IMG/VR virus record: IMGVR_UViG_3300041964_000083
Span: 1-64,000 of that record
Origin: a virus
Reading direction: 5' to 3' (one strand)
Length of the DNA stretch: 64,000 nucleotides
Both the position numbers and the translations under genes were made by a program. This document shows positions 1-64,000 of this stretch, in pieces (the first letter of the stretch is position 1; each line of letters begins with the position of its first letter). The notes below the pieces were generated by a model. The model was not told where the DNA came from and ran no database searches. It saw nothing but the letters and a program-made list of their open reading frames with translations.

Positions 1-2
1 CT

Positions 3-503
3 GATGATGGTGAGAGTGGATTTAAAAAAGCTAAAAGGCTCCAACCCGATCTCATCATCTCAGACGTTTTAATGCCCCGCATGAGTGGCTTTGAGCTAGC
101 CAAGGCAATTCGGCAAGAAGAAACGCTAGAACTAACACGATTTGTCTTCCTCACAGCCAAAGCTGAACCAGCGTCAATCCGAGAAGGAATGCGTTATGGG
201 GACGACTATCTAACTAAACCGTTCACTCGACTAGATTTGCTTGAGGTAATTGAAAATCAGCTACAGCGAGCAAAAGCAGTTGCAGAATTTAAAGCCAAAA
301 CCACCAAGGAAATTAAGCTGGAAATCGCTAAAAACTTTGGCGATCGCGTCGGCAACCTACTCAGTGGTGCATTTAACTGCTTCTACGAGCTATATGAAGC
401 AACAACACCCGATGAAAAGACTTTGGCGTACACGGATGGCAAACGAGTGCTAGTTGAATTACTAGCGATCTGGACAATTTACCAAAAGAAACCCAGAAAT
501 TAA
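3..503 (+). CDS. Response regulator receiver domain protein, 5' end outside window
   Basis: The reading frame is open from base 3, so the gene starts before the window. The visible part begins inside a CheY-like receiver domain. The phospho-acceptor aspartate lies in LIISDVLMP (Asp codon at 63-65), followed by the conserved Thr (FLTAK) and Lys (LTKPF) of the active site. After the receiver comes about 70 residues with no recognisable output domain, including a helical stretch and ending in LVELLAIWTIYQKKPRN. It is probably a single-domain or short-output two-component regulator. It may belong to the host replicon or to the element; the window does not show its kinase. Confidence 0.85.
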   Translation, partial: DDGESGFKKAKRLQPDLIISDVLMPRMSGFELAKAIRQEETLELTRFVFLTAKAEPASIREGMRYGDDYLTKPFTRLDLLEVIENQLQRAKAVAEFKAKTTKEIKLEIAKNFGDRVGNLLSGAFNCFYELYEATTPDEKTLAYTDGKRVLVELLAIWTIYQKKPRN

Positions 504-686
504 CTATTCCTTTTGATAGATGAATCACAATATTGACGTGACTAGGTACTATATAATACTCCGTATAAATACGTAGAAAACACCAGATATGAGATTTAGT
601 TAAAAAGGCATCTCCGTACAAACAAGGTTGTCTAAAATTAATAAGAAGCTGAAAATGCCTTGTTACAAACCTATTGTCTGTGTGAA

Positions 687-1220
687 ATGACCCCACAGGT
701 GCAAATATCGGAAGGGAAACCCGATCGTCAAGTTTTTTTTCAAGGCGCTATGCTTGATATTTATCAGGCTGAAAATCACCTATTTGGTTTTACATACTAC
801 AAATACATGGAATTTTGGGCGATTTTCAACGTAGACCCCATATACTTATCCGCTGAAGTTGCACTCCGATATGCAAAACTCTACGCAATTAAGGCAAATG
901 TAACAGAAGATACAAAATCAATAAAATTTGCCGTTGATTCTAAAACCGACGAAATATTGCACCAAAGTCCGCCAGCTAAAAAAACTTTTGGCAAAGCTCA
1001 AGGTTATGCCGCGCAAGAACTTTATCTAAACCATTGCGATCGCGCAACTATCCGAAAAAAAACACTCTTAACTGGCAAAACTTGTGATCAGGTTTTATTG
1101 CAAAGTCTAGATGGCAAGCAGCTTTACGGAACTATTGAGATAGAAGTAATGACAATAGATAGCAGTACGGTACTATCTATAGAAACGTTTACACTCGGTT
1201 TGGATTCCCGTTTTCACTGA
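687..1220 (+). CDS. Hypothetical protein
   Basis: I do not recognise this 177-residue protein. It is soluble in appearance, rich in aromatic residues near the start (FGFTYYKYMEFWAIF), with a lysine-rich middle and a beta-like C-terminus. I prefer the ATG at 687; a TTG at 660 in the same frame is possible. Its last 32 bases overlap the 3' end of the convergent regulator gene at 1189-2073. A 156-base gap before the start holds no clear gene. Confidence 0.55.
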   Translation: MTPQVQISEGKPDRQVFFQGAMLDIYQAENHLFGFTYYKYMEFWAIFNVDPIYLSAEVALRYAKLYAIKANVTEDTKSIKFAVDSKTDEILHQSPPAKKTFGKAQGYAAQELYLNHCDRATIRKKTLLTGKTCDQVLLQSLDGKQLYGTIEIEVMTIDSSTVLSIETFTLGLDSRFH

Positions 1221-2073
1221 GCGATCGCTTAAACGTTTCAACGCGATCTTTAAATGTTCGGTTTGTTAAACCCACGAGTTGGTCACCACGCCAACCTGTG
1301 GGTTCAAAGCATATCACAGCCATAGCGTTCCACTCAGGCGTAAACAAACGATGCCCGTAAGTTTCACCAATCGTACCTTCTGCTGCGGCTTCAACAGCCA
1401 AAATGCTATACGTTCCTAGATGTACGCCCTGCCGCTCTGCAATCTCGTCTAAATCAAGATTTTCATTTGCTATGCGACTATGTTTCTCTTGTGATGCAAT
1501 TAATAAAATCCGCAGACGTTTAGCCATATGAGGGGATAAGCCTTCCCCTATAGAACTAGCCATCAACCTATCCTCGCCATCTAATACATTAGTAGTAGAG
1601 GATACAGCATGAAATCGCTTGCTATTCTTCTGTGAAGAAAAATTTCCCACTTCTAAGGCGCGATCGCGCAACAAAAGTGCTAAAACCGTGTCTTTTTCTC
1701 TTTCGTCTAATGAATGAAATATATTGTAAACTTCGTCAGGTGTAGAAGCTTTAGGTTTTATGGACAGCAAGTCTCTAAGAGAGATAACGCCTGTTAGGTA
1801 ATCAGATAAGTCCTGCTCTTTGACTTTCAGTAGATTTTTAGCGATAGATCTCAAGTTACCCGGCTGCGGCATTGAAGCGCCATCTCGCCACTCATAGAAG
1901 GTTTTGCGCGATACTCCGATGCATTTAGCAATATCTTCCACCCGCATCGGTGGGCGAACAACCTTCCCTTCTATTCCACCAAGTTGAATGGTTTTAAATA
2001 GGTTACTCAGTCGCTGAAGATTATTATCCGAAGTTTCTATCTGCACTTTGCGTCGAGCCACAGCTATATTCAT
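1189..2073 (-). CDS. HTH transcriptional regulator, candidate phage/plasmid repressor
   Basis: A 294-residue protein. An N-terminal helix-turn-helix is visible around residues 43-80 (VEDIAKCIGVSRKTFYEWRD, then PGNLRSIAKNL), typical of Xre/Cro-type DNA binding. The rest is a long uncharacterised region with an acidic, helical middle; no peptidase motif such as that of LexA/CI is evident. It is transcribed away from the early operon starting at 2330, and the gap between them has inverted repeats. This is the standard position of a lysogeny or copy-control repressor. The role is inferred from HTH plus position; the exact family is not identified. Confidence 0.7.
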   Translation of the reverse strand: MNIAVARRKVQIETSDNNLQRLSNLFKTIQLGGIEGKVVRPPMRVEDIAKCIGVSRKTFYEWRDGASMPQPGNLRSIAKNLLKVKEQDLSDYLTGVISLRDLLSIKPKASTPDEVYNIFHSLDEREKDTVLALLLRDRALEVGNFSSQKNSKRFHAVSSTTNVLDGEDRLMASSIGEGLSPHMAKRLRILLIASQEKHSRIANENLDLDEIAERQGVHLGTYSILAVEAAAEGTIGETYGHRLFTPEWNAMAVICFEPTGWRGDQLVGLTNRTFKDRVETFKRSLSENGNPNRV

Positions 2074-2144
2074 TTATTGTACCAAACACATATATATCTA
2101 CACGTTTTGATGGTACGGCATCGCTCAGTAGTTGCAACAATTTT

Positions 2145-2180
2145 GTTACCTCTGTGACGAGCAAATATCACAAAGGTAAC
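2145..2180. promoter_or_regulatory. Inverted repeat in divergent control region, operator candidate
   Basis: Two 13-base arms (2145-2157 GTTACCTCTGTGA and 2168-2180 TCACAAAGGTAAC) are inverted with 12 of 13 positions paired and a 10-base spacer. That spacing puts the arms about two helical turns apart centre to centre, as expected for a dimeric HTH repressor. It lies between the regulator (start 2073) and the operon at 2330. TGGTAC also occurs in both orientations nearby (about 2079 and 2111). A 25-codon ORF at 2222-2299 follows but is too short to support as a gene. Confidence 0.5.
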
Positions 2181-2329
2181 GTACAATTTTGAAGTAAGTT
2201 TAAATCTACCAAACGCCTACTATGGCGCAGTTTTTGCGCGGGAATGACTTAAAGGTATTGAGGTTTATTGCCTCACATCCTCAAGTTCAAGCCCGATAGA
2301 GCATCAAACAACACACAACACATTGTAGC

Positions 2330-2785
2330 ATGACCACTACAACATCAAAATACGTAGCAGAACTACTTAACCCAGAGTCGTTTGAAGGGTTATTAGAACG
2401 GTTACTTAAGCGCGACCCAGAATTTATCAAAAGAAATTGGGATTCAGGTACATACCAGATTCGGTTAAACGACTATTGGATGGTGGTTTCTGGCAACAAT
2501 CCAGACGATTTTGATTTCATGCGCTTAGACCGTGCAATCCGATCGCGCATTAATGAAAGAGGCTGGAAATACGGGCTAGGAATAATGTCGGGCGTGGCTT
2601 TAAATAGTCAATTAGCACGTATCTATATCCCTGGAAACGATGATTTAAATCCAATGATGCCAAGAGCTTTATGGATATGGGAGAGCCATAGCACAGAAGA
2701 TGCGATCGCACTCCTTAGGGCCTACGTAAAAGCAGTAGAAACAATATCGGAATCAAAAAATGCTGATACAACAGAAGCAGCATAA
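2330..2785 (+). CDS. Hypothetical protein, first gene of early operon
   Basis: A 151-residue soluble protein I cannot assign. It has a basic-aromatic N-terminal half (RDPEFIKRNWDSGTYQIRL) and an acidic C-terminus. It begins after the divergent control region and overlaps the thymidylate synthase start by 26 bases, so the two are probably co-transcribed and translationally linked. Confidence 0.6.
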   Translation: MTTTTSKYVAELLNPESFEGLLERLLKRDPEFIKRNWDSGTYQIRLNDYWMVVSGNNPDDFDFMRLDRAIRSRINERGWKYGLGIMSGVALNSQLARIYIPGNDDLNPMMPRALWIWESHSTEDAIALLRAYVKAVETISESKNADTTEAA

Positions 2786-4169
2786 GTACACCGCACTCCA
2801 TAAACCCAACCAGCTTATTTATGGTACGGGAACGGTTGTGGTTGTGACAGGTTGGACGCCTAAAGAACGGGTAGCGAAGTTGCTCAAACCAGAGCAGTAT
2901 GCTGTAATCGGTAACCTTTACTCACCTGCGGGTGTTGACTTAATTGTTCGCAATGTCCTTAACAATCCCCATGTCACAGGATTGCTAATTATTGACGCCA
3001 CTCAGCAGGATAAAGCATCAGGGGCGATAGAAGCGTTGATTCAGTTCCTTGCGGGTGCAGAAAATGTTGGAAACGATATTGCACCTTCAGACATTGAGCG
3101 TGTACAGAGAATGCGATGGACAGCTCTTTTTGGTTTAGACCGCTCACAACTACGCGATCGCATAGACTTACTAGAAAATAACAAACCCCTTGGTGGGGAA
3201 CCCAAGGTTTGCCCAATCCCTGAAATTAAAAGCAATATCGTTCCTAGTCCTTTGTATGGACATCGGGTGGAAGGAGCGACAATTGCCGAGACTTGGGTAA
3301 AAATATTGCATCGTATCCGTACTGGTGGCGTGCTACGACCAACAGGTTATGACGGGCAATGGCAAGAGCTGATTGATTTGATGGCTGTGGTTACAGATGA
3401 ACCGGAGGAGTTTTATTTTCCCGAACCAAACTACTTACCCTGCGATCGCGAGTTCATAAAAAACTACATTCCATCAATTCTTGAAGATGCACCCTATATA
3501 CAAGGAGTAAAGTACACATACGGACAACGGTTGCGATCGCATTTTGGCTACGACCAAGTTGAGCAGGTCGTGCAGAAATTAGCAGGTGAGATCGACGCCG
3601 CTAGTGCCGTTATGAGTTTATGGGATGCGGCTGATCATGAACGGGGTGGCAGTCCTTGCTTAAATCAAGTTTGGGTGCGAGTGGTTAATGGTGAATTATC
3701 CCTGACTGCCGTATTGCGCTCAAACGATATGTTTAACGCTTGGGCATCCAATGCTTTTGGTCTAAGAGCACTACAGATGCACATCCGAGAGCGTATCGAG
3801 TGTGAAACCAATCAAACGTTCACGCTTGGTCCACTCATCACCCTCTCTCAATCCGCGCATTTATACGACCATTCATTTGCATACGCCGATGAAGTGGTGC
3901 AAGAGTACTACGGCAAGGCTCCAAAAACATACTCAGACCCTGTGGGGAACTACCTAATTGAAGTGGTGGAAAACCAAATCAAAGTTTCTCGAATGGACGC
4001 GACAGGTAACACGGTGCGGGAATACGTTGGGCGAAATGTTGCGGCGTTGCAAGATGCGATCGCACTTGATGCTCCAGCCATGCAGGTTCAACACGCCATG
4101 TATTTAGGCTCTCAACTTGACAAAGCTTGGAATGCATTGCGATACAACGAAAAATTCATACAGGGGTAA
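2760..4169 (+). CDS. Thymidylate synthase (ThyA-type catalytic domain with extra N-terminal domain)
   Basis: This enzyme would make dTMP from dUMP with methylene-tetrahydrofolate, for phage DNA synthesis. The catalytic domain is in the C-terminal half. The nucleophile is Cys300 in SPCLNQVWVRVVNGELSL, followed by the conserved RSNDMFNAWASNAFGLRALQ region, which holds the Arg and Asn residues of the ThyA fold. The first ~170 residues form a separate alpha/beta domain (VVVVTGWTPKERVAKLLKPE) resembling the DUF4346-type domain attached to thymidylate synthases in cyanobacteria and archaea. At 469 residues it is far longer than E. coli ThyA (264). It sits directly upstream of ribonucleotide reductase genes, forming a deoxynucleotide supply block. 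Confidence 0.85.
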   Translation: MLIQQKQHKYTALHKPNQLIYGTGTVVVVTGWTPKERVAKLLKPEQYAVIGNLYSPAGVDLIVRNVLNNPHVTGLLIIDATQQDKASGAIEALIQFLAGAENVGNDIAPSDIERVQRMRWTALFGLDRSQLRDRIDLLENNKPLGGEPKVCPIPEIKSNIVPSPLYGHRVEGATIAETWVKILHRIRTGGVLRPTGYDGQWQELIDLMAVVTDEPEEFYFPEPNYLPCDREFIKNYIPSILEDAPYIQGVKYTYGQRLRSHFGYDQVEQVVQKLAGEIDAASAVMSLWDAADHERGGSPCLNQVWVRVVNGELSLTAVLRSNDMFNAWASNAFGLRALQMHIRERIECETNQTFTLGPLITLSQSAHLYDHSFAYADEVVQEYYGKAPKTYSDPVGNYLIEVVENQIKVSRMDATGNTVREYVGRNVAALQDAIALDAPAMQVQHAMYLGSQLDKAWNALRYNEKFIQG

Positions 4170-4171
4170 AT

Positions 4172-4441
4172 ATGCAAGTTGAATTCACAAACCTTATCAG
4201 AGCTGTCTGTGACGATGATGTTCACGCAATAACTAAAGCAACAAACGATATTTTTGACGCAAATTATTTAACGCATGGTGATTGCATGGAAGGACACCAA
4301 GAAGCAAAAAAAGACTTACAAGACATTAAGGCTGGATTAATAGAAGCTGGACTGACCGAAGAAGCTGATTCTTTCAGACGCACTCTTGATGGACAAATGG
4401 ATATTCGTTTAGACAGTGGCGGTTACAACAAACGCTATTGA
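4172..4441 (+). CDS. Small hypothetical protein
   Basis: An 89-residue acidic, helical protein with no known motif. I chose the ATG at 4172 because it follows the previous stop by two bases and has a purine-rich AGGGG before it. An upstream in-frame ATG at 4127 would overlap the thymidylate synthase gene by 43 bases. It lies between thymidylate synthase and ribonucleotide reductase. Confidence 0.55.
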   Translation: MQVEFTNLIRAVCDDDVHAITKATNDIFDANYLTHGDCMEGHQEAKKDLQDIKAGLIEAGLTEEADSFRRTLDGQMDIRLDSGGYNKRY

Positions 4442-4480
4442 CATTACTGTCCATCTAGTTCATGTAAAAGGTTAAAAACA

Positions 4481-5836
4481 TTGATACAAGTTCCGAAATA
4501 CTTAAGCGTCACGGGACGCATTGAAGATTGGTTGAAGAATCCAGAAAGTAGACTTCCTGTATCTTGCACTGTACTTGAAGTTAAAGACTCGATGGAAGGT
4601 CGAGACGGAATTGAAGATAGCTGGTTATTTACTAGCAAAGCACTACGCTATGCCGCAGGAGTTGCACTGGAGCTATCCAACATCCGACCCAAAGGGTTAA
4701 GTAATGGTCGGGGACTTGTCGCATCGGGTCCTGTAAGTTTCTGTCAGATGTATTCTAAGCTCAACGAAATACTGCGTCGGGGTGGAATATATAAAAATGG
4801 CGCTATCACCACTTACCTTGACTACCTCCACCCAGATGCTGCCGAATACCTCAATGCCACACGCAATGAGTTGCCGTGGGTGAAGAGAGCATTGTATGTT
4901 GACAAAGATTTTTTAACATCGCCCTTGTTTCCGGTCATTAAAGCCAAAGTTGACGATGGGACGGTGTGGTTGGCTAAAAAAAAGTGGGATAAAAACGGTA
5001 ATCGCCTATTCTCCCAAGTTTGTTTAGAAATACTACTGCGATCTCGTGGTACGTGCCTACTCGTCCACGTAAATTTAGGAAAAACACCCATCTCGAAAAT
5101 TCCAGAAGCGTTTAAAACAGGGATGCAGTTTTTATGTGAGATTCATAGTCGAACCGGTGTTGGTGAATCTGGCATTTACCTTTCACCTGAAGAAGACCGT
5201 CAGGTGGGATTGGGTGTACTGGGTCTTGCCAATTTACTAGCCATTGAAGGTGTATCTTACATTGAGTTAGTTGAAGCGATGGAGCAAGTTCTGTCTCCAC
5301 ACCATCACGCCTACACTGGAACAAAAACTGAAGAAATTGCCTTTGCGCTATTTGAAGGGTTCTATCAAGCCGCCAATGTTGCGCGATTTTATGGAATGGA
5401 ACGCGCCTTTACAATCGCGCCAACCGCCAGTTGTTCCTATCGATACCGAGACAGAGAAGGCTACACCACCGCGCCAGAGATTTCCCCTCCCAACTGCCAT
5501 CCGGTTACCAAAGAGGTAGACCGTGACTCCGGTACGTTTGGCGTGATGACGTACCAGTACCACCCTGACACCGAAACAGCCGCATCTGTTGAATGGGATA
5601 CCCAATGGCGGTTACTTAATGTGTGGCAGCGCTATATGGAAAGTACAGGATTGGCGCACTCCATCAGTGCCAATATCTGGGATAAGCAACCTGTTGATGA
5701 TAATTTTCTAAGCGATTGGTGGGAATCAGACCTTGTTACCACCTATTACCGATTAGTCACACAGCAAGCCGCTGTGGACAAAAGTACGGTTTGGAATCAG
5801 TGCGACGAAAACGTTTGTATAGCCTGTGCAGAGTGA
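4481..5836 (+). CDS. Ribonucleotide reductase alpha subunit, very short cyanophage type
   Basis: It reduces ribonucleotides to deoxyribonucleotides together with the beta subunit encoded next. Visible motifs: Cys88 in SFCQMYSKLN as a candidate redox partner; Cys181-x-Glu183 (QVCLEI), matching the active-site C-x-E; Cys192 in GTCLLVHVNLG, matching the second active-site cysteine; and C-terminal Cys441, Cys446 and Cys449 (CDENVCIACAE) as the disulfide-reloading tail. At 451 residues it is much shorter than the usual 700-1000, with no ATP-cone region. Cyanophages are known to encode such minimal class I alpha subunits related to class II enzymes. The start is a TTG at 4481. Cofactor class is inferred from the adjacent beta gene. 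Confidence 0.8.
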   Translation: MIQVPKYLSVTGRIEDWLKNPESRLPVSCTVLEVKDSMEGRDGIEDSWLFTSKALRYAAGVALELSNIRPKGLSNGRGLVASGPVSFCQMYSKLNEILRRGGIYKNGAITTYLDYLHPDAAEYLNATRNELPWVKRALYVDKDFLTSPLFPVIKAKVDDGTVWLAKKKWDKNGNRLFSQVCLEILLRSRGTCLLVHVNLGKTPISKIPEAFKTGMQFLCEIHSRTGVGESGIYLSPEEDRQVGLGVLGLANLLAIEGVSYIELVEAMEQVLSPHHHAYTGTKTEEIAFALFEGFYQAANVARFYGMERAFTIAPTASCSYRYRDREGYTTAPEISPPNCHPVTKEVDRDSGTFGVMTYQYHPDTETAASVEWDTQWRLLNVWQRYMESTGLAHSISANIWDKQPVDDNFLSDWWESDLVTTYYRLVTQQAAVDKSTVWNQCDENVCIACAE

Positions 5837-5843
5837 TAAAGAG

Positions 5844-6566
5844 ATGTCAGTTTACAGTAATTTAGCAGCAAAAAAGCGGTTATGGTCCCCGACGATGGGC
5901 GACAAACAGCCAGTGATGCCAGGTAGTGAGGGCACAATCGGTCGGTGTTTGGCACTGCGGGTGTTGGAGATTCCTGTGGGAAATTGGGTAATCGACACCG
6001 AAGCCCAAGAATTAGGCAAACTACACCCGGATGCGATCGCGCTTCTTAAGTCCAATGCCGAGGATGAAATAAAACACGATAGGTTGCTCGAAATGGCGGC
6101 AACAACCTACCAATTAACCACACCTACAGATCAAGAAGAGGCGTATGCGATCGCTTCAGAATGGTTAGTACACCCAGACCATCCCATCGTCAAAGCATAC
6201 GTGTTGGAGAATGCCATTTTCTTCGTTATCCTGCCAATACTCCGTCGATTCGGTGGACAAGGGTTAAGAAACGCGGCATTTGATATCAGTTCAGACGAAA
6301 GCATCCACGCGCCATGTAATCGCTTAGTAGCACAGGAATTGAAGTACAGTTTTAGCCAAAGTTTAGATGCTTTGCGCGATCGCACCGTCCGATTTTTGGT
6401 ACGTGACCTCAACGCACAAGGAAAACTCGGTTTACCTCAAGTTTGGATAGACGCCTCAGAAAACCTTCTACACAAAGGGTTTGCCCCGCAACTCGAAGAA
6501 ACCAAAAACTACATCATGCCCGCATTCTTCGAGTCCCATGCCGCCGACTTACCTCAATATTCATAA
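5844..6566 (+). CDS. Ribonucleotide reductase beta subunit-like ferritin-fold protein
   Basis: A 240-residue ferritin-like protein expected to hold the dimetal/radical centre for the alpha subunit just upstream. Two ExxH metal motifs are visible (EDEIKHD and SDESIHAP) with another Glu in the helix LENAIFFVI, the usual layout of class I beta subunits. No tyrosine sits at an obviously conserved radical position, so a metal-only or otherwise modified cofactor is possible. ATG 5844 is preferred over GTG 5826, which would overlap the alpha gene. At 240 residues it is short for NrdB (320-375), matching its short partner. Confidence 0.75.
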   Translation: MSVYSNLAAKKRLWSPTMGDKQPVMPGSEGTIGRCLALRVLEIPVGNWVIDTEAQELGKLHPDAIALLKSNAEDEIKHDRLLEMAATTYQLTTPTDQEEAYAIASEWLVHPDHPIVKAYVLENAIFFVILPILRRFGGQGLRNAAFDISSDESIHAPCNRLVAQELKYSFSQSLDALRDRTVRFLVRDLNAQGKLGLPQVWIDASENLLHKGFAPQLEETKNYIMPAFFESHAADLPQYS

Positions 6567-6569
6567 GCC

Positions 6570-7028
6570 ATGCTACTCAAATATATCCATCAACTTAGTG
6601 AATTTCTTGCTCGAAAAGACAGGAAGCGTACCATTTTGGATAGAGAAGAGAAAAGCGTCTACCTAGAGCGCTATTACCTACTTTGGGGTAGCAATCAAGG
6701 TGACTATACTCGTCCAAAGTGGTGTCCTATCAATGTCATGCTGCACCACCTATGTCGTTCAGACGAAGACGAACTACATGACCACCCTTGGTGGAACTGT
6801 AGCTTAATTCTGACAGGCGGCTATTGGGAAACCACACCCAAAGGGCGGTTCTGGCGTCCTCCTGGAACCATCTTATTTAGACGAGCTATATCCCAACATC
6901 GATTAGAGATTGACCCAGCTAAAGGCGAAGTGTGCACTTTGTTCGCGATCGGTCCACGCATCCGCGATTGGGGATTTATCGCATCTGGTCGTTGGGTGCA
7001 ATGGCAGCAACACCTTACTCAGAAATGA
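6570..7028 (+). CDS. Cupin-fold protein
   Basis: A 152-residue protein with a cupin-like core. EDELHDHPWW resembles the metal-binding HxH of the first cupin motif; TGGYWE and a following proline/glycine turn (RPPGTILFRR), then HRLEI, resemble the second. The substrate is unknown. It begins four bases after the reductase beta gene and belongs to the same operon. Confidence 0.6.
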   Translation: MLLKYIHQLSEFLARKDRKRTILDREEKSVYLERYYLLWGSNQGDYTRPKWCPINVMLHHLCRSDEDELHDHPWWNCSLILTGGYWETTPKGRFWRPPGTILFRRAISQHRLEIDPAKGEVCTLFAIGPRIRDWGFIASGRWVQWQQHLTQK

Positions 7029-7073
7029 CATCGTTTCGATGTCATTTAACATTTCGCAACAAAGGGAGAAATT

Positions 7074-7373
7074 GTGGCTGAAACTTGGAAAGCTGTCAAT
7101 CACGCTTACTTCAGTCTATCGGAGGAAGGGCGCGAAAAAGTGAAAGAGGTTGCGATCGCGTACATCGCTCACCTTCCCGAACGTTGCCCTAATCCAAAAC
7201 TCTTCAACGTTACTTGTCCAAATCCGATGTGTGCGTCACTTCTTCCGATACTTGAAACAGAACAAGGTGAAAGTATCTGTAGCTGCCGTAGTTACAATGT
7301 CTGGGTTGCGTGGAGAAACAATAAACCCATTGTGGGGTTGCTTAGTCCTGTTATTCACGACGAAGAAACATGA
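7074..7373 (+). CDS. Small cysteine-containing protein, possible zinc ribbon
   Basis: A 99-residue protein starting at GTG 7074 after AAGGGAG. Cysteines are clustered: CPNP, then TCPNPMC, then ICSC, consistent with a small zinc-binding fold, but I do not recognise the family. Its stop overlaps the start of the HNH nuclease gene by four bases. Confidence 0.55.
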   Translation: MAETWKAVNHAYFSLSEEGREKVKEVAIAYIAHLPERCPNPKLFNVTCPNPMCASLLPILETEQGESICSCRSYNVWVAWRNNKPIVGLLSPVIHDEET

Positions 7374-7852
7374 CACAGCTAAGTTTAGACTTTGCGCGAT
7401 CGCCTATCCCCAACTATCCAAAGTACACGATTGACCGCAACGGAACAGTTTACGGAATTAGCGGAAAGCCTTTAATCGGTGACACAACAGATGGCTACCG
7501 CAAAGTGAAGCTTGGTAATAAGTGGGAGTACGTCCACCGATTAGTTCTCCTAACCTTTGTTGGGGAATGCCCGCTAGGGTTTCAAGCGTGTCATAGGAAT
7601 AGCGATCGCACGGACAATCGACTCTCAAATTTGGTTTGGGGTACTCGCAAACGAAATGCTAACGACAGGAAGAAAATAGGAAACTACACCTGCAAAGGGT
7701 TGTCAGCAACGGAAAAACAACGCGCTCAGTACTTGTATGAGCAAGGCTACTCATATCAACAACTAATGAAGGAATTTGATGTAGATGGTCGCACATTGCG
7801 TAGATACGGAAAGCGTTACAACTGGCAACGACAAGCCACAGAAGCCGCTTAA
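7370..7852 (+). CDS. HNH homing-type endonuclease with C-terminal HTH
   Basis: A 160-residue protein. The N-terminal NUMOD4-like region (NYPKYTIDRNGTVYGISGK) is followed by an HNH core (YVHRLVLLTFVGECP, CHRNSDRTDNRLSNLVWGT). Residues ~108-150 look like a resolvase-type helix-turn-helix (SYQQLMKEFDVDGRTLRRYG). This layout is common in free-standing phage HNH nucleases. It is not inside an obvious intron; it overlaps genes on both sides, so it may be a moron or a freestanding homing gene. Confidence 0.8.
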   Translation: MTQLSLDFARSPIPNYPKYTIDRNGTVYGISGKPLIGDTTDGYRKVKLGNKWEYVHRLVLLTFVGECPLGFQACHRNSDRTDNRLSNLVWGTRKRNANDRKKIGNYTCKGLSATEKQRAQYLYEQGYSYQQLMKEFDVDGRTLRRYGKRYNWQRQATEAA

Positions 7853-8081
7853 AGCCAACAAAAGAGCAAGACTCGTTCGTCACATCGAAAAGCACCCACG
7901 ATTGTCACCAGGTCAAAAAGAGCAGGCGCTGTACTTTCTGTTGTCGCCTAGCTATTCAAAAGACGGATACGCGATCGCAAAACGATACTGCCAACTTTGC
8001 CTCAACCCCAAATACACCACTCGTGGCACGGCTTGGCATGGGGAAAAGATGAAAGACAAGCATCCAGGTCTTTGGATTTGA
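7785..8081 (+). CDS. Small basic hypothetical protein with CxxC
   Basis: A 98-residue basic protein (RARLVRHIEKHPRLSPGQKEQ, then CQLCLNPKY). The only in-frame ATG is at 7785, 68 bases inside the HNH gene; a non-standard start further in is possible. Its TGA stop at 8079-8081 is supplied by a dispersed palindromic repeat. Confidence 0.45.
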   Translation: MVAHCVDTESVTTGNDKPQKPLKANKRARLVRHIEKHPRLSPGQKEQALYFLLSPSYSKDGYAIAKRYCQLCLNPKYTTRGTAWHGEKMKDKHPGLWI

Positions 8082-8098
8082 CAACTAAACGTTGTCAA
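8078..8098. repeat. Dispersed palindrome, copy 1
   Basis: TTGACAAC, spacer TAAAC, GTTGTCAA: perfect 8-bp arms. First of ten copies of this family in the window. It provides the stop codon of the gene ending at 8081 and could act as a hairpin in the 3' UTR. Confidence 0.8.
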
Positions 8099-8201
8099 CT
8101 GGATTTCAACTTCTTGAGTTTTGGTTCAAGGGATTGGTAGAATTTCCGTCGTCTGCAATGTCACGAAAGTAACATAAAGCTATTTCATTTGAAAAAAAAC
8201 A

Positions 8202-8663
8202 ATGAGTGAAACAATGCTAATCCACAAAATCAAAATCACCAAAGTAGGCGTCAGCTTAACCTACGACGACCCCACATTCTCAGCCGAACCGGATGGGGTG
8301 GCGCGGGAAGGAAAGGGGGATGCACGCCCAAGCTTCTACAAGGCAATGAACGCGCTGATCGATGATGTTATTAACCTCTGTCTCCTCGATGCTGATGGTT
8401 GGGAGGACGCCGAAGTTACAGGTGTTACATTGAAACATCTTGAAGGGGATATCGGTTGCGTCATCACCGCTCAAAACAAATCTGAGCGAGTATCATCACC
8501 CATCATCATCAACACGCCATACCTCGACCCATCGTTAGTCTCCAAAGAGTTAAGAGTGAAATTGGAAACTATACAAGACGAAGCAAGGGATTATTTAGCG
8601 GGCAAACGCGCTCAAGCTAGTTTGTTTGATTCTGAACCTGTTCAGGAATTGAGTTTGGTTTGA
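8202..8663 (+). CDS. Hypothetical protein
   Basis: A 153-residue, probably soluble protein. It has a beta-rich N-terminus (IKITKVGVSLTYDD), a helical middle and an acidic C-terminal tail. Family not recognised. The stop codon lies inside palindrome copy 2. The preceding 120 bases contain palindrome copy 1 and an A-rich stretch before the ATG. Confidence 0.55.
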   Translation: MSETMLIHKIKITKVGVSLTYDDPTFSAEPDGVAREGKGDARPSFYKAMNALIDDVINLCLLDADGWEDAEVTGVTLKHLEGDIGCVITAQNKSERVSSPIIINTPYLDPSLVSKELRVKLETIQDEARDYLAGKRAQASLFDSEPVQELSLV

Positions 8664-8679
8664 CAACGATTAGTTGTCA
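8660..8679. repeat. Dispersed palindrome, copy 2
   Basis: TTGACAAC, spacer GATTA, GTTGTCA, with the outermost pair broken. It contains the TGA stop of the upstream gene. Confidence 0.8.
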
Positions 8680-8793
8680 TTGAGATTAAAAAGGAGCAGA
8701 TTCGGTTTGCTCCTTTGCTTTCAAAAATTCCTAGGTACACACTCGTTAGTCTACACGTTGTTGTTTTAATTGTGCGATCGCGTTACTTTAGCC

Positions 8794-9372
8794 ATGATTA
8801 TTGCTCGTGTCGAAGAATCGAAAAGAGGAAATTGGTTTGGTCCCGTTGTCGCCATAGCTTCTATCCCCTACGACGAGAACAGTCGCGAACTCGTTGGGCT
8901 ACTTAAAGGGCGCAAAGGACAGCTGCGGGATTCCAAAAAGCTATCTAAGAGTACTCGACAGAAACTATTGCCTCAAATTCAAAACTCTATTATTTGGCGA
9001 ATCGGCTATGCCACGACGTTTGAGATAGAACTAGATGGCATTTATTTTGCGTGGTGTATGGCTTGCGTCAGAGCCGTTAAAAAGCTCCCTGTCAAACCAG
9101 ATCGGCTAATCATCGACGGTTCGCAAACAATCCCTTACCTAACTATCCCACAAACCACCCTAGTAGATGGAGATAGACGGGATTTTTGCCTTGCAGCTTC
9201 AAGCGTGATCGTCAAAGAGTGGTCTGACGCTTTGGTGGAGCGGTTAGGAAAGCGATACCCACACCAACTAGCCAAGCACCACGGCTACGGAACCGAACTG
9301 CATCGACAAGAGTTAGCCCAACACGGGTTAACACCCCAGCACCGCGCTAGTTTTTGTAAGCGATATGTTTGA
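8794..9372 (+). CDS. RNase HII-like ribonuclease, atypical active site
   Basis: It would cut the RNA strand of RNA-DNA hybrids, for example primers during phage replication. RNase HII landmarks are present: RGNWFGPVVA, RDSKKLS, IIDGSQ, a late Asp in VDGDRR, and KHHGYGT. The first catalytic motif, usually DE-x-G-RG, reads EESKRG, so the first Asp is Glu and the conserved Gly is Lys. At 192 residues it has near-normal length. ATG 8794 is chosen over TTG 8770, which would add residues absent from the family. Activity may be altered. Confidence 0.7.
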   Translation: MIIARVEESKRGNWFGPVVAIASIPYDENSRELVGLLKGRKGQLRDSKKLSKSTRQKLLPQIQNSIIWRIGYATTFEIELDGIYFAWCMACVRAVKKLPVKPDRLIIDGSQTIPYLTIPQTTLVDGDRRDFCLAASSVIVKEWSDALVERLGKRYPHQLAKHHGYGTELHRQELAQHGLTPQHRASFCKRYV

Positions 9373-9384
9373 TTTTGTAGATGA

Positions 9385-9663
9385 TCAATGTACATTTTCG
9401 TTTTTGGGTGGGGATGTCGCCTTGTATGCTGCCAGCATCTCCTCTAGCATTTCTCTTCTAATCTCTAGTTCTGGATGGTCTAGGAGAAAACCAATGTATT
9501 CTCGAAGAATGTCGGATTTTGTTTGGTTTACGCGATCGCACAAGTCTGTAAACTCCTCTAGCAACTTGGGTTCAAGCCAAATCGCCATCTGCTTCGACTT
9601 AATACGTTTTTTTGAATTACTTTTTCTAGACTTGGGATCTGGCAACTTGCGCTGTTTACACAC
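9385..9663 (-). CDS. Small ribbon-helix-helix-type DNA-binding protein
   Basis: A 92-residue protein with a very basic N-terminus (KSRKSNSKKRIKSKQ), then MAIWLEPKLLEEFTDLCDRVNQ and KSDILREYIGFLL. This strand-helix-helix order matches CopG/Arc-like regulators. It converges on the RNase HII gene and faces away from the gene at 9781, so it could bind the hairpin-rich region just upstream of itself. Confidence 0.55.
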   Translation of the reverse strand: MCKQRKLPDPKSRKSNSKKRIKSKQMAIWLEPKLLEEFTDLCDRVNQTKSDILREYIGFLLDHPELEIRREMLEEMLAAYKATSPPKNENVH

Positions 9664-9690
9664 TAAGGTTACAATTCAGACAAGGAAGTT

Positions 9691-9731
9691 TTTCGCCACA
9701 AACATGGCGAAACACCTCTGCCAGGAGGTGT
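9691..9731. promoter_or_regulatory. Stacked inverted repeats in a divergent leader
   Basis: A perfect 8-bp inverted repeat (TTTCGCCA 9691-9698 and TGGCGAAA 9705-9712) is followed by another (ACACCTC 9712-9718 and GAGGTGT 9725-9731). A smaller GCTA/TAGC hairpin lies closer to the ATG at 9781. The segment separates the divergent genes at 9663 and 9781. It may hold operators for the ribbon-helix-helix protein or form a structured 5' leader. Confidence 0.4.
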
Positions 9732-9780
9732 CCCCAAGTCGCTATAAATTTACTAAGCTACCAAGTAGCTACCGTTAATC

Positions 9781-10251
9781 ATGAGTATACAGCCTGATGT
9801 ACCCCCAGTGCAAGGGGTATCAAGTTTTCCTAGACCATTCGATGTCGTTTTAGGTGGCAACCCGCTACAAGCTACTATTCGACTAACCCAAACAAAGATT
9901 GAGACATCAAGAGGCAAGATATCCACGCCTGCGATCGCGATAGATCAGCTTGTTGTCAACCCAAATTTTATAGACGGCAAAGAGTGTTGGACAGTTACAC
10001 ACGCTAGGACAGGATTCTTGGTAATCAAAAGAACCAATGCGTTTGATACTGTTCTAGGTGCGTTACACGCTGCGATCGCGCTGGAGAAACTGGATTGGTC
10101 TTGGATTCCAGACAGCGTACCTATTAGAGACATGAAAGGTGTAGCCCCCAAACCACCTAGAGGTTTAATCAAACAAATAAAGGCAATTGTCCGTAACGCC
10201 CAAAACTATGAAAAAACTGCTATGGAAAGTTTAAAAGAGGTGCTGCAATGA
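9781..10251 (+). CDS. Hypothetical protein
   Basis: A 156-residue protein with a beta-rich middle (ATIRLTQTKIETSRGKISTPA, CWTVTHARTGFLVI) and a helical basic C-terminus. No family recognised. Its stop overlaps the ATG of the J-domain protein by four bases. Confidence 0.55.
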   Translation: MSIQPDVPPVQGVSSFPRPFDVVLGGNPLQATIRLTQTKIETSRGKISTPAIAIDQLVVNPNFIDGKECWTVTHARTGFLVIKRTNAFDTVLGALHAAIALEKLDWSWIPDSVPIRDMKGVAPKPPRGLIKQIKAIVRNAQNYEKTAMESLKEVLQ

Positions 10252-10847
10252 ATCCACCAGAACAAGTTAAATATTCTCGAAAAGAGTTCGCAGCCACCCT
10301 GAATCTACTTGCTATAGATGGCGTTGCTTACGAGAAGAGGAATACCGAGATTGTTACCCGCTTCAACAGTACTTTCTTTAAAGACTACCCAACACATCCA
10401 GACTGTCTGTACTGGGTGATGGATACCACCAGCGCTGAAGAAGTGGGGCGTGGATTTGTGTTTCTGACCTTCAGGGGTTGGGGCTACATTATCCGTCAAG
10501 ATAAAACGTTTTACTGGTGTCCATTCCCCAGTACTTCCGGTATTGCGTATGCCATGTGGGGAACATCGCGATCGCAAGCCACAGCTTATGTCATCCGACA
10601 AAGCAGAGCCAACTGGGATAAAGGAAACCCAAATACAGAAACACAGCAACAGCGAGTTTACCAGCATTTCAATAAACTAAGCCGCGATCGCGAAATATTA
10701 GGACTTCCCCAAAATTTTACTCACGATGAGCTTAAGCGGTCATATCGCCAGCTTTGCCTCAAGCACCATCCAGACAAGGGTGGTGATACAGCAAAGTTTC
10801 GCGAAGTGAATGAAGCTTACAAGCGACTCATTTCAATTGTTCGGTGA
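10248..10847 (+). CDS. Protein with C-terminal J-domain
   Basis: A 199-residue protein. The last ~55 residues form a DnaJ-like J-domain with the diagnostic HPD (LCLKHHPDKGGDTAKFREVN), which would recruit host DnaK. The first ~140 residues are unassigned and aromatic-rich (TFRGWGYIIRQ, TFYWCPFP). No Gly/Phe or zinc region is present. In phages J-domain proteins can adapt host Hsp70 to replisome or capsid remodelling; the position three genes before a replication block fits the former. A second J-domain fusion occurs at 47313. Confidence 0.75.
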   Translation: MNPPEQVKYSRKEFAATLNLLAIDGVAYEKRNTEIVTRFNSTFFKDYPTHPDCLYWVMDTTSAEEVGRGFVFLTFRGWGYIIRQDKTFYWCPFPSTSGIAYAMWGTSRSQATAYVIRQSRANWDKGNPNTETQQQRVYQHFNKLSRDREILGLPQNFTHDELKRSYRQLCLKHHPDKGGDTAKFREVNEAYKRLISIVR

Positions 10848-11125
10848 TTTGCGATAACTGTGCAGTCACAAAAGAAACACTTACCCATTTCTCTTTACAC
10901 ATCATGGAAAAGATTGACACACTTACAACCTTACAAATCCAAGCTATGTCTGATGGCAAAACTTATGTGGTCATCAAGCAAGTTGTGGAATATCCATCTG
11001 GAAAGAAGGAATCGATAATCGTCCTCACGCCTGATGGCTTTGAGGATATGGTCGCAACTTATCAAGCCACAAAGTCAAGCGCGATCACAACTATCAATGC
11101 TTTAAATGATTTGGGAGATGTGTGA
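10844..11125 (+). CDS. Small hypothetical protein
   Basis: A 93-residue protein starting at a GTGA overlap with the previous stop; ATG 10904 is the alternative start. The MEKIDTLTTL... part is the most protein-like. A beta-rich stretch (TYVVIKQVVEYPSGKKESIIVL) precedes a helical end. Function unknown. Confidence 0.5.
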   Translation: MICDNCAVTKETLTHFSLHIMEKIDTLTTLQIQAMSDGKTYVVIKQVVEYPSGKKESIIVLTPDGFEDMVATYQATKSSAITTINALNDLGDV

Positions 11126-11496
11126 TGAAGACATCTTACTTCGGTGTTACTCCAGCAAAAACACCAGGCGCGATCGCAATTAGCCTGTATCTTCCCAGAG
11201 GTAAAAAGTACGTCCATTACCCTCAGTTAGCACCAACACCTGAACTATTGAAGACATACAAAAGCCCATCAGCTTGGGGATTGATAGATGTGGAGCGGTA
11301 CTACATCTCCAACTATTTTGACCAGCTAATGGTATTGGATGCCCGAACAATTTGGGATGAGCTACACGAGTTAGCTAATGGAGCGGAACCAGTTTTGCTG
11401 TGCTACGAAAAACCGGGAGAGTTTTGCCATCGGCGATTAGTTGCAAAGTGGTTTGAGGTTGAACTAGGTGAATCAGTTGAGGAGGTAGAGATATGA
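11125..11496 (+). CDS. DUF488-like protein
   Basis: A 123-residue protein. TSYFGVTPAKTPGAIAIS at the start and LLCYEKPGEFCHRRLVAKW near the end match the DUF488 pattern, where a C-x-E and a downstream CHR are conserved. The biochemical role of the family is not settled. The ATG overlaps the previous TGA, with GGGAG upstream. Confidence 0.65.
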   Translation: MKTSYFGVTPAKTPGAIAISLYLPRGKKYVHYPQLAPTPELLKTYKSPSAWGLIDVERYYISNYFDQLMVLDARTIWDELHELANGAEPVLLCYEKPGEFCHRRLVAKWFEVELGESVEEVEI

Positions 11497-12107
11497 ATTT
11501 TAGTACTGGGCACGCTACTGTCGATATTGTTGGTCAACTGCACTTAACAGGAAACATTGTTCACCACAGCTGGTATCAACACATTAGATACAGTAACAAA
11601 CGTGGAGTGTTTACAGATCCTTGGGCGGTTCTTATTCTTGCGGTAATAACTGACGACTTCATTGTAAAAAACGATTCAGGCATTGCAATTGGTATTCATC
11701 TGTCTTGGCAAACAGGGGTGTTAGCACTAACGCCCGACGCTTGTAGTGTGATGTCAGACTTGCTCGGAATAACCACCAAGATTTTTAAAAACAGTCTACA
11801 AGTCTTGATCAACAGAGGTTTTGTGGTAATGTTGCCTCCCTTGTCAAGAGTGGAAGTAGCAAAACTACTAAAGCAAAAAACTCCACAAACTTTGTCGTCT
11901 AGGCAAAAGGCTTTTAGGTCGTGCGAGTGGTGTAAATCATTGACCAATATCTTACACCAGCATCACTTCCCGGATTCTCGCCTAGAAGGCGGGACTGAGA
12001 CTGTCGGTATCTGTCCAAATTGCCATAGCGAGTATCATGCCCTCGAATCCGCCCCACAACTTCAGCTAACAAGCAAAGCTTTTGAGTTGATGGAGGTGGA
12101 GCAATGA
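11493..12107 (+). CDS. Winged-helix-like protein with HNH/zinc-finger C-terminus
   Basis: A 204-residue protein. The N-terminal ~120 residues look like a winged-helix of the replication-organiser kind (WAVLILAVITDDFIV, SDLLGITTKIFKNSLQVLINRG). The C-terminal part has CEWC, HQHHF and CPNCHSEYH, an HNH-like treble-clef zinc finger. It directly precedes, and overlaps by four bases, the replication-organiser-like gene, so a role in replication initiation or regulation is plausible. Confidence 0.55.
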   Translation: MNFSTGHATVDIVGQLHLTGNIVHHSWYQHIRYSNKRGVFTDPWAVLILAVITDDFIVKNDSGIAIGIHLSWQTGVLALTPDACSVMSDLLGITTKIFKNSLQVLINRGFVVMLPPLSRVEVAKLLKQKTPQTLSSRQKAFRSCEWCKSLTNILHQHHFPDSRLEGGTETVGICPNCHSEYHALESAPQLQLTSKAFELMEVEQ

Positions 12108-13258
12108 GCAATGCAGCTACCGCACTCTACAAGGCACTCCACAAGAAAAGAGCCTACACCAAACTCTACTGGGATATTGCCAATGCAATCGGCATCTATG
12201 AGGCTTTGCTCATTGAAATTGTTGAACGCTGGTGTGAGCTTAACGAAGAAAGAGGAAAACTCAACTATTTTCAGCAAGATGAGTGGTGGACTTCTGCTAC
12301 CTACCAAGAATGGGCTGAAATGTATCCCAAGATGGGAACGTGGAAGTCAATTCAAAAAATGTTCCTTGCACTAGAGAAGCAAGGATATGTTTTAAGCGGC
12401 AAATTCACAAAAGGAAGTCAAGTTAAGTACTACAGAGTCAATCCAGAGTCAATAGGCGGACTGCTGTTAAGTGGCACATTAAAATTTGAAACTGGCATAG
12501 TCTCTAAAAGTGACGGTACTGTCTCTAAAAGTGACGGTACTGTCTCTAAAAGTGACGATCAATATATAGAAGATCAGATCATTCAAAAAGATCATTCAAA
12601 TACTCCCCATATCCCCTCAAACGAAGATGAAGAACCAAGCATAAAGACACAAGCTCTAATCGAAGAGGAAGAACCAAGCAATACTCTTCCTACTTCGGAA
12701 GGAAATCAGCAAAGTTTGCCGCAAGCCAGTAACTTTCATGATGAGACAGAATATTCCGCAGCCCCTCGTGAGAATGATTCTCAATCCCAAAACAACAATC
12801 GCATCAGCAAGACACGACGTAGCCCTAGAGGCGATCGCAACTTCGGAGCAATTGCACAAGAGCGCTACCAAAAATCACTGGCTGCAAGGGTGCATCAAAA
12901 TAAACCCACAGTGCTTGAGTTAGGTGAAATGAAGGGGCTTTGGCAAACGCAGGAAGAGTTGCAGCAATTTGAATCTTTCTTGCTGGATAAAGCCAAGCAA
13001 GGGGGCTGGGCTAAAGACCCTATCCAATTCGTGGCAATTCGTATAAGCAAGATTGCCAACGGTGAATTTAGTGATTTGGAGTTTCGCGAATGGAAGCAAG
13101 AGCAGACTAAACCCAAAGTCGAACCGATCGCGTATCACCCAGCACCCGAACCCACAGCGCCACAACCACCACTCACAAAACCTCAACCTGAGTGGAGTGA
13201 AGAACAGCACGACGCATTTAGACAACAACTACTCGCTAAAAGAGCAGGGACGTTATGA
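12104..13258 (+). CDS. Phage replication organiser-like protein
   Basis: A 384-residue protein. The N-terminal ~120 residues form a winged-helix-like domain (AKLYWDIANAI-like start, WWTSATYQEWAEM, KMFLALEKQGYV). Then come three 7-residue repeats of VSKSDGT type, a long low-complexity acidic/polar linker, and a conserved-looking helical segment around residues 260-330 (ELGEMKGLWQTQEELQQF). The Pro/Gln-rich tail ends just before dnaB. Position and architecture match phage initiator or helicase-loader proteins, whose gene often carries the origin. No ATPase motif is present. The start overlaps the previous stop (ATGA). Confidence 0.65.
   Translation: MSNAATALYKALHKKRAYTKLYWDIANAIGIYEALLIEIVERWCELNEERGKLNYFQQDEWWTSATYQEWAEMYPKMGTWKSIQKMFLALEKQGYVLSGKFTKGSQVKYYRVNPESIGGLLLSGTLKFETGIVSKSDGTVSKSDGTVSKSDDQYIEDQIIQKDHSNTPHIPSNEDEEPSIKTQALIEEEEPSNTLPTSEGNQQSLPQASNFHDETEYSAAPRENDSQSQNNNRISKTRRSPRGDRNFGAIAQERYQKSLAARVHQNKPTVLELGEMKGLWQTQEELQQFESFLLDKAKQGGWAKDPIQFVAIRISKIANGEFSDLEFREWKQEQTKPKVEPIAYHPAPEPTAPQPPLTKPQPEWSEEQHDAFRQQLLAKRAGTL
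12500..12557. repeat. Three 21-bp direct repeats inside initiator-like gene, origin candidate
   Basis: Units at 12500-12520 and 12521-12541 are identical; the third (12542-12557) is a 16-base partial copy. Each full unit starts GTCTCTAAAAGTGACGG. The 21-bp period is two helical turns. An AT-rich stretch with GATCATTCAAA direct repeats follows (about 12558-12605). Iterons within initiator genes are known from lambda O and several Firmicutes phages. Confidence 0.55.
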
Positions 13259-14637
13259 CATACACGCAACAGCAGCAAGAAAACCTTGTCAAAGTAGATT
13301 TCACAAACGCTCATCGCAGACTGCCTCCACAGAATGTGGAAACAGAAGAGTGGATTCTTGGTGGTATTATGCTCGACCCAAATGCGATCGCACGTATTGC
13401 TGATGTTTTAGAACCCGAAGCGTTTTACATAAATGCTCATAAAGAAATCTACAAAGCGGCGTTGGCGCTGCATTCACTCAACCGCCCAACCGACTTGGTA
13501 TGTGTGATGACTTGGCTTTACGACAATGACTTGTTGGAGAAAGTCGGAGGACAAAACAAGCTGGTGCAATTAGTTGACCGCACGGTGTCATCAATCAACA
13601 TCGACGTTTACGCAAAGCTTGTGACTGATAAGTATTTGCGGCGTCAGCTGATATATGCGGGTAACGAAATAGTGCAACTGGGCTATGAAACCCATTTAGA
13701 CCTAGAAGAGGTGCTAGATAGTTCCGAACAAAAAGTCTTTAGCATTACCGAGGCGAGTGAAGCAGCTGCGACTGAGGTAGAAGCGCCTATAGACATCATG
13801 CTTCGTGTTTATGACCAATTACGTCAACCAAAGCTTAAAGGGCATCCTACGGGGATTATAGAGCTGGATGCGCTAATTGGCGGATTGAAGCGCAAACGGT
13901 TCTACATTGTTGCAGGCAGAAGTTCGATGGGAAAGACCCAGTTTGCTACCTATTGCGCGGCACACTTACTGAAAGCGAAGCAACCTGTAATCTTTTTCTC
14001 AGCTGAGATGGATCGCGACCAGATAATGACCCGCGTACTTGCTTGGGAATCTGGCGTAGACTCTAAAGCTATCGATGAAGGTACTGTGACTAGCGCAGAA
14101 GATTTCAACAAGCTTGGTGCGGCTATAAATACGCTTTCGGATATTCCTTTGTGGTTAGACGACACGGACGGTTCCTCCCTCACGCCAATGAAGATTCGAT
14201 CAACCATCCGACGAGCTGCATCAAAATATGGCAAACCCGCGCTAGTTGTCTTAGACTACCTGCAATTGCTAGGAGACGAGTCGGGTAAATCAAATCGTGT
14301 AACCGAGCTAGATGGTCTTTCGAGAGCTTGCAAATCGATTTCTCAAGAGTTTGATGTTCCTTTCATGGCATTGGCGCAAATTAACCGCTCTACAGAACAG
14401 CAGTCAAATAAGCGTCCTGGTATTTCTCAAATTCGAGAATGCGGCGCAATTGAACAAGATGCTGATGTAATTATTTTGTTGTACCGAGAAGACTATTACA
14501 ACCCAAATACTAACGACAAAGGTATTTGTGAAATTATTGTCGGCAAGCAGCGGGGTGGACCTACTGGAACCGTCAAAACAATCTTTAAGCCGGAAACAAG
14601 CCGATTCTTAAACATTGCAAAACGAGATTTTGACTAA
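13255..14637 (+). CDS. dnaB: Replicative DNA helicase DnaB
   Basis: A 460-residue hexameric replicative helicase. The N-terminal DnaB domain (RLPPQNVETEEWILGGIML...) is followed by the RecA-like ATPase: Walker A AGRSSMGKTQF at about residue 218, ETEMDRD-like FFSAEMDRDQIM, Walker B LVVLDYLQLL, sensor ALAQINRSTE, and the RECGAIEQDADVIILLYRE motif. Length and motif order are normal and no intein is present. It lies between the organiser-like protein and the polymerase genes in one overlapping operon. Confidence 0.95.
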   Translation: MTYTQQQQENLVKVDFTNAHRRLPPQNVETEEWILGGIMLDPNAIARIADVLEPEAFYINAHKEIYKAALALHSLNRPTDLVCVMTWLYDNDLLEKVGGQNKLVQLVDRTVSSINIDVYAKLVTDKYLRRQLIYAGNEIVQLGYETHLDLEEVLDSSEQKVFSITEASEAAATEVEAPIDIMLRVYDQLRQPKLKGHPTGIIELDALIGGLKRKRFYIVAGRSSMGKTQFATYCAAHLLKAKQPVIFFSAEMDRDQIMTRVLAWESGVDSKAIDEGTVTSAEDFNKLGAAINTLSDIPLWLDDTDGSSLTPMKIRSTIRRAASKYGKPALVVLDYLQLLGDESGKSNRVTELDGLSRACKSISQEFDVPFMALAQINRSTEQQSNKRPGISQIRECGAIEQDADVIILLYREDYYNPNTNDKGICEIIVGKQRGGPTGTVKTIFKPETSRFLNIAKRDFD

Positions 14638-14990
14638 TGACCACTACAGAGCTAGAAATTGACGATTTATCAGACTTAACTTTTGTCTGTGGTTTTGAAC
14701 TCAAGCGCATTGGAGAAACTTGGCGATCGCGCAGAACAAAACAATATTGCAAAGCCAACACTGGGTATGAAGACGCACATCATTTAACGCGATCGCAACT
14801 AGAAAAACTCCTTACCAAACTTCAATCATTGCCCACAGCTAACTTCAGTCTGCGGGAAGGAACAAGAGTAAAAGTCTATGGTGTGATCGGTGTAGTCAAG
14901 ACATGGGATGAAGACATAAATGCTTGGATTGTGTCCTGCGATGGAAAGCTAGAACCTTACCAGACCGAAGAACTGGAGCTAGTCAAATGA
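14637..14990 (+). CDS. Hypothetical protein with KOW/SH3-like end
   Basis: A 117-residue protein starting at a TAATG overlap with dnaB. The C-terminal 45 residues (GTRVKVYGVIGVVKTWDEDIN, VSCDGKLEPY) look like a small beta-barrel of KOW/SH3 type often used for nucleic acid or protein contacts. The N-terminus is unassigned. Confidence 0.5.
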   Translation: MTTTELEIDDLSDLTFVCGFELKRIGETWRSRRTKQYCKANTGYEDAHHLTRSQLEKLLTKLQSLPTANFSLREGTRVKVYGVIGVVKTWDEDINAWIVSCDGKLEPYQTEELELVK

Positions 14991-15313
14991 CCGAAATTAA
15001 CCGACTTGAATCCGACTTGAGGAAAATCAAAGCTGTTAAGAACACAGAAGGGCTAATCAAGCTCCACCAACTGATAGGACAAGACCGATTCTCAACAGCA
15101 TGGGAAGAATTGGAGAAAGACCCAGTAGAAGCAGCATTGGTTGCCATTCATTACTGCAACAACTGGAATGAATTTCTAGAAATGCTTAACACTTACGAAG
15201 TTAGTAGTGCATTGAATGTTGTGTTAAACGGGAAATTCCGCGATCGCGTTCGTGAAAACAAAAATCTTTCAACCTTAATTGCAACCTGGGATAGCCAGAA
15301 GGATGTCGCCTAA
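14987..15313 (+). CDS. Small helical hypothetical protein
   Basis: A 108-residue, mostly helical protein. I chose ATG 14987, which forms an ATGA overlap with the previous stop, over a start at 14924. It ends at a TAATG overlap with the polymerase gene and is therefore tightly linked to replication genes, but I see no known motif. Confidence 0.55.
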   Translation: MTEINRLESDLRKIKAVKNTEGLIKLHQLIGQDRFSTAWEELEKDPVEAALVAIHYCNNWNEFLEMLNTYEVSSALNVVLNGKFRDRVRENKNLSTLIATWDSQKDVA

Positions 15314-18300
15314 TGTACGCATTAAAACCATCAGTTCAAGAACTAGCTTGGAGTCAGGCAGAATTTGAAACCGTATCAGAAGACGGCACTCGATACCGCT
15401 GGAAGTGGGTGGAGAAGCGAGGGAAGAATACCAAACTGCTGAGGTGTAAGTTAGGCGATCGCATGGTCGAATTAATCGGCATTATTCCACCTGCGTCAAA
15501 TGTGATTGAGCTACCACAACAAGACACGCCAGCACCAAAAAAGACACTGCAAGATTTATTCGTCAACCTGCATGGGCATACCGAGTATAGCGATGGCTTG
15601 ATGTCAACGGAGCAATACCTTGACCAAATTGACAAGCAAGGACAGTCTGCCGCAGCCATTACCGACCACGGCACGATGGCGGGGGTAGCTGAGTTTTTAT
15701 TAGCTTGCAAAAAGAAGGGTAAAAAAGGCATTGCTGGCAACGAACTATACATGAGAGTGCCAGAGGTAACTAAACATTTGAAGGAAAGCGAGTTAAAGGG
15801 CGATTACAAAGTCAAGGATACATTTCATCAACTTGCGATCGCGCTTAATCCAACTGGTTACCGCAACCTCTCACGACTAACCACTCTAGCCAATGCACTT
15901 AACGACAAACGTTCGGTCACCTTTGACCAACTAGAGAAACACCAAGAAGGGTTGATTATCACAAGTAGCTGTCTTGCCGGAGTAATCCCTCAACTTTTGC
16001 TGCTTGGCAAGGACGAGATGGCGTATCAATGGGCAGAACGTTATCAAAAGATTTGGGGGAATCGTTTTTACATTGAACTACAAGACCACCAGCAGTCGAT
16101 GTACGTAGAGTTAAATCAAAAGCTGCTTGCGATCGCGACTGAATTCAACATCGAGTGTATTATCACTGCTGACAGCCACTATTTGACCAAAGAAGATTAT
16201 TTGTCACACTCAATCTTTCAGTCAATTAAGTGGGGCAAAACCCTAAACGACCCCGCACGAACGGCTTACGACGGTGATTTGTTTGTCTCTGGTAGCATCG
16301 AGCTTAAATCGCGGTTTCCTTACCTGCCCAAAGATGTTTTAGATAGAGCGATTCAGAATACTAACGCGATCGCACAGAAAGTAGAAGACTACAACATCTT
16401 TCGCAAACCCACCGCTCCTCCTTTCCCAATACCAACAGGTTATCAGGATAACAACGAGTATTTAGAGGTGTTGGCGCAGGAGCACTTAGACAAGCGTTTT
16501 CCTAATGGTTGTGGAGATGAGTATCGCGATCGCTTAAAGTTTGAGCTTTCTGTTATTGCTCAGATGGGTTTTTCTGATTACTTTCTTGTCGTTTGGGACT
16601 TAGTGCGGTTTGCTAGAAACAGAAAGATTCCGGTAGGTGCTGGTCGGGGTTCGGCAGCAGGTAGTTTGGTTACCTATGTATTAGGCATTACCAATATTGA
16701 CCCAGTGCATCATGGCTTGCTATTTGAGCGCTTCCTCAACCCAGAGCGGGTATCAATGCCTGATATCGATTTGGATTTCTGCCCAGAACGTCGCAAGGAA
16801 ATTATTGCTTACCTAGTAGAACGCTACGGGCAAGATCGAGTAGCGCAAATCAGTACCTCCAATACCATGAAATCCAAAGCGGTGCTTCAGGATGTTGGCA
16901 GGGTTTTGGATATACCGCCCAAAGAGCGTGATGCACTGTGCAAATTAATCCCCACAAGTCGTGGCAAAGTAACCCAGTTAGCTAAAATGCTGGAGCAACC
17001 GTTAGAAAAATTTAAACCTAATGATCGCAAACTAGTAGAGCAGTTTCGCAATCTTTACCAAACTGACCCAAAGATTAAAGATTGGGTAGACAAGTCTCGA
17101 CCTTTAGAAGGGAAGCGCAAAACAGCAGGAGTTCATGCAGCCGCTGTGGTCATTGCTGATATTCCAATTACCGATCTTGCTCCAATTAGACGCGCCAAAG
17201 ATGATGACGAGAATGAAGTGTTGGCGACAGAATACTCGATGGCAGAGATTGAGGAACTTGGCTTTATCAAGATGGATATCTTGGGTATTGCTAACTTAAC
17301 TTTGCTTGAAAATGTTGTTGAGTTAGTCAAGCAGGATTTCGGCATTGAAATAGATCCAGATGCTATTCCTTGGCATGACCCCAAAATTTTTGATTTGTTT
17401 GCCAAAGGAGAAACAGACGGAATATTTCAATTTGAAAGCGACGGAATGAAACAATTATTGGTTCGATTAAAACCGTCTCAATTTGAAGACATTGTGGCAG
17501 CTAATGCCTTATTTCGTCCAGGTTGTATCGATAGCGGAATGTTAGATCGGTTTGTTGAAGGCAAACATGGGGGAGTCGTGACTTATCCTGCTCCACAAGC
17601 TAAACCCACTTTAGAGGTAACCTATGGGCAAGCAATTTATCAAGAGCAGCTGATGAAGCTTGCTCAAGATATTGCGGGTAATTCGTTGGGACAAGCCGAC
17701 TTACTCCGTCGAGCCTGCGGAAAAAAGAAAATGTCAGAGATGATTAAGCACGAAGGGATGTTTACTCAAGGTTGCTTGAATCAAGGACATTCTGAAAAAG
17801 TAGCATCTGAATTGTGGCAAATTATCCTTAACTCGGCAGAATATTCGTTTAACCGCTCTCACTCGCTTTCTTATTCAAGGTTGGGGTGGCAGTGTGCTTA
17901 CTTCAAGGTGTATTACCCTCTACAGTTTATGGCAGCACTGTTAACTGCCAATGCTGGCAAAACAGTAAAGCTTGCTCAGTACTTAAATATCACTGCCAAG
18001 TACTCCATCAAAACACTACCACCTGATATCAACAAGTCTGCTGGTGAGTTTATAACGGTTGATGGGGCTATTTTGTACGGATTTAAAGGCATAAGTGGTT
18101 TGGGTGATGCCGCGATCGCGTCTATTCTCACTGCCAGAGAAGAAAAACCATTTGAAAGCCTAGCAGATTTTTGCGATCGCGCAGCTTTATCTGCTACTTC
18201 TACAGAAGGATTGATTAAAGTTGGTGCTTTTGACGAATTGATTCCAAATCGAGCTAGCGCGATCGCTGCACTTCCAGCTATTAAACAGTGGGCAGAAGAG

Positions 18301-18756
18301 AAGCACGAAAGCAACAAAAAAAGCAACAAAGCCCAATTGGCTTTATTTTCTATGGATTTGGTTGCCGTGCCACCTCCTAAAATCACCGAACGAAAAGAGT
18401 ATTCGTTGATTGAGCAATTGGAGTTTGAATATGACATCTTAGGCGCTTATTTATCGGGTCACCCATTAGACTTCCTGCCAGAAGGTACACCTTTGTCTAA
18501 GCTAAAAGCGCGAACCAAGCCTAAGATTTCGGTTCGTGTTGTTGCTTGCTACCCCAAAGAGTCTAAAAATGGTGTGTTTGCAAATCTTGAACTAGAAGAC
18601 AAATGGGGCGATCGCATTAAAGGCGTTTGTTGGGCTGACGAGTACTTGCAATACTCCTACGCACTAGATAAAGGTAGCTTTGTTCACTTAGACGGGCGAG
18701 TTACCGAATGGAATGATCAAACACAATACACCATTTCTCATGTTTTGCAATCTTAG
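15313..18756 (+). CDS. dnaE: DNA polymerase III alpha subunit (DnaE type)
   Basis: The catalytic replicative polymerase, 1147 residues. About 75 extra N-terminal residues precede the PHP domain (VNLHGHTEYSDGLMS, AAITDHGTM). The polymerase core shows GAGRGSAAGSLVTYVLGITN and the catalytic PDIDLDFCPERR near residue 484, then KRKTAGVHAAAVVI and the FRPGCIDSGMLDRF region. Helix-hairpin-helix-like segments and an OB-fold-like C-terminus (KISVRVVACYP...) follow. It is complete. A phage- or plasmid-borne C-family polymerase next to DnaB implies largely autonomous replication. Confidence 0.95.
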   Translation: MYALKPSVQELAWSQAEFETVSEDGTRYRWKWVEKRGKNTKLLRCKLGDRMVELIGIIPPASNVIELPQQDTPAPKKTLQDLFVNLHGHTEYSDGLMSTEQYLDQIDKQGQSAAAITDHGTMAGVAEFLLACKKKGKKGIAGNELYMRVPEVTKHLKESELKGDYKVKDTFHQLAIALNPTGYRNLSRLTTLANALNDKRSVTFDQLEKHQEGLIITSSCLAGVIPQLLLLGKDEMAYQWAERYQKIWGNRFYIELQDHQQSMYVELNQKLLAIATEFNIECIITADSHYLTKEDYLSHSIFQSIKWGKTLNDPARTAYDGDLFVSGSIELKSRFPYLPKDVLDRAIQNTNAIAQKVEDYNIFRKPTAPPFPIPTGYQDNNEYLEVLAQEHLDKRFPNGCGDEYRDRLKFELSVIAQMGFSDYFLVVWDLVRFARNRKIPVGAGRGSAAGSLVTYVLGITNIDPVHHGLLFERFLNPERVSMPDIDLDFCPERRKEIIAYLVERYGQDRVAQISTSNTMKSKAVLQDVGRVLDIPPKERDALCKLIPTSRGKVTQLAKMLEQPLEKFKPNDRKLVEQFRNLYQTDPKIKDWVDKSRPLEGKRKTAGVHAAAVVIADIPITDLAPIRRAKDDDENEVLATEYSMAEIEELGFIKMDILGIANLTLLENVVELVKQDFGIEIDPDAIPWHDPKIFDLFAKGETDGIFQFESDGMKQLLVRLKPSQFEDIVAANALFRPGCIDSGMLDRFVEGKHGGVVTYPAPQAKPTLEVTYGQAIYQEQLMKLAQDIAGNSLGQADLLRRACGKKKMSEMIKHEGMFTQGCLNQGHSEKVASELWQIILNSAEYSFNRSHSLSYSRLGWQCAYFKVYYPLQFMAALLTANAGKTVKLAQYLNITAKYSIKTLPPDINKSAGEFITVDGAILYGFKGISGLGDAAIASILTAREEKPFESLADFCDRAALSATSTEGLIKVGAFDELIPNRASAIAALPAIKQWAEEKHESNKKSNKAQLALFSMDLVAVPPPKITERKEYSLIEQLEFEYDILGAYLSGHPLDFLPEGTPLSKLKARTKPKISVRVVACYPKESKNGVFANLELEDKWGDRIKGVCWADEYLQYSYALDKGSFVHLDGRVTEWNDQTQYTISHVLQS

Positions 18757-18775
18757 TGTGTTTTTGGTGTAACGA

Positions 18776-19495
18776 ATGAAACACAACGCTATTACATCTG
18801 CAACAATATTAAAGATGAATGCTCCAAACTTTGCCAAGCGCTCTAAACCTATACTCCCATCAAATGCCCCTACCTTAGTCACGGCATTTACTTGTGGGGG
18901 ACTGTTTGAGATCGGGGCAATGTATGCGGGGTTCCGTCCTGTTTTAGGCGTTGAGTTTTATCCAGCTAAAGGCAAGAAAGACGATAAGGTGAAGCAGCGT
19001 CAATCCGCTGCCGCTGCCGACAACTACGAGCGGAACTTTGGTACGCACATAATTCGACAAAGCATTGAAGACGCTGTACGCGATCGCGTCTTCGTTTCAT
19101 ACCGCCCCAATGCTTTTCACTGCTCCCCCAGCTGTACGAATTTAAGCCAAGGGAATACCAAAGGAAGTGAAGACGACGGTGATGTTAGTGCGGCAACAGC
19201 AATTACGCAAGCTATAGCTCAACTGGGGTATCCAGAAATCTTCACGTTAGAGAATGTTGAAGCTTACCAAAAGTCAGAATCATGGCTCATCATTTGCAAT
19301 TTCCTTTACGCCAATGGGTACGGAGTATCAGCAGATGTAGTTTGGGCAAGTGACTACGGAAATTTAGAGACAGGCGAAGGCGTACCCCAAGATCGGAAGC
19401 GCTTTATCGTCCGTGCCGTGAGAAATCATTTTGCACCACCACTCCCCCTTAAAGTTTCAAACGGATGGGATGGTACTGTGCAATCGCAGACTTGA
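18776..19495 (+). CDS. C5-cytosine DNA methyltransferase, N-terminal (alpha) half
   Basis: A 239-residue protein carrying motifs I-VIII of C5-methyltransferases: AFTCGGLFEIGAMYAGFRP (SAM loop), CSPSCTNLSQGN with nucleophile Cys120 (motif IV), LENVEAY (motif VI), and GVPQDRKRFIVRA (motif VIII). It stops right after NGWDGT, before the target-recognition domain, which continues in the next ORF in another frame. The break coincides with GATGG duplicated at 19464-19473: removing one copy restores one continuous enzyme. Split C5 enzymes such as M.AquI of a marine cyanobacterium are known and active. Confidence 0.8.
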   Translation: MKHNAITSATILKMNAPNFAKRSKPILPSNAPTLVTAFTCGGLFEIGAMYAGFRPVLGVEFYPAKGKKDDKVKQRQSAAAADNYERNFGTHIIRQSIEDAVRDRVFVSYRPNAFHCSPSCTNLSQGNTKGSEDDGDVSAATAITQAIAQLGYPEIFTLENVEAYQKSESWLIICNFLYANGYGVSADVVWASDYGNLETGEGVPQDRKRFIVRAVRNHFAPPLPLKVSNGWDGTVQSQT

Positions 19496-22182
19496 TTGAT
19501 GAATTACCCAATGGTGAGCTTGCCCCGTGGCAAATTTACCGTCTACCTAAATTAGCCAAAAACTTACTGATTGACCCCAATAATCCCAGTCGCAATTACA
19601 CCGCGACTGATTGTTCGCGAGGGGTTCCGTCTGCTCTGTTACTTAACGGGCAGAATGCCTCTAACAAGGAAGTTCCCCACAAACAAGATAATGAGCCAGC
19701 ATTTTCCATCACCTCTGGAGCTAAATGGGCATCAGCGCTACTAATCGAACGCGCCGGCGCAAGTGATGCTCGTATCACTACCCGCACCCAGGACGAACCC
19801 GCATGGACACTTCGCTCATCTATTGGTACTGACCAAGCTGGACGTAATCGGAACGAGGTAATGAACGCTCTAGTTGGAGGTCGGGTTAAAAAATTAAATG
19901 CTCGTGCGATCGCGCGGCTGCAATCTGTTCCCGATTGGTATATCCTCCCCGACCAAATGAAAGATGCTGGACCACTCATCGGTAATGGCGTGCCTCCGTT
20001 ATTGAGCGAAGCCATTATGCGATCGCTTCTTCCTTATGTTCGCCAAAATCAAACTGAACTCAAACTGAACTCACCCTGCATTCAGACTGAACCGCAACTG
20101 AATATTCAATCAACATTCACACCAAGTTCAGATCAAGTTCAAACCAAGTTCAGCCTGAACTCAGTCGCACCTCATCCTGAACTGGCAAATGTAGAGGAAT
20201 CATTGAATGTTGAGCAAAAACCAGAGTTTACCCACAATTCAGCCATACTTCAGCCTGAGTTCACTCTGAGTTCAGACCAAGTTCACCACAATTTCAATAA
20301 CAATTCATATGGAGTTCAACCCACAACAGTTTCCCAAGGGGAGCGAAGCTCGTGCGCGAAGTCAAGAGCGACGGCAGAGAATTCAAGAACGTTTGGAAGA
20401 GGAACCAGCGACAACACCAGAATTAGCCGAGGAAGTTTACGGGGATTCGAGCAAGGTGAGGCAACGTCAAGTAGTCAAAGCTTACCTAGAGCCTTTGAAA
20501 ATCGAAGGGGAAATCGAAAAGGACGACAACGGCGTCTGGAAAAAGAAGAAATAATTCAGTGCAATTCTATTGAACCTACATTGAAGGTTCAATCAGCATT
20601 CACTGACAGTTCAGACCGAGTTCAGACTGAGTTCAGTCGAAGTTCAGTCGAAGTTCAACCAATTATTGAAAAACACAAGGAGAAAATTATGGTAGCTGCA
20701 CCAATAAACATTGTTTCTAAAGAAGCAGATGAGCAATACACACCTAACACCAAAGACCAACCTGTTGTTAACTTGGTAATTCAAGTGTTAGGTCAAATCG
20801 GTGTAGACGTTACCGCAGACTCAAACCGCCATGTTCCTGCAACGCATCACATCACTCAACAAGAGAATTACTTGCTAACAAGTGTCGAAGGGATGGGTAC
20901 GGCATTTATGAACCCACCTTATTCATGCCCTCTTCCATTTGTCCAAAAACTCTGCGCTGATTTTGCCGCCGAACATATTACCGAAGCGATCGCGCTTCTC
21001 AAAGCAGGGACTGCTCACAACCAAGGTACTGGCACACTCATTAAACAGCACGCTTCAGCTCAGTGCCAATGGGGCGTACATACCGGGCGTATTGGATTTA
21101 TTAAAGATGGCAAACAACGTAAAGGCGCTGATTTTGACTGCACACTTTACTACTTTGGCTCCAGCTGGCAGAAGTTTAAAGAAGTATTCGACGCTTGGGG
21201 ACTAGTGAGCTTGTTGCCTAAAGCTCAATCTCAGTTAATTCATATCAGCGACTTCCGAGAACAACGCGCTACTGACGACCAATTGACAACGGATAGTTGT
21301 CAGTCTGATCTAACCTACGACGAACAGCGCGATCGCCTACACCTCGAAAGAGAAGTAGAACAGGGTTTTCACAAAGCTGGCAAGGCACTGATGCATTTGC
21401 GTGATCGACGCCTCTACCGCTCCACACACCCGTCATGGGAAGCTTACTGCCAAGATAGATTTGTTTTTTCTCACCAGAACGCAGATAAGAAGATTGCCGC
21501 AGCGCGGGTTGTGGATGTATTGACATCGAATCATTGTCAACTATTACCTAGCTGTGTCGAACAAGCTTATCCCTTATCGAAACTGAAAGAAGAAAAAGAA
21601 ATTGTTGAATCGTGGGAGGAGTTGACCCAAGAAGGTAAGCGTCCATCCGGTCGGCGTGTGAGTGCCGTTGTTGCTGAAATATGCGATCGCCAACTAGCAC
21701 GCGGCGAGTACCACAACCCTTGGAAAGTCGGAGATATCTGCCAAATTCACAAAAAAGGTGACGCGACACTAGCAAAGTACGACGGATTATGGTCTGTTGT
21801 TAGTGAAGTAAAACCTAGACAGTGCGTTGTCAAGGTTTGGAACAAGGAGGTCTTGGTGAAAGCAGAAAATTTAGAAGAGCTACAAGTTGGGGAAGATTTT
21901 TTAAGTGTGTGCGATCGCATCCGTTCTCTTATGTCGCGACACATCAACGGCGATATCGAACTTAAGCGCGGACAGCTACGCTTTCTAGAAGCATTGGGTG
22001 AGCAGTCATCAATGTTTGAACCAGAAGACTTACAAATTCTTAAGTGTATTGAAGCGATAGCAAATAATCGTGATGCATCACTGGTGCAGGCTGCTGCATT
22101 GATTGTGGATAATATTGAGTATTTGATTCCAGAAGAAGTTCAAGATTTATCCGTAGCTTTACGCTCAACGCATGGCTTTTGA
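19465..22182 (+). CDS. C5-methyltransferase C-terminal half joined to N6-adenine methyltransferase region
   Basis: One open frame of 905 codons. Residues 1-190 are the target-recognition region and motifs IX-X of the C5 enzyme (ADLIDELPNGELAPW, ARLQSVPDWYILPDQM, GPLIGNGVPPLL). Residues ~195-410 are a low-complexity Gln/Ser/Asn linker made of GTTCAG-type DNA repeats, part of which overlaps a small gene in another frame. From ~410 a phage-type adenine methyltransferase follows (QYTPNTKDQ, catalytic NPPY at 483). Then come a helical region (SWEEYC-like HPSWEAYCQDRF) and a KOW-like end. No stop separates the two enzymes. Whether a true fusion is made is uncertain, because a good internal start exists at 20689. 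Confidence 0.65.
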   Translation: MGWYCAIADLIDELPNGELAPWQIYRLPKLAKNLLIDPNNPSRNYTATDCSRGVPSALLLNGQNASNKEVPHKQDNEPAFSITSGAKWASALLIERAGASDARITTRTQDEPAWTLRSSIGTDQAGRNRNEVMNALVGGRVKKLNARAIARLQSVPDWYILPDQMKDAGPLIGNGVPPLLSEAIMRSLLPYVRQNQTELKLNSPCIQTEPQLNIQSTFTPSSDQVQTKFSLNSVAPHPELANVEESLNVEQKPEFTHNSAILQPEFTLSSDQVHHNFNNNSYGVQPTTVSQGERSSCAKSRATAENSRTFGRGTSDNTRISRGSLRGFEQGEATSSSQSLPRAFENRRGNRKGRQRRLEKEEIIQCNSIEPTLKVQSAFTDSSDRVQTEFSRSSVEVQPIIEKHKEKIMVAAPINIVSKEADEQYTPNTKDQPVVNLVIQVLGQIGVDVTADSNRHVPATHHITQQENYLLTSVEGMGTAFMNPPYSCPLPFVQKLCADFAAEHITEAIALLKAGTAHNQGTGTLIKQHASAQCQWGVHTGRIGFIKDGKQRKGADFDCTLYYFGSSWQKFKEVFDAWGLVSLLPKAQSQLIHISDFREQRATDDQLTTDSCQSDLTYDEQRDRLHLEREVEQGFHKAGKALMHLRDRRLYRSTHPSWEAYCQDRFVFSHQNADKKIAAARVVDVLTSNHCQLLPSCVEQAYPLSKLKEEKEIVESWEELTQEGKRPSGRRVSAVVAEICDRQLARGEYHNPWKVGDICQIHKKGDATLAKYDGLWSVVSEVKPRQCVVKVWNKEVLVKAENLEELQVGEDFLSVCDRIRSLMSRHINGDIELKRGQLRFLEALGEQSSMFEPEDLQILKCIEAIANNRDASLVQAAALIVDNIEYLIPEEVQDLSVALRSTHGF
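20040..20660. repeat. Cluster of GTTCAG/CTGAAC-type short repeats
   Basis: Many copies of CTGAACTCA, GTTCAGACTGAGTTCAG and close variants, in both orientations, fill the join between the two methyltransferase parts. They encode the low-complexity peptide (LNSP, SSDQVQ, PEL). The same repeat family recurs between 25.1 and 26.7 kb outside this gene. Confidence 0.7.
20309..20554 (+). CDS. Small winged-helix-like protein, out of frame within the methyltransferase join
   Basis: An 81-residue reading frame that looks like a real protein: a basic helix (RARSQERRQRIQERLEEE), then TTPELAEEVYGDSSKVRQRQVV and YLEPLKIEGEIEKDDNGVW, which fits a winged helix ending in a wing hairpin. The overlapping 905-codon frame reads Ser/Arg-rich low-complexity sequence over the same bases, as a shadow frame would. 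There is no strong ribosome-binding site. It may be a former independent gene captured between two methylase genes. Confidence 0.5.
   Translation: MEFNPQQFPKGSEARARSQERRQRIQERLEEEPATTPELAEEVYGDSSKVRQRQVVKAYLEPLKIEGEIEKDDNGVWKKKK
20689..22182 (+). CDS. N6-adenine DNA methyltransferase, possible independent start
   Basis: The ATG at 20689 has a strong ribosome-binding site (AAGGAG eight bases upstream), which a purely fused protein would not need. The 497-residue product begins MVAAPINIVSK and holds the whole adenine methyltransferase: SAM-site region, MNPPYSCP (Asn75), DFDCTLYYFG, then the HPSWEAYCQDRF-type helical domain often attached to cyanobacterial plasmid and phage proteins, and a KOW-like C-terminus. 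It would methylate adenine in a short site, possibly for defence against host restriction. Confidence 0.6.
   Translation: MVAAPINIVSKEADEQYTPNTKDQPVVNLVIQVLGQIGVDVTADSNRHVPATHHITQQENYLLTSVEGMGTAFMNPPYSCPLPFVQKLCADFAAEHITEAIALLKAGTAHNQGTGTLIKQHASAQCQWGVHTGRIGFIKDGKQRKGADFDCTLYYFGSSWQKFKEVFDAWGLVSLLPKAQSQLIHISDFREQRATDDQLTTDSCQSDLTYDEQRDRLHLEREVEQGFHKAGKALMHLRDRRLYRSTHPSWEAYCQDRFVFSHQNADKKIAAARVVDVLTSNHCQLLPSCVEQAYPLSKLKEEKEIVESWEELTQEGKRPSGRRVSAVVAEICDRQLARGEYHNPWKVGDICQIHKKGDATLAKYDGLWSVVSEVKPRQCVVKVWNKEVLVKAENLEELQVGEDFLSVCDRIRSLMSRHINGDIELKRGQLRFLEALGEQSSMFEPEDLQILKCIEAIANNRDASLVQAAALIVDNIEYLIPEEVQDLSVALRSTHGF
21283..21302. repeat. Dispersed palindrome, copy 3 (in coding sequence)
   Basis: TTGACAAC, spacer GGATA, GTTGTCA. 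In frame within the adenine methyltransferase, it encodes LTTDSCQ at a boundary between domains. Confidence 0.75.
21520..21540. repeat. Dispersed palindrome, copy 4 (in coding sequence)
   Basis: TTGACA, spacer, TTGTCAA, with a changed inner pair (TTGACATCGAATCATTGTCAA). It lies in frame within the methyltransferase gene. Confidence 0.65.
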
Positions 22183-22199
22183 CATCGAATCGTTGTCAA
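22179..22199. repeat. Dispersed palindrome, copy 5
   Basis: TTGACATC, spacer GAATC, GTTGTCAA. It contains the TGA stop (22180-22182) of the methyltransferase gene, as copies 1 and 2 do for their genes. Confidence 0.75.
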
Positions 22200-22205
22200 T
22201 TCAAA

Positions 22206-22235
22206 AACAAACCCTTCAACGTTGAAGGGTTTGTT
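22206..22235. terminator. Terminator hairpin, perfect 30-bp palindrome
   Basis: Arms 22206-22220 and 22221-22235 are exact reverse complements (AACAAACCCTTCAAC and its complement). The GAAGGGTTTGTT end is T-rich. It lies just after the methyltransferase stop and closes the long plus-strand early operon. Confidence 0.75.
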
Positions 22236-22252
22236 ATATAGAAATTAAGTAA

Positions 22253-22477
22253 ATGAAAAAACTTCGTATTCTTGCATTAAAAAATATCTACAAACTCAAT
22301 AACATCAGTCTCTATGAGATTTTTGTGATCGCGTGTGAAGATGTCAGCATGATTCGTTATTCTAGTGTTTCGCCTATTGTTCAATGTCGAGTTAGGGCAG
22401 ACCAAATTGCATTTCCTTTTGTTGCGATGTGGTTAGATTTGAATGAAACTGTAATTAGACAGGCAAATACACAGTAA
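22253..22477 (+). CDS. Small hypothetical protein
   Basis: A 74-residue protein (MKKLRILALKNIYKLNN...). It starts soon after the terminator and its end overlaps the convergent gene at 22455 by 23 bases. No known motif. It could be a lone gene with its own promoter, or spurious. Confidence 0.4.
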   Translation: MKKLRILALKNIYKLNNISLYEIFVIACEDVSMIRYSSVSPIVQCRVRADQIAFPFVAMWLDLNETVIRQANTQ

Positions 22478-22829
22478 TTATTTTTGTCTCGCAATCATTA
22501 CTAACAACGTCTACAATTGCGGTAGATGTCCATTTTCCGTAATTATCAGCCCACAAATGCGTGTCTGGTGTCATTCGGTAGCTTCCACCTTTATAGCCTT
22601 GGAATGTTTCGTATTGGGCATCTCTTGCGTTATATAGAAGTGTTGCTACTGATACAGATGCAACACCAGTATCAAACCCTAGTGCTAGCTGATCATAAAA
22701 ACCACGATAACTATCAAACGTGGTTGGAATGTAACCACCAAAGTCAAATGTAATTTCATTTTCTTGAGGTTGTTGCTCAAGCTTGGTGATGAATTGTCCA
22801 ATTGTTAATGGTTGTGTGTGTTCGGTCAT
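22455..22829 (-). CDS. Hypothetical phage protein
   Basis: A 124-residue protein. The start TIGQFITKLEQQPQENEITFDFGG resembles small phage proteins that begin with a 'limit-type' helix followed by a beta-rich core, but no function is known to me. The C-terminal part is beta-rich (WTSTAIVDVVSNDCETKIITVYLPV region). Its ATG overlaps the nuclease stop by four bases, so both are in one minus-strand operon. Confidence 0.55.
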   Translation of the reverse strand: MTEHTQPLTIGQFITKLEQQPQENEITFDFGGYIPTTFDSYRGFYDQLALGFDTGVASVSVATLLYNARDAQYETFQGYKGGSYRMTPDTHLWADNYGKWTSTAIVDVVSNDCETKIITVYLPV

Positions 22830-23290
22830 ACCATAAATGGAAGTGCTAGCTTTTGTTCTAATAATAAATCATTGAGACATCGCTCGTCAGGGAAAAATAT
22901 TCGCCCTAGATACCGTCCATATTTCTCTTGTTTAGTCTTAGCTTTTACCCGAATCGTCTCCAGCGTGATGATTGTATCGACAGGAAGTATCGCTTCTACA
23001 AACGTCCGCGATTCTTTCCCAGCATCTGTATTTTTCTCAGGCGCGTTAATACCATAGAATCTGATTGATTCACCCTTAAGCCAGATAGGTGTACCTGCCA
23101 AAATTGGTGCAAGAAAGTCTCTAGATACAGATAGCGAAAACCCTAAATCTATCAACCAATCATCGTGTGGTATTTCTCGAAGTTGAGAAAGACTAGCAAG
23201 GTTAATGTCAACACTAATCGTATCACCATCCTTCACTTGTTTCACTATCGCTTGATAACACCATTTCGTTGGTTCTGGTTTCGTTTTCAT
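22826..23290 (-). CDS. Staphylococcal nuclease-like (thermonuclease) protein
   Basis: A 154-residue OB-fold nuclease. The motifs VKQVKDGDTISVDI, IRFYGINAPEK, a catalytic Glu in GKESRTFVE and KYGRYLGRIF match the SNase family, including the Arg and Asp/Glu needed for calcium-dependent cleavage. No secretion signal is visible, so it probably acts in the cytoplasm on DNA or RNA, for example in host nucleic acid breakdown. About 45 residues between the first two motifs are longer than usual. The start overlaps the upstream gene by 68 bases. Confidence 0.85.
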   Translation of the reverse strand: MKTKPEPTKWCYQAIVKQVKDGDTISVDINLASLSQLREIPHDDWLIDLGFSLSVSRDFLAPILAGTPIWLKGESIRFYGINAPEKNTDAGKESRTFVEAILPVDTIITLETIRVKAKTKQEKYGRYLGRIFFPDERCLNDLLLEQKLALPFMV

Positions 23291-23519
23291 GATTGTTGGG
23301 GTTTAGTTGTTTTTTAATTGCATCTGCCCACGAATTGGCTTCTAGCCAATTAATTTCTCGAAAACTCAATACGTTTTGGGTTAGTGCGTCTATTAACGTT
23401 CGGTAGTCGCGATCGCACATCAACATTTTAAATAATGGACGCTTGCTCTCAACATCGCGTTGCACCATCTGCCGAGCTAGTAGCATATTCATGGGTGCGC
23501 TGATTAGGCTTGCTTTCAT
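23223..23519 (-). CDS. Small hypothetical protein
   Basis: A 98-residue protein, helical with a polar acidic tail. It begins just after a terminator hairpin (23526-23549), so it may have its own promoter, and it overlaps the nuclease gene. Not recognised. Confidence 0.5.
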   Translation of the reverse strand: MKASLISAPMNMLLARQMVQRDVESKRPLFKMLMCDRDYRTLIDALTQNVLSFREINWLEANSWADAIKKQLNPNNHENETRTNEMVLSSDSETSEGW

Positions 23520-23525
23520 AAAATA

Positions 23526-23549
23526 AAACCCTCGTATTATCGAGGGTTT
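23526..23549 (-). terminator. Intrinsic terminator for minus-strand transcript
   Basis: AAACCCTCG and CGAGGGTTT form a perfect 9-bp stem with a 6-base loop. Read on the minus strand the stem is followed by TTATTT. It ends transcription from the 485-residue protein gene. A 13-bp palindrome TTAGGTAACCTAA lies at 23572-23584. Confidence 0.8.
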
Positions 23550-23597
23550 GAGCTATTGACTGATAATAAAGTTAGGTAACCTAATTATAGCAAAAAC

Positions 23598-25055
23598 CTA
23601 ACTTGGAGGCATCCAACGCGATCGCACATTACTATTCTTTGCCAGTTCAATCACTTCATCAATTTGCGACTTCAAAAGCTCCCCAGCACGAGTAATTCCA
23701 TACTCTTCATAAAACATCGCCATTATAGCTTTTGCATTCCATTTATTTTGTTGAAACACAGGATAGATAACGTTTTCCCAATCTGACGCAGTAATGGTTT
23801 TAATCTCAACTTCAGCATCTATCGTAAACGCTTGATCGTTCCATTGCCTAGCAGCTTCTGGATTACCAGCAATTAGTATTAGTTCTAGTTGCTGCTCCTG
23901 TGTGAGCTGCGTGAGGCTTGAGATTTTGTAATGCTCAAGTAGCTTTGCGATCGCGTCATCAGTCCACCCATTTTGGTTAAACGTGTCTTCTAGCTGCATT
24001 ATCATTTGCTGATTAGCAGGACGATCTTTTGGTGCAGTAGGAATAAGTGTTGGGGTAGCTTCCTCAATATTTGGAACTTCTGACGCGACTGGAAGTAGAA
24101 CTTGTGTTTGAACAGTAGAAGACGCGATCGCTTTGGCATCAACAGTTATATCTCCCGTCATTAACCCAACAATAACTTCTCTGGTAGGGTTTAAGCCTCG
24201 ACTAATCAGCTCTTGGGCAAGCTGCTGTTTTCTATACCAGTCCATCCAAATAGGGTCAATCTGCAAATCCAAATCCCAAAACTTAGACTCGCTCTTTTTA
24301 CCCGTAAACTCATACTCTTTTTTACCAGCACGCTTCCACTGATTTTCAGGCTTGAGTGCCGCAGTCGGACGTTTACGTAGTCTTTCTATCCGGGTTAGAA
24401 CCAAGGGTATCTTATGTCTAGTCCAGTAACACGGATATGGAGATTGGGTGATTGAGCCTAGCTCACGTTGAATTTGGCGTATCTGTTTAATGATATTACT
24501 CACATCACCATACGCTTTCATCTCGAACTGGCAGTGAATCATCAAGTCAGAGTCCAGCAACTCTCTAATGTAGAAGTGGAGCATTCCATCTGGTTTACAC
24601 TCATTGGGGCAATCCCAACTATCTTCACCGCGCAGCGGACAAGGGCTATCACAACTCTTTAATACACGTCGTTTACCTCGGTGCGTGGTAATGGTTTCGG
24701 CTTGTTTGTAGATTGTGTCACGATCGCACAACATTAATATGCCAGAACCGTCAAACGCTTTCATTTGCGTTTCAAAAGTTAAGTCTGGATCTTCCAATGC
24801 TAAATAGAGATTGATTTTGTCAACAATGAAGTCGCCTTCTTTATTAGCTTCTCCATATGTTTCGGCAAGAGTCATGGCTACTCTTTTGTGTGAAGTAACT
24901 ATTCTGATTTTTTCTTGAAGGTCAGCCCCTGGTCGAGTGCTGTCACCCATACCTGTTTTTCTTGCGCCTTTGTAGCATTTTACATCTGCTACACCGAGCA
25001 TTTCATAGACTGGATTCGATTCTTCGTTTACGTCGGTTAGTCCTACTATTGGCAT
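23598..25055 (-). CDS. Possible recombination directionality factor (gp3-like)
   Basis: A 485-residue protein. The N-terminal half has MPIVGLTDV, a cysteine set (CDSPCPLR, DCPNECKPDG) followed by MLHFYIREL and a segment SNIIKQIRQIQRELG ... IPLVLTRIERLR. This order resembles the large-serine-integrase accessory proteins related to phiC31 gp3. The C-terminal ~160 residues, after a Thr/Pro linker, contain helical repeats (TDDAIAKLLEHYKIS, NAKAIMAMFYEEYGI). No integrase is in the window to support the role. It could instead be a generic zinc-containing phage protein. Confidence 0.45.
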   Translation of the reverse strand: MPIVGLTDVNEESNPVYEMLGVADVKCYKGARKTGMGDSTRPGADLQEKIRIVTSHKRVAMTLAETYGEANKEGDFIVDKINLYLALEDPDLTFETQMKAFDGSGILMLCDRDTIYKQAETITTHRGKRRVLKSCDSPCPLRGEDSWDCPNECKPDGMLHFYIRELLDSDLMIHCQFEMKAYGDVSNIIKQIRQIQRELGSITQSPYPCYWTRHKIPLVLTRIERLRKRPTAALKPENQWKRAGKKEYEFTGKKSESKFWDLDLQIDPIWMDWYRKQQLAQELISRGLNPTREVIVGLMTGDITVDAKAIASSTVQTQVLLPVASEVPNIEEATPTLIPTAPKDRPANQQMIMQLEDTFNQNGWTDDAIAKLLEHYKISSLTQLTQEQQLELILIAGNPEAARQWNDQAFTIDAEVEIKTITASDWENVIYPVFQQNKWNAKAIMAMFYEEYGITRAGELLKSQIDEVIELAKNSNVRSRWMPPS

Positions 25056-25069
25056 GGGTTAGTCCTTAG

Positions 25070-25516
25070 CTATGTGCGAGTTATTGCAGAACTTAGTCTG
25101 AGTTCAGTGTTTTGTAGTTCTCGAATACTAGTGGCGATGTCGTGAATCCAAGGTGAGTCAGGGAATACGCGATCGCGTGTCAGTCGGTGTAATTTGAATC
25201 CCAACTTGTAGGCAACATCTTCCTTCTGCCTATCTTCATCAAACTTGATTCGATGAACTCCCCCATCGCATTCGATTAAGACGGTAGGGGGAGCAATAAA
25301 CAAGTGCGGCTTACAACCAATAAATCGTTTACCGTTATCCCAAGCAAAATCCGCTTTCAGCTTCCCGCGCCTAACAACAGTACGACCAGACCATGCGATC
25401 GGTGCTTGGGTTATTAGGTTTAGATCTGGGTACATTTCGATCCAGATATTAGCAAAGTCTTGCTCTAATACAGACTTTGCCATATCCGCGATCGCTAGAG
25501 GGTGGATGTTTTGCAT
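25070..25516 (-). CDS. DUF559-like endonuclease-fold protein
   Basis: A 148-residue protein. TVLIECDGGVHRIKFDEDRQ and then GFKLHRLTRDRV match the core of Vsr/DUF559-type PD-(D/E)xK proteins: the Asp in ECDGG, a later Gln/Lys and the conserved D-x2-R. A beta-strand with FAWDNGK precedes it. It could resolve junctions or nick DNA. The minus-strand neighbours on both sides are spaced by only 5-15 bases. Confidence 0.65.
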   Translation of the reverse strand: MQNIHPLAIADMAKSVLEQDFANIWIEMYPDLNLITQAPIAWSGRTVVRRGKLKADFAWDNGKRFIGCKPHLFIAPPTVLIECDGGVHRIKFDEDRQKEDVAYKLGFKLHRLTRDRVFPDSPWIHDIATSIRELQNTELRLSSAITRT

Positions 25517-25521
25517 GGACG

Positions 25522-25989
25522 TTAGAAAAAGATTGGGTTAGGGACAATTTGATTGTTCGATCCATCCCAGAGCAAAATTCCGTAAGCTGTGAGTTTTGAA
25601 ACAACCTTCTGTTCCATTTGTGACACTGGAATGTTTAGCTTTTCCCGAAATGTTGCTTTTGTGTTAGAGCGTATTTCGTTGAGAGTCCATTCAACGGGTG
25701 TTTTTGCTGCTGGTTTTAGCGGTACTTCTGCTAGCACACGCCAAGCCCAATAAGTGGTTAGGCATTTTTGCTCTAGAAGTTTGGCTTCGTCTTCTCCAAT
25801 AAGATGAGGAAGTATTTCGGGGTCAGTCAAGCTAATATTTTCAATTTTGTCAATCATAGGGTAAAGATGAATCCCTATGCTTTGGATTACTGATGAAGTA
25901 GAAATAACAACACTACGATGTAATCCACTTTTAACTTTTTGAGCTTGAGCAAGTTGATACAGTGTTTTAGAGTATTGTTCGTTAAGCAT
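25522..25989 (-). CDS. Hypothetical protein
   Basis: A 155-residue protein. ATG 25989 is chosen because the frame upstream to 26055 runs through GAGTTCA repeats and the next gene. The C-terminal half (FREKLNIPVSQMEQKVVSKLTAYGI) may be a winged helix. Function unknown. Confidence 0.5.
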   Translation of the reverse strand: MLNEQYSKTLYQLAQAQKVKSGLHRSVVISTSSVIQSIGIHLYPMIDKIENISLTDPEILPHLIGEDEAKLLEQKCLTTYWAWRVLAEVPLKPAAKTPVEWTLNEIRSNTKATFREKLNIPVSQMEQKVVSKLTAYGILLWDGSNNQIVPNPIFF

Positions 25990-26179
25990 GAGTTTGGTAT
26001 GACTTATGGGTGAGTTCAGCGTGAGTTCGGTGTTCTTTGCGGATAGCGCGATCATACGCGGCTTTAGCTTGGGACTCTACTTCATCTGGTGTTGCCCCTA
26101 CATCTTCAAACATTTTGCGGGTGCAATCTGCGTATTTTACTGGATCGAGCTTTAGAGTGTCCTGACACATGGTATTCAA
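25982..26179 (-). CDS. Small hypothetical protein
   Basis: A 65-residue protein (MNTMCQDTLKLDPVKYADC...) with a charged helical middle (VESQAKAAYDRAIRKEHRTH). It overlaps the next gene by eight bases. Its 3' end runs into GAGTTCA-type repeat sequence. Confidence 0.5.
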   Translation of the reverse strand: MNTMCQDTLKLDPVKYADCTRKMFEDVGATPDEVESQAKAAYDRAIRKEHRTHAELTHKSYQTHA

Positions 26180-26381
26180 TAGGTGTGGGTGTACAGGAGC
26201 ACCGAAACAAGAGCAGCTAACCTCGGCATTAGTTAGTATTGACGCTGAGGTTAGCCTGAGTTAAGTCTGAGTTCAGCGTCGAGAGCAACCCGGAGGGGGC
26301 GATGCTGTGTTGTTGCAGTCGGTTTGCGCGATCGCAACACTATAGTTACTGAAAATGATTAGCGCGATCGCAAAATAGATT
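26180..26381. other. Non-coding gap with inverted repeat
   Basis: No convincing gene. GACGCTGA and TCAGCGTC arms flank CCTGAGTTAAGTCTGAGT around 26240-26280, a further member of the GAGTTCA repeat group. Two GCGATCGC-type sites are near 26330 and 26362. The gap probably holds the promoter for the minus-strand genes below. Confidence 0.4.
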
Positions 26382-26588
26382 CTAGTTTTCACTAACTACC
26401 TCGTCTTGCTGCTCTTGTTGCAGAGTATTGAGATTGTCCGCAAGTATTTGAATTTGCTCAATATCGCTGGAATTATTAGCTTCCGCGATCGCGTTATTGA
26501 TTGTTTCTTTCAAGACTTCTACATTCAGTGTCATGCTGTTAATACCTCTTGTGTTTGCTTGAGGCACTAACGCTGCTTGCTTTGTCAT
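26382..26588 (-). CDS. Small acidic hypothetical protein
   Basis: Up to 68 residues; an internal ATG at 26534 would give 50. The sequence from TLNVEVLKETINNAIAEANN on is helical and acidic, possibly a short coiled coil. No function is evident. Confidence 0.4.
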   Translation of the reverse strand: MTKQAALVPQANTRGINSMTLNVEVLKETINNAIAEANNSSDIEQIQILADNLNTLQQEQQDEVVSEN

Positions 26589-26614
26589 TGGCGAAAGCAG
26601 CGTTAGTTAACCTT

Positions 26615-26734
26615 GAGTTCAGGATGAACTCTGTTGAGGTGAGTCACCTCTGTCCGCCGACTGGACACAGAAGGGCTGATAGCGTAACTCACACGTTATT
26701 CAATGTGAGTTCAGCCTGAGTTCAGGCTGAACTC
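26615..26734. repeat. Cluster of three palindromes, two of GAGTTCAG type
   Basis: Three palindromes in 120 bases: GAGTTCA-GGA-TGAACTC (26615-26631), GAGGTGA-G-TCACCTC (26636-26650), and GAGTTCAGCCT-GAGTTC-AGGCTGAACTC (26707-26734, perfect 11-bp arms). The gap has no gene. These may be operators, hairpins or a mobile short repeat. Confidence 0.65.
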
Positions 26735-26750
26735 GGTGATCGCTAATCAG

Positions 26751-27005
26751 TTAGAACGGTAGTGATTCTTGCTGGCGAAGTGCTTGTCTGCGCTCCCAAT
26801 CAATTAACAGATTTTGAGCAGCTATCTCTGGATTAAGGTAGCGGGTATCGTCGTCACCGCTAGTCAGCCAGCGTGGGAATGCGATGGATTTAAAGACTTG
26901 ACCAACGTAGATATCGTTGTAGTATACGATATATGCTTGGGTTATATCCTCGACGGGTTCGAGGTACAATGTGGTGTTGCAATCGGTTTTGGCTTGTTGT
27001 AGCAT
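26751..27005 (-). CDS. Small hypothetical protein
   Basis: An 84-residue protein with a beta-type core (NTTLYLEPVEDITQAYIVYYNDIYVGQVF) and a charged tail. It starts a minus-strand unit that diverges from the Xre regulator at 27179. Function unknown. Confidence 0.5.
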   Translation of the reverse strand: MLQQAKTDCNTTLYLEPVEDITQAYIVYYNDIYVGQVFKSIAFPRWLTSGDDDTRYLNPEIAAQNLLIDWERRQALRQQESLPF

Positions 27006-27129
27006 TTTTGGTTCCTTATGTTGAGGCGATCGCGTGTCTTGTCGGAGTGCGCGATCGCTTTTTGCGTTGTGGAGCTTCCGTGTGGTTGCTTGTCATGTCA
27101 CTATCTTATTAACCCGCTAATATTTTGTC

Positions 27130-27151
27130 AACGGGTTGACACGAACCCGTT
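27130..27151. promoter_or_regulatory. Operator candidate upstream of Xre regulator
   Basis: AACGGGTT (27130-27137) and AACCCGTT (27144-27151) are a perfect inverted repeat with a 6-base spacer. A further half-site AACCCGCTAAT is at 27111-27121. The site lies 28 bases before the regulator start, in the divergent gap, consistent with autoregulation. It is GC-marked against an AT-rich background. Confidence 0.55.
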
Positions 27152-27178
27152 AATGTTTTTAGATAGAAGGATGAGTTA

Positions 27179-27409
27179 GTGACAGACATGAAAGGATTGA
27201 GAAAAAAACTAAATTTAAGGGTTGAAGACGTTGCTTATCCGCTAGGCGTATCAGTTTCTAGCGTTAGGAACTGGGAAGCAGGTCGCACTATACCCAAACT
27301 AAGACTCGATCAATTTGCGTTTTTGTGTCGAATGTATCAAGTAGGAATAGAAGAACTTGAAGCAGCGGCTATGGAATCACAAAATAAATTGGAGACAAAT
27401 GATGGCTAA
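27179..27409 (+). CDS. Xre-family HTH regulator
   Basis: A 76-residue, single-domain Cro/CI-type protein. The HTH is explicit: KGLRKKLNLRVEDVAYPLG, VSVSSVRNWEAGRTIPK, LDQFAFLCRMYQVGIEEL. The start is GTG 27179 or ATG 27188, both after AGAAGG. The adjacent inverted repeat suggests self-control and control of the divergent gene at 27005. Confidence 0.85.
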   Translation: MTDMKGLRKKLNLRVEDVAYPLGVSVSSVRNWEAGRTIPKLRLDQFAFLCRMYQVGIEELEAAAMESQNKLETNDG

Positions 27410-27752
27410 AGAATGGCATTTAGAAAGAACGATGCAGTGCGATAAGTGTCCTTGGAAAGTTTCTACCAATCCGCTTGAAATACCTAATGGGTATTCAATA
27501 GAAAAGCACCAAGGATTGCGTAACACTATTTCAGATGGCTCCATCAACATAACTTCTACCCTGAATGCAATGGCGTGTCACGAATCAAAATTGGATAATC
27601 CAGTCTACTGTGTTGGTTGGCTTGAAAATCAGTTAGGTGTGGGTAACAATATTGCGCTTCGGTTAAAAATGTACAGTTGTGCTAACGCAGGAGACATAAC
27701 TATTGTAGGAGAACAGCATTTGAGTTTTGAAGATACTTTGCCAAAGCAGTGA
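27402..27752 (+). CDS. DUF6283-like cysteine protein
   Basis: A 116-residue protein. CDKCPWK near the start, then AMACHES and VYCVGWLENQLG, reproduce the pattern of small phage and actinobacterial proteins grouped as DUF6283, probably metal binding. The ATG at 27402 follows GGAG and overlaps the regulator stop region. Confidence 0.5.
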   Translation: MAKEWHLERTMQCDKCPWKVSTNPLEIPNGYSIEKHQGLRNTISDGSINITSTLNAMACHESKLDNPVYCVGWLENQLGVGNNIALRLKMYSCANAGDITIVGEQHLSFEDTLPKQ

Positions 27753-27754
27753 AT

Positions 27755-27961
27755 ATGACTAGAGATGAAGCATTAGAACATCAAATCAATGGCAATCAGT
27801 TAATTTTCCAAAACAGAATTATCTACATCAGTCAATTGTGTATGCCTTGGGCACAACCTGCTTGGGCGTATGTTGTTGAGAAAAATGAGAGGGGTTCGTT
27901 GATTTGGGGACAGAAGGTTCTGTTGTCTGAGTTGCTAGTTAACGAAAAAGTACGCGAATGA
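27755..27961 (+). CDS. Small hypothetical protein
   Basis: A 68-residue protein (MTRDEALEHQINGNQLIF...) with aromatic patches (CMPWAQPAWAYVV). It resembles small cyanobacterial 'hydrolase-like' leader peptides but cannot be assigned. Its stop overlaps the next ATG. Confidence 0.5.
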   Translation: MTRDEALEHQINGNQLIFQNRIIYISQLCMPWAQPAWAYVVEKNERGSLIWGQKVLLSELLVNEKVRE

Positions 27962-28215
27962 AACCCATTTACTATCAAAGGTTAACTTTGTCACAGCTTC
28001 AGTCTTTAGCAACAGACCGTTTTGGCTCCTTGCAATCTGCTTCGCTTATGGCGCAAAGAGCCTGTCAGCTAGGCGAGTCAATTACGAGGAACAAAGCGCC
28101 TTGGATTTGAGCTTTAGAAGAGCCACTTAATCCAGAAGACTTAGGCGCGATCGCGACACATGAGCGTTGGGCAAAAGATATGCGCGATCGCAGTAATCCC
28201 ACTATCACTACTTAG
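27958..28215 (+). pseudogene. Small gene interrupted by an in-frame TGA
   Basis: An ATGA-coupled frame encodes 50 residues to a TGA at 28108-28110. The same frame then continues with equally protein-like sequence (ALEEPLNPEDLGAIATHE, RWAKDMRDRSN) to TAG at 28213-28215. Both halves use HIP1-containing coding sequence. The simplest reading is an 85-codon gene broken by one nonsense mutation; a short 50-residue functional product, or readthrough, cannot be excluded. Confidence 0.5.
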
Positions 28216-28219
28216 AAAC

Positions 28220-28238
28220 TGACAACTAATTGATGTCA
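28220..28238. repeat. Dispersed palindrome, copy 6
   Basis: TGACAAC, spacer TAATT, GATGTCA, with one changed position in an arm. It lies between the interrupted gene and the terminator. Confidence 0.7.
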
Positions 28239-28245
28239 AAAAACT

Positions 28246-28269
28246 AACCCCCTCAACGTCGAGGGGGTT
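28246..28269. terminator. Bidirectional terminator hairpin
   Basis: AACCCCCTC and GAGGGGGTT form a 9-bp stem with a 6-base loop, followed by TTTTG on the plus strand and preceded by AAAA on the other. It separates convergent plus genes (ending 28215) and minus genes (ending 28303). Confidence 0.85.
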
Positions 28270-28302
28270 TTGTTATGGGTGTGTGGTGAGCAAGTGTGCT
28301 AA

Positions 28303-29070
28303 CTAAGCTGTAATTTGCGGACGCTCAATAATTTCAGACGACACGTTCATACCGACAAGATACTTATTATCAACCAAGCGGTAACGGTTCACCAGCTTTT
28401 TCCAGCTTCCATCACCCACACAAGTTGCGTAATCGATTTCAAATGCCGACTCCCCAGCATCTCGTACCATTTGGCGTTTACGTTCTAAATCAACAGGAAG
28501 CCAGTCACGAGAAGTATCTCGTGGAACCGCGTCTTCCATTGAAGTTAGTTTAAAAAGCCTTACAGCAGCTGGATTCAACCATACTTGGATGTTGTCCGTT
28601 GTTACCAAGCCTTGCGGTTGATCGCTATCAATCATTTCGCCTAAAGCATTATACAAAGGACGACTCATTTCTACGTATCCACCCATCCATATCTTGTCCA
28701 GACTATACGGTGAGCGTTGGCTTGGTTCATTCATGGTAAAATCTCCTGACTGACATTTGTCTAAACACGATCGCACCAAAGGCGTAGCTGCAATTGGAAT
28801 TGGGTGACTACGCTCTGGGCTAAAAATCTCGACAACTTGCTGATTCCAGTCCCTACAGGCATCTGCGAGTTGTTTCTTTTTGTCTTTGAATAGTAACTTT
28901 GCTGCTTTGAAACTGGGAGTAAAAACGCGAACGAGATCCAAGCAAAAATCGGTTGGATACTCAATCCCCACTTCGTCGGCAAATAACCGACCCGCAGTGG
29001 AATTAAAAATTTGCGTCAAATCCCTGATGAGAATTTCCATTTCCGAATCTTTTTTTTCGCATTTGTTCAA
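28303..29070 (-). CDS. PAS-like domain protein
   Basis: A 255-residue protein. The first ~120 residues are helical. The C-terminal ~130 residues read as a PAS-like fold (VTTDNIQVWLNPAAVRLFKLTSMEDAVP, then YATCVGDGSWKKLVNRYRLVDNKYLVG), as in input domains of regulators, but there is no kinase, cyclase or HTH. An internal Met at 28732 could give a PAS-only product. The N-terminus overlaps the gene upstream by 68 bases. The assignment is by pattern only. Confidence 0.45.
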   Translation of the reverse strand: MNKCEKKDSEMEILIRDLTQIFNSTAGRLFADEVGIEYPTDFCLDLVRVFTPSFKAAKLLFKDKKKQLADACRDWNQQVVEIFSPERSHPIPIAATPLVRSCLDKCQSGDFTMNEPSQRSPYSLDKIWMGGYVEMSRPLYNALGEMIDSDQPQGLVTTDNIQVWLNPAAVRLFKLTSMEDAVPRDTSRDWLPVDLERKRQMVRDAGESAFEIDYATCVGDGSWKKLVNRYRLVDNKYLVGMNVSSEIIERPQITA

Positions 29071-29587
29071 GTTCGCCCAATCCTCGTGATAAAGCTACCG
29101 AGAGCAGTGACAGTTCATCATCGGTAGGGCGTTCACCTCTGATGATTGCATCTACACGATCAAGAGCAATGATGTCCTCGAATGCTTCAATACAAGCCGC
29201 TCTATTGTTTTTAACTAGTTCAGCAATAGTTTCCAGTTCATCTCCTTTGACCATATAAGTCGCGAGTTGTTCTTCTTCAACATTGAGCAAATCTAAGCAG
29301 AGTCGTGCAATGTTGATCCATTCCCGACGAGAGAAAGACGCGATCGCGTCTTTGACTTGCTGGGCATCCAAAGGACGAGAGAGTAAAGCGTTTACTAACT
29401 CAGATTCTCCTAAACGTCCTCGACTGAAACGTTCCATCAGTTCCGCAAGCGAAACATCTATATCCACAGCCTGTTTCTGGAGAAGCGTTTTACAGGTCTT
29501 GGTGACCTGTATGTTTATGCGCTCTGTTTTTGGTTCATCCCAAGATTCGCCCTTCCCTTTGCGCGACTTGATTCCTTTTTTACCCAT
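29003..29587 (-). CDS. Putative DNA-binding protein with RHH-like N-terminus
   Basis: A 194-residue protein. A lysine-rich start is followed by TERINIQVTKTCKTLLQKQAVDIDVSLAELMERF, resembling a ribbon-helix-helix; the rest is helical and acidic. Similar proteins accompany plasmid or phage control loci. It forms an overlapping operon with the PAS-like gene, so the pair may be a small regulatory unit. Confidence 0.45.
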   Translation of the reverse strand: MGKKGIKSRKGKGESWDEPKTERINIQVTKTCKTLLQKQAVDIDVSLAELMERFSRGRLGESELVNALLSRPLDAQQVKDAIASFSRREWINIARLCLDLLNVEEEQLATYMVKGDELETIAELVKNNRAACIEAFEDIIALDRVDAIIRGERPTDDELSLLSVALSRGLGELEQMRKKRFGNGNSHQGFDANF

Positions 29588-29642
29588 ACTTTAAATTTAA
29601 GGTATTGCAGCACGCCTAAAGCAAAGCGCTAGAAAACATGAA

Positions 29643-29978
29643 CTACTCCGACTTGCTATCGCTGATGCCGGAGTTTCCAACAGCAGCAGATCGTCGTTTC
29701 TCACGCTTCTTTGCCCCTAGTTGCCGCATACTTGCGCAGGCGGTAGAGCTAGGCGACTCTGCGTGTAAAGAGGACAGTTCCTGCCCCCTTGCCCAAGTGA
29801 TGTTGACTTGGGCGGCATTAACGTCCCTATCCTCGACGTGATTACAGTTGGAATTAGAGCAAATATGAACTCTGTCTGCCAATGTCTTTGGTGTTAATCC
29901 CCAACATTTAGCGCATCGTTGAGTCGGCTTGAGTGTTTGAGTTGGAGACTCTATGTAGAACCCTCCATAGCAAACCAC
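29643..29978 (-). pseudogene. TnpB/OrfB (IS605-family) C-terminal relic
   Basis: The sequence QRCAKCWG, then HICSNSNCNHVEDRDVNAAQVN matches the zinc ribbon and final RuvC Asp region of IS200/IS605 TnpB. Only the last ~100 residues remain and there is no RuvC I/II part upstream, nor a TnpA. The CWG in place of the usual CG and the missing N-terminus mark it as degenerate. IS end hairpins were not seen. Confidence 0.7.
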
Positions 29979-30101
29979 TTTATCAACTTCTTATGTCTTC
30001 AACAAGACCTCTTGACACACCTCGTGCAAGTCACTATGCTGGTAAGCAATCAAACAAAACGCGATCGCACAGCTACTCAAATTCACAAACAAGGAGCCGC
30101 T

Positions 30102-30434
30102 TTGACACAAGAAACAATCACAAGAACAACTCAAGCATCAGCACCAGTAGTAGTTCCGACTTACCAAGTAGCGTTAACTGAAATCGCAAGAGTGTATCAA
30201 AAACTTGCGAACAGTGCAGGAGAGATACCTACACGTATTACTTGGTCAGAAGACCAGGAAGCTTACTTGGTAACCCTCCCGACGCCAACACTAAAAGTCA
30301 CAAAGTCGGAAGAAGGTAATGTTTTTTCAGTAACTCTTCCGAATTTTCCGTTCAAGCCGATCGCGCAAGGCTCAACAATGAATGAAGCTTTAGCAAACGC
30401 TATGGATGTTATCCAAGGTTACATGGAAGACTGA
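30102..30434 (+). CDS. Hypothetical protein, HicB-like fold possible
   Basis: A 110-residue protein. I chose TTG 30102 because AAGGAG sits at 30091-30096; the in-frame upstream ATGs at 29919 and 30036 lie in the TnpB relic or lack a site. The core TYQVALTEIARVYQKLANS, then AYLVTLPTPTLKVTKSEEG and ...GSTMNEALANAMDVIQGYMED resembles HicB-like antitoxin partial-RNase-H folds (a beta sheet with a terminal helix). No HicA partner is adjacent. Confidence 0.5.
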   Translation: MTQETITRTTQASAPVVVPTYQVALTEIARVYQKLANSAGEIPTRITWSEDQEAYLVTLPTPTLKVTKSEEGNVFSVTLPNFPFKPIAQGSTMNEALANAMDVIQGYMED

Positions 30435-30454
30435 TTTGTGAGATTCGCGCACTG

Positions 30455-30477
30455 ACCCTTCTCTTTGTTAGAAGGGT
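30455..30477. terminator. Hairpin after 30434 gene
   Basis: ACCCTTCT and AGAAGGGT form an 8-bp stem with a 7-base loop. No T-run follows, but a second small hairpin GAGC/GCTC is at 30482-30493. Termination or attenuation before the gene at 30538 is possible. Confidence 0.5.
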
Positions 30478-30537
30478 GAATGAGCGAAAGCTCTCTCAAT
30501 AAATGCAGTAAGTAATCAATCAAGGCACTAACTAATC

Positions 30538-30777
30538 ATGCAAACCTTATTGCAACGCCAACGTAGCGTTCAAATTCGTGTGCGTCGGTATCGCTTGCGT
30601 TGTATTGCACAGCTACTCAAACACGGTGCATCAGAATCTTTATGCGATCGCGTTCTCTATATCTGGGAAAACGGATCTGCGGGCAAGGATACGCCAGATG
30701 ACAAAGTATTAAATGATGCCCACAAGATTCTTGCTAGAGCTGCTAGAGTTCCTAGTCAGCAGCGCATTGCTGCTTAA
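30538..30777 (+). CDS. Small basic hypothetical protein
   Basis: A 79-residue, strongly basic protein (RQRSVQIRVRRYRLRCIAQLL) with a CDRV-type HIP1-encoded segment. It may bind nucleic acid. The next gene starts two bases after its stop. Confidence 0.5.
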   Translation: MQTLLQRQRSVQIRVRRYRLRCIAQLLKHGASESLCDRVLYIWENGSAGKDTPDDKVLNDAHKILARAARVPSQQRIAA

Positions 30778-30779
30778 AA

Positions 30780-30983
30780 ATGCCGAGATCTAATTTTTCT
30801 GAAATTGTAGCGTTTGCTAAGAAGCATGGCTTTTCTGTTCAACGGCATCCTGTAAAAGGCTTCCGTGTTTGGTACACGGAATACCCCCGTGACAAACACT
30901 TGAATCCCGTGAAACGCACTTTAACGGGCGTTAAGAACTTTATCGAGGCTGAAATTCAAAAAGAAAATGCAAGTGTCAATTAG
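30780..30983 (+). CDS. Small basic hypothetical protein
   Basis: A 67-residue protein: SEIVAFAKKHGFSVQRHPVKGFRVWY looks like a small alpha-beta fold similar to HicA-like or DUF-type RNA binders (helix, then GFxVxxxxGxxxxx), but no catalytic His pattern is certain. Could form a pair with the HicB-like gene at 30102 in a diverged toxin-antitoxin layout; this is speculative. Confidence 0.45.
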   Translation: MPRSNFSEIVAFAKKHGFSVQRHPVKGFRVWYTEYPRDKHLNPVKRTLTGVKNFIEAEIQKENASVN

Positions 30984-31018
30984 CTTGCTGGGTGGAGTGT
31001 GGCGTGGAGATTGATTAT

Positions 31019-31048
31019 CGATTGACTAATAACGTTATTAGTCAATCG
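31019..31048. promoter_or_regulatory. Perfect 30-bp palindrome upstream of actin-like operon
   Basis: Arms of 15 bases (31019-31033 and 31034-31048) pair exactly with no spacer (CGATTGACTAATAAC and complement). It ends 29 bases before the TTG start at 31078. In plasmid segregation loci such a site would serve as operator or centromere. It can also form a cruciform or terminator. Confidence 0.65.
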
Positions 31049-31077
31049 ACTTATATCGTCAAAAGCAAGGAGGGACA

Positions 31078-31872
31078 TTGAGTTTCCAACGAAACACTTT
31101 AAGTAGTTTTTTTGCAGATGTCGAAGATGAAGCTCCAAAAACAGCTCCATCTATTAGAGCTGTTTCCAAACCTCAGCCTACTGTAGAAGCAGGGGAAGAG
31201 GAAGAAGCGGTAGAGCCAGAACAAGTTACGAGTACCGTGCTTCGAGAAGCCTCAGCAACCGTAACTAACTTTTCTCCGATAAGCTTCAGCAATCATGGTG
31301 GTTACAACCCAGTAACCTACCTATCTCCTGATGGTTCTTTAATGTATCTATCCCAAGAAGAAAAACAGCGACTTGGGATAAAACCAGGAATCAAAAAAAT
31401 AAACGTAATCGCCCCTGAGTTTTTAGGGAAATCAAACAAAACAGGGATGAAGTATTACCGAGTTATTCGGTTTTTTTACCCACCAAGCTATCTAGCCAAA
31501 GGTAGCGATCGCTCCCCTGATTTAACTCCTGAAGGTATTGCGGCTTTAGTAAGCTACAGCAATTGCCCAGAAGAAGAACGAACTGCGTACCTTGAGCAGT
31601 TGAAAGAAACCTATCAAGCATGGCTTCGAGCGTGCGGGGCGATAGATTCTACTGATACAGGAATTGAAGTATTTCAAAACCAAAGCATTCAGTTAGAAAT
31701 TACTGACACAGCTGCCAAGGTTTTTAATCTTTGCAAAAGACTTTGCGAAGGAATTGCAGAGGAAGCTTTAGCTAATGCTCGGCAGTTTGCTAAGACACTT
31801 CCTGCGCGAATCAACAAAGAAATTAACTCTCAGCTAACAGAAGAATTAGGAGAATACGATGAGTCAAACTAA
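31078..31872 (+). CDS. Hypothetical protein, first gene of actin-like operon
   Basis: A 264-residue protein starting at TTG after a strong AAGGAGGG site. The N-terminal ~70 residues are acidic and disordered in look. The central part (YLSPDGSLMYLSQEEKQRLGI, KYYRVIRFFYPPSYL) is unknown, and the C-terminal ~80 residues are helical with paired cysteines (LCKRLC). By position it might be the DNA-binding adaptor of the segregation system, or a regulator. It overlaps the actin-like gene by 14 bases. Confidence 0.55.
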   Translation: MSFQRNTLSSFFADVEDEAPKTAPSIRAVSKPQPTVEAGEEEEAVEPEQVTSTVLREASATVTNFSPISFSNHGGYNPVTYLSPDGSLMYLSQEEKQRLGIKPGIKKINVIAPEFLGKSNKTGMKYYRVIRFFYPPSYLAKGSDRSPDLTPEGIAALVSYSNCPEEERTAYLEQLKETYQAWLRACGAIDSTDTGIEVFQNQSIQLEITDTAAKVFNLCKRLCEGIAEEALANARQFAKTLPARINKEINSQLTEELGEYDESN

Positions 31873-33121
31873 ATTAAAGAAAGCCGAGTATCCTTTGTCT
31901 TGGGAAATTAAGGATGATGCCATGCACGTCACCTTAAGTCCCCAAATGTCTAATTCGTTAGTGCTTGCTCAAGAGGGTACAAGAATCTGTGTTGCTGATT
32001 TAGGTCGCTCTGGAGTAAAGATTACTGACGTAGCTGTTGACTCAGAAACTGGAATTGTTACGATTATCATTCGTAAAATCACATCTCACTTAGCTGAAGT
32101 TCCAGCAGAGAAACTGGTAAAAGCGACTGGATTTTTCAAGCAGCAGAAGACTTCAGCTAAAAAGATTTGTTTCAAAGCAACCGACGACAAAGGCGTCACA
32201 AAAACTTATGCAGTTGGTGAGCGTGCAGCATCGCTGGGTGGTGCGGCTGGCTTAAACCAAGCTAAAACGGTTGACATGGATAAACGGTTGATGGGTGTAA
32301 TGACTGCCCTCGGCATTTTCTCTGGTGAAATTGCCTTAGGTGTTCAAATACCGTTTGCTTCTGGAAAACAGTTTCAGGGAGAATCAGAAAAAGCACAGCA
32401 CCTAGTTAAGGACGGGTTACGGTGGGAGTTGGAAAACAAACCACGCCAGCTAACTCTTCAGGATGACAACTTGCGTGTAGCCCCTGAAGATTATTACTCG
32501 GAATACCTGACTTGGGAGTTGAAGTATGACCGAGCAGGTAATGAGTATCCCTGCTGGCAAGGGATGGGGAGGTTGATTGTTGGTCTTGGTTTTCAAACGA
32601 CCAACATTGGGGTTATTGATGAAGATGACGCTTTTGACCCTATGCTTAGTCAGTCCATTCAGTTTGGGGTCAATCAGTTCTATAAATACTGTGCTGAACC
32701 GATGGGCAACAACGTCAACTTTGAAGACCCTAAGTTTATTGAGCTAATTAATTCGATTGCTACAATCTCTCCAGCAGACGAACCTCCTTTCGAGACTTCA
32801 ATTCAAGTACCAGGACAGGCTAAACCATTAGAGTTTGGTGAACTAAAAGGTTTTGTTGAATCGGCTAAGAACTCATTTTTTGCCGAGTTAATGGCAAAGC
32901 TCGGACTCAGTTCAGATTTTGATTCTAGTTCAAGCAAGGCTACGGATATTGCTAGTTTGTTTGCTGCTTATGGTCGGTTCAGTGTTGTGGGCGGTGGCGC
33001 TTATTTATTTGGCGATCGCTTAATTGAAACCCTCGACAACTTTGAAGGGTTCGTCTGCCCTCTACCTGATGTAGCATCAGCGCTGGGTATGACGTTGGCA
33101 GTTGCTAGAGGGGAATTTTAA
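31859..33121 (+). CDS. Actin-like (ParM/Alp-type) protein, divergent
   Basis: A 420-residue protein with the layout of plasmid actins. TYAVGERAASLGGAAGL followed by MGVMTALGIFSGEI resembles the ALP N-domain. GRLIVGLGFQTTNIGVID takes the place of the phosphate-binding DxGxxTTD loop. QSIQFGVNQFYKY follows as in ParM, and FSVVGGGAYLFGDRLIET matches the adenosine motif (GGGA). The two catalytic Asp positions of the ATP site appear altered (GLGFQTTN), so nucleotide use may be weakened. It could move or position phage-plasmid DNA. Confidence 0.65.
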   Translation: MSQTKLKKAEYPLSWEIKDDAMHVTLSPQMSNSLVLAQEGTRICVADLGRSGVKITDVAVDSETGIVTIIIRKITSHLAEVPAEKLVKATGFFKQQKTSAKKICFKATDDKGVTKTYAVGERAASLGGAAGLNQAKTVDMDKRLMGVMTALGIFSGEIALGVQIPFASGKQFQGESEKAQHLVKDGLRWELENKPRQLTLQDDNLRVAPEDYYSEYLTWELKYDRAGNEYPCWQGMGRLIVGLGFQTTNIGVIDEDDAFDPMLSQSIQFGVNQFYKYCAEPMGNNVNFEDPKFIELINSIATISPADEPPFETSIQVPGQAKPLEFGELKGFVESAKNSFFAELMAKLGLSSDFDSSSSKATDIASLFAAYGRFSVVGGGAYLFGDRLIETLDNFEGFVCPLPDVASALGMTLAVARGEF

Positions 33122-33594
33122 TGTATTCCAAGAAAAACATTCATGCGTTTCCACACTTCAAAGTTCGAGAAGGGTTTGAGACTATCTTCCCTTTTGACAA
33201 CCTAGAAGAAAGGTTAGAGCAGGAGTTACGGGTTATTGGGTTAACCGAAGAGAACCTAACCAAAGCTGAAAAGCTAAATGCTGAAAAAGCAGCAAAGCTT
33301 AAAACTAGGGTTGAAGTCGTCAAGGCAAAAGCACTTAAAGCTGGGGTTCTAATCGATTCTATTGAGTCAATCGCCTACAGTGACGCTAAAGTTGACGCTT
33401 TAGAGAAAGTCATTGAAAGACTTGGGGTTCTAGAGAAGCAAGTTGAAGACCAGTTAGTCCCTTGGACAAAATCTCAATTCAAGTCAGCCTTACCCTGGTT
33501 GCTTTTAGGGATTGTGGTCACGATTTTTGGTTTGACAGCTGTGGTTAGCCGTGGGTCAACGCCCACTCTTGAAACTAAAACACAAGTGAAGTAG
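33121..33594 (+). CDS. Coiled-coil protein with C-terminal membrane anchor
   Basis: A 157-residue protein. Residues ~30-120 are rich in heptad-like Leu/Ala/Glu/Lys (LEERLEQELRVIGLTEENLTKA...), then a transmembrane helix (LPWLLLGIVVTIFGLTAVV, about residues 124-143) and a short polar tail. It shares one base with the actin-like gene stop (TAATG). It could tether filaments or DNA to the membrane. Confidence 0.55.
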   Translation: MYSKKNIHAFPHFKVREGFETIFPFDNLEERLEQELRVIGLTEENLTKAEKLNAEKAAKLKTRVEVVKAKALKAGVLIDSIESIAYSDAKVDALEKVIERLGVLEKQVEDQLVPWTKSQFKSALPWLLLGIVVTIFGLTAVVSRGSTPTLETKTQVK

Positions 33595-33603
33595 TTTTCC
33601 CAC

Positions 33604-33645
33604 CCTGCCATCTATCTTACCTATTTTGGTTAGGAAGTTGGCAGG
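33604..33645. terminator. Long hairpin after actin-like operon
   Basis: CCTGCCA (33604-33610) pairs with TGGCAGG (33639-33645), and inner CTTACC/GGTTAG pairs extend the stem. It is likely to end the three-gene transcript before the wall hydrolase. Confidence 0.5.
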
Positions 33646-33684
33646 TTGAGGGAAACCTTCTTACTTTTAATTTCATAAACGCAA

Positions 33685-34920
33685 ATGGTTGTAACACTTG
33701 ATCGTTCTAGCCATAAAGTTGCTCATGCCTTAAGGATTGAGATTGATAATTTAGCCTATGCCCTACAGCGGCAGCAAACCGTAAAGGATGTTGAACAACG
33801 GCTCTTAGAAATCAATCGAAAATTGGGAGGAGTAAAATCAGACCCCCAGTACAAAGAACTTCGAGAACACTTCTTAGCTCTTACTGCTGCGGCTGGAATC
33901 TTCCTAACTGTGGCAACTACTAGTCACTACCAAGTTAATCCGCAGATTTTCCAGCCTACTTCAATTGAACTCCGAGCGGACACTTCGGCTGGAATCCGTC
34001 TGACATCTACGACTCAAATCCTTAATGAAGTCCAAGCGGACTTCGGAACCACTTCGAGTCAACTCAGCATAACCGCATTGATGCACGCCATCATTGGTCA
34101 GGAATCAAACGGAAAATTCAACATCACCAACCCACATTCAGGAGCATTAGGTTATGGGCAAGTGATGCCAGAGAATGTTACTCCTTGGAGCTTAGAAGCT
34201 CTGGGGTATGCCCTTACTCCCAAGGAGTTTCTCAATAGCCCCAAGTTACAACTCAAAATCATCAAATTTAAGTTGGGGCAGGCGATCGCATCCCAAACCC
34301 AACCCGACCGGAGCGAGGAAGAGGTGATTCGTCGTGCTGCTGCTATTTGGTATTCAGGTCAAGCTCGGTTATGGAATAGCAACAGACCGGAATATTACAA
34401 CGGGCATCCCTACCCGTCTATTGCTGAGTACACCCAGAGTGTTTGGGAGAAGTACCAAGCAGAATTATCCCCCGCATCTTCGGAGTTAAGCGACTGGACG
34501 GCAGATGATAAATCTACCCCAGCTAAAGGGGAGAAGATTGCAGGGTATGAGGTAACCTCCCCTTGGGGTAATCGAAAAGGGGCGAATCTTCCTGTAGGAG
34601 CCAGCACTTTCCATAAGGGAACGGACGTGGGGATGCCAGAAGGAACCCCCCTTTACGTTATTGGGAGTGCCCAAAACTTTAATTGTTCTTGGGATGCCAA
34701 GGCGGGGAATATTGCCAGCTTTGATTCCCCTGAATTAGGCAAGAGTTTTGATTACTACCATCTATCGAAGTGCGATCGCACAACCCGTGAAATGAGGGTT
34801 GGTAATACGGGGATAGATGGAGGAGCGCACCTCCACATTAATCAGCGAAATCCTCAAACCTTGGAAAAAGAACCACCTTGGCGTGGTTTTATTAGATGGG
34901 CTATTCGAGGCAAGAAATAG
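33685..34920 (+). CDS. Cell-wall hydrolase: lytic transglycosylase plus M23 peptidase
   Basis: A 411-residue two-domain enzyme. The first ~60 residues are helical, followed by a hydrophobic segment (FLALTAAAGIFLTVATT). The SLT domain shows catalytic Glu in IIGQESNGKF and SGALGYGQVMPENV. The M23 domain shows HKGTDVGMPEGTP (metal ligands His and Asp) and GAHLHINQR (the HxH motif). Such fusions are typical of phage or conjugation entry machines. The hydrophobic segment suggests membrane anchoring. Confidence 0.85.
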   Translation: MVVTLDRSSHKVAHALRIEIDNLAYALQRQQTVKDVEQRLLEINRKLGGVKSDPQYKELREHFLALTAAAGIFLTVATTSHYQVNPQIFQPTSIELRADTSAGIRLTSTTQILNEVQADFGTTSSQLSITALMHAIIGQESNGKFNITNPHSGALGYGQVMPENVTPWSLEALGYALTPKEFLNSPKLQLKIIKFKLGQAIASQTQPDRSEEEVIRRAAAIWYSGQARLWNSNRPEYYNGHPYPSIAEYTQSVWEKYQAELSPASSELSDWTADDKSTPAKGEKIAGYEVTSPWGNRKGANLPVGASTFHKGTDVGMPEGTPLYVIGSAQNFNCSWDAKAGNIASFDSPELGKSFDYYHLSKCDRTTREMRVGNTGIDGGAHLHINQRNPQTLEKEPPWRGFIRWAIRGKK

Positions 34921-34925
34921 CCAAT

Positions 34926-35088
34926 ATGTTTACTTTGATTCAGGTCGTGCCAATTAATGGGATGCGCTATCCGCTCAACACTAAACATTAGTGGACAAGA
35001 TAGCCAGACTCAGGCGCAAGCCTACGTTATAGAAGTCATGACACCCATGAATGCTTTCCAGTTTGTGGCAACTGTCGTCAAAAGTTAA
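34926..35088 (+). pseudogene. Possible frameshifted small gene
   Basis: From ATG 34926 a frame reads MFTLIQVVPINGMRYPLNTKH then stops. A different frame over the next bases reads protein-like QDSQTQAQAYVIEVMTPMN and continues to TAA at 35086-35088. A one-base indel would join them. The two pieces could be chance; support is weak. Confidence 0.3.
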
Positions 35089-35310
35089 ACAGATTTATTG
35101 AGCAATGAATTGGCGATTAGAGGTATAGCGATCGCACAGAGAATTTATGGAAATCGTGAAGCGCGATCGTAGGTATCAAACCAACAATCGATTTGTTTTC
35201 ACCGCGACAGTTATCGATTCGTCCAAACTTTGAGTAATAATTGACTGCACTCTTCTAACTGGTGGCAGTGGTTGGGGAGTTGGAGTCAATCAACAAGGAG
35301 AACTTTAGTA
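35089..35310. other. Non-coding gap before small membrane genes
   Basis: With the preceding degenerate stretch this is the largest uncertain gap (34921-35310). It has GCGATCGC at 35129, scattered ATCGATT repeats (GCGATCGTAG, CAATCGATTTG, TTATCGATTCG), and AAGGAG at 35294. I see no RNA gene or ORF I can support. Confidence 0.4.
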
Positions 35311-35514
35311 ATGAGTAAACCATCTCTCAAACAATTTGCTGCTACTTCTGTGATAGCGTTAGCTACCTCTGTAGGATTGAATGCCGTTGACGCTCATGTT
35401 GGAATTCATGCTACTGCGGGTGCAGCTATAGGTATAGGTTCCGCAGCCATAGCCGGATTAAAAGACGGCTTAAAAGCAGCCAAGGAAAAGGAAGACGCTG
35501 ACAAGAAAGGTTAA
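35311..35514 (+). CDS. Small hydrophobic protein, holin-like
   Basis: A 67-residue protein with AAGGAG before its ATG. Two hydrophobic stretches (FAATSVIALATSVGLNAV and TAGAAIGIGSAAIAGL) and a charged tail (KAAKEKEDADKKG) fit a small class II holin or membrane accessory. It follows the wall hydrolase by one gap. The alternative is a signal-peptide protein. Confidence 0.55.
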   Translation: MSKPSLKQFAATSVIALATSVGLNAVDAHVGIHATAGAAIGIGSAAIAGLKDGLKAAKEKEDADKKG

Positions 35515-35584
35515 TTGCCTGCATCCCTTCAGCTAGTGACAGGAGTTAGGGGACTGGAGTTAATTAATTTTAAGAGGGTGATTC

Positions 35585-35719
35585 ATGTTTGAAAAGCAAA
35601 TAACCGAGATTTGCATGATTTTGATTGTGGCGTTCTTTGCCTTAATTGCTCCACAAGTTTTTGTTCCAGTTTTAGCTGGAATGTTAATTGCAACCGTACA
35701 GGAGAAGAAGAATGGCTGA
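35585..35719 (+). CDS. 44-residue membrane protein
   Basis: ATG 35585 follows AAGAGGG. The peptide has one long hydrophobic segment (ICMILIVAFFALIAPQVFVP, continuing to LAGMLIA) and a charged tail. It overlaps the next gene start (35712) by eight bases. With the 67-residue protein it may be a holin pair. Confidence 0.5.
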   Translation: MFEKQITEICMILIVAFFALIAPQVFVPVLAGMLIATVQEKKNG

Positions 35720-35906
35720 TTTAGGTAAGTTGAATGTAGGCGATCGCGTAAAAGACGAAGAACGCGAATATGAAGTTGTTGGTTACCACCCAAATGGTGC
35801 AGTTAAAATTGCGTTTGGTGAACCCGAATCGGGTGGCGACTGGGGATTTTTGCACTACACACCTGAAGAACTTGCAGAAGCTGGGATTACAAAAACCGAT
35901 GCTTAA
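35712..35906 (+). CDS. Small KOW/SH3-like protein
   Basis: A 64-residue protein; ATG 35712 has CAGGAG before it. LNVGDRVKDEEREYEVVGYH and the following GDWGFLHYTPEEL look like a small beta-barrel with a C-terminal helix. Function unknown. Confidence 0.5.
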   Translation: MADLGKLNVGDRVKDEEREYEVVGYHPNGAVKIAFGEPESGGDWGFLHYTPEELAEAGITKTDA

Positions 35907-36309
35907 ACCAAAAGAAACTGAGATAATAACGATACCTGAACCTCCTGAAGGTTCTTACCTCCACTCCGAGGTCATAACTCATGCCAAACAAGACTTTTTT
36001 GGGCGCACATGGATGCTTAAGTATCGTGGGTGGACATTAAACAATCGCGCTGTGTACGTTCAAGTTCAAGATTATCTAGGCTACTGCTTCTACACTCCGG
36101 AAGGCGTTGGCAAGTTATCTAGAATAGTTCCTCGTGATAACGAAAATGCGGCTCTGAATGAAATGTTTAGATACTTCGACTGGTTTATTTTCTCCTATGA
36201 ATCTAAGCTGATTGAAGTTGATATTGAGGATAAGACAACTCAAAAGCCTGCTGTGCAGAATGTTAAAAGACTGACGGGTAAGCGAACCAACATCAAGGAG
36301 GTAAGCTAA
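35899..36309 (+). CDS. Hypothetical protein
   Basis: A 136-residue protein; ATG 35899 overlaps the previous stop. Beta-rich N-terminus with many aromatics (YRGWTLNNRAVYVQVQDYLGY) and a helical end. No family is recognised. Confidence 0.5.
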   Translation: MLKPKETEIITIPEPPEGSYLHSEVITHAKQDFFGRTWMLKYRGWTLNNRAVYVQVQDYLGYCFYTPEGVGKLSRIVPRDNENAALNEMFRYFDWFIFSYESKLIEVDIEDKTTQKPAVQNVKRLTGKRTNIKEVS

Positions 36310-36376
36310 AACTATTCAAAATAATCCGTGCCAGTTTGACTAAGAAGCTGATGTAGACAAAAAAAGAGAAAAGCAA

Positions 36377-36715
36377 ATGACCTTACAACCACACGAATTA
36401 AAGCTAGCAGCAGAACTGTTAGAATTAGCCGCCGACCAATTCAGCAATCACGGTTGCAATGATTTTGATTTAGTGACAGAAGCTGGATTAACTCTAGAGC
36501 AAGCCTATGAAGTCAACAAAGCATATGTGGAATGGAATGGTGAAGCTGGACAATACGAAGATAGTGAACTACGAACAACAGAAGCATGGTCTGGTAATGA
36601 CGGGATGATGCGTTGGTTATCAGCAAGGATGAAACAAGAATTAGAGGTGGGCGACTCTCTTGGAGCAGAAACTTACGAGGAATACGCAAAAAGAACGGGA
36701 TGCGATCGCACATGA
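36377..36715 (+). CDS. Hypothetical acidic protein
   Basis: A 112-residue acidic helical protein (LAAELLELAADQFSNHGC..., LEVGDSLGAETYEEYAKRTG). Similar short phage proteins exist without known role. Its stop overlaps the next start. Confidence 0.5.
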   Translation: MTLQPHELKLAAELLELAADQFSNHGCNDFDLVTEAGLTLEQAYEVNKAYVEWNGEAGQYEDSELRTTEAWSGNDGMMRWLSARMKQELEVGDSLGAETYEEYAKRTGCDRT

Positions 36716-37026
36716 CTAACCCACTACCATACACAATCTCGGATATCTTGTTAAACCATGAGCGCGGTGAGTTTTTACGCAAACGCAATATCAAGGTTTC
36801 TCAAGTCTTGGAGTCTAAAGCTGATGAATTCTATCAATACTTTGGAATCCACCTCGTTTTCTTTATCGATCCAATAATAGGATTTAATTATTGCTCTTTC
36901 ACTAATACTGTTCTTAGTCCTACACCAAACGGTATAAGTGACTACAACGTGGTTTTAAGTCGATACGGGGTAAGAGCAGCTGAATTGATTGACGAATTAA
37001 TTAATGCTATAACGGATTGCAAATGA
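36712..37026 (+). CDS. Hypothetical protein
   Basis: A 104-residue protein starting at an ATGA overlap. VSQVLESKADEFYQYFGIHLVFFIDPIIGF is followed by a beta-rich middle. Last plus-strand gene before the convergent lysis module. Confidence 0.5.
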   Translation: MTNPLPYTISDILLNHERGEFLRKRNIKVSQVLESKADEFYQYFGIHLVFFIDPIIGFNYCSFTNTVLSPTPNGISDYNVVLSRYGVRAAELIDELINAITDCK

Positions 37027-37133
37027 TTAATCCACACATATGCGATCGCGTATACAACGTTCTTCTTGTTACATTGGTTTGATGCTGTTAAAATAAACAA
37101 CGATACACAGCAATTTGCATACAGCGTATCTTG

Positions 37134-37165
37134 CCTTCTGAGTACATCGGAAGGTTTTGTTTTGT
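37134..37165 (+). terminator. Terminator hairpin with T-rich tail
   Basis: CCTTC and GAAGG pair across an 11-base loop; TTTTGTTTTGTTT follows. It is the first of two terminators in the 342-base gap between convergent blocks (37027-37368). Confidence 0.65.
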
Positions 37166-37212
37166 TTGTAGTGCTGTAAAATTAGATGTGATTAAATTTT
37201 TGATGAGAGCAG

Positions 37213-37238
37213 ACCCGTGGCGTGTAACACGGGTTTTT
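37213..37238 (+). terminator. Second terminator hairpin
   Basis: ACCCGTG and CACGGGT form a 7-bp stem with an 8-base loop, followed by TTTTT. A TAAAAT promoter-like -10 element lies about 40 bases before it. This and the similar TAAAAT ahead of the first hairpin could define short transcripts. Confidence 0.75.
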
Positions 37239-37245
37239 GTTTGAC

Positions 37246-37264
37246 TGACAACTAATCGTTGTCA
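37246..37264. repeat. Dispersed palindrome, copy 7
   Basis: TGACAAC, spacer TAATC, GTTGTCA, perfect 7-bp arms, eight bases after the second terminator. The rest of the gap to 37368 holds no gene I can support. Confidence 0.8.
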
Positions 37265-37368
37265 GCACGAATATAAAGAAGCGATATCATTAAAATATAG
37301 ATGCACCCTTGACCAAAGAGACGATTATTTTTTTGCCTAAGCTGCAAGGAAGCGATCGCCTCTTTTCC

Positions 37369-37845
37369 TTATTTAGAAACGAAATGTATCCATAGCTCCC
37401 CATCTGCACTGCAAGTGCGTGCCATCAGATTGTAAGAATACGTCAAGCCTGCTCCTGATCGCGTGGTGTCATAGCCATCAGTGAAAAATTCGCCAAAAGG
37501 ATCGTTCACCACAAACCCTTTTTCGTTATAGCCAATGATTACGATAATATGACCAAATTCGGTGAAGTACCCATGAACAATACACGGGTTTTCTTTGTCT
37601 AACCACGCTTTAACAGCATCCCAGTTGGTATGCCGAGTAAATTCATCTTTATACCCATACAGCCTGAATAATTCAGCTAAATCTTCTCCAACGTGTCGGT
37701 TTAACCCGCTGTCGATGCAATATTGATAAAGCTCATCTTCTAATTGGACACCAGCGTTATTCCTAATGGGGTAACCAAAAAATGCCATACACATCGCTAC
37801 AGACGTTACATTGCAGCTACCGTAAGGGTTTTCTGAGTTGTCCAA
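37369..37845 (-). CDS. C39-like peptidase domain, out-of-frame 3' part of the endolysin gene
   Basis: A papain-fold Peptidase_C39-like domain: nucleophile Cys in NPYGSCNVTSVAM, His in FGHIIVIIGY, and Asp in VVNDPFGEF. The domain begins before the TTG at 37845: the same frame upstream reads KVPYLLQLDN, the standard lead-in of this family. That lead-in lies out of frame under the end of the GH24 gene. One extra A in the run at 37864-37866 (minus strand) would fuse both. So this is the peptidase half of a two-domain endolysin, cut off by a 1-base deletion or an assembly error. Confidence 0.75.
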   Translation of the reverse strand: MDNSENPYGSCNVTSVAMCMAFFGYPIRNNAGVQLEDELYQYCIDSGLNRHVGEDLAELFRLYGYKDEFTRHTNWDAVKAWLDKENPCIVHGYFTEFGHIIVIIGYNEKGFVVNDPFGEFFTDGYDTTRSGAGLTYSYNLMARTCSADGELWIHFVSK

Positions 37846-38771
37846 TTGCAGTAAGTATGGAACTTTAAGTAGTTTTGAGTTACTTGCTCTTGAACTGAAG
37901 TTGGCGTACTGGCAGCAGCAGGCGCATTAACAGGCTCTAGTTTAATGAAGTCTGTGCTATCGAAGGCATACCATGTGTTGTAATGCCCCAAAGCAAAATT
38001 GTTTTCTTTTGCCCAAGCTAAGTCGAGCGTAAATCGGATATGGCGATCTTCTTTTATCCAACACGCGATCGCAAACTCTAATCCTTTTTTTACTAAATAC
38101 TTTTGATCGTCTGGTAATTGACTCGATTGGGCGATTGAGCGCTTGAGATAGCCTTGATCTGTTTCCACCCTTATCCAAGCAAAACCACCTTTATCGGGTA
38201 CTGGTAATGCTAAATTAGGGGTTACATGGGGTGTTGTAGAAATGGTAGGGATAGACAGATTACTTTGCTGTGGTCGATTTGTGAGTAGTGCATTAAACTG
38301 TGCTACGTTATCTAAAACGGTTTCATTTGTAACAATTTTTCCTGTTTTCCATAGAATAGCTTCAGCTCTACGTCGCCGCACTAATCCTAATTCTTGTACT
38401 CGCTCTCCATTAACGTAAGTGTTTACATACAAGAGCATTCGCTCAAGCGCACCATCAAAATTACCTTGATTGAGTAGTTCTAAAAATCGCGAACTGTAAA
38501 TTTGCTCTGGTACAGCATTGTAAAAAAAACTCAAAACGGCGTTGTAAATATTTTCTTCAAGTTTTATTTTTACAAAATCTTCAAGCATTGTTTCTTTCTC
38601 GGTTACCACCTGCCGTAGGTAGTCTTCTGCTGTTTCAAGACTCATTACCAACCCTTCTGTTACCCAGCTTCCGGTAAAACCATACCCAATTGTCCATTGG
38701 TCGTAATGATAAGCCTTCTCGCTGAAGCCTTCAAAGAATTTAATGAGTGCGATCGCGTTATCAATATTCAT
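37806..38771 (-). CDS. GH24 lysozyme (muramidase) part of endolysin
   Basis: A 321-residue product from ATG 38771. The T4-lysozyme-like active site is visible at the N-terminus: Glu in IKFFEGFSEKAYHYDQW and TIGYGFTG; the AVLSFFYNAV region follows. Residues ~200-290 form a second beta-rich, probably wall-binding domain (WIRVETDQGYLKR). The last ~25 residues (LKFHTYCNWTTQKT...) are out-of-frame reading of the C39 domain. It starts inside the holin-like gene by 11 bases. Confidence 0.85.
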   Translation of the reverse strand: MNIDNAIALIKFFEGFSEKAYHYDQWTIGYGFTGSWVTEGLVMSLETAEDYLRQVVTEKETMLEDFVKIKLEENIYNAVLSFFYNAVPEQIYSSRFLELLNQGNFDGALERMLLYVNTYVNGERVQELGLVRRRRAEAILWKTGKIVTNETVLDNVAQFNALLTNRPQQSNLSIPTISTTPHVTPNLALPVPDKGGFAWIRVETDQGYLKRSIAQSSQLPDDQKYLVKKGLEFAIACWIKEDRHIRFTLDLAWAKENNFALGHYNTWYAFDSTDFIKLEPVNAPAAASTPTSVQEQVTQNYLKFHTYCNWTTQKTLTVAAM

Positions 38772-39165
38772 CGTCAGGAGGCAGTGCGTTTCTAGTACCA
38801 ATTCTTGATGAGCGTACTTTTTGTTCTAATGGCGGCTCAATGTACGTCTCTTCTCTAGGAAGTGTTTGAGAAATTCGGGTTGCTTGGGTTACAACATTTT
38901 CTTTATTAGGTCCCCACACACCACGAGGGGTATAAGCAAGAGAGCCATTTGCACCAACTCTTGATGCCATCACTACACTTTGCCCAGTAATTGTAAGCAC
39001 TACCGTAGATACCCCAACAACCCAATCAGTCGCTGTTAATTTCCCATTAGCATCAAATCGATTTGCCATAGAAATTGCAACTGACGCGATCGCACTTAAG
39101 GTTGTAACGTATACACCCAGAGCGGTTCGTGTTAAAAATAGGTTGCGAATTTCTAATTTAGACAT
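38761..39165 (-). CDS. Two-helix membrane protein, holin candidate
   Basis: A 134-residue protein with two membrane segments (LGVYVTTLSAIASVAISMA and WVVGVSTVVLTITGQSVVMA) separated by a short polar turn, and a long polar C-terminus. It overlaps the endolysin start, the usual holin position. Confidence 0.65.
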   Translation of the reverse strand: MSKLEIRNLFLTRTALGVYVTTLSAIASVAISMANRFDANGKLTATDWVVGVSTVVLTITGQSVVMASRVGANGSLAYTPRGVWGPNKENVVTQATRISQTLPREETYIEPPLEQKVRSSRIGTRNALPPDDEY

Positions 39166-39177
39166 AACCTAAAACTA

Positions 39178-39540
39178 TTATTTGTCAATTAATTCTTTGA
39201 TTTTCTGCAATAACTCTTGCCAATAAAAAGGCTTAGTGATAAATGTTGCACCTAACGCAATACCTTTTTCAATGCTTTCGCTATCAGCAATAGCGGATAA
39301 GAAAGCAACAGGGATATCCTTAGTGTTAGAGGTTTTTTTTAATTGCTCAATAACTTGGAACCCATTTAATTCTCGCATAACAACATCGCAAATTATTAAG
39401 TTAGGCATAAATTTAGTTGCTAGTTGTAATCCGCTGATTCCATTGTCTGCCGATAACACAGTATAATTTTCCATCTTTAATAACTCAGATAGAACATCTA
39501 AAATATCTTTGTTGTCTTCAATTATTAGAATTGTCGGCAT
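39178..39540 (-). CDS. CheY-like single-domain response regulator in lysis module
   Basis: A 120-residue stand-alone receiver with all key residues: IIEDNKD (acidic pair), phospho-Asp in LIICDVVMRELNG, Ser in AFLSAIAD, and Lys in FITKPFYW. No output domain. It lies between a coiled-coil membrane protein (22-base overlap) and the holin-like gene (12-base gap), so it is part of the lysis transcript. Phage-encoded receivers are rare; it may sense or divert a host phosphorelay. Confidence 0.85.
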   Translation of the reverse strand: MPTILIIEDNKDILDVLSELLKMENYTVLSADNGISGLQLATKFMPNLIICDVVMRELNGFQVIEQLKKTSNTKDIPVAFLSAIADSESIEKGIALGATFITKPFYWQELLQKIKELIDK

Positions 39541-40108
39541 TTTTTCTATCGTTTTCTAAAACAACAAGCTTCATTTCATGTTTTGTTACTTGTTCTATGA
39601 TTTTAATTAACGCACCACTACCTAAAATATCATTAATTCGCCCTTGAGCACCTTGTGCGATCGCGAGTGCAACATCAGCTATTTTGCCCGCGTTCTGGGT
39701 TTCTCCTTTTGTACTGTATATTTCTCCTCGTAGTTGCTCTAATGTATTTGAGGTTGATGTTACAGCTTCTCGATTGCTGTCTACAATATTGCGTAGAGAT
39801 GGGATTAAAGCTTCGAGTGAATCAATTCGCATATCAAGAACCATGCGAATATCTTTAATTTCTTGCTCTAATTTATCGATTTTTCCGTCTTTTTGTTTAA
39901 TCTGGTCTATTATTTGCTGACTTTTAGCTTTAAGTAGACTTTTAACATAATTTAAAATATATGGTGCAGCAAAACCAACAATACCTACAATAAACGACCA
40001 CTGCGAATTACCCAATCGTTTTGATTCGGTGAAGATAAACGCGATTGCACAACCACTCAATAGCGCGGTCCCAAGTTGGGTGAAATTAAGCGATCGCATC
40101 CGTTTCAT
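39518..40108 (-). CDS. Membrane and coiled-coil protein
   Basis: A 196-residue protein. Two N-terminal hydrophobic segments (LGTALLSGCAIAFIF, FIVGIVGFAAPYILNYV) precede a long coiled coil (QQIIDQIKQKDGKIDKLEQEI...) and a polar tail. It could be a spanin- or holin-like lysis factor, or a receptor-like partner for the receiver gene it overlaps. Confidence 0.55.
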   Translation of the reverse strand: MKRMRSLNFTQLGTALLSGCAIAFIFTESKRLGNSQWSFIVGIVGFAAPYILNYVKSLLKAKSQQIIDQIKQKDGKIDKLEQEIKDIRMVLDMRIDSLEALIPSLRNIVDSNREAVTSTSNTLEQLRGEIYSTKGETQNAGKIADVALAIAQGAQGRINDILGSGALIKIIEQVTKHEMKLVVLENDRKNADNSNN

Positions 40109-40529
40109 CGTAGTTAAAACCTAATGTGTCATCTTCGGTTCGCTCAATCTTCTCTTCTACTATTGTATAAATTATTTCTAAAGGCAAAGGCGGTACTTTT
40201 AGGTAATCGCCATCACGCAGGATGTGGTCTTGCTCTATTGGTTTTTCGTTAACAACTAATTTTTGTTTTAGGGTTTTTAGTAGATGAATATCACCGTGAT
40301 TGGTAGAAACACAAATAATTTTACCTAAATTTGAAGTAATTGCAGGGTTATAAATTGGTATGATATTTTCAATACTTAAAGAGGGATGTTCTACTACAGG
40401 ACGACGACCAATAAACCACGTCAAACCACGTTCAAACGGTAGTTTAACATACATATCAAATTGATAACCCACTGCGTCATTAGAAATGCGGTGAGTCGGC
40501 TGACGAATACGAAGTTCTGCAAATTTCAT
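40086..40529 (-). CDS. Hypothetical virion-associated protein
   Basis: A 147-residue, beta-rich protein with a DGDYLKVPPLP turn and an acidic tail. Being between fibre and lysis genes it may be a tail or baseplate component, but I recognise no family. ATG 40529 is preferred over 40538. Confidence 0.45.
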   Translation of the reverse strand: MKFAELRIRQPTHRISNDAVGYQFDMYVKLPFERGLTWFIGRRPVVEHPSLSIENIIPIYNPAITSNLGKIICVSTNHGDIHLLKTLKQKLVVNEKPIEQDHILRDGDYLKVPPLPLEIIYTIVEEKIERTEDDTLGFNYDETDAIA

Positions 40530-40680
40530 TATTCCCAAAATACAAAACTGGTATTAATTGCGAAATAAATAAAACTAATTCCATCCCGCTATTAAGATTG
40601 ATTGCTTCTAGTTCTTCTACGGAACTGGCTAACTTTATTAGTTCTTCAATTCCGCCAGCTCTTTCAATAATCTAAATGAA

Positions 40681-40734
40681 GGTAAAGAAGGTAAAGAAGG
40701 TAAAGAAGAAGGAATCTCTCTTCTCCTTTACCTT
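40681..40734. repeat. Tandem GGTAAAGAA repeats and hairpin
   Basis: Three 9-base units (40681-40707) lead into a hairpin: AAGGTAAAG (40697-40705) pairs with CTTTACCTT (40726-40734), with inner AAGAAG/CTTCT pairing. It lies directly downstream of the fibre gene and probably terminates its transcript. Confidence 0.6.
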
Positions 40735-40741
40735 TCTCTTG

Positions 40742-42553
40742 TTACGAGTAAAATTCAATTTCCGCTATATTCCCGTAACCGCGTTCAGGGGAAACGTATC
40801 GTCCGTATTGAGCTGAAACATTTACCTCCACTTCTTGCCAATCTCTTGTGTTAATTCCAGTCGGAACTGTGTGAGCATTTACGTAGTTGATTCCATCCGA
40901 CGAAAATTCAAATCGACCACCTATGATGCGATCAGCTGTTGTATCATTTTCTCGTCGAGCAAGGTAGCGGATTTTTCGTACTTGCTTAACGCTTCCAAAA
41001 TTTAAACCGCAAATAGCACCGCTGGACGTATTTGAGTCAAAGAAAGTCTCTGGATTTCCATCAAAAACGGAAGCATAGCTGTTTTGCGGGTTGTTACCAT
41101 GAAACCCTTCGGTTCCGAAAGGTGTACCCGTTATTTTTACTCCTGTAGCTTGTTGTACAGTTTGTGCAGATTGTACAGGTGGAGGTGGTGTAGGCGTCGA
41201 ACCTAGCCTGAATCCCTTATGAAACCAAGCCTCAAAACTATCATTCGGAACGGGTCCCTCACCAGGTTGAGGACTAGCCGGATTGGCAGGCTCACGAGTA
41301 TAGAACTTCAAGATAGACTGTGTCCCGGGGTAAGAGATTTCCGGTTTACGAACGGATTGATAAGGTGCTAGAGCTTCGCTTAATTCTGTTAAGCGGAAGT
41401 CACGCTCTCCTAATTCGATGGTGAAAGTTGTAGTAATTATGTTGTAGTTAACTGCTGCTCCAGTATTCGGATCGGTTCCAGAAACAGGGATACTGGCAAC
41501 CACTCGATTTGTTAAAGTTTTAATCGGGTTGTACCGCTGGAACAACGCTAAGAAAGCTGCTTCAGCTTCGGTTAACGTTGTTTTGGTTGCAACTTCTGTT
41601 TGTAATCCTTGAATCGCCGTATTTTGAGCTTCGTTAACTTGTTGTACGCCAGCAATGGCTGTATTTTGAGCTTCGTTAACCTGCTCAATCTGGGTAACCT
41701 GAGAATTAAGAGAGGAAATTTCCGCGTCTTGTGCCAAATCTTTGGCTTGAATAGATGCGATTGACTGCTGCTGACTCTCGTTAAGCTGCTGAACGCTTGT
41801 AACATCATCTCGCAACGTATCCAAGTTGCGGTCAACACCATTTCTCCAATCGATAAAAGCTTGAGAGAAATCGAGCGAGTTTACGCCATCAATTGACAAA
41901 ACCCTGAAAAATTCAGAATTAACGTGTGCAGTCAGTCGATTTGCGGTTAGCGTTAGAAAAGTGGCGGGGTTAACACCTAAGTCTTGAACCCGACCAAAAG
42001 GCTGTAGAGGAAGCGCTGTAGCGGTAGGCTCGTCGCTGACGTACCAATGAGAATTAGCAGCTGTACCCGCATCAACAAAAATTAACTGACCGTTTTGGAA
42101 GGCGTCAGTTGTTGGGAATCTAGGGTCGCGGCTTCCATTTGGTAGATAGATCCCATTGTCGGCGGGGTTTGCGGGGTCATAGACCAAAATTAAATTGCTG
42201 TAGCCATCGGTTGCTGCCGGATCGATTCCTGGCACGGTTGGGGCAACTTCTTCCGCAGAACCAACCATTGCACTAACAACAATGCGATCGCGTACTCCCT
42301 CAACTGCTGCGGTTAGTCGTTGATTAACTTGGTTAATAGCTTGTTGCAGCTGGGCATTAAGTGCGTCGTCCCCAGCGCGTTGAGTAGCTTCAGCATTAAC
42401 AATTAAATTAGTAAGGCTTCCTTTTAACTGTTCAAGTTGGATAACCGCAACTTGATCGCTTGGGGCAATACCGGAATTAATTCGTGAAGGGGGTGTTCCT
42501 GTCAGAATTGAGCCTGTGTACTCGATTTGGCGTCCTTCAAAAACTTGCACCAT
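40742..42553 (-). CDS. Tail fibre/receptor-binding protein with discoidin-like C-terminus
   Basis: A 603-residue elongated protein. N-terminal ~90 residues are helical. A beta-rich block follows (NLILVYDPANPADNGIYLPNG...), then a coiled coil with duplicated QVNEAQNTAI units (residues ~250-320), and a shaft region. The last ~135 residues read as an F5/8 type C (discoidin-like) domain (YASVFDGNPETFFDSNTSSG, LNFGSVKQVRKIRYLARREN, GGRFEFSSDG), suited to binding surface glycans. It is the likely host-recognition element. Confidence 0.7.
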   Translation of the reverse strand: MVQVFEGRQIEYTGSILTGTPPSRINSGIAPSDQVAVIQLEQLKGSLTNLIVNAEATQRAGDDALNAQLQQAINQVNQRLTAAVEGVRDRIVVSAMVGSAEEVAPTVPGIDPAATDGYSNLILVYDPANPADNGIYLPNGSRDPRFPTTDAFQNGQLIFVDAGTAANSHWYVSDEPTATALPLQPFGRVQDLGVNPATFLTLTANRLTAHVNSEFFRVLSIDGVNSLDFSQAFIDWRNGVDRNLDTLRDDVTSVQQLNESQQQSIASIQAKDLAQDAEISSLNSQVTQIEQVNEAQNTAIAGVQQVNEAQNTAIQGLQTEVATKTTLTEAEAAFLALFQRYNPIKTLTNRVVASIPVSGTDPNTGAAVNYNIITTTFTIELGERDFRLTELSEALAPYQSVRKPEISYPGTQSILKFYTREPANPASPQPGEGPVPNDSFEAWFHKGFRLGSTPTPPPPVQSAQTVQQATGVKITGTPFGTEGFHGNNPQNSYASVFDGNPETFFDSNTSSGAICGLNFGSVKQVRKIRYLARRENDTTADRIIGGRFEFSSDGINYVNAHTVPTGINTRDWQEVEVNVSAQYGRYVSPERGYGNIAEIEFYS

Positions 42554-42643
42554 TCTTTTTCCTTGCCTTAAATTTGCTAATGTCTGTCACCATCCTAGAG
42601 TTGTAATGTGGTTAAAATTAAGTATGTTAAAAAATACTGCATT

Positions 42644-42946
42644 ATGCTCTCAAATGTGCAGCCTACAAGCGTTCTAGCCGCATCAAAAAAGAAAGGGCGT
42701 CCAAAAAAGTCTCCAGAAAAAATAGCAATAGAGACTTTAGGACGCAAAATCAAGAGACGACGTGAAGCAAAAAGAATGAGCAAATCTCAACTAGCTCAAG
42801 AAGCCGGACACGGTTTGTATCGACAAGCAATTGATAAAATAGAGCGCGGTAAACAGCTACCTTCTATTTTTCAGTTAGTCGCGATCGCAAAAAAATTAGA
42901 CGCTGACCTTCTCCATTGGTTAAGTATTTTCGACTCTGTTAATTAA
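42644..42946 (+). CDS. Xre HTH regulator with AT-hook-like N-terminus
   Basis: A 100-residue protein. KKKGRPKKSPEK is an AT-hook-like basic patch; then LGRKIKRRREAKRMSKSQLAQEAG and YRQAIDKIERGKQLPSIFQLVAIAKKL form a Cro/CI-type HTH. Divergent from the fibre gene, it probably controls late or fibre expression. Confidence 0.8.
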   Translation: MLSNVQPTSVLAASKKKGRPKKSPEKIAIETLGRKIKRRREAKRMSKSQLAQEAGHGLYRQAIDKIERGKQLPSIFQLVAIAKKLDADLLHWLSIFDSVN

Positions 42947-43272
42947 GGTTGAGCTATGATGCAGACTTCAAATATACCTTTTGCAATAGGTTCGCCTTTT
43001 GACCAAAATTGACACTCTAGATAATCACCTCGAACACAAACAGCCTTAACGCTTACCTCTGCTTGACTTTCGGAATAAGAAGCGGTTTCCCTAAATGGTC
43101 CCCATTGGAATCGATTATCCCCCAATCCGGTGGGGACTCGAAAAGTTGTGACTATGAATTCACCCGATGACACTTCGGTTTTGTTTATTAAAGGTAGCCA
43201 TTCGGGATAACCAATTCTAAGCTTAAGTTGTCCTCGTCGTGGGTGTCGTCCTGGTGAAAGTGAAGTTGTCAT
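42943..43272 (-). CDS. Hypothetical, possible virion protein
   Basis: A 109-residue beta-rich protein with a basic N-terminus. It overlaps its upstream partner by four bases and the regulator end by four. Family unknown. Confidence 0.45.
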   Translation of the reverse strand: MTTSLSPGRHPRRGQLKLRIGYPEWLPLINKTEVSSGEFIVTTFRVPTGLGDNRFQWGPFRETASYSESQAEVSVKAVCVRGDYLECQFWSKGEPIAKGIFEVCIIAQP

Positions 43273-43721
43273 CTTTCTTCATCGACTATAAAGCTGATTT
43301 GAAAGGGTTGTCCTTTTGGGTCATAACTGGTGCTGACAAGATAATTTCCATCGGTAGCCGCTGCTGAAACAATGGCATCAGGCTTTAGAGGTTGTCCATC
43401 TACTTCTCCTACATCATCTCCATCATTTTTAATTGAAAAAGCTGATATCCCATAAGGCGTCTCTCCTGGTTCTTGGGTTGTAATAATCTCAAGGCGTTGT
43501 GCTTTTTTTTGGGTTAGACTACTAACACTTCCACCTGTTGAAGTACTACGACTGTTATTCCACAGCAATCGTAATACCAGTTTTTGCCAATCAGACAGCA
43601 GCGTTTCTTTCCACCCGCTAGGCGTCCAATATTTTAAATACGCGATCGCCTCTTCTGGCAAGGGTGCAACAAGCTTATCTAATTGAGCTGTTATTTTTTC
43701 GCGGTTTGGGTTGGCAACCAT
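43269..43721 (-). CDS. Hypothetical, possible virion protein
   Basis: A 150-residue protein: helical N-terminal half (KITAQLDKLVAPLPEEAIAYLKYW) and beta-rich C-terminal half. It is the first gene of a two-gene minus unit diverging from the head module. Not recognised. Confidence 0.45.
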   Translation of the reverse strand: MVANPNREKITAQLDKLVAPLPEEAIAYLKYWTPSGWKETLLSDWQKLVLRLLWNNSRSTSTGGSVSSLTQKKAQRLEIITTQEPGETPYGISAFSIKNDGDDVGEVDGQPLKPDAIVSAAATDGNYLVSTSYDPKGQPFQISFIVDEER

Positions 43722-43795
43722 AATACTACTCAAAATTGAATCAAAAATATATTGAAGCGACTTATACGATTAAGTTGGGGTTTCTCCTCAATTTT

Positions 43796-44224
43796 ATGCC
43801 CAAAACTCTATCTGAGCATTATAAAAGTTACGATCACGCAACATCCCAAAAAATGACTGAACACAACAAGTCTGGTGGAGATGTTCGCAAGCCCGTGCGG
43901 AAGGTCGGCAACGCATCAACGCAAGGTAAATATGATCGCGCAAAATTTAATCATCGCAAAGCTATGCAAATTCTCAAGCGTGGCGACCCGTTAACTGATA
44001 AAGATGGGATGCCAACTCCTGCGGCTATGCAATTTAAGCGATGGGCAGAGAAGGTTCCGAAAACAATGGAAGACGTAAAGGGAATACGCGATCGCGCCGA
44101 GAAACAAAAAGCCTCCTACAGTAAAAAACTAGGTAAGGGTGATTGTGGCGGAACGTGTGCTTGCAATAGCTGCTCTGGGCGTAGTGACGCTTATTTAGCT
44201 GGATTTTGGAGCGTGTCTCGATGA
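43796..44224 (+). CDS. Basic protein with cysteine-rich end and DAYLxGF motif
   Basis: A 142-residue, strongly basic protein. Its end DCGGTCACNSCSG-RSDAYLAGFW contains a clustered-cysteine stretch and the DAYL-x-GF motif found next to the cysteine signature in other proteins of this region. It overlaps the next start (ATGA). Role unknown, but it links the head module to the cysteine-signature family. Confidence 0.5.
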   Translation: MPKTLSEHYKSYDHATSQKMTEHNKSGGDVRKPVRKVGNASTQGKYDRAKFNHRKAMQILKRGDPLTDKDGMPTPAAMQFKRWAEKVPKTMEDVKGIRDRAEKQKASYSKKLGKGDCGGTCACNSCSGRSDAYLAGFWSVSR

Positions 44225-45399
44225 TTAATCGTTGGTTTCAAGAACAAATACTTGCGTACCTCGACCCAGATAATGCCAAGGCACTGGCACGATTAGATAG
44301 CAAAAGCCTTGAAGAGGAGTTTCAAACGGTTGTTCAACTCCTTGTTGATGCTCCTGATGACATCCGAATAGATGATGGGGTTGAGCCAACTGAAACATTG
44401 GTTGAGCAGATAAGCGATCGCGTAACATCCACGGTTATTAATCTGTTTGCGCCAGTTCTCGCCAAAATTGAATCCAAGTTATCTAGATCTGACAACGAAA
44501 CGTTGTCAACTGAAGAACTATTACCTGCAATTACCCGATCAGATGCTAACGTTCCTATTAAACGTGTAGTCAAACATCAAGGATTTGAGATTGGCATTAC
44601 GCACGAGAAGGATGCCATACGTTTCCCTTACTCGTTACCCCTATCGGCTGGGTATGGGCATATTCGACGCTCATACGGCGCAGCCGAGGACAAGAAGGCT
44701 ATCGATGTGTACTGGGGTGGGGATGAATCGGCTACAGATGTATATAGAGTGCGCCAACTCAACCCTGATACAGGGTTTGTAGCAGAACACGACTACTTCA
44801 TGGGGTTTGGTGGAGAAGATGCTCCTAAAGCGATTAGGGAGCTATATCTTCGACATTTAGGACAAAAGCGGTTTGGTGGGTTAGAGAAAGTAGATTTATC
44901 TCAGATTACCCAATATCAAGATAAACCATCAGAAGTGATTCCAGAAGGACATCATTGGGTAAAAAACGATAACGTCGTGGGTGGTGGTTACATCCGACGA
45001 AATTGGCGAGAACAAAAAAAAACTGACAACGATGCGTTGTTAACCGATTGGGATAATCTTCGCTACGATTCTCCAAATCAAGATGATTGGGATGATTCAG
45101 ACTACATAATTGACCACACAATGCAGCAATCGGGCAAAGTGTTCAATCGTTGGCTATCTAAGATTCAAGACTGGGTGGGCGAACAAGGAAGTTTAGAGAA
45201 TGCACGCGATCGCATTCATGAACTTTACCAACACCTTGACGGAAAACAACTCGCCCAAGTTTTAGAGCAAGGAATGACATTAGCAGATTTGAGCGGACGT
45301 TTAGCTGTGGTAACCGAAAGTGCCGAAGACGAAGAAGAAGCCAACACTGGCGCAGAAGAAGAAAGTCAAGACCGTGATGCATCGATGGAAAGAGGGTAA
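44221..45399 (+). CDS. Portal C-terminus-like protein with inserted pyrophosphatase-like domain
   Basis: A 392-residue protein. Its C-terminal ~80 residues (WLSKIQDWVGEQGSLENARD, then ALAQVLEQGMTLADLSGR-like) resemble the end of Mu-type portal proteins (DUF935). Between residues ~115 and 225, FEIGITHEKDAIRF, AGYGHIRRSYGAAEDKKAIDV and GFGGEDAPKAIRELYL match the inorganic-pyrophosphatase-like domain reported in phage polyvalent proteins. No portal N-terminus is present. Two palindromic repeat copies lie in frame within it. Confidence 0.55.
   Translation: MINRWFQEQILAYLDPDNAKALARLDSKSLEEEFQTVVQLLVDAPDDIRIDDGVEPTETLVEQISDRVTSTVINLFAPVLAKIESKLSRSDNETLSTEELLPAITRSDANVPIKRVVKHQGFEIGITHEKDAIRFPYSLPLSAGYGHIRRSYGAAEDKKAIDVYWGGDESATDVYRVRQLNPDTGFVAEHDYFMGFGGEDAPKAIRELYLRHLGQKRFGGLEKVDLSQITQYQDKPSEVIPEGHHWVKNDNVVGGGYIRRNWREQKKTDNDALLTDWDNLRYDSPNQDDWDDSDYIIDHTMQQSGKVFNRWLSKIQDWVGEQGSLENARDRIHELYQHLDGKQLAQVLEQGMTLADLSGRLAVVTESAEDEEEANTGAEEESQDRDASMERG
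44490..44508. repeat. Dispersed palindrome, copy 8 (in coding sequence)
   Basis: TGACAAC, spacer GAAAC, GTTGTCA, in frame (SDNETLS) in the portal-like gene. Confidence 0.75.
45024..45042. repeat. Dispersed palindrome, copy 9 (in coding sequence)
   Basis: TGACAAC, spacer GATGC, GTTGTTA, one arm position changed. In frame within the portal-like gene. Confidence 0.65.
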
Positions 45400-47062
45400 G
45401 CTTCATGTCGGCAAGTCTGACAAAATCGTGACTTCACAAAAACAGGCGGTCGTGATCGCGTTAAATCAATCGGGGTTATCCAATCGCAAAAAAAAGGCTC
45501 ATAGAAAAGATGCTGATAATGCTATTAATATCAGTCTTGCGCTCAAGCGAATTATTGGTTCGGTATATCGCGATGGTGTAGACGCAGTTCTTTCTTATGA
45601 TACGGATGCGACAGGTGGGATATCAGGGTTATTCCGTGATGGTCGTGAAGTATTTGATTACAGTATTGCCCCAACCGGACAAATCATGTATGTTGAAGTT
45701 GCTGATGCGAGACGGGATGCTTACCTAGAAGGGTTTTATCTGGCAGGGCGAGTACCTGATTGCAGCATTAGTAATACGTATACAAAATCAGTTTTAGAGA
45801 CAGAGCTAACACGAATAGATACTAAAAAATCACGCAAATGTAGTAGTGGTAAGTCTTGTGGCGGTAGTTGTATCGCTAAAGGTTTTAGGTGTGTTCAACA
45901 ACTTGGTCAAGGCGAACAACTTGCAGTTAAACGAATATCTCAAACTATAAAAGCCCAAAAAAGCAAAAAACAATCTCCGTTAGATACATTGAAACGTCAT
46001 GCACCAATTCTTGCTGGGATTGCAGGCGCAGGGTTGTTAGGTGCTGCGGCAGTAGGAGTCGCAATGGCAAACCAAGGCAAGCCATCTCCTACAACTACGC
46101 CTGTTAAACCTAAAGAGTATTCACCTACAACTCCTGCACAAAATCCGACATCACAACCCAAGCCACAAGCACCAGCAACAAAAAAACAATCCGGTGTAGC
46201 TGACCCGTGGGATGGACCAGAACCCGATCCTTGGGAAGGGCAAGTCACGCCAAGACCAGATACACCTCAACCTAAAACAACTCCCAAAATTACACCAGGC
46301 GCTACACCACAATTAGTACCATCACCACAACCAAAACCCCAAAACGAGGAATTTCTTCGGGAATCCACAGCTAGTGAGGCTGAAGCTGCTAAAAACACGT
46401 TACTTAATAAAAATACCGGATATAAACTTAATGAAGCTCTGGATATCCAAGGATTTGATAGCGATACAGCAAGCAAGCTAAACCATACTGTTAATCAAAT
46501 TCATAAAACAGTAAATATTCCTAATTTGTCCAAAATCCCTGTTCAGCCGTCTACGGATGGTAAAGACGACGGTAATTATTATTCTGCAACTTGTACTGAC
46601 GGTAAAACAGGTGCGTTTTTAGGACGAGTACCATTAAAGATTGAACTAGATCCAAACGGTAATCGCAAAGAATCAGCGCTTGTTCACGAAGTTGGACATT
46701 TTATTCACCATTCTGCAATTGGCGATCCTAAAGAAGGGTATAAGGGCAAAATAAAGCCTGAAATGCAAGAGTTATTTAATGCTGTAAACAAGACAAATGC
46801 TGTAAAAAAACTCGATAAGTTAGTACGTACTGCTCGAAACCAAGATATTCGTGAGCGGGCAAATTATCTCAACCAACCAGAAGAATTGTTTGCTCGTGCT
46901 TTTACTCAATACATTGCTAAAAAATCTGGTTCTAAGATATTACAAGTGCAAGTCAAGATGGGGCAAAAAGGCAAAGCCGTTGAATACTGGGATGATCGCG
47001 AATTTAGTCGTACTGTAGAACCTGCAATGGATAAATTTGCTAAAGATATGGGATGGAGATAA
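45377..47062 (+). CDS. Modular protein: DUF6496-like, cysteine signature, membrane segment, zincin peptidase
   Basis: A 561-residue protein (GTG 45320 possible). Order: a DUF6496-like basic start (MHRWKEGKLHVGKSDKIV); a beta-rich N-module (DGVDAVLSYDTDATGGISG, then GREVFDYSIAP) ending in DAYLEGF; the cysteine signature CSSGKSCGGSCIAKGFRC; a Gly/Ala membrane segment; a Pro/Thr-rich linker; and a zincin domain with HEVGHFIHH (His437) and a downstream EELFARAF Glu. The tail ends FAKDMGWR, shared with other members. It is likely a membrane-inserted virion or effector peptidase. Confidence 0.7.
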   Translation: MHRWKEGKLHVGKSDKIVTSQKQAVVIALNQSGLSNRKKKAHRKDADNAINISLALKRIIGSVYRDGVDAVLSYDTDATGGISGLFRDGREVFDYSIAPTGQIMYVEVADARRDAYLEGFYLAGRVPDCSISNTYTKSVLETELTRIDTKKSRKCSSGKSCGGSCIAKGFRCVQQLGQGEQLAVKRISQTIKAQKSKKQSPLDTLKRHAPILAGIAGAGLLGAAAVGVAMANQGKPSPTTTPVKPKEYSPTTPAQNPTSQPKPQAPATKKQSGVADPWDGPEPDPWEGQVTPRPDTPQPKTTPKITPGATPQLVPSPQPKPQNEEFLRESTASEAEAAKNTLLNKNTGYKLNEALDIQGFDSDTASKLNHTVNQIHKTVNIPNLSKIPVQPSTDGKDDGNYYSATCTDGKTGAFLGRVPLKIELDPNGNRKESALVHEVGHFIHHSAIGDPKEGYKGKIKPEMQELFNAVNKTNAVKKLDKLVRTARNQDIRERANYLNQPEELFARAFTQYIAKKSGSKILQVQVKMGQKGKAVEYWDDREFSRTVEPAMDKFAKDMGWR

Positions 47063-47307
47063 TGTTTAACTCTATAGAACAGATACAACAAGATTATAAA
47101 ATTGGTGTTGGAACCGCCAGTTTTCTTTATACGCTTGGGTACATACCAGCGCTTGAACGTTTTCCTAAATCAATCCCGATAGAAGATTTAGTAAGTATTT
47201 TTCAAAAAGAAGAGACATTAACTCCAGAAGAATCCCAGCTTATGGTGCGATGGAATAGAGGTGATATTCATCGCAGTCGTGCTGTCAATGTGCTTGTGGA
47301 GGTTTAG
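47062..47307 (+). CDS. Small hypothetical protein
   Basis: An 81-residue protein starting at a TAATG overlap with the peptidase gene. It has a helical, HTH-like look ([22 protein letters not shown] ... [15 protein letters not shown]) without a clear family. Its position right after a putative peptidase effector could suit an immunity or chaperone role, which is untested. Confidence 0.45.
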
Positions 47308-47312
47308 ATATT

Positions 47313-48203
47313 ATGACAAGTTCAGCTTACTATCAGAGTTTTGTTGAAACAACTAATAGGGTGAGACGCGATCGCATTAAAGAACGTACTGGTCGTGTGC
47401 GTTTTACAAAAGCAAAGTGCAAAAAAGGTAAGCCTTGTGGCGATATCTGCATACCTCAAAAAGCTAAATGTAATGAAGGAAATGTTCGCCCACCTAAATC
47501 ACAAGCAAATAGCATAGCCGCAAATGCTATTAGGGGTGCGGTGGCGGTAGCTGGTTTGGCTTTAGGGGCTAAAATGATTCAAGATATACAAAAAGAAGGC
47601 GAAGAAATAAAACAAGCTAAAGAAAAAGTAGCTGCTGCTGGCAAGTACAACGAAAATTTAAATAATTGGAATAAAAAATATGCAGGTAAACAATATACCG
47701 AGTTCACAACAGAAGAATGGGAACAAGCCCGTGATGAGTTTCAAAAGAATCGAGAAGAATTTAAGCGCAAAGCTGGCTTTGACCCAGATCCAGGATTTGA
47801 TGACCGATGGAAACAATCTGTAGGTTCAGGAAAACACAAACCAGATCCCGTCAAAAACGAACAAGGTAAAGCTTATTATGACGTGTTAGGTGTGCCTAAA
47901 AATGCGTCACCTCAACAAATCAAAGCGGCTTACCGCAAGCTTGCAGCACAGCTTCATCCGGATAATCGTGAAACAGGCAACCCAGATAAGTTCAGAGAAG
48001 CGACTGAAGCTTATGAAAAAGCTCAAGCACACAAAGGTTCTGCAAGAGGCAAAGGTAATCGCAAGGATAGCGTTTGGGACGACATTGAATCTGCTTATAA
48101 TGAGGCAATAGCACAACATCCAGCAATGCCCAGTAGCTACTGGTACAACTTTTCAACATACGACCCATACAACGCTTGGCGTAAGCCACTTGATTTGCTA
48201 TGA
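47313..48203 (+). CDS. Cysteine-signature protein with J-domain
   Basis: A 296-residue protein. N-terminus [18 protein letters not shown]; signature [18 protein letters not shown]; a Gly/Ala segment ([18 protein letters not shown]); a charged helical region; a J-domain with [16 protein letters not shown] and LHPDNRE; and a tail ending [11 protein letters not shown]. The J-domain would engage Hsp70. The N-terminus is shared with the next gene, and the tail matches the end of the DUF2213 protein. Confidence 0.75.
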
Positions 48204-48550
48204 ATAGTGCCGCTTATTACACCAGTTTTATTCAGACAACTGCTAGGGTAAGACGTGATCGTGCCTTACGTGCTAAACCCAAATGTAAACCCGGAAATAA
48301 ACCTTGTGGGCAACGCTGCATCCCACAAGAAGACATATGTCGTCAAAATAGCGCGGGTATGCGAGGAGCTATTCCTGCTGCACTAGCAGCTACGGCTGTC
48401 CTAGCAACAGCTGGAACTTTGTATGCTAAAAACAAGCAACGCCAAAAAAGTCAAACTGAAGATAAAGAACTTGACGAAGGATGGAACCGTCTAGGACATG
48501 AAAGTACTGAAATTTTGAGAAGAGTGCAAGGAAAAAAGAAAAGAAGCTAG
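48200..48550 (+). CDS. Small cysteine-signature membrane protein
   Basis: A 116-residue protein: N-terminus [19 protein letters not shown] as in the previous gene, signature [19 protein letters not shown], a membrane segment ([19 protein letters not shown]) and a basic tail (GKKKRS). It has no effector domain, so it is the minimal form of the family. It starts in an ATGA overlap. Confidence 0.7.
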
Positions 48551-48568
48551 TTTTGAGTTATCTTTACA

Positions 48569-49318
48569 GTGCCAAAGCGACCAGAATATTTAAACCAACC
48601 ATTTCAGGAAGCAATTGATTACTTTAAAGACAAAGTACCTTTTCCAACGCAACGTGGGCAGAAAGTGCCTGAAGGTTTCCACGACCACGCTTTCACTATC
48701 ACAGGACTTACCAAAGGCAGTTTACTAGAAGATGCCAAGTGGCTTATTGAACGGGCAATGGAAGACGGTACAGGACTAGACGACTTCACCCGTCAATTTA
48801 ATCGCTTAATTGGGCGCAAGGGATGGCAACCTGGTGATCGCCGCATTCAAACTATTTTTGACACTAATATTCGTCGCAGTTATAGTGCAGGACGGCGTGA
48901 GCAAATGCTTGACCCCGACATAGCTGATCGTCGTCCGGGTTGGATGTGGATTCATAGGACGCCAGGGAAAGAAGAAGGTGGAACACCCAGACTACACCAC
49001 CAAGCGTTGCATCGCAAAGTATTTAGGAATACTGAGACATTTTGGGATAAAGCCTTTGCTCCCTGCGGATTTGGCTGTCGCTGTACTGTTATGACGTTAA
49101 GCGAGAAACAAATGGAACGCATGGGTGTTACGTATGAAACTCCACCTAATCCTAATACCATTGCAGAACCTGGGTTTAGGAGTGCCGCAGGTTCATCGCC
49201 TAAAGAATCGCGACAACAAATCCTAAAAGACGGATTAACGGGTCTTTCTCCTAGCATTAGAGAAGTGGTGGAAAAAGACCTTAGCGCCAAAGGAGTTTTG
49301 GACGATGGTAACGATTAG
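48569..49318 (+). CDS. Mu gpF-like minor head protein (MuF)
   Basis: A 249-residue protein. DRRIQTIFDTNIRRSYSAGRREQ, RPGWMWIHRT, HHQALHRKVF and CGFGCRCTVMTLSEKQ match the MuF family, which joins portal and capsid in Mu-like phages. No toxin domain is attached here, unlike many MuF proteins; instead, domain-bearing proteins flank it. The start is GTG 48569. Confidence 0.85.
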   Translation: MPKRPEYLNQPFQEAIDYFKDKVPFPTQRGQKVPEGFHDHAFTITGLTKGSLLEDAKWLIERAMEDGTGLDDFTRQFNRLIGRKGWQPGDRRIQTIFDTNIRRSYSAGRREQMLDPDIADRRPGWMWIHRTPGKEEGGTPRLHHQALHRKVFRNTETFWDKAFAPCGFGCRCTVMTLSEKQMERMGVTYETPPNPNTIAEPGFRSAAGSSPKESRQQILKDGLTGLSPSIREVVEKDLSAKGVLDDGND

Positions 49319-49760
49319 TGCTGCAATAAGCGATCGCGAACTCAAAGATAAACTTACCCAACTTCAGCAGGTTACAGCCGATTTAGGTAAACTCAAGCTT
49401 GTTGTAGGAACTCCTATCAAATACATGAAACAGCATCAGTTAGGTACAAATGGAATGACAAAACGAGAGTTTTTGGGGATTAGTCGAACTGATCGCCAAG
49501 AAATAATTGAAATTTTTGATGATGCTATAGCCGAGCCTGTACCAAGAGGTGCTGAAATTGCTTTACGTGAATGCGGTGAAACGTTACTCCTAAGTATAGA
49601 TACCCGTTGGGATAGAGAAATTGCGCCAGATGGTACACCTTGGAAGAAAAACACACCTTACACAAGAAGGTTAAAAAAAGCCAAAGGACGAATACTAAAA
49701 ACATTGCAATCTACAGGTCTAGCACGCGCAAGCATTAACTACCAAATCATTCGTGAGTAA
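49305..49760 (+). CDS. Mu gpG-like virion morphogenesis protein
   Basis: A 151-residue protein. YMKQHQLGTNGMTKREFLGI, IALRECGETLLLSIDTRWD and APDGTPWKKNTPYTRRLKK with RILKTLQSTG follow the phage virion-morphogenesis (gpG/tail completion) pattern. It overlaps MuF by 14 bases and the convergent HTH gene by 42. Confidence 0.75.
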   Translation: MVTISAAISDRELKDKLTQLQQVTADLGKLKLVVGTPIKYMKQHQLGTNGMTKREFLGISRTDRQEIIEIFDDAIAEPVPRGAEIALRECGETLLLSIDTRWDREIAPDGTPWKKNTPYTRRLKKAKGRILKTLQSTGLARASINYQIIRE

Positions 49761-50282
49761 GTCACAAAGAGCATCATCTAACTGCTTAAATTCCTCACAC
49801 TCTCGCAGTATTCGTGCGATCGCCCACACCTCAAGCAAATAAATTCGGACGAAGCCTGATTCAATTCGCCACAACAAAGCAGCGTCTATTCCTGTTCGTC
49901 TTGACAGTTCGTTTCTATTTATTCCAACGTTCAGTCTAGACTTGCAAATTAAAACACCTGTTTGTTTATGGATATCACGAGTTCCGTGATTTCCTTTGGG
50001 AAAATGTGTATCTAAAACTAATTTAAGCTGTGCAATTTCAGGTGAATACACACTAAACAGGCTAGCAATATCCTTGACTTCAAATAAATCTAATTTTCTG
50101 ATTCCATGTTCTATATATTCAACGCTAGTGCGATTTAGGTTAATTAATTCCCCTAGTTTTTCTTGCGTAATTATGTTTCGATGATTACGCCGACGCAGGT
50201 TATAGATAATTTTCCCCAATGCTTTATATGGGTTCACACCTAAATAGGATATATTTTTTTCTGAGATTTTACGCTGCATCAC
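49719..50282 (-). CDS. Regulator with two HTH domains inside head module
   Basis: A 187-residue protein with two Xre-like units: LGKIIYNLRRRN, TQEKLGELINLNRTSVEYIE and, after ~50 residues, NRNELSRRTGIDAALLWRIE. It is on the opposite strand from the structural genes on both sides, like a moron expressed from the prophage. Its 3' end overlaps gpG. Confidence 0.7.
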   Translation of the reverse strand: MMQRKISEKNISYLGVNPYKALGKIIYNLRRRNHRNIITQEKLGELINLNRTSVEYIEHGIRKLDLFEVKDIASLFSVYSPEIAQLKLVLDTHFPKGNHGTRDIHKQTGVLICKSRLNVGINRNELSRRTGIDAALLWRIESGFVRIYLLEVWAIARILRECEEFKQLDDALCDLLTNDLVVNACAC

Positions 50283-50412
50283 AGTTCAACTACTAATACC
50301 CATCCTCACTTTAATTCGATAAAACCTGCTTAAGTGATGCAAAACTGAGTAGTTCCACCAATTTGCTTGTTGAAATCTTTAGTATTTAGCTAGCGATTTT
50401 ATAAGTATTTTG

Positions 50413-51969
50413 GTGGCTACACGCTACGACTCAGGCAAACTTCGTAAAGCTCATAAAACTGCCGAAGGCGCATTGTTTTCGGAAGCTATTTATGCGCGAG
50501 ATGGCGTTTTAGAGTATCGCCTTCCCAACGGTGGGACAAGGCGAGAACTTCGCTTACCAGAAACCAACTACGACGAGGAAACGCTGACTAGTTACGGCTC
50601 AAAACCTATAACGGTCGAGCATCCACCTGTTTTAGTGACAGCGGATAATGCAAAAACTTATCAAGTTGGAGCATCAGATGCTGAACCAATGTATGAACGT
50701 CGCTACGAAAAGGGTTTTGTTGGCGGCATTGTTCGTATTTGGCATAGCGATGGCGTGAATGCTGTTGAGTGCAATGGGAAGAAAGAAGTATCCATTGGTT
50801 ACACCTGTGACATTGAACCCGTTGGTGGCATCTACTACCCAAAAACAGGCACTTATGTTGTTACCGATGCTGCTCCAGATAAGGGTGGTGAACGATTTGA
50901 CGCCATTCAGCGCAACGTTCGCGTAAACCATATTGCACTTACTTCTAAAGGTCGTGCTGGTCCAGAAGTCTGCTTGCGAATTGATAGCGAAGACGATGAT
51001 GTTGCCATCCTTGCCAAACCGTTTGAATTTCGCAAAGACGAATATGTAATTCCTGATTCTCCTTTACCTACTACTAACTCACCCACAAAACGCATGGCTG
51101 TCATCCGTATCGACAACATGGATTTTTCTGATGTGCCGGAAACTGTTGCGGTACTGATGAACCAAAAACTCAACGCTCTTGTAGAGCTTCAATCTCGCAA
51201 AGACGCTTTAGAGATTCAATTTCAAGAGCGCGAAGAACAACTCGATGAATTGCGAGAACAAGTAGACGAAGTTGCCGACGAGCGCGATCGCGAACGTGGT
51301 AGGGCTGACGCTTTAGAAATTCAACTCGCTGAAGCTGAAAGTAGGCAAGATGCTGCGATGCCATACAAAGGCAAGAAAAAAGGCAAAGCTCCCATTGTTG
51401 AGGTTGACGAAGACGAAGATTTTGACCCAGATGATATCGACGAGCTGGGTGACGATGACGAAGCTGACGATGAGGACGATGACGAAGATATGGAACCTAC
51501 GCCAATACCAAAGAAAAAAGGGGGACGGAAGGATTCTGATTTTGTTGATGTTGACCCTCATCAGCTGTTTGTTGCTTACGTTGATGCCAACAAAATTGTC
51601 CCTGGTTTGATTTCTGAAGACAAACTTGATTCGTTTGCCACACCTACCGATGTTCGTCGGCTGGCTATAGAAACGCTTAATCCCGATATTGACTTAACAA
51701 ATCGGAGTGATGCCTATGTTGATGGGGTTTATGACTTTATCAAATCTCAAAAGCTTCAAACTACCGAACAGTACCCGGAGCAGCTAGAACGTAACGACAG
51801 TATTAACACTACTTCCTATATCGGTTCTCATACACCACCTAGCGAAATTCAAACTGCGATCGCGCAAGCTCGCTCAAATAGCACTCCTACTTCCCCGCTG
51901 CAAGGTGCAGCAGAAAAGCAACGCGACCTCTACATGAATTCTTGGAACAAACCCCTCGACTTGGTTTAA
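50413..51969 (+). CDS. DUF2213 prohead protease/scaffold-like protein
   Basis: A 518-residue protein (GTG 50413; TTG 50410 possible). The N-terminal ~210 residues match DUF2213 (PITVEHPPVLVTADN, EVSIGYTCDIEPV, NHIALTSKGRAGPEV). Then come a coiled coil (LQSRKDALEIQFQEREEQ), an acidic tract of Asp/Glu, and a scaffold-like tail ending NSWNKPLDLV. It probably processes or scaffolds the procapsid. Confidence 0.75.
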   Translation: MATRYDSGKLRKAHKTAEGALFSEAIYARDGVLEYRLPNGGTRRELRLPETNYDEETLTSYGSKPITVEHPPVLVTADNAKTYQVGASDAEPMYERRYEKGFVGGIVRIWHSDGVNAVECNGKKEVSIGYTCDIEPVGGIYYPKTGTYVVTDAAPDKGGERFDAIQRNVRVNHIALTSKGRAGPEVCLRIDSEDDDVAILAKPFEFRKDEYVIPDSPLPTTNSPTKRMAVIRIDNMDFSDVPETVAVLMNQKLNALVELQSRKDALEIQFQEREEQLDELREQVDEVADERDRERGRADALEIQLAEAESRQDAAMPYKGKKKGKAPIVEVDEDEDFDPDDIDELGDDDEADDEDDDEDMEPTPIPKKKGGRKDSDFVDVDPHQLFVAYVDANKIVPGLISEDKLDSFATPTDVRRLAIETLNPDIDLTNRSDAYVDGVYDFIKSQKLQTTEQYPEQLERNDSINTTSYIGSHTPPSEIQTAIAQARSNSTPTSPLQGAAEKQRDLYMNSWNKPLDLV

Positions 51970-51972
51970 ATT

Positions 51973-52848
51973 ATGGCTGAATTCTTTCCCACACATAACC
52001 CAGTCGGAGGGCAAACCGACTATCGCACTGATATGTTTGTTGCCTTACCCGGAATGCTTTCCGGTATGGGTAGCTCACGTATTCTCCCTCACGTTAATGA
52101 CGTTGGTGCTGTTGACACGTACACAATAACCACTGGCGCAGTTACAGCAAACACCGAATACAGCGCAATGATTCAAGGGCAACGCATCAGTTATATGTCA
52201 GATGCTGATCCGACTATTGCTGAAGTCATTACTGGAATCTACAACGAGATTAGGTTAAAACCTACGGTGTATCGTCTTGCCGACTTGACTAAAAACGATA
52301 CAACCAACACGCTTACACTAACTGGACGCATTCAAGGCGTACCGTTAAGCATTACGGGGCAAGGACTAACCGTTACCAAAGTGGTAACGGGTTCTAACCT
52401 ATGTGACGCATCTAATCTTGTCATTCCCTTCGGTCGTTTTGTTGGTCGAAAAACCGATTACAAACTCGACCCGCGTGAAGGTGTGAGTTCAGCAACATTG
52501 ATTGACTCGCTCACTGACGAAATCTTGGGCATCACCAAACGTACTCATCACACCGAACAAGTTGGGTATTTCCACTGCGCTCAAAGTGGATATATGTTCG
52601 GGGACACCATGAACGTCATGGAAGACACCGGAACGATTAAGGGTATCTGGACAGAGTGTGTTGAAGCTGATTTAAAGATTGGCGAGAAAGCCTATTGCGC
52701 GATCGCACCCGGTTTAAAAGGCAAGCTCACTCGCGACACTACGGGCAAAGACATTTCTGCAATGTGCCGAATTGTGGGAGCAACCGAACCTACGGTTGGC
52801 GGACTTTTCATGGCGTTATGCCAGTTCAACCGCTACGGAACTTGGTAG
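51973..52848 (+). CDS. Head decoration/structural protein (DUF2190-like)
   Basis: A 291-residue beta-rich protein between protease and capsid. LIDSLTDEILGITKRTHHTE and FMALCQFNR-type C-terminus, with IKGIWTECVEADLKIGEKAYC, resemble capsid stabilising proteins. Exact family uncertain. Confidence 0.55.
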   Translation: MAEFFPTHNPVGGQTDYRTDMFVALPGMLSGMGSSRILPHVNDVGAVDTYTITTGAVTANTEYSAMIQGQRISYMSDADPTIAEVITGIYNEIRLKPTVYRLADLTKNDTTNTLTLTGRIQGVPLSITGQGLTVTKVVTGSNLCDASNLVIPFGRFVGRKTDYKLDPREGVSSATLIDSLTDEILGITKRTHHTEQVGYFHCAQSGYMFGDTMNVMEDTGTIKGIWTECVEADLKIGEKAYCAIAPGLKGKLTRDTTGKDISAMCRIVGATEPTVGGLFMALCQFNRYGTW

Positions 52849-52889
52849 GCAAAACAGCTAATAACGAACGACTAACAACCAATAATTAA

Positions 52890-53825
52890 ATGGCAATCAA
52901 ATCCTATCAAGCTGAACTTAGAACCGACTCTCCAGGCGTCATGGCATTTGCTCGTGACCTTGAGTACAAAGAAGCTAGGGTAATCGAGCAAGTTTATCCG
53001 GAGAAAAAAGCCGCCAACGGCTTGATGATTCAAATTGAAGAGGTCGAGATGCCGTGGGCGCTCTCCACCAGCTTCCGCATGACAGATGGAGTTGGTAGCT
53101 TCGAGCTAGCCGACGACTTCACCACCAACCTCCCATTCGTGGATATGGTGGCTACCGAATTCAAGAACGATGTTAAATCTTATCGTTCTGGCTACTACTA
53201 CTCCGAAAAAGAAGTAGCAGCTTTTAATCACTTAGGCTTACCTATTGATGAACAAAAGATTGCGCTAGTTCGTAAGGCTTATGTTCAAACACTCAATAGG
53301 CTAATACTGTTTGGCGATCGCAAGACGGGAATGCCGGGATTTGTTAACCATCCTGCGTTCTTGCGTTCAATCTCTCCCTATAAACTCGACGGTTCTGTAG
53401 GAAATGCCAACCAGCTTATCTCCGCACTTACATTTGGGATGAGTGCTGTATCTGACTCTACAATCGACGCGCTCGAATGTGACACCATCTGGCTTCCACG
53501 TAAACAGTTTACGTTTATGAACTCCCAAGCCCGGATGGATGGTGCTCTGGAAAAAACTGTACTCAAGTTCTTTAAGGAGAACAACACTAACCCAAACGTT
53601 CAGATCGGCTGGATGCGGGAATTAGAAGGTTGTGGACCTAACGGGGAAGACGTAGCACTCTTCTACTCTAGAAACCCCATGTATGTAAAGGCGCGTATTA
53701 CTGACCCCTTCCGCTTCCGTCAGCTGATGGTCTACCCGTTCATGCTGTATCGCCCTGTGGCGTTTGATTGGAACGGCATCCAAGTTTACAACCCCTACTC
53801 CGTTCATGTCATGATCGGAGTTTAA
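52890..53825 (+). CDS. Major capsid protein (DUF2184-like)
   Basis: A 311-residue protein. EKKAANGLMIQIEEVEMPWA, FVDMVATEFKNDVKSYRSGY, ALVRKAYVQTLNRLILFGD, GMPGFVNHPAF and the C-terminal YVKARITDPFRFRQLMVYPF match the DUF2184 capsid group of HK97-fold proteins. Its position after scaffold and decoration genes agrees. Confidence 0.8.
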   Translation: MAIKSYQAELRTDSPGVMAFARDLEYKEARVIEQVYPEKKAANGLMIQIEEVEMPWALSTSFRMTDGVGSFELADDFTTNLPFVDMVATEFKNDVKSYRSGYYYSEKEVAAFNHLGLPIDEQKIALVRKAYVQTLNRLILFGDRKTGMPGFVNHPAFLRSISPYKLDGSVGNANQLISALTFGMSAVSDSTIDALECDTIWLPRKQFTFMNSQARMDGALEKTVLKFFKENNTNPNVQIGWMRELEGCGPNGEDVALFYSRNPMYVKARITDPFRFRQLMVYPFMLYRPVAFDWNGIQVYNPYSVHVMIGV

Positions 53826-53870
53826 TCCTATAGTACTCACTACTCACTACTCAGCACCAACGACTAAACA

Positions 53871-54398
53871 ATGCCTGAAACAGAATCTAAAGTACAAGTT
53901 AAAGTTGTCGAAAAACGACTACCCGAATATTACGCAGTGGCACATCGTCCTAAACTCGATCAACCTCAGCGTATGGGACATCTCATTTTTGCTTACCCAA
54001 AAGAAAATGAGTTTGAGTTTAACAAAAATGTCCAAACCCAAGTCTTGATGGGTGTTTTAACCTTAAAAGAGGGATGTACGTTTGTTGACTACGCAATTTG
54101 GCAAGCTGCCATGTCCTTTCCACAGAATCAGAAAGAAGTGGAACGAATGCAGGGTGTAGGTGCGATCGCAATCTTCATACCTAACGCAGAAACTACATCA
54201 CGCGACAGCACCGATTTTACGACTATTGGTGCTGCGGTATCCGTGATTGGCTTCTGTAATGATTTGAGTTGGCTAGAGAAGTCTAGGAATCGGGACAAGC
54301 GCTTAGAAATTGATAAAGCGATCGCAGCGCGGCTAGAACAAGTTGCAGAAAAGACCAAGAACCCACAACAATCGTTTCCAGTAGGTTCATTTATCTAG
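53871..54398 (+). CDS. Hypothetical head-module protein
   Basis: A 175-residue protein with a beta-rich middle and a charged helical end. By position between capsid and connectors it is probably virion-associated or an assembly factor. No family recognised. Confidence 0.5.
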   Translation: MPETESKVQVKVVEKRLPEYYAVAHRPKLDQPQRMGHLIFAYPKENEFEFNKNVQTQVLMGVLTLKEGCTFVDYAIWQAAMSFPQNQKEVERMQGVGAIAIFIPNAETTSRDSTDFTTIGAAVSVIGFCNDLSWLEKSRNRDKRLEIDKAIAARLEQVAEKTKNPQQSFPVGSFI

Positions 54399-54406
54399 GT
54401 TAAATC

Positions 54407-54607
54407 ATGGTACTTAACATCAAATCTAAGGAATTACCTTTTGATCTCGTTGGCGATCAGGTTCGTTATCCTAACGGGCAGTTAGAGCCTGTTAATGGTA
54501 CACATTTGGCATTGGTTCAAATATTTCTACTCAAAGAAATACTAGCTGAACAAAAAAAGTCAAATGAAACACCTGAGCCGTCTCCACCAGCAACCAAAAC
54601 AAAATAG
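54407..54607 (+). CDS. Small head-module protein
   Basis: A 66-residue protein (VLNIKSKELPFDLVGDQVRY) with a polar Pro/Lys tail. Unknown. Confidence 0.45.
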   Translation: MVLNIKSKELPFDLVGDQVRYPNGQLEPVNGTHLALVQIFLLKEILAEQKKSNETPEPSPPATKTK

Positions 54608-54624
54608 TATAAATTAACGTAATT

Positions 54625-54644
54625 TTGACAACGCATCGTTGTCA
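54625..54644. repeat. Dispersed palindrome, copy 10
   Basis: TTGACAAC, spacer GCATC, GTTGTCA. It is in the short gap between two small head-module genes and could act as a hairpin in the late transcript. Confidence 0.8.
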
Positions 54645-54655
54645 GTTTGATTTTT

Positions 54656-54832
54656 ATGACTACTCAACAAGACAGAGAACACGCACAGAAGTTACTCGAT
54701 ATTCGTAATGCCGGACGCCCCAAGCGCACTATTGTCGGCAATACATTGGTAATTACCAACGGTTCAGATACGATCAATTTATCCATGTTTACCAGCAACG
54801 TTCAGTCAGAACGAACGGCAATATTCCGATGA
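54656..54832 (+). CDS. Small head-module protein
   Basis: A 58-residue protein (DREHAQKLLDIRNAGRPKRTI). ATG 54656 is preferred to TTG 54647. It overlaps the connector gene by four bases. Unknown. Confidence 0.45.
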   Translation: MTTQQDREHAQKLLDIRNAGRPKRTIVGNTLVITNGSDTINLSMFTSNVQSERTAIFR

Positions 54833-55248
54833 CTCGTGAAGAATTTCTACTCAGCTATCCTGAGTTTGCTCGTCTGAGAGCTTCTATAATTACAAGCACT
54901 ATAACGCTTGCTGAAATAAGCTGCCCTGTTGCCAAATGGGGGACAATGCAGCCGATCGCGGTTGGGTTATTTACAGCGCACACGCTATCAGCACGCTACA
55001 ACCAACTATCAGTCACTGCTTCAACAGCCGGTGCGATCGCGGCAGGCAATCAGGTGAGTTTTCCATCTGTTCCGACTAGTGGTGGTAGTGGTGCTGAGGA
55101 TGATGCGTTCTTGGGGATGACAACTTATGGTGTTCGGCTCAAACAGTACAAAGATCAGCTTGGAGAATTAGCAAAGCTAGGTATGTTAGGCGATGAAGCC
55201 AAGGGTTATCAAGAATCTGTATCGGCTAATACAGGATTTGCTTTCTGA
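54829..55248 (+). CDS. Head-tail connector-like protein (DUF4054)
   Basis: A 139-residue protein. FLLSYPEFARLRASIITSTI, KWGTMQPIAVGLFTAHTLS and ...TTYGVRLKQYKDQL match DUF4054 connector proteins that close the portal after packaging. Confidence 0.75.
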   Translation: MTREEFLLSYPEFARLRASIITSTITLAEISCPVAKWGTMQPIAVGLFTAHTLSARYNQLSVTASTAGAIAAGNQVSFPSVPTSGGSGAEDDAFLGMTTYGVRLKQYKDQLGELAKLGMLGDEAKGYQESVSANTGFAF

Positions 55249-55667
55249 TGTGGGGAGAACATCTCAGTGACATGATTGGGTTAAGAGATGAGCTAGCAGC
55301 TGAAGCTGAAGGACTCGACACAATTCGATCGCTTATCATCCGTCGTCGTAATCGAGACGATGAAACATTCCTGGAAATAACACCTAAGCCCCACATTACC
55401 TACACATCGCCACAAGAGAAGGGGTTAGAAGGCGCTACTCAAATTCAAGCCGCTAACCAGCAATTTCAGGTAAAGGGTATTAGTAAACGGTATTTGTACG
55501 GGGATTTAGTTGGGCAGCGACTTGACTATTGGATAGATGGCGTTGTTGTAGACGAACAGCTTACCGAAGGTATTCAGTGTAGCTTTGTCTCGATTGAGGA
55601 GAAGAGTACTACGTGGGATATGGTGTTAGAGAGCAAAATAGGAGAGCAGCAAGTCTATGTTTATTGA
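55248..55667 (+). CDS. Neck/tail-associated hypothetical protein
   Basis: A 139-residue protein, beta-rich, starting at the previous stop (TGATG). It has the place of a neck or tail-completion protein, but no family match is visible. Confidence 0.5.
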
Positions 55668-55872
55668 CGACTCACACCTTAAGAAATCGCTATTTAGTGA
55701 CATCTGCACCAAATGCAAGCACTTAGACTTAGAATCTGCCAAAACAGATAAGAAAATCTGTACAGCATTCCCCGATGGTATCCCATTTGAAATATGGTCG
55801 GGTAAGAATGACCACAAGAAACCCTATCCAGGTGATCGCGGTATTCAATTTAAGCTCAAAACCATTAAATGA
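55657..55872 (+). CDS. Small CxxC protein with FPDGIP/PYPGD motif
   Basis: A 71-residue protein. [25 protein letters not shown], and YPGDRGIQF form a pattern I recognise as a widespread short phage/bacterial protein with no known function, often next to head or toxin genes. The CxxC/His/Cys set could bind zinc. It overlaps the neighbours. Confidence 0.6.
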
Positions 55873-57311
55873 ACGCAGCAACTCTCCCTAAACTTAGCCC
55901 TCAGCAACGCATTCGATTAATGCTCAAGCGTGTTATCGAGAGCGGATTTACGTCAGGGATTAATGGGGTGTTGAGTTTTGATTTGGAAGAAGATGGAAAG
56001 ATAACGGGAAAGTTTTTAGAGAATCGTCAGGTTTATGACTTCGCGATTACACCTAACAATATTTTGAGTTATGTAGAATCAAAAGTTAGGAGTGATGCTT
56101 ACCTTATTGGCTACTACGGAGATAGCGGTTTATTAAAATATGGAGCAAGACTAGACACAAGTAGTAGCAAGCGTCGTTGTGTAGCAGGTAAGCCATGCGG
56201 AAAGACTTGTATTACCAAAGGCAAGAAGTGTTCGATTAAGCTTGGCAATGTCGCAGCTAAAACAATGGGTGCAATTCGCACTCAATTAAAATCTGCACCG
56301 CCTGACACAAATAAGCAAGATGTTGCCAAAAAATATAATGTAACTCCATTAATAGCAGCCGGTGCTATAGCAGGTGCTGCTGTAATTGGGATGTCCGCAG
56401 CTAGCTATATGGCATTTCGTTCTGAATATCGAGAAGGATTTAAGGAGTCTGCCGAAAAGGTAAAAACAGCTGTTAAAGAGAAGCTTGACAAGGATTCTGA
56501 TACTACACCGCTTAAGACAGGCTTGAATGGTGACAAAGACATTGATGCTGATGAAATAACACTTGTTGTTGGTGGTTTTGCTGGACAAGATGGAAAAAAT
56601 TCTGAAAAATGGGCAAAACAATTACTAGGTAATGATGGATTATTTGATAATCATTATGTAGAGCCTATTGAAAATAAAGAATTTGATGTAGATTTTCAAG
56701 AACATATTGAAAACACTAAAAAAGGTCAGTTTAGTCCTGGAACAATTACAGGAAATAATAAAATTTTAGCAATGGAAATGTCTTGGGCAAAGATGCTCAA
56801 TACAGCTATTGGTAAAAAACATAACCCTGTTTCAGTGAACCTTGCAACCCAAGCTTATTATTATCACCAAAAATATCCAGATAAACCTATTAACTTGATG
56901 GGTTATTCGGCGGGTGGGATGGTTACACACGAAGCTGCGGAGATATTAAAAGAGTTGGGTGTTACTAAAAATGTAAAAACCGCTAATTTTGGTAGCCCTT
57001 ATTGGGGGTTGACAGAAAAAGTTGGAGATTCAATTACATTTGCATCTGATAACGATCAGAATATGACAGGAATGCCCATTCGCGATCGCGTAGAAGTAAG
57101 TTCAGTACATAATCATTTTGATTATTTAAAAAACCCTACGGTTAGAAAACAACTCAAAGGATTCTTGGGTGGTAAAGCCGTATCTGGTGAAAAAATTAGC
57201 AAAGAGCAAGAAGAGCGCATTAAAAAAGCTCAGTCACGACGGGAAAAACGTAATCCTGAAGAATTGAAGCGAAAATTAGAAGAGCGCAATAGACGGAGAA
57301 AACAAAACTAA
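55869..57311 (+). CDS. Cysteine-signature protein with serine-hydrolase domain
   Basis: A 480-residue protein. N-module ([30 protein letters not shown]) to SDAYLIGYY; signature [18 protein letters not shown]; a membrane segment ([20 protein letters not shown]) and [10 protein letters not shown]; then an alpha/beta-hydrolase with nucleophile Ser347 in [18 protein letters not shown], an Asp in ASDNDQ and His in VHNHFDYL. The tail is very basic. A lipase- or esterase-like activity on the membrane or wall is plausible. Confidence 0.7.
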
Positions 57312-59569
57312 TGGTTGCAACTTCAGTTTCTACACCGTCTAGACAACAGACCGCATTAGCTTTAAAAAAGATTATTGAGTCTTCATTTACTAGCGGTATA
57401 GATGCTGTACTTAGTTTTGCGTTGGATGAAGACAATACGATTACAGGTAAATTTTTAGAAAATCGTCAAGTTTATACTTTTGAGATATCTCCAAAAAACA
57501 GAATTCGGTATGTTGAAGCACAAGCAAAAAGCGATGCATATCTAGCGGGTTTTGTTGAAGTTATGCCTATCCGCTTAGACAAAATGAACGGAGGTAAGAA
57601 GAAGCGCTGTATTGTTGGTAAAGCGTGTGGTGGTACTTGTATAGCAAAAGGAAAGGTGTGCGATCGCGAACTATCACCTAAAGCTGCCCAATTAAGTAAC
57701 GCAGTGCGAAAGGTGTTAGGTGGCAGCACAACTAAACCACCCGAACAGAAATTTCCAAAGATTAATCCAGGTCTTGTCGGTGCAGCTGTATTTGCAGCTG
57801 GGGTATTAGGTGTGCCTGTTGCTGGATATTTAGCAACAAGAGCAACATACCGCGCAGGCTTTAGTGAATCTGCGGAGATTGCTAAAAAAGAAGCTGAAAA
57901 ATTAGCAACTCAAAATTATAAATGGACTAAACGAGACAAAAAGCTTATTGCAGCTTCAAAGTTTAAAGGCGAAGGTGTTCCTGAACCTAAAAGTGAAGGA
58001 GAGCCAGCAATTCCAGATGTACTCTACGGTGGAACTCCTAATGAACGGTATTTTTTAGGGGAAGTCGGAAAACGCTACGGCAAAGAACCAAGCGAAATGT
58101 ACAAAAAAGCTAAGCAAATTACGTTAGTTGCTAATGGGTTTGCCGGAGAAGACAACACGGACTCAGGCGTCAGTGTTTCAGGCGATTTGATGGGTAACGA
58201 TGGTCTATTTGACGATCACCACGTTGTTCCTATTGATGCGTCTGGTTTTTCCCCTAATTTCATGAAAGGTGAAGAAATTGCCAAAAACGTTTTAGAAAAA
58301 GTATTTAAAGAAGGTCGTAACCCCGTAGCCGTCAGAATGGCGTCACACGCCTACGCATTTAGTAAAAAACATCCAGATGTACCTATTAACCTAATTGGTT
58401 ATTCTGGTGCTGGAATGGCAACCCATGAGGCACAGGAAATATTAAAACAAATGGGTGTTAAGGTACGTGTTGCTAACTTTGGCTCACCTTACGGGGGGTT
58501 AACTGAAAAAGTAGGTGACTCGGTAACATTTAACAGCCCATCAGATTTTGTTACTCGTCATACACCTGTTCGAGACGAAATTAATGTTCCTCATGTAGAT
58601 GGACATTTTAAATATTTATTAGATAGCAAAGTCAGAGGAAAACTTCGGGATTACTTTGACGGCAAGAAAATTAAAGGTGAGCCAACATCTCTTGAGCAAG
58701 AAAGACACGCTCAAAATGTACTGAAAAAAGAGACATCGGCGTTTGCTGAAAAACAAGCTCGGTTAAGAGAAATTGACCGTAAGCGGAAAGAGCGTGGAGC
58801 AAAACGTAGTAAAAAAAAACTAGATAGCATCAAACCAAATTGTTCACCTAAAAGTAAATTGTGTGGCACTCGCTGTGTTCCTAAAGAATACAATTGCAAA
58901 CAAACTAAACAAAAACCATTCAATGCAACAAATGCTGTTTCTATAGGTGTTGGAATAGCTGCTACTGTGGGACTTGGGGCAGCTATAGCCATTCCGGCAT
59001 CGATGGCTCTACATACAGAAATTGCAAAAAATCGTGCTGAAACTGTAAAACGCAACGTTGAAAAAGAAGAAGATGCAATTAAAGACTCACCTGTTGAGCA
59101 TTTTGTAATTATTAATCCCAAAACAGGAAAGACAATAGCAAAAGGTTCTAGCAACGAAGCAACAAGAGTGGATATTCCTACTGAAGCTATGGGTAAAATG
59201 AAGGGCGCTATTTTTACCCATAATCATCCCAAAGCTCTTAATTTTCCAGAATCTCATCCTCAAGGTAAAGGTACTAGTTTTTCTGAAGCTGATATTCGTA
59301 TTTCTTGTCAAATGAATGTTAAAGAGATGCGTGCTGTGAGCCGAAAATATCGTCATAGCTTAAGCGTAGGTGCTAAGGGTTGGGGGGATTGGGATAATCA
59401 AGTAAAACCTATATACGACAAACACGACGAACAACTTCTAAAGGAATGTCAAGATCATATACTTTCTCGCAAATACAAAGCCGCAGAGCTAAACGCAATT
59501 TATCACCACGAACTCAATAAGCGTGTAGCTAAAGATATGGGATGGACTTACATACGAACACCTATTTAA
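57311..59569 (+). CDS. Cysteine-signature protein with hydrolase and JAB/RadC-like domains
   Basis: A 752-residue protein. N-module, SDAYLAGF, signature 1 CIVGKACGGTCIAKGKVC, membrane segment, and a hydrolase (Ser365 in IGYSGAGM; the second Gly of GxSxG is Ala). Then a basic linker, signature 2 CSPKSKLCGTRCVPKEYNC, a second membrane segment (SIGVGIAATVGLGAAIAIP), and a C-terminal JAB/RadC-like domain with VEHFVIINPKTG, THNHP and SFSEADI. The end reads AKDMGWTY. It is a head-to-tail fusion of two family members. Confidence 0.7.
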   Translation: MVATSVSTPSRQQTALALKKIIESSFTSGIDAVLSFALDEDNTITGKFLENRQVYTFEISPKNRIRYVEAQAKSDAYLAGFVEVMPIRLDKMNGGKKKRCIVGKACGGTCIAKGKVCDRELSPKAAQLSNAVRKVLGGSTTKPPEQKFPKINPGLVGAAVFAAGVLGVPVAGYLATRATYRAGFSESAEIAKKEAEKLATQNYKWTKRDKKLIAASKFKGEGVPEPKSEGEPAIPDVLYGGTPNERYFLGEVGKRYGKEPSEMYKKAKQITLVANGFAGEDNTDSGVSVSGDLMGNDGLFDDHHVVPIDASGFSPNFMKGEEIAKNVLEKVFKEGRNPVAVRMASHAYAFSKKHPDVPINLIGYSGAGMATHEAQEILKQMGVKVRVANFGSPYGGLTEKVGDSVTFNSPSDFVTRHTPVRDEINVPHVDGHFKYLLDSKVRGKLRDYFDGKKIKGEPTSLEQERHAQNVLKKETSAFAEKQARLREIDRKRKERGAKRSKKKLDSIKPNCSPKSKLCGTRCVPKEYNCKQTKQKPFNATNAVSIGVGIAATVGLGAAIAIPASMALHTEIAKNRAETVKRNVEKEEDAIKDSPVEHFVIINPKTGKTIAKGSSNEATRVDIPTEAMGKMKGAIFTHNHPKALNFPESHPQGKGTSFSEADIRISCQMNVKEMRAVSRKYRHSLSVGAKGWGDWDNQVKPIYDKHDEQLLKECQDHILSRKYKAAELNAIYHHELNKRVAKDMGWTYIRTPI

Positions 59570-59650
59570 CAACATTGATTCAATTTTGAGTAGTTTTTAT
59601 AACCATCACGTACACGACCCTAAACTTAAGAAGTCGCGCTATGTCTTGTT

Positions 59651-60415
59651 TTGGCAGATTTATCAGACACCTACGTTGAGGCGTTACTCTTGCAGTTGGC
59701 TAGGGGTGATTCTGCTTGTAATGCTACTGAGCGTGTGCGATCGCGTGCTTATCGTCAAGGATTTTTGAGAATTGACCGCACAACCCCTAACTGTTCGCCC
59801 AAAAGCAAGTTGTGCGGAAATGCTTGTGTGCCTAAAACCAAAAAATGCAAATCGACAACAAAGCTATCTAGAGCAAGCTCACCAGACTTTGTTAGACAGA
59901 GAGTTGAGGCTGAAGAAGACAAACTAAAAGATCTTCCATACGAACACTTGTTAATAATCGATTCTAAGACTGGCGATGTACTAGCTCACCGTACTGACAA
60001 TCACCCTACACAGGTAGGTTTTGATGCTAGCGACTTTCCCAAGATAAAAGGCGCGATCGTTACCCACAATCATCCAAATGCTTACGGGTTCCCACCTAGC
60101 CATCCTGCTTCTAAAGGTATAAGTCTATCCCCTCCTGATATTCAAGTGGCTTGTACTTTTCGTCCAAAAGAAATGCGGGCTGTAAGCGCAGGCTATCGAC
60201 ACGTTCTTAGTCCGGGTGAAAAAGGTTGGGGGGATTGGAACTGGCGGGTAAAGCCAGTTTACGAGAAACACGAACGTCAAGTGATGAATGAATTTCAAAC
60301 AGATTTAATTTTAGGGAGAAAAGCAGCGTCACAGCTAGAAGCAGATTACCACCATGAAATAAATACTCGAACCGCAAAAGAGTTGGGATGGAAATACGAA
60401 AGGCAGGTTATTTAG
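59651..60415 (+). CDS. Cysteine-signature protein with JAB/RadC-like domain
   Basis: A 254-residue paralogue of the C-terminal third of the previous protein. Signature CSPKSKLCGNACVPKTKKC; a helical link; YEHLLIIDSKTGDVL; VTHNHPNAYGFPPSHP; and SLSPPDI, matching the E...HxHP...SxxD metal-site pattern of JAMM/RadC domains; and AKELGWKY at the end. No membrane segment is visible. TTG start at 59651. Confidence 0.65.
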   Translation: MADLSDTYVEALLLQLARGDSACNATERVRSRAYRQGFLRIDRTTPNCSPKSKLCGNACVPKTKKCKSTTKLSRASSPDFVRQRVEAEEDKLKDLPYEHLLIIDSKTGDVLAHRTDNHPTQVGFDASDFPKIKGAIVTHNHPNAYGFPPSHPASKGISLSPPDIQVACTFRPKEMRAVSAGYRHVLSPGEKGWGDWNWRVKPVYEKHERQVMNEFQTDLILGRKAASQLEADYHHEINTRTAKELGWKYERQVI

Positions 60416-61018
60416 ATGGAGTTTAGAAAGCTTGTTCAACCCATAGCAGAAGCGATCGCGCTAACTTTTGATGCTCCTGTGGATGAAATTTTAACAGCTA
60501 ACCTTGATTCTGAAGGTATTGTGTTTGGACAACTTTTGTCTGAAGGTAAATTTTATTCTTATGCATCAAATGGTAATGAAGTTGTTACAAGCTACCACCA
60601 AGACGCAACTGATTATTTAGATGAATACGCAAAAGGTTTTTTAAATAATATAAATATTCATGTTGATTCATCAAATACTTATGATTACGCTTGTGGCTTC
60701 TTCCGAGTTGATGCACAAGTAAAATGTAGTCAAGGTAATCAACCTTGTGGAAATCGCTGTATTTCTAGAAAAAAGCGATGTCGTAAAAATATGAAAAACC
60801 CTGCTAAAAACGCGATGAGACAAGGACTTGTTAGTCTTAAAAATCCAGCTAATCAAGCATTTGGAGCAGCCGCAGGTATTGCAGGAACTGTAGGAACTGC
60901 TGTTTTAATGGGTGCGGGTATGGCTGCGGGTTCCGCACTTTACGAAAACAGAGAAACAATTATGCGAGATGTTCAATCAGGTATCGACAAAGCAAAGCAA
61001 CGTATTCAAGGCAAGTAA
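60416..61018 (+). CDS. Cysteine-signature membrane protein
   Basis: A 200-residue protein. A diverged N-module (AIALTFDAPVDEILTANLDS, GKFYSYA) leads to YDYACGFFRVD, then signature CSQGNQPCGNRCISRKKRC, and a long Gly/Ala membrane segment (AAAGIAGTVGTAVLMGAGMA). A short charged tail replaces an effector domain. It is a close paralogue of the next gene. Confidence 0.65.
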   Translation: MEFRKLVQPIAEAIALTFDAPVDEILTANLDSEGIVFGQLLSEGKFYSYASNGNEVVTSYHQDATDYLDEYAKGFLNNINIHVDSSNTYDYACGFFRVDAQVKCSQGNQPCGNRCISRKKRCRKNMKNPAKNAMRQGLVSLKNPANQAFGAAAGIAGTVGTAVLMGAGMAAGSALYENRETIMRDVQSGIDKAKQRIQGK

Positions 61019-61043
61019 GAATTACGAAAGGAAGGTTATTTAA

Positions 61044-62075
61044 ATGAACGACAGAGAAATTACACAACCAATTGCTGAAGCAATTACGCTAACATTTGAT
61101 GCTCCTGTTGATGCAGTATTAACCGCGAACCTAGATTCTGATGGTGTTTTGTTTGGTCAAATAATGTCCGGGGGAAACTTTTACTCATACATTGCCGATT
61201 CCGACACAATCACTACTTATTATCATCCCGAAGAAACTGAGTATCTAAACGAATACGCTCATGCCGTACTCGACAACATAGGTATTCATACTGATGCTTG
61301 GGAGACATACGATTATGCATTGGGGTTTTTCCGTGTTGATGCACAGATGAGATGCAAACCAGGAAACAAACCCTGTGGTAGGCGTTGTATCCCTCAGCAA
61401 ATGAAATGTAGAAGTGCAATGGGCGGTGGGGCGCAAGCAAAAATGCGACAAGGGCGTGCTAACTTACGCGCTCCTGGCGCAGGTGCAATTGCCGCTGGCG
61501 TTGTTGGTGCTGCGGCATTAGCTGCGGGTGGTGCTGCGGCTTATCAAAACAGAGAAGAGATTGCTAAAGGTGCAAAAAAAATTGGGCGACAGGTACAAAA
61601 AACCGCACTTGTAGCAAAGCGGGAAGTAGAAGGGAAAGCCGCAGAACTTGCTAGCAATGTCAACAAAGGTGTAGAGGTGGCTAAAGAAAACATTCAACAA
61701 GCTGCAAAGAAAACGGGTCAAGCGGCACGAATAGCTGGCAAGAAAGCGACACGCGCTGTAGAACGTACAAAAAAAGAAGTCGATAAAAATTACAAAGAAA
61801 CAAAAAAAGAAGTCGATAAGAAATACCATGAAACTCGTAAAGCGGCTATAAGAACAGCTAAAGAAGTAGGAGTCGCTGGCAAAAGACTTCAAAAACAAGC
61901 TGAACGGAAAGTAGCTGAAGTTACAAAAGGTGCTGAAAATACAGGTAAGAAGATTCAACAACAAGCACGCAAAAGCAAGAAGCGTGGTGAACGTTATGCT
62001 GCTGACCCAGAAAGAGTACAGAAAGTGGGTAAACGCTTAGGCGATCGCTGGGCAAGAAATATGGGAGCAAAATAA
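61044..62075 (+). CDS. Cysteine-signature membrane protein with long basic coiled-coil tail
   Basis: A 343-residue protein. The first ~170 residues parallel the previous gene, including signature [19 protein letters not shown] and the membrane segment (GAIAAGVVGAAALAAGGAAAY). Then comes ~160 residues of Lys/Ala/Glu-rich helix with repeats of KKEVDK type, resembling LEA- or apolipoprotein-like amphipathic helices. The tail ends WARNMGAK. It may be a membrane-spanning or DNA-contacting internal virion protein. Confidence 0.65.
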   Translation: MNDREITQPIAEAITLTFDAPVDAVLTANLDSDGVLFGQIMSGGNFYSYIADSDTITTYYHPEETEYLNEYAHAVLDNIGIHTDAWETYDYALGFFRVDAQMRCKPGNKPCGRRCIPQQMKCRSAMGGGAQAKMRQGRANLRAPGAGAIAAGVVGAAALAAGGAAAYQNREEIAKGAKKIGRQVQKTALVAKREVEGKAAELASNVNKGVEVAKENIQQAAKKTGQAARIAGKKATRAVERTKKEVDKNYKETKKEVDKKYHETRKAAIRTAKEVGVAGKRLQKQAERKVAEVTKGAENTGKKIQQQARKSKKRGERYAADPERVQKVGKRLGDRWARNMGAK

Positions 62076-64000
62076 TGATTGCTGTTCGCTATGATCGTGC
62101 CAAACCTAATTGCAAAAAAGGTAAGCCTTGCGGTAGCGTTTGCATTCCGCAAAAAGCTAAATGTCGTAAAGAATCTCCACAAGAAACTAATACAGGTGGG
62201 GATGGCGCAATCAAAGCAGCGGGCTGGGCAGTTGCGGCTGCCGCAACTGCCGCATTAATTGGTGTGCCTGTAGCCACTTACGCTGGTGTGCGATCGCGTT
62301 ATCGAGAAGGGTTTAAAGAATCTGCCAAAATGGCACAGTCAATGGCAAAGGATATAGAACCTATCAATGTAAAGGAAAAACAGCACTCTGTTGTATTTTG
62401 TGTTGGTGGAATGGACTATGGGCATGAAAACACTAATCCTAATATTAGTGGCAGAATAATTTCTTTAGCCGTTAATAAGTCTTTATCCCAAAAAGATAAA
62501 GGACTAAAGACAATTCCTATTTCTACACAAGGTAGTAATTTAGATAAGAAAGAGAAACCAGAAGGTATTCATCAATTTGTTGCTGATGGATTTAAGCGAA
62601 CTGTTTACAAAAATGTGGTAGAGCAAGGTAGAAATAAAGCTGCGGTAAGGCTTGCTGCACAGGCGATCGCGTATCACGATAAATACCCAGATAAGCAAAT
62701 CGTCATGTTTGGTACTTCTATGGGTGGGATGATTGTCAATGAAGCACAGGAGATACTAAAACAAGCCAAACCGTCTATGAAGAGCAAGCTTAAGTCAATG
62801 ACGGTTGGAACTCCTTATTTTGGGCTAACTGAGCCTTGGGGAGAAACGACAGAGATTGCTGCACACGAAGACAAATTTACAACCGTTTTACCGACGCGAT
62901 CAAAGACTAAGTTATTTAATCTCAAGCACGTAAACACTAAATCTACGGATGTGCTTCATGGACATTTGTTAAGTGATTATTTTCAGTCAGATGAGGTGAA
63001 AAAACATTTATCAGATTTTATTTATAAAGATGTTAAAACAACTAAAAATACCAAAAAAGACTCAGCTAACGAACCTAAATGTCGGACAGGACAACCATGT
63101 GGGGAGATTTGCATACCTAAAACACATAAATGCAGAATAGGTTCTTATTCTCCTGCAAAAAAAGCAAAAGTTGAAGCTGTAAAAAGAAAACGACGACAAG
63201 TCGCATTAATGAAATTTTCTGCCGCAATAGGCGTACTTGTGGCATTTGAAGCTGCGGTTGTTGCCACGAATTACGCAATTGACAGAAGGAATGAGCAAAC
63301 AATAGCTGAAGAAAAAGAGGTTAAAGACGATTTTCAATCAGATGTCGACAATTTTGTAGATTTTCGTTCCGAAATGAGAGATAAGGCTCGATCATGGGGT
63401 GTTGGTCGAGGATATACGGATATTGAGCTTGTAGATGATTGGTATTGGGGCTTTCCTCCTACAGGGTATATGCAAGAACCTATTCAAAGTGAAAACCAAG
63501 AACTAGAACAAGTTAAAAAATCACTACAAGACATGGAAAAGAAGTGGCGCGATCGCGCTAACGTTGAGCATTTTAACAATATCCCTGATACAGCGCATAG
63601 CAAGAATAGAAAAAAAGCTACTACAGATTCTATTGCTGTCACCAATCCACATTATCAAAAACTTATATTTCAATTAAAAACTATTCTAAATCGTGTTTAT
63701 ACAGATGGTATTGATCATTTTATAAAAGTAGAAGTTGATAAGGCTAATACTATAACTGGGTTATTCAGAGATGGTACAAAAATATTAGAGTTTACGATTA
63801 AAGGTAACGACATTACTTATAAAAAAGCAGGATTTAAAAACAAAAAAGACTCAACTTATTATGATTCTTTGGCATTAGAGTTAACGTTACGTAGTGATGC
63901 GATCAAGAAAAAAGATAAATGCGTAAAGGGTATATCTTGTGGGGCAGCTTGTGTTGCTTCTAATAAATCATGTCGATTGAAAGCTAACGCGATCGCGTCA
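62075..64000 (+). CDS. Large modular protein with three cysteine signatures, 3' end outside window
   Basis: The frame is open for 642 codons to the window edge; it starts at a TAATG overlap. Order: signature 1 [18 protein letters not shown] (residue ~13); membrane segment; REGFKESAK; hydrolase with Ser215 in FGTSMGGM and VGTPYFGLTE; signature 2 CRTGQPCGEICIPKTHKC (~335); a second membrane segment; an aromatic linker; an N-module copy (YTDGIDHFIKVEVDKANTI); and signature 3 CVKGISCGAACVASNKSC (~616). It reads as fused copies of the family unit, likely to be followed by another effector. Confidence 0.75.
   Translation, partial: MIAVRYDRAKPNCKKGKPCGSVCIPQKAKCRKESPQETNTGGDGAIKAAGWAVAAAATAALIGVPVATYAGVRSRYREGFKESAKMAQSMAKDIEPINVKEKQHSVVFCVGGMDYGHENTNPNISGRIISLAVNKSLSQKDKGLKTIPISTQGSNLDKKEKPEGIHQFVADGFKRTVYKNVVEQGRNKAAVRLAAQAIAYHDKYPDKQIVMFGTSMGGMIVNEAQEILKQAKPSMKSKLKSMTVGTPYFGLTEPWGETTEIAAHEDKFTTVLPTRSKTKLFNLKHVNTKSTDVLHGHLLSDYFQSDEVKKHLSDFIYKDVKTTKNTKKDSANEPKCRTGQPCGEICIPKTHKCRIGSYSPAKKAKVEAVKRKRRQVALMKFSAAIGVLVAFEAAVVATNYAIDRRNEQTIAEEKEVKDDFQSDVDNFVDFRSEMRDKARSWGVGRGYTDIELVDDWYWGFPPTGYMQEPIQSENQELEQVKKSLQDMEKKWRDRANVEHFNNIPDTAHSKNRKKATTDSIAVTNPHYQKLIFQLKTILNRVYTDGIDHFIKVEVDKANTITGLFRDGTKILEFTIKGNDITYKKAGFKNKKDSTYYDSLALELTLRSDAIKKKDKCVKGISCGAACVASNKSCRLKANAIAS

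Follow-up and report, generated by a model that had tools for sequence, protein, structure and literature searches.

An apparent one-base frame break in a fused C5/N6-adenine methyltransferase gene of a tailed phage

Two-chain C5 methyltransferases and the phage locus

C5-cytosine methyltransferases assembled from two polypeptides are known both as natural enzymes and as engineered ones. In M.AquI, the natural two-subunit precedent from cyanobacteria, the large subunit comprises motifs I-VIII together with part of the variable region, and the split thus lies inside that region (PMC3404938). M.EcoHK31I likewise consists of two chains that make one C5 enzyme; its large chain, however, also holds motif X and the recognition domain, and motif IX alone is separate (PMC3404938). 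Artificially produced N- and C-terminal fragments of M.SssI, M.HhaI, M.BspRI and M.BsuRI complement each other in vivo (PMC3404938). The best M.SssI C-terminal fragments begin in the interval from motif VIII to the recognition domain, and in the proximal variable region the fragments need not overlap, although even the best artificial M.SssI pairs reach only ~4% of full activity (PMC3404938).

The window analysed here comprises the first 64,000 nucleotides of an IMG/VR virus record of 153,952 bases. This record represents a genuine tailed phage, encoding a head maturation protease, a major head protein, an endolysin and a 3821-aa tape-measure protein, and the relatives of the phage point to filamentous cyanobacteria as hosts. 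The methyltransferase locus is situated in the replication region, 3' of DnaB and the DNA polymerase III alpha gene. Its nearest relative was found on another IMG/VR contig, IMGVR_UViG_3300036939_000049 (hereafter L003). Elsewhere, the window encodes (2760-4169) a thymidylate-synthase-like protein of 469 aa that ends in PterinBD-DUF4346; of this protein, only residues 1-29 and 397-469 have a match in the L003 phage, which lacks the middle.

As the initial annotation had recognised, a single C5 methyltransferase is spread over two open reading frames, designated ORF1 and ORF2, which lie in different frames and overlap by 31 nt (Table 1). Each half separately exceeds the Pfam cut-off for PF00145, the profile being matched from position 13 to 165 by ORF1 (E 9e-12) and from 255 to 322 by the start of ORF2 (E 2e-7). 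Alignment revealed all C5 motifs across the pair, namely F-x-x-G-G, SPSC with the catalytic Cys, ENV, PQDRKR, the motif-IX-like RAIARLQSVPDWY and GNGVPP. The PF00145 motifs I, IV (Cys), VI (ENV), VIII (QxRxR), IX and X are accordingly all present, but they do not share one reading frame, as the frame changes at 19451-19464. By homology to L003, ORF1 probably starts at ATG 18815; its product is 77-81% identical to that of L003, and its final ~10 codons ahead of the TGA at 19493-19495 are out-of-frame read-on. ORF2 had been regarded simply as the second half of the C5 enzyme. It does hold this half, which is 75% identical to L003 with a dN/dS well below 1, but it continues into a linker, a Dam-type methyltransferase and a C-terminal domain. 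The latter has no Pfam match and is 63% identical to its L003 counterpart; tblastn matched 70 cyanobacterial plasmid records, mostly over residues 615-851.

Table 1. Features of the methyltransferase locus (coordinates are those of the window)
Feature	Coordinates	Strand	Remarks
ORF1	18776..19495	+	239 aa; N-terminal C5-cytosine methyltransferase, motifs I-VIII, catalytic SPSC, ENV, PQDRKR
Frame-break interval	~19451..19464	+	Net one base short of L003, from codon listing and alignment
GATGGGATGG	19464..19473	+	Within inherited CGG ATG GGA TGG (R-M-G-W); identical in L003 6667-6678
ORF2	19465..22182	+	905 aa
C5 methyltransferase C-terminal part	19465..20048	+	Head of ORF2; target recognition, motifs IX and X
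Linker, TTCA-repeat-rich, 11-bp period	20049..20688	+	TRF arrays; open in ORF2 frame; L003 has one too
Nested 81-aa ORF	20309..20554	+	ORF1 frame, inside linker; weakly winged-helix-like
AAGGAG (20677-20682) and ATG (20689-20691)	20677..20691	+	Probable independent adenine methyltransferase start
Dam-type (PF05869) N6-adenine methyltransferase	20689..21270	+	NPPY motif; PF05869 E 1e-9, phrog_111 E 1e-13
C-terminal domain	21271..22182	+	Common to cyanobacterial plasmid proteins and L003

In its general layout, the locus resembles M.AquI: motifs I-VIII and motifs IX-X are borne by separate, overlapping ORFs, and the setting is cyanobacterial. The initial annotation had placed the M.AquI split in the same region, which is true of this division of motifs but not of the exact point, since M.AquI is divided inside the variable region and the phage gene is broken at its very start, at approximately M.HhaI residues 184-188. 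In addition, the second chain of the phage pair carries an adenine methyltransferase, and any joint activity of the pair is putative, whereas two-subunit activity has been proven for M.AquI. The division also differs from that of M.EcoHK31I, where only motif IX is separate. A match in position is offered by engineered split M.SssI and M.HhaI, where, too, the best break comes after motif VIII and ahead of the recognition domain; those pairs, however, are artificial and of low activity.

An apparently missing base beside an inherited motif

The ten-base sequence GATGGGATGG lies at 19464-19473, exactly where the initial annotation had located it. That annotation considered it to be a tandem duplication of GATGG that split the gene and, at the same time, generated the ATG of the second half. 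Neither proposal withstands comparison with L003, which contains one unbroken ORF of 1158 codons that is 68% identical to the window (77% in a gapped alignment over the C5 region). At the equivalent place L003 has CGGATGGGATGG, in frame as R-M-G-W, the surrounding codons reading CAG CGG ATG GGA TGG TTG (Q-R-M-G-W-L), and CGGATGGGATGGT is identical letter for letter between the window and L003. Because an intact gene shares both the apparent GATGG duplication and its ATG in frame, these are inherited coding sequence. The comparison with relatives that had been suggested as a check thus rules out the duplication as the cause of the split: a single intact ORF tolerates the same motif.

The difference in frame amounts to a single base. 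The distance from PQDRKR (motif VIII) to the codon of a conserved Trp is 68 nt in the window versus 69 nt in L003. The change cannot sit 5' of ~19451, as a TAA in the ORF2 frame occupies 19450-19452; the frame break therefore appears to be the loss of one base just 5' of GATGGGATGG. It had also been claimed that dropping one GATGG would fuse the two ORFs. The frames do join arithmetically upon removal of 5 nt, but the loop between motif VIII and the Trp would then comprise 21 residues, two below the 23 found in L003, PCC 7822, PCC 7424 and PaV-LD, whereas the one-base difference accounts for the full 23. Loop length alone is not decisive, because the more distant Nostoc copies also have 21 residues; it is the shared motif that decides. 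Alignment showed the outgroups to be unbroken across the break point, and hence the unbroken form to be ancestral. The pattern is that of a pseudogene or a recent break, with relatives intact in the same frame and a derived lesion. The break and its position, the inherited 10-bp motif and the intact state of the relative can all be read directly from the aligned sequences.

Nothing suggests that the junction bears marks of programming or design. RNA folding at this site is ordinary (z -0.6), with no stimulatory structure, TRF reported no array at the break, and no long repeat was found there. The longest run past the TAA, including the lesion interval, is 3 nt. ORF2 lies in the -1 frame of ORF1, and the usable overlap (19453-19492) contains no slippery heptamer of the form X-XXY-YYZ. 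Ahead of ATG 19465 there is no Shine-Dalgarno sequence, although such a motif is seen at the first ATGs of only 22% of the long ORFs of this phage, versus 6% of all ATGs. At 32% of sites in the intact L003 gene, a true-frame ATG stands ahead of the shifted-frame stop; a tidy overlap of the two ORFs therefore needs no special cause. A codon-usage frameshift scan of both records missed even breaks proven by homology and was dropped as uninformative.

Accounting for the break

The explanation that we favour, tentatively and at somewhat less than an even chance, is a recent, ordinary, net one-base frame break in the C5 part of a fused C5/N6-adenine methyltransferase gene of a cyanobacterial tailed phage. 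The lesion would lie just 5' of the inherited motif, within the short linker that connects motif VIII to the target-recognition domain. Translation from the gene start would yield the large catalytic domain and end at 19495, while the recognition part, being in the other frame, would be reachable only via a fresh start at ATG 19465, which has no Shine-Dalgarno sequence to support it. C5 methylation in this genome would then most likely be lost or strongly reduced. The adenine methyltransferase and the C-terminal domain could still be made from ATG 20689, a presumably independent start with a good Shine-Dalgarno sequence. Because the adenine methyltransferase has its own Shine-Dalgarno sequence and ATG, the break would hit mainly the C5 activity, and the adenine methyltransferase need not be affected. 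Of the three options weighed in the initial annotation, a knock-out and an AquI-like split are still apt, whereas a reversible switch loses its basis.

Both halves appear to be under purifying selection, with dN values of 0.12 and 0.19 against a near-saturated dS and with all catalytic residues kept, which suggests that the break is either young or tolerated. This pattern fits a young break, an error and a working split equally. Several points count against an ordinary break. No second lesions have accumulated in either half, and the break is located in the very linker where split C5 methyltransferases complement best (PMC3404938); judging from linker length, a random break would be expected to fall there about one time in 10. 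The lesion is, moreover, a single base in one metagenome contig, which is compatible with an assembly error.

Breakage in this plasmid and phage C5 family is common and occurs at scattered positions. In a survey that covered plasmids and 386 cyanobacterial genomes, individual copies were found to be broken in different ways: in L103 a TAG interrupts the gene near motif II, L104 is frameshifted within its N half and L106 close to motif IX, L105 is truncated after motif VIII, and L006 has received an IS4 insertion. In plasmid pP742402 of Gloeothece citriformis PCC 7424 (L004), a TAG at 4610-4612 replaces a conserved Trp; it sits in the corresponding linker, ahead of the recognition domain, and the gene is annotated there as two genes. 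Two shortened copies in genome G302 stop at contig ends and were excluded from the broken count.

Nearly as likely as an ordinary break, though still unlikely taken by itself, is that the gene has the unbroken form of L003 and that the record misses one base through a sequencing or assembly error. The otherwise perfect preservation of both halves is in keeping with such an error, as is the state of a histidine kinase gene at 151866-153213 of the same record, which spans several frames in otherwise well-conserved segments and shifts frame near 5-nt homopolymers, the look of indel errors. The kinase gene is, however, close to the contig end and may be truly decayed, and the interval around the methyltransferase lesion contains only 3-nt runs. 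Furthermore, ORF lengths are distributed in this record as they are in the L003 record, and the other window genes held in common with L003 are unbroken; the record is thus not generally error-ridden. On balance, we infer that the break is real. The kinase homologue itself (G000, locus L014, outside the window) has a CHASE3-HisKA-HATPase organisation and represents either a decayed gene or local sequencing errors.

It is rather doubtful, though conceivable, that the two polypeptides assemble into an active C5 methyltransferase in the manner of M.AquI, the second chain also bearing the adenine methyltransferase. Such a working split would profit from the position of the break, from the retention of all motifs and from an ATG that opens the second ORF, and it would have both the M.AquI precedent and the in vivo complementation of engineered fragments behind it. 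That ATG, however, lacks a Shine-Dalgarno sequence and was inherited rather than evolved for a split, the engineered pairs have little activity, and at this point a single chain is found both in the closest relative and in the outgroups. Protein scans of viral and genome contigs revealed the same split in no second genome, and a DNA scan across viral contigs, plasmids, phages and 386 cyanobacterial genomes revealed the same junction nowhere else, the records closest to the window possibly being omitted from both. The split is therefore not one kept in related genomes: the only close relative is intact, and the other breaks seen across the family sit at different places or are of a different kind. 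A gene pair on a Calothrix NIES-4101 plasmid, considered as a second split, proved to be a compact, complete C5 gene beside a KilA-N/Dam gene. Less probable still is the more specific proposal of a natural phage two-chain C5 methyltransferase, divided where the variable region begins, whose recognition subunit is tied to the adenine methyltransferase such that one polypeptide serves both methylations.

Programmed -1 ribosomal frameshifting that joins ORF1 to ORF2 would be permitted by the relative frame and the usable overlap, yet it is very improbable given that the site has neither slippery heptamer nor downstream structure and that the intact relatives need no such mechanism. The least credible proposal, a reversible on/off switch through gain and loss of a GATGG unit, works on paper after a 5-nt loss but meets a poor slippage substrate of two 5-bp units, both of them fixed, inherited and shared with intact L003 instead of varying in number among relatives, would shorten the 23-residue loop, and has no one-unit form in the DNA scan across the junction.

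Relatives and the adenine methyltransferase slot

L003 occupies the same spot in a shared gene order 3' of DnaB and has the same type of linker, in addition to the similar C5 part and C-terminal domain described above. It differs from the window in being a single 1158-aa ORF, in having a longer target-recognition region and in carrying an adenine methyltransferase of the D12 class (PF02086). More distantly, the plasmid C5 methyltransferases of Gloeothece PCC 7822, PCC 7424 and Nostoc, together with that of phage PaV-LD, belong to the same C5 family and are often encoded beside DnaB. In PCC 7822 the C5 gene also continues into this C-terminal domain; unlike the window and L003 genes, the plasmid and PaV-LD genes lack an intervening adenine methyltransferase domain. 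The same slot is filled by unrelated adenine methyltransferases in the window phage and the L003 phage, a Dam-type enzyme at 20689-21270 of the window and a D12-type enzyme at 7720-8460 of L003, while the flanks of the swapped slot (the C5 part and the C-terminal domain) are homologous between them.

The linker has features of its own. TTCA-rich repeats with an 11-bp period lie in the linker frame of both phages (window 20049-20690, L003 7400-7705); because this period is not a multiple of 3, they could be binding repeats acting at the DNA level rather than a protein linker. The ORF nested in the window linker has its own ATG and stop and resembles PF0610-like_N (E 4e-4, below the curated cut-off); a search for relatives of this 81-aa ORF found none. 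Across it, the ORF2 frame is Ser/Arg-rich and does not look like a protein domain. The target-recognition region, in turn, seems to be built of ~34-residue units of the form EPAxT-x(10)-ALLxxR (L003 6800-7170, window 19560-19840), and L003 appears to be one unit longer than the window, although similarity between units is weak (shuffle p ~0.002-0.03).

The main value of these comparisons is a correction: the 10 bp that catch the eye as a repeat belong to conserved coding sequence, and the gene is broken by a one-base change of a kind that recurs in these plasmid and phage methyltransferases. Should the two halves work together, the pair would constitute a second cyanobacterial two-chain C5 enzyme and show such a split at its beginning. 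For its part, the exchange between related phages of one adenine methyltransferase for an unrelated one in the same slot may deserve more attention than the split.

Follow-up and report, generated by a model that had tools for sequence, protein, structure and literature searches.

Among described phage systems, polyvalent proteins (Iyer et al., 2017; PMC5512222) come closest to the locus analysed here. They combine several unrelated enzymes in one polypeptide, draw on zincin, JAB/RadC, ParB, kinase, ART and GNAT domains, are encoded among head genes, occur fused to portal or MuF proteins and are thought to be packaged and injected. The same survey describes them as scarce in cyanobacteria, and its main text mentions neither cysteine nor DnaJ, transmembrane, lipase or disulfide. 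MuF polymorphic toxins are likewise linked to the head and carry exchangeable C-terminal effectors encoded beside portal and MuF genes; the main text of the report on them makes no mention of cysteine (Jamet et al., 2017; PMC5576092). In addition, the cyanomyoviruses S-CBWM1, S-CRM01 and S-CREM2 carry kinases in their virions (PMC10665884), for which the consulted part of that publication does not mention a module of the kind described below.

The window, i.e., the whole stretch of DNA analysed, comprises nucleotides 1-64000 of the 153,952-base virus record IMGVR_UViG_3300041964_000083, which stems from a phage whose relatives infect filamentous cyanobacteria. It encodes a cassette of proteins that share an 18-19-residue four-cysteine module, termed Cys4, with the signature C-x5/6-CG-x2-C-x6-C. 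The twelve copies announced in the preliminary description are all present, in frame and on the + strand, with two in gene 57311 and three in gene 62075 within the window (genes are designated by their start positions). A six-frame search finds these 12 copies, whereas 60 shuffles that preserve dinucleotides give 0.05 on average and never more than 1; the stricter pattern C-x2-GK-x-CG-x2-CI-x5-C was matched five times in the window vs. 0 times in 100 shuffles. The copies had been assigned to eight adjacent genes; they are in fact spread over nine, which are not all adjacent because MuF, protease and capsid genes separate them into two groups. The cassette and its neighbours are as follows (TM, transmembrane segment; L-numbers, e.g., L155, are labels of viral contigs compared):

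44206..45399, + strand: head-vertex-associated protein (phrog_220, minor head/DNA pilot, 2.5e-12; phrog_113, portal, 6e-12)
45320..47062, + strand: N-module, Cys4 (45839-45892), TM (about 46007-46063) and zincin (HEVGH), 580 aa; N-module E 1.7e-26
47313..48203, + strand: Cys4 (47418-47471), hydrophobic segment and J-domain (DnaJ, Pfam 7.7e-15, aa 188-235), 296 aa
48200..48550, + strand: Cys4 (48284-48340) and hydrophobic, TM-like segment, effector absent, 116 aa
48569..49318, + strand: MuF head protein without Cys4 (Phage_Mu_F 1e-10; phrog_220 2e-64)
50410..51969, + strand: DUF2213-type prohead protease/scaffold, akin to gp038 of Aphanizomenon phage CL131, ORF071 of Planktothrix phage PaV-LD and genes of L151, L152, L159 and L160
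52890..53825, + strand: major capsid protein, akin to CL131 gp040 and PaV-LD ORF073
55869..57311, + strand: N-module, Cys4 (56178-56231), TM and alpha/beta-hydrolase (GYSAGG), 480 aa; N-module modelled by AlphaFold with a helix and four strands
57311..59569, + strand: N-module, Cys4 (57608-57661), TM, alpha/beta-hydrolase, second Cys4 (58841-58897), TM and JAB domain, 752 aa
59651..60415, + strand: Cys4 (59792-59848) and JAB/RadC-like domain (Foldseek), TM absent, 254 aa
60416..61018, + strand: N-module, Cys4 (60725-60781) and TM, effector absent, 200 aa; N-module E 1.2e-26
61044..62075, + strand: N-module, Cys4 (61353-61409), TM and Lys-rich coiled coil, 343 aa
62075..64000 within the window, end at 66724, + strand: multi-effector protein with Cys4 at 62111-62164, 63080-63133 and 63920-63973, 1549 aa

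The complete layout of the last protein is Cys4-TM-hydrolase-Cys4-TM-...-N-module-Cys4-hydrolase-Cys4-TM-J-domain; its J-domain and a fourth near-copy of the module, in which CG is changed to CK (CKTGKPCKDVCIPKNAIC), lie past the window end, and the gene that follows encodes a 3821-aa tape-measure protein. Beyond the 12 copies in the window, about three more exist elsewhere in the genome, with one at 82.4 kb within a 684-aa ParB-like protein and one at 127.9 kb in a small ORF. At the upstream border of the cassette, the 44206 protein is akin to the middle part of the portal proteins of CL131 and PaV-LD and, judged from its sequence and from PMC5512222, is probably InPase-like.

The modular build of these proteins is apparent from their sequences, in which three kinds of part recur. 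Within Cys4, the four cysteines are invariant and the glycine nearly so, GK mostly precedes C2 and I mostly follows C3, and the module is strongly basic, with a mean net charge of +2.7 and Lys/Arg ahead of C1. As a domain in its own right it matched no Pfam or NCBIfam model above cut-off, and only multi-domain PHROGs (16619, 33618) include it, which agrees with the earlier view that the signature family is undescribed. Single Pfam matches with E >0.01 (PDGF, Zn_clus, Synapsin) were taken as chance. With regard to the shared beta-rich N-module of about 100 residues, an HMM detected seven copies in the phage, gene 82085 included, and in the AlphaFold model four strands lie between two helices, the helix-strand core having a pLDDT of about 90, whereas the proposed DAYLxGF ending is only loosely conserved. 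Cys4 is modelled as short strands (block pLDDT 77-93). A Foldseek search of the PDB with the model of N-module plus Cys4 gave no match (best E 0.12), and none was found with the corresponding sequence profile among PDB sequences; in BFVD, matches with E <0.001 were confined to proteins from CL131, PaV-LD and Nodularia phages, the CL131 and PaV-LD accessions having been matched to phage by our own assignment on the basis of length and prefix.

The remainder after Cys4 varies, as had been proposed, and consists of a zincin, a J-domain, an alpha/beta-hydrolase, a JAB domain, a ParB-like domain, a coiled coil or nothing. The J-domains carry HPD (Pfam 8e-15 and, for gene 62075, 1e-13). GxSxG is present in the hydrolases, for which Pfam matches are weak but consistent (in gene 55869 Cutinase 1e-4 and Thioesterase 3e-4, both below cut-off) and stronger in CL131 gp048. 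The JAB domain is identified by fold, with Foldseek matches to RadC (2qlc, prob 0.97, E 0.013) and an Rpn11 homologue (6fno, prob 0.91), and together with the motif HxHP...S..D, here THNHP...SLSPPD, this places it in the RadC-like JAB/MPN group; the JAB half of the 57311 protein is 50% identical to the 59651 protein. The 45320 zincin matches phrog_4529 (minor head/DNA pilot, 4e-16), with weak matches to LPD1 and ATLF.

Scored on hydropathy alone, a Gly/Ala hydrophobic 19-mer follows 10 of the 14 Cys4 copies in the phage, so that the claim of a membrane segment beside most copies holds, and positive charges are alike on either side of these segments. Outside the lineage of the phage and CL131 only 1 of 83 Cys4 copies adjoins a hydrophobic segment; Cys4 itself was therefore rejected as a membrane marker.

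Like polyvalent proteins, the cassette joins two or more unrelated effectors in one polypeptide (hydrolase and JAB in 57311, hydrolases and J-domain in 62075), uses the common repertoire of that class (zincin, JAB/RadC fold and ParB-like domains, and in relatives ART, kinase, GNAT and zeta toxin) and lies in a portal/terminase-type context, in a conserved order with MuF, protease, major capsid and tape-measure genes. The architecture is thus that of polymorphic/polyvalent proteins, as first suspected, with Cys4, the N-module, J-domains and TM anchors as additions not part of the polyvalent scheme. On the other hand, MuF toxins bear an N-terminal MuF domain on the effector, whereas MuF is here confined to the 48569 protein, which has no Cys4; since it is a separate gene, the Cys4 proteins fall outside that definition. 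They also differ from the cyanomyovirus virion kinases in that the window phage has enzymes of other kinds as its effectors.

An orthologous cassette, gp044-gp048, occupies the same genome place in CL131, where gp045 is the orthologue of the 61044 protein (tblastn to CL131 2e-30) and gp048 that of the 62075 protein. The order protease-x-major capsid protein-three genes-[Cys4-JAB]-[N-module-Cys4]-[giant Cys4 protein]-tape-measure protein is shared by the phage, CL131 and L155/L159; L160 and L166 follow it up to the giant Cys4 protein, with a next gene unmatched to a tape-measure protein, and L154 and L162 display it with partial coverage. In L151/L152 a single giant N-module-Cys4 protein, which in L152 includes an LRAT domain (3e-11), is flanked by MuF/neck genes on one side and protease and major capsid genes on the other. 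PaV-LD encodes at least seven proteins with N-module and/or Cys4, joined in some of them to an ADP-ribosyltransferase or zincin-like domain, while Nodularia phages combine Cys4 with DUF3626 and ParB-like domains; clear TM segments are absent from the versions in PaV-LD and Nodularia phages. Individual phages of filamentous cyanobacteria contain up to about ten Cys4 genes.

Four independent lines tie Cys4 proteins to the virion, the first being this position among head genes and the second a set of fusions. Such fusions comprise a lambda portal-Cys4-GNAT/ART-like protein of 1071 aa in L146, a lambda-type portal-Cys4-zincin protein in L109 and a portal tail-Cys4-ParB-like protein in L037, the effector of which is of the type in gene 82085; the ParB-like effector of 82085 in turn matches a portal C-terminus (phrog_21, 2e-20). 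In L164 JAB forms the C-terminus of a Phage_min_cap2 protein, and the 45320 zincin also matches head-morphogenesis proteins of Akkermansia phages. The N-module is found inside CL131 gp012, a portal-MuF protein (HMM E 3.7e-7) that is among the proteins identified in virions by the authors of the CL131 study (PMC6293099). With regard to Synechococcus phage S-CBWM1, PMC10665884, citing Xu et al. (2018), lists APH, ChoK and Rio2 kinases detected in virions by proteomics; matched through GenBank product names, these are gp162, gp161 and gp113 (APH-, ChoK- and RIO-like), all three of which have an N-terminal Cys4, located in gp161 and gp113 upstream of the annotated start and in frame after an ATG. 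In addition, gp174, annotated as virion structural protein and encoded directly upstream of the capsid gene, contains the variant CVKGKSCNAACIHRNKDC, while gp173, a PknB-like kinase without Cys4, is absent from the virion kinases listed there. As these virion enzymes carry it, Cys4 is probably a common part of proteins packaged in phage virions for delivery to the host cell. It is not needed for packaging, because it is absent from the virion kinases of S-CRM01 and S-CREM2, in which it was looked for, and from the HNH protein of S-TIM5, which is annotated as a structural component of the virion; the virion kinases without Cys4 rule out a strict packaging requirement. Head-gene synteny, portal and minor capsid fusions and the S-CBWM1 virion proteomics, as cited in PMC10665884, support well the proposal of virion-borne, delivered effectors, and virion location, packaging and delivery would be expected for the window phage by sequence analogy.

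To cover a wider range, viral contigs were scanned with a DNA pattern for C-x2-GK-x-CG-x2-CI-x5-C, which yielded at least 118 matching stretches in two classes, one of large phage proteins and one of small bacterial proteins that are exported; a plasmid search returned 0 matches. Among the matches listed, 61 non-redundant large proteins carry Cys4 on diverse effectors, to which Pfam assigned protein-kinase-like (12) and lambda portal (2) domains and also zeta toxin, HNH, ART-PolyVal, DUF3626, hydrolase and GNAT domains. The APH and ABC1 matches probably overlap the 12 kinase-like ones. Terminase large subunits and tail fibres are frequent neighbours of the large Cys4 proteins among the matches listed, and three clusters viewed whole are near terminase; this neighbourhood is taken as supporting evidence only for the virion link. 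The small exported proteins, of the form CCKxCRKGKACGNSCISRxxTCHxPxGCACDG, share the core CxxGKxCGxxCIxxxxxC. They are short, have a signal peptide or lipobox, extra cysteines and no effector, play no visible role as phage effectors, and the examples scanned against NCBIfam matched no model. The signature thus extends beyond phage effectors, and a description as membrane proteins fits the lineage of the phage and CL131 only.

Degenerate copies of Cys4 bear on its chemistry. In four lineages (CL131/L155, L160/L166, L122 and L090) C1 and C3 were lost jointly, with Y, H or F in place of C3, and C2 and C4 were kept; convincing copies with a single cysteine loss or another lost pair were not found, and the glycine can be lost while all four cysteines stay. 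Because C1 and C3 disappear together, the pattern, which rests on about four independent loss events, suggests two disulfides, C1-C3 and C2-C4, rather than one four-ligand metal site, and an oxidising setting fits since the exported bacterial proteins have the same core. Cys4 would most likely fold as a beta hairpin with two disulfides, formed in an oxidising virion or outside the cytoplasm. It is rather unlikely that the module is instead a metal site, such as a zinc knuckle, through which packaged DNA or a head protein is bound: the four invariant cysteines, the basic character with Lys/Arg before C1 and synthesis in a reducing cytoplasm would suit such a site, whereas the paired disappearance of C1 and C3 in at least four lineages with no other cysteine loss, the same core in exported lipoprotein-like proteins and a first loop varying from 5 to 7 residues argue against it. 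This alternative concerns the chemistry of the module and is compatible with a role of the proteins as virion effectors.

We consider it about two-thirds probable (0.66) that the cassette encodes virion-borne, polyvalent-type effectors assembled from exchangeable parts around a common Cys4, held at the portal or head and acting early in infection. A shared N-terminal part, which is the N-module or, in other phages, either the portal or just a short basic leader, would precede Cys4, behind which one of many enzymes is attached. The effectors would be made late in infection, stay attached to the portal/head through N-module and/or Cys4, exit together with the DNA and be active at an early stage in the next cell; these would be peptidase, JAB, J-domain co-chaperone, lipase-like hydrolase and ParB-like domains in the window phage and kinases, HNH proteins and ADP-ribosyltransferases in relatives. 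Membrane anchors are best read as an addition in the filamentous-cyanophage lineage of the phage and CL131; with the Gly/Ala segment added after Cys4, delivered proteins would probably lodge in the host membrane, which suits lipase/LRAT-type partners.

The TM segments, the lipase/LRAT-like partners and the late-operon position could also point to unpackaged, late host-membrane proteins, with TM hydrolases and peptidase modifying or weakening host membranes at lysis or assembly. We regard this as improbable in view of the portal-Cys4-effector fusions, the N-module within the CL131 portal, the fusion of effector domains to minor head proteins and the Cys4-bearing virion kinases of S-CBWM1. Least probable is a structural role in neck or tail, with N-module-Cys4-coiled-coil proteins as tail or connector parts and the enzymes as decorations, which would account for a site flanked by head-completion and tape-measure genes, where one would look for a major tail protein (that of CL131 was not recognised by bioinformatics; PMC6293099), and for the two genes without any effector (48200 and 60416), yet conflicts with variable copy number and order, TM segments unlike tail proteins, retained catalytic motifs (HExxH, HPD, HxHP..S..D) and similar modules elsewhere in the genome (at 82 kb, past the tape measure).

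Within the preferred reading of virion-borne effectors, Cys4 might serve as a portable cargo tag in very different phages, such that any effector gaining it would be loaded into the head, and its two disulfides, formed in the virion, would work as a redox switch whose reduction in the host cytoplasm releases or activates the effector; we hold this particular step to be doubtful. With its paired-cysteine pattern, the module lends itself to a direct test of a redox mechanism. As a rule, effectors delivered with the virion come to notice only if they are fused to a known head protein, and a short, searchable module that portal fusions have in common with kinases, nucleases, peptidases and hydrolases would reveal many more of them. 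Cys4 points to how unrelated enzymes may enter one particle, and its occurrence bears on the published statement that few polyvalent proteins occur in cyanobacteria (PMC5512222), as phages of filamentous hosts do carry such genes.

The window phage carries three further features besides its four-cysteine (Cys4) effector cassette:

Window 43736-44224: 162-aa protein, upstream of the cassette
G000:C1:127872-127931 (whole phage record): small ORF with CDNGFKPCGKQCIPIGTYC
L017:6725-18190 (= G000 66725-78190): tape-measure protein, 3821 aa

The 162-aa protein ends C-terminally in GDCGGTCACNSCSGRSDAYLAGFWSVSR, a cysteine cluster adjoining a DAYLxGF motif, and the small ORF is distant from the head genes. 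The N-terminal stretch of the tape-measure protein consists of dozens of imperfect ~40-aa repeats (consensus LTQSLGEVPxLFNSAFTRGSQxAxNALQNIGGIDT).

The Cys4 core also occurs in small exported bacterial proteins (L106, L092, L073 and others among pattern matches L031-L148) that contain additional cysteines (CCKxC...GCACDG); the examples scanned had no NCBIfam match.

Related phages offer two further architectures:

L023:38750-40525: Planktothrix phage PaV-LD ORF079
MG209611.1 8800-12981: Aphanizomenon phage CL131 gp012, 1393 aa

In ORF079, a single N-module-Cys4 precedes two tandem ADP-ribosyltransferase-like domains, and neighbouring ADP-ribosyltransferase-like genes are annotated as minor head protein. 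Gp012 unites portal, InPase-like part, N-module and MuF in a single chain, whereas InPase-like part and MuF are distinct genes in the window phage.

In Synechococcus phage S-CBWM1, the true starts of the kinase-like gp113 and gp161 (L167, L168) appear to lie upstream of those annotated in GenBank; from in-frame ATGs at 70398 and 117830, both proteins gain a complete Cys4.
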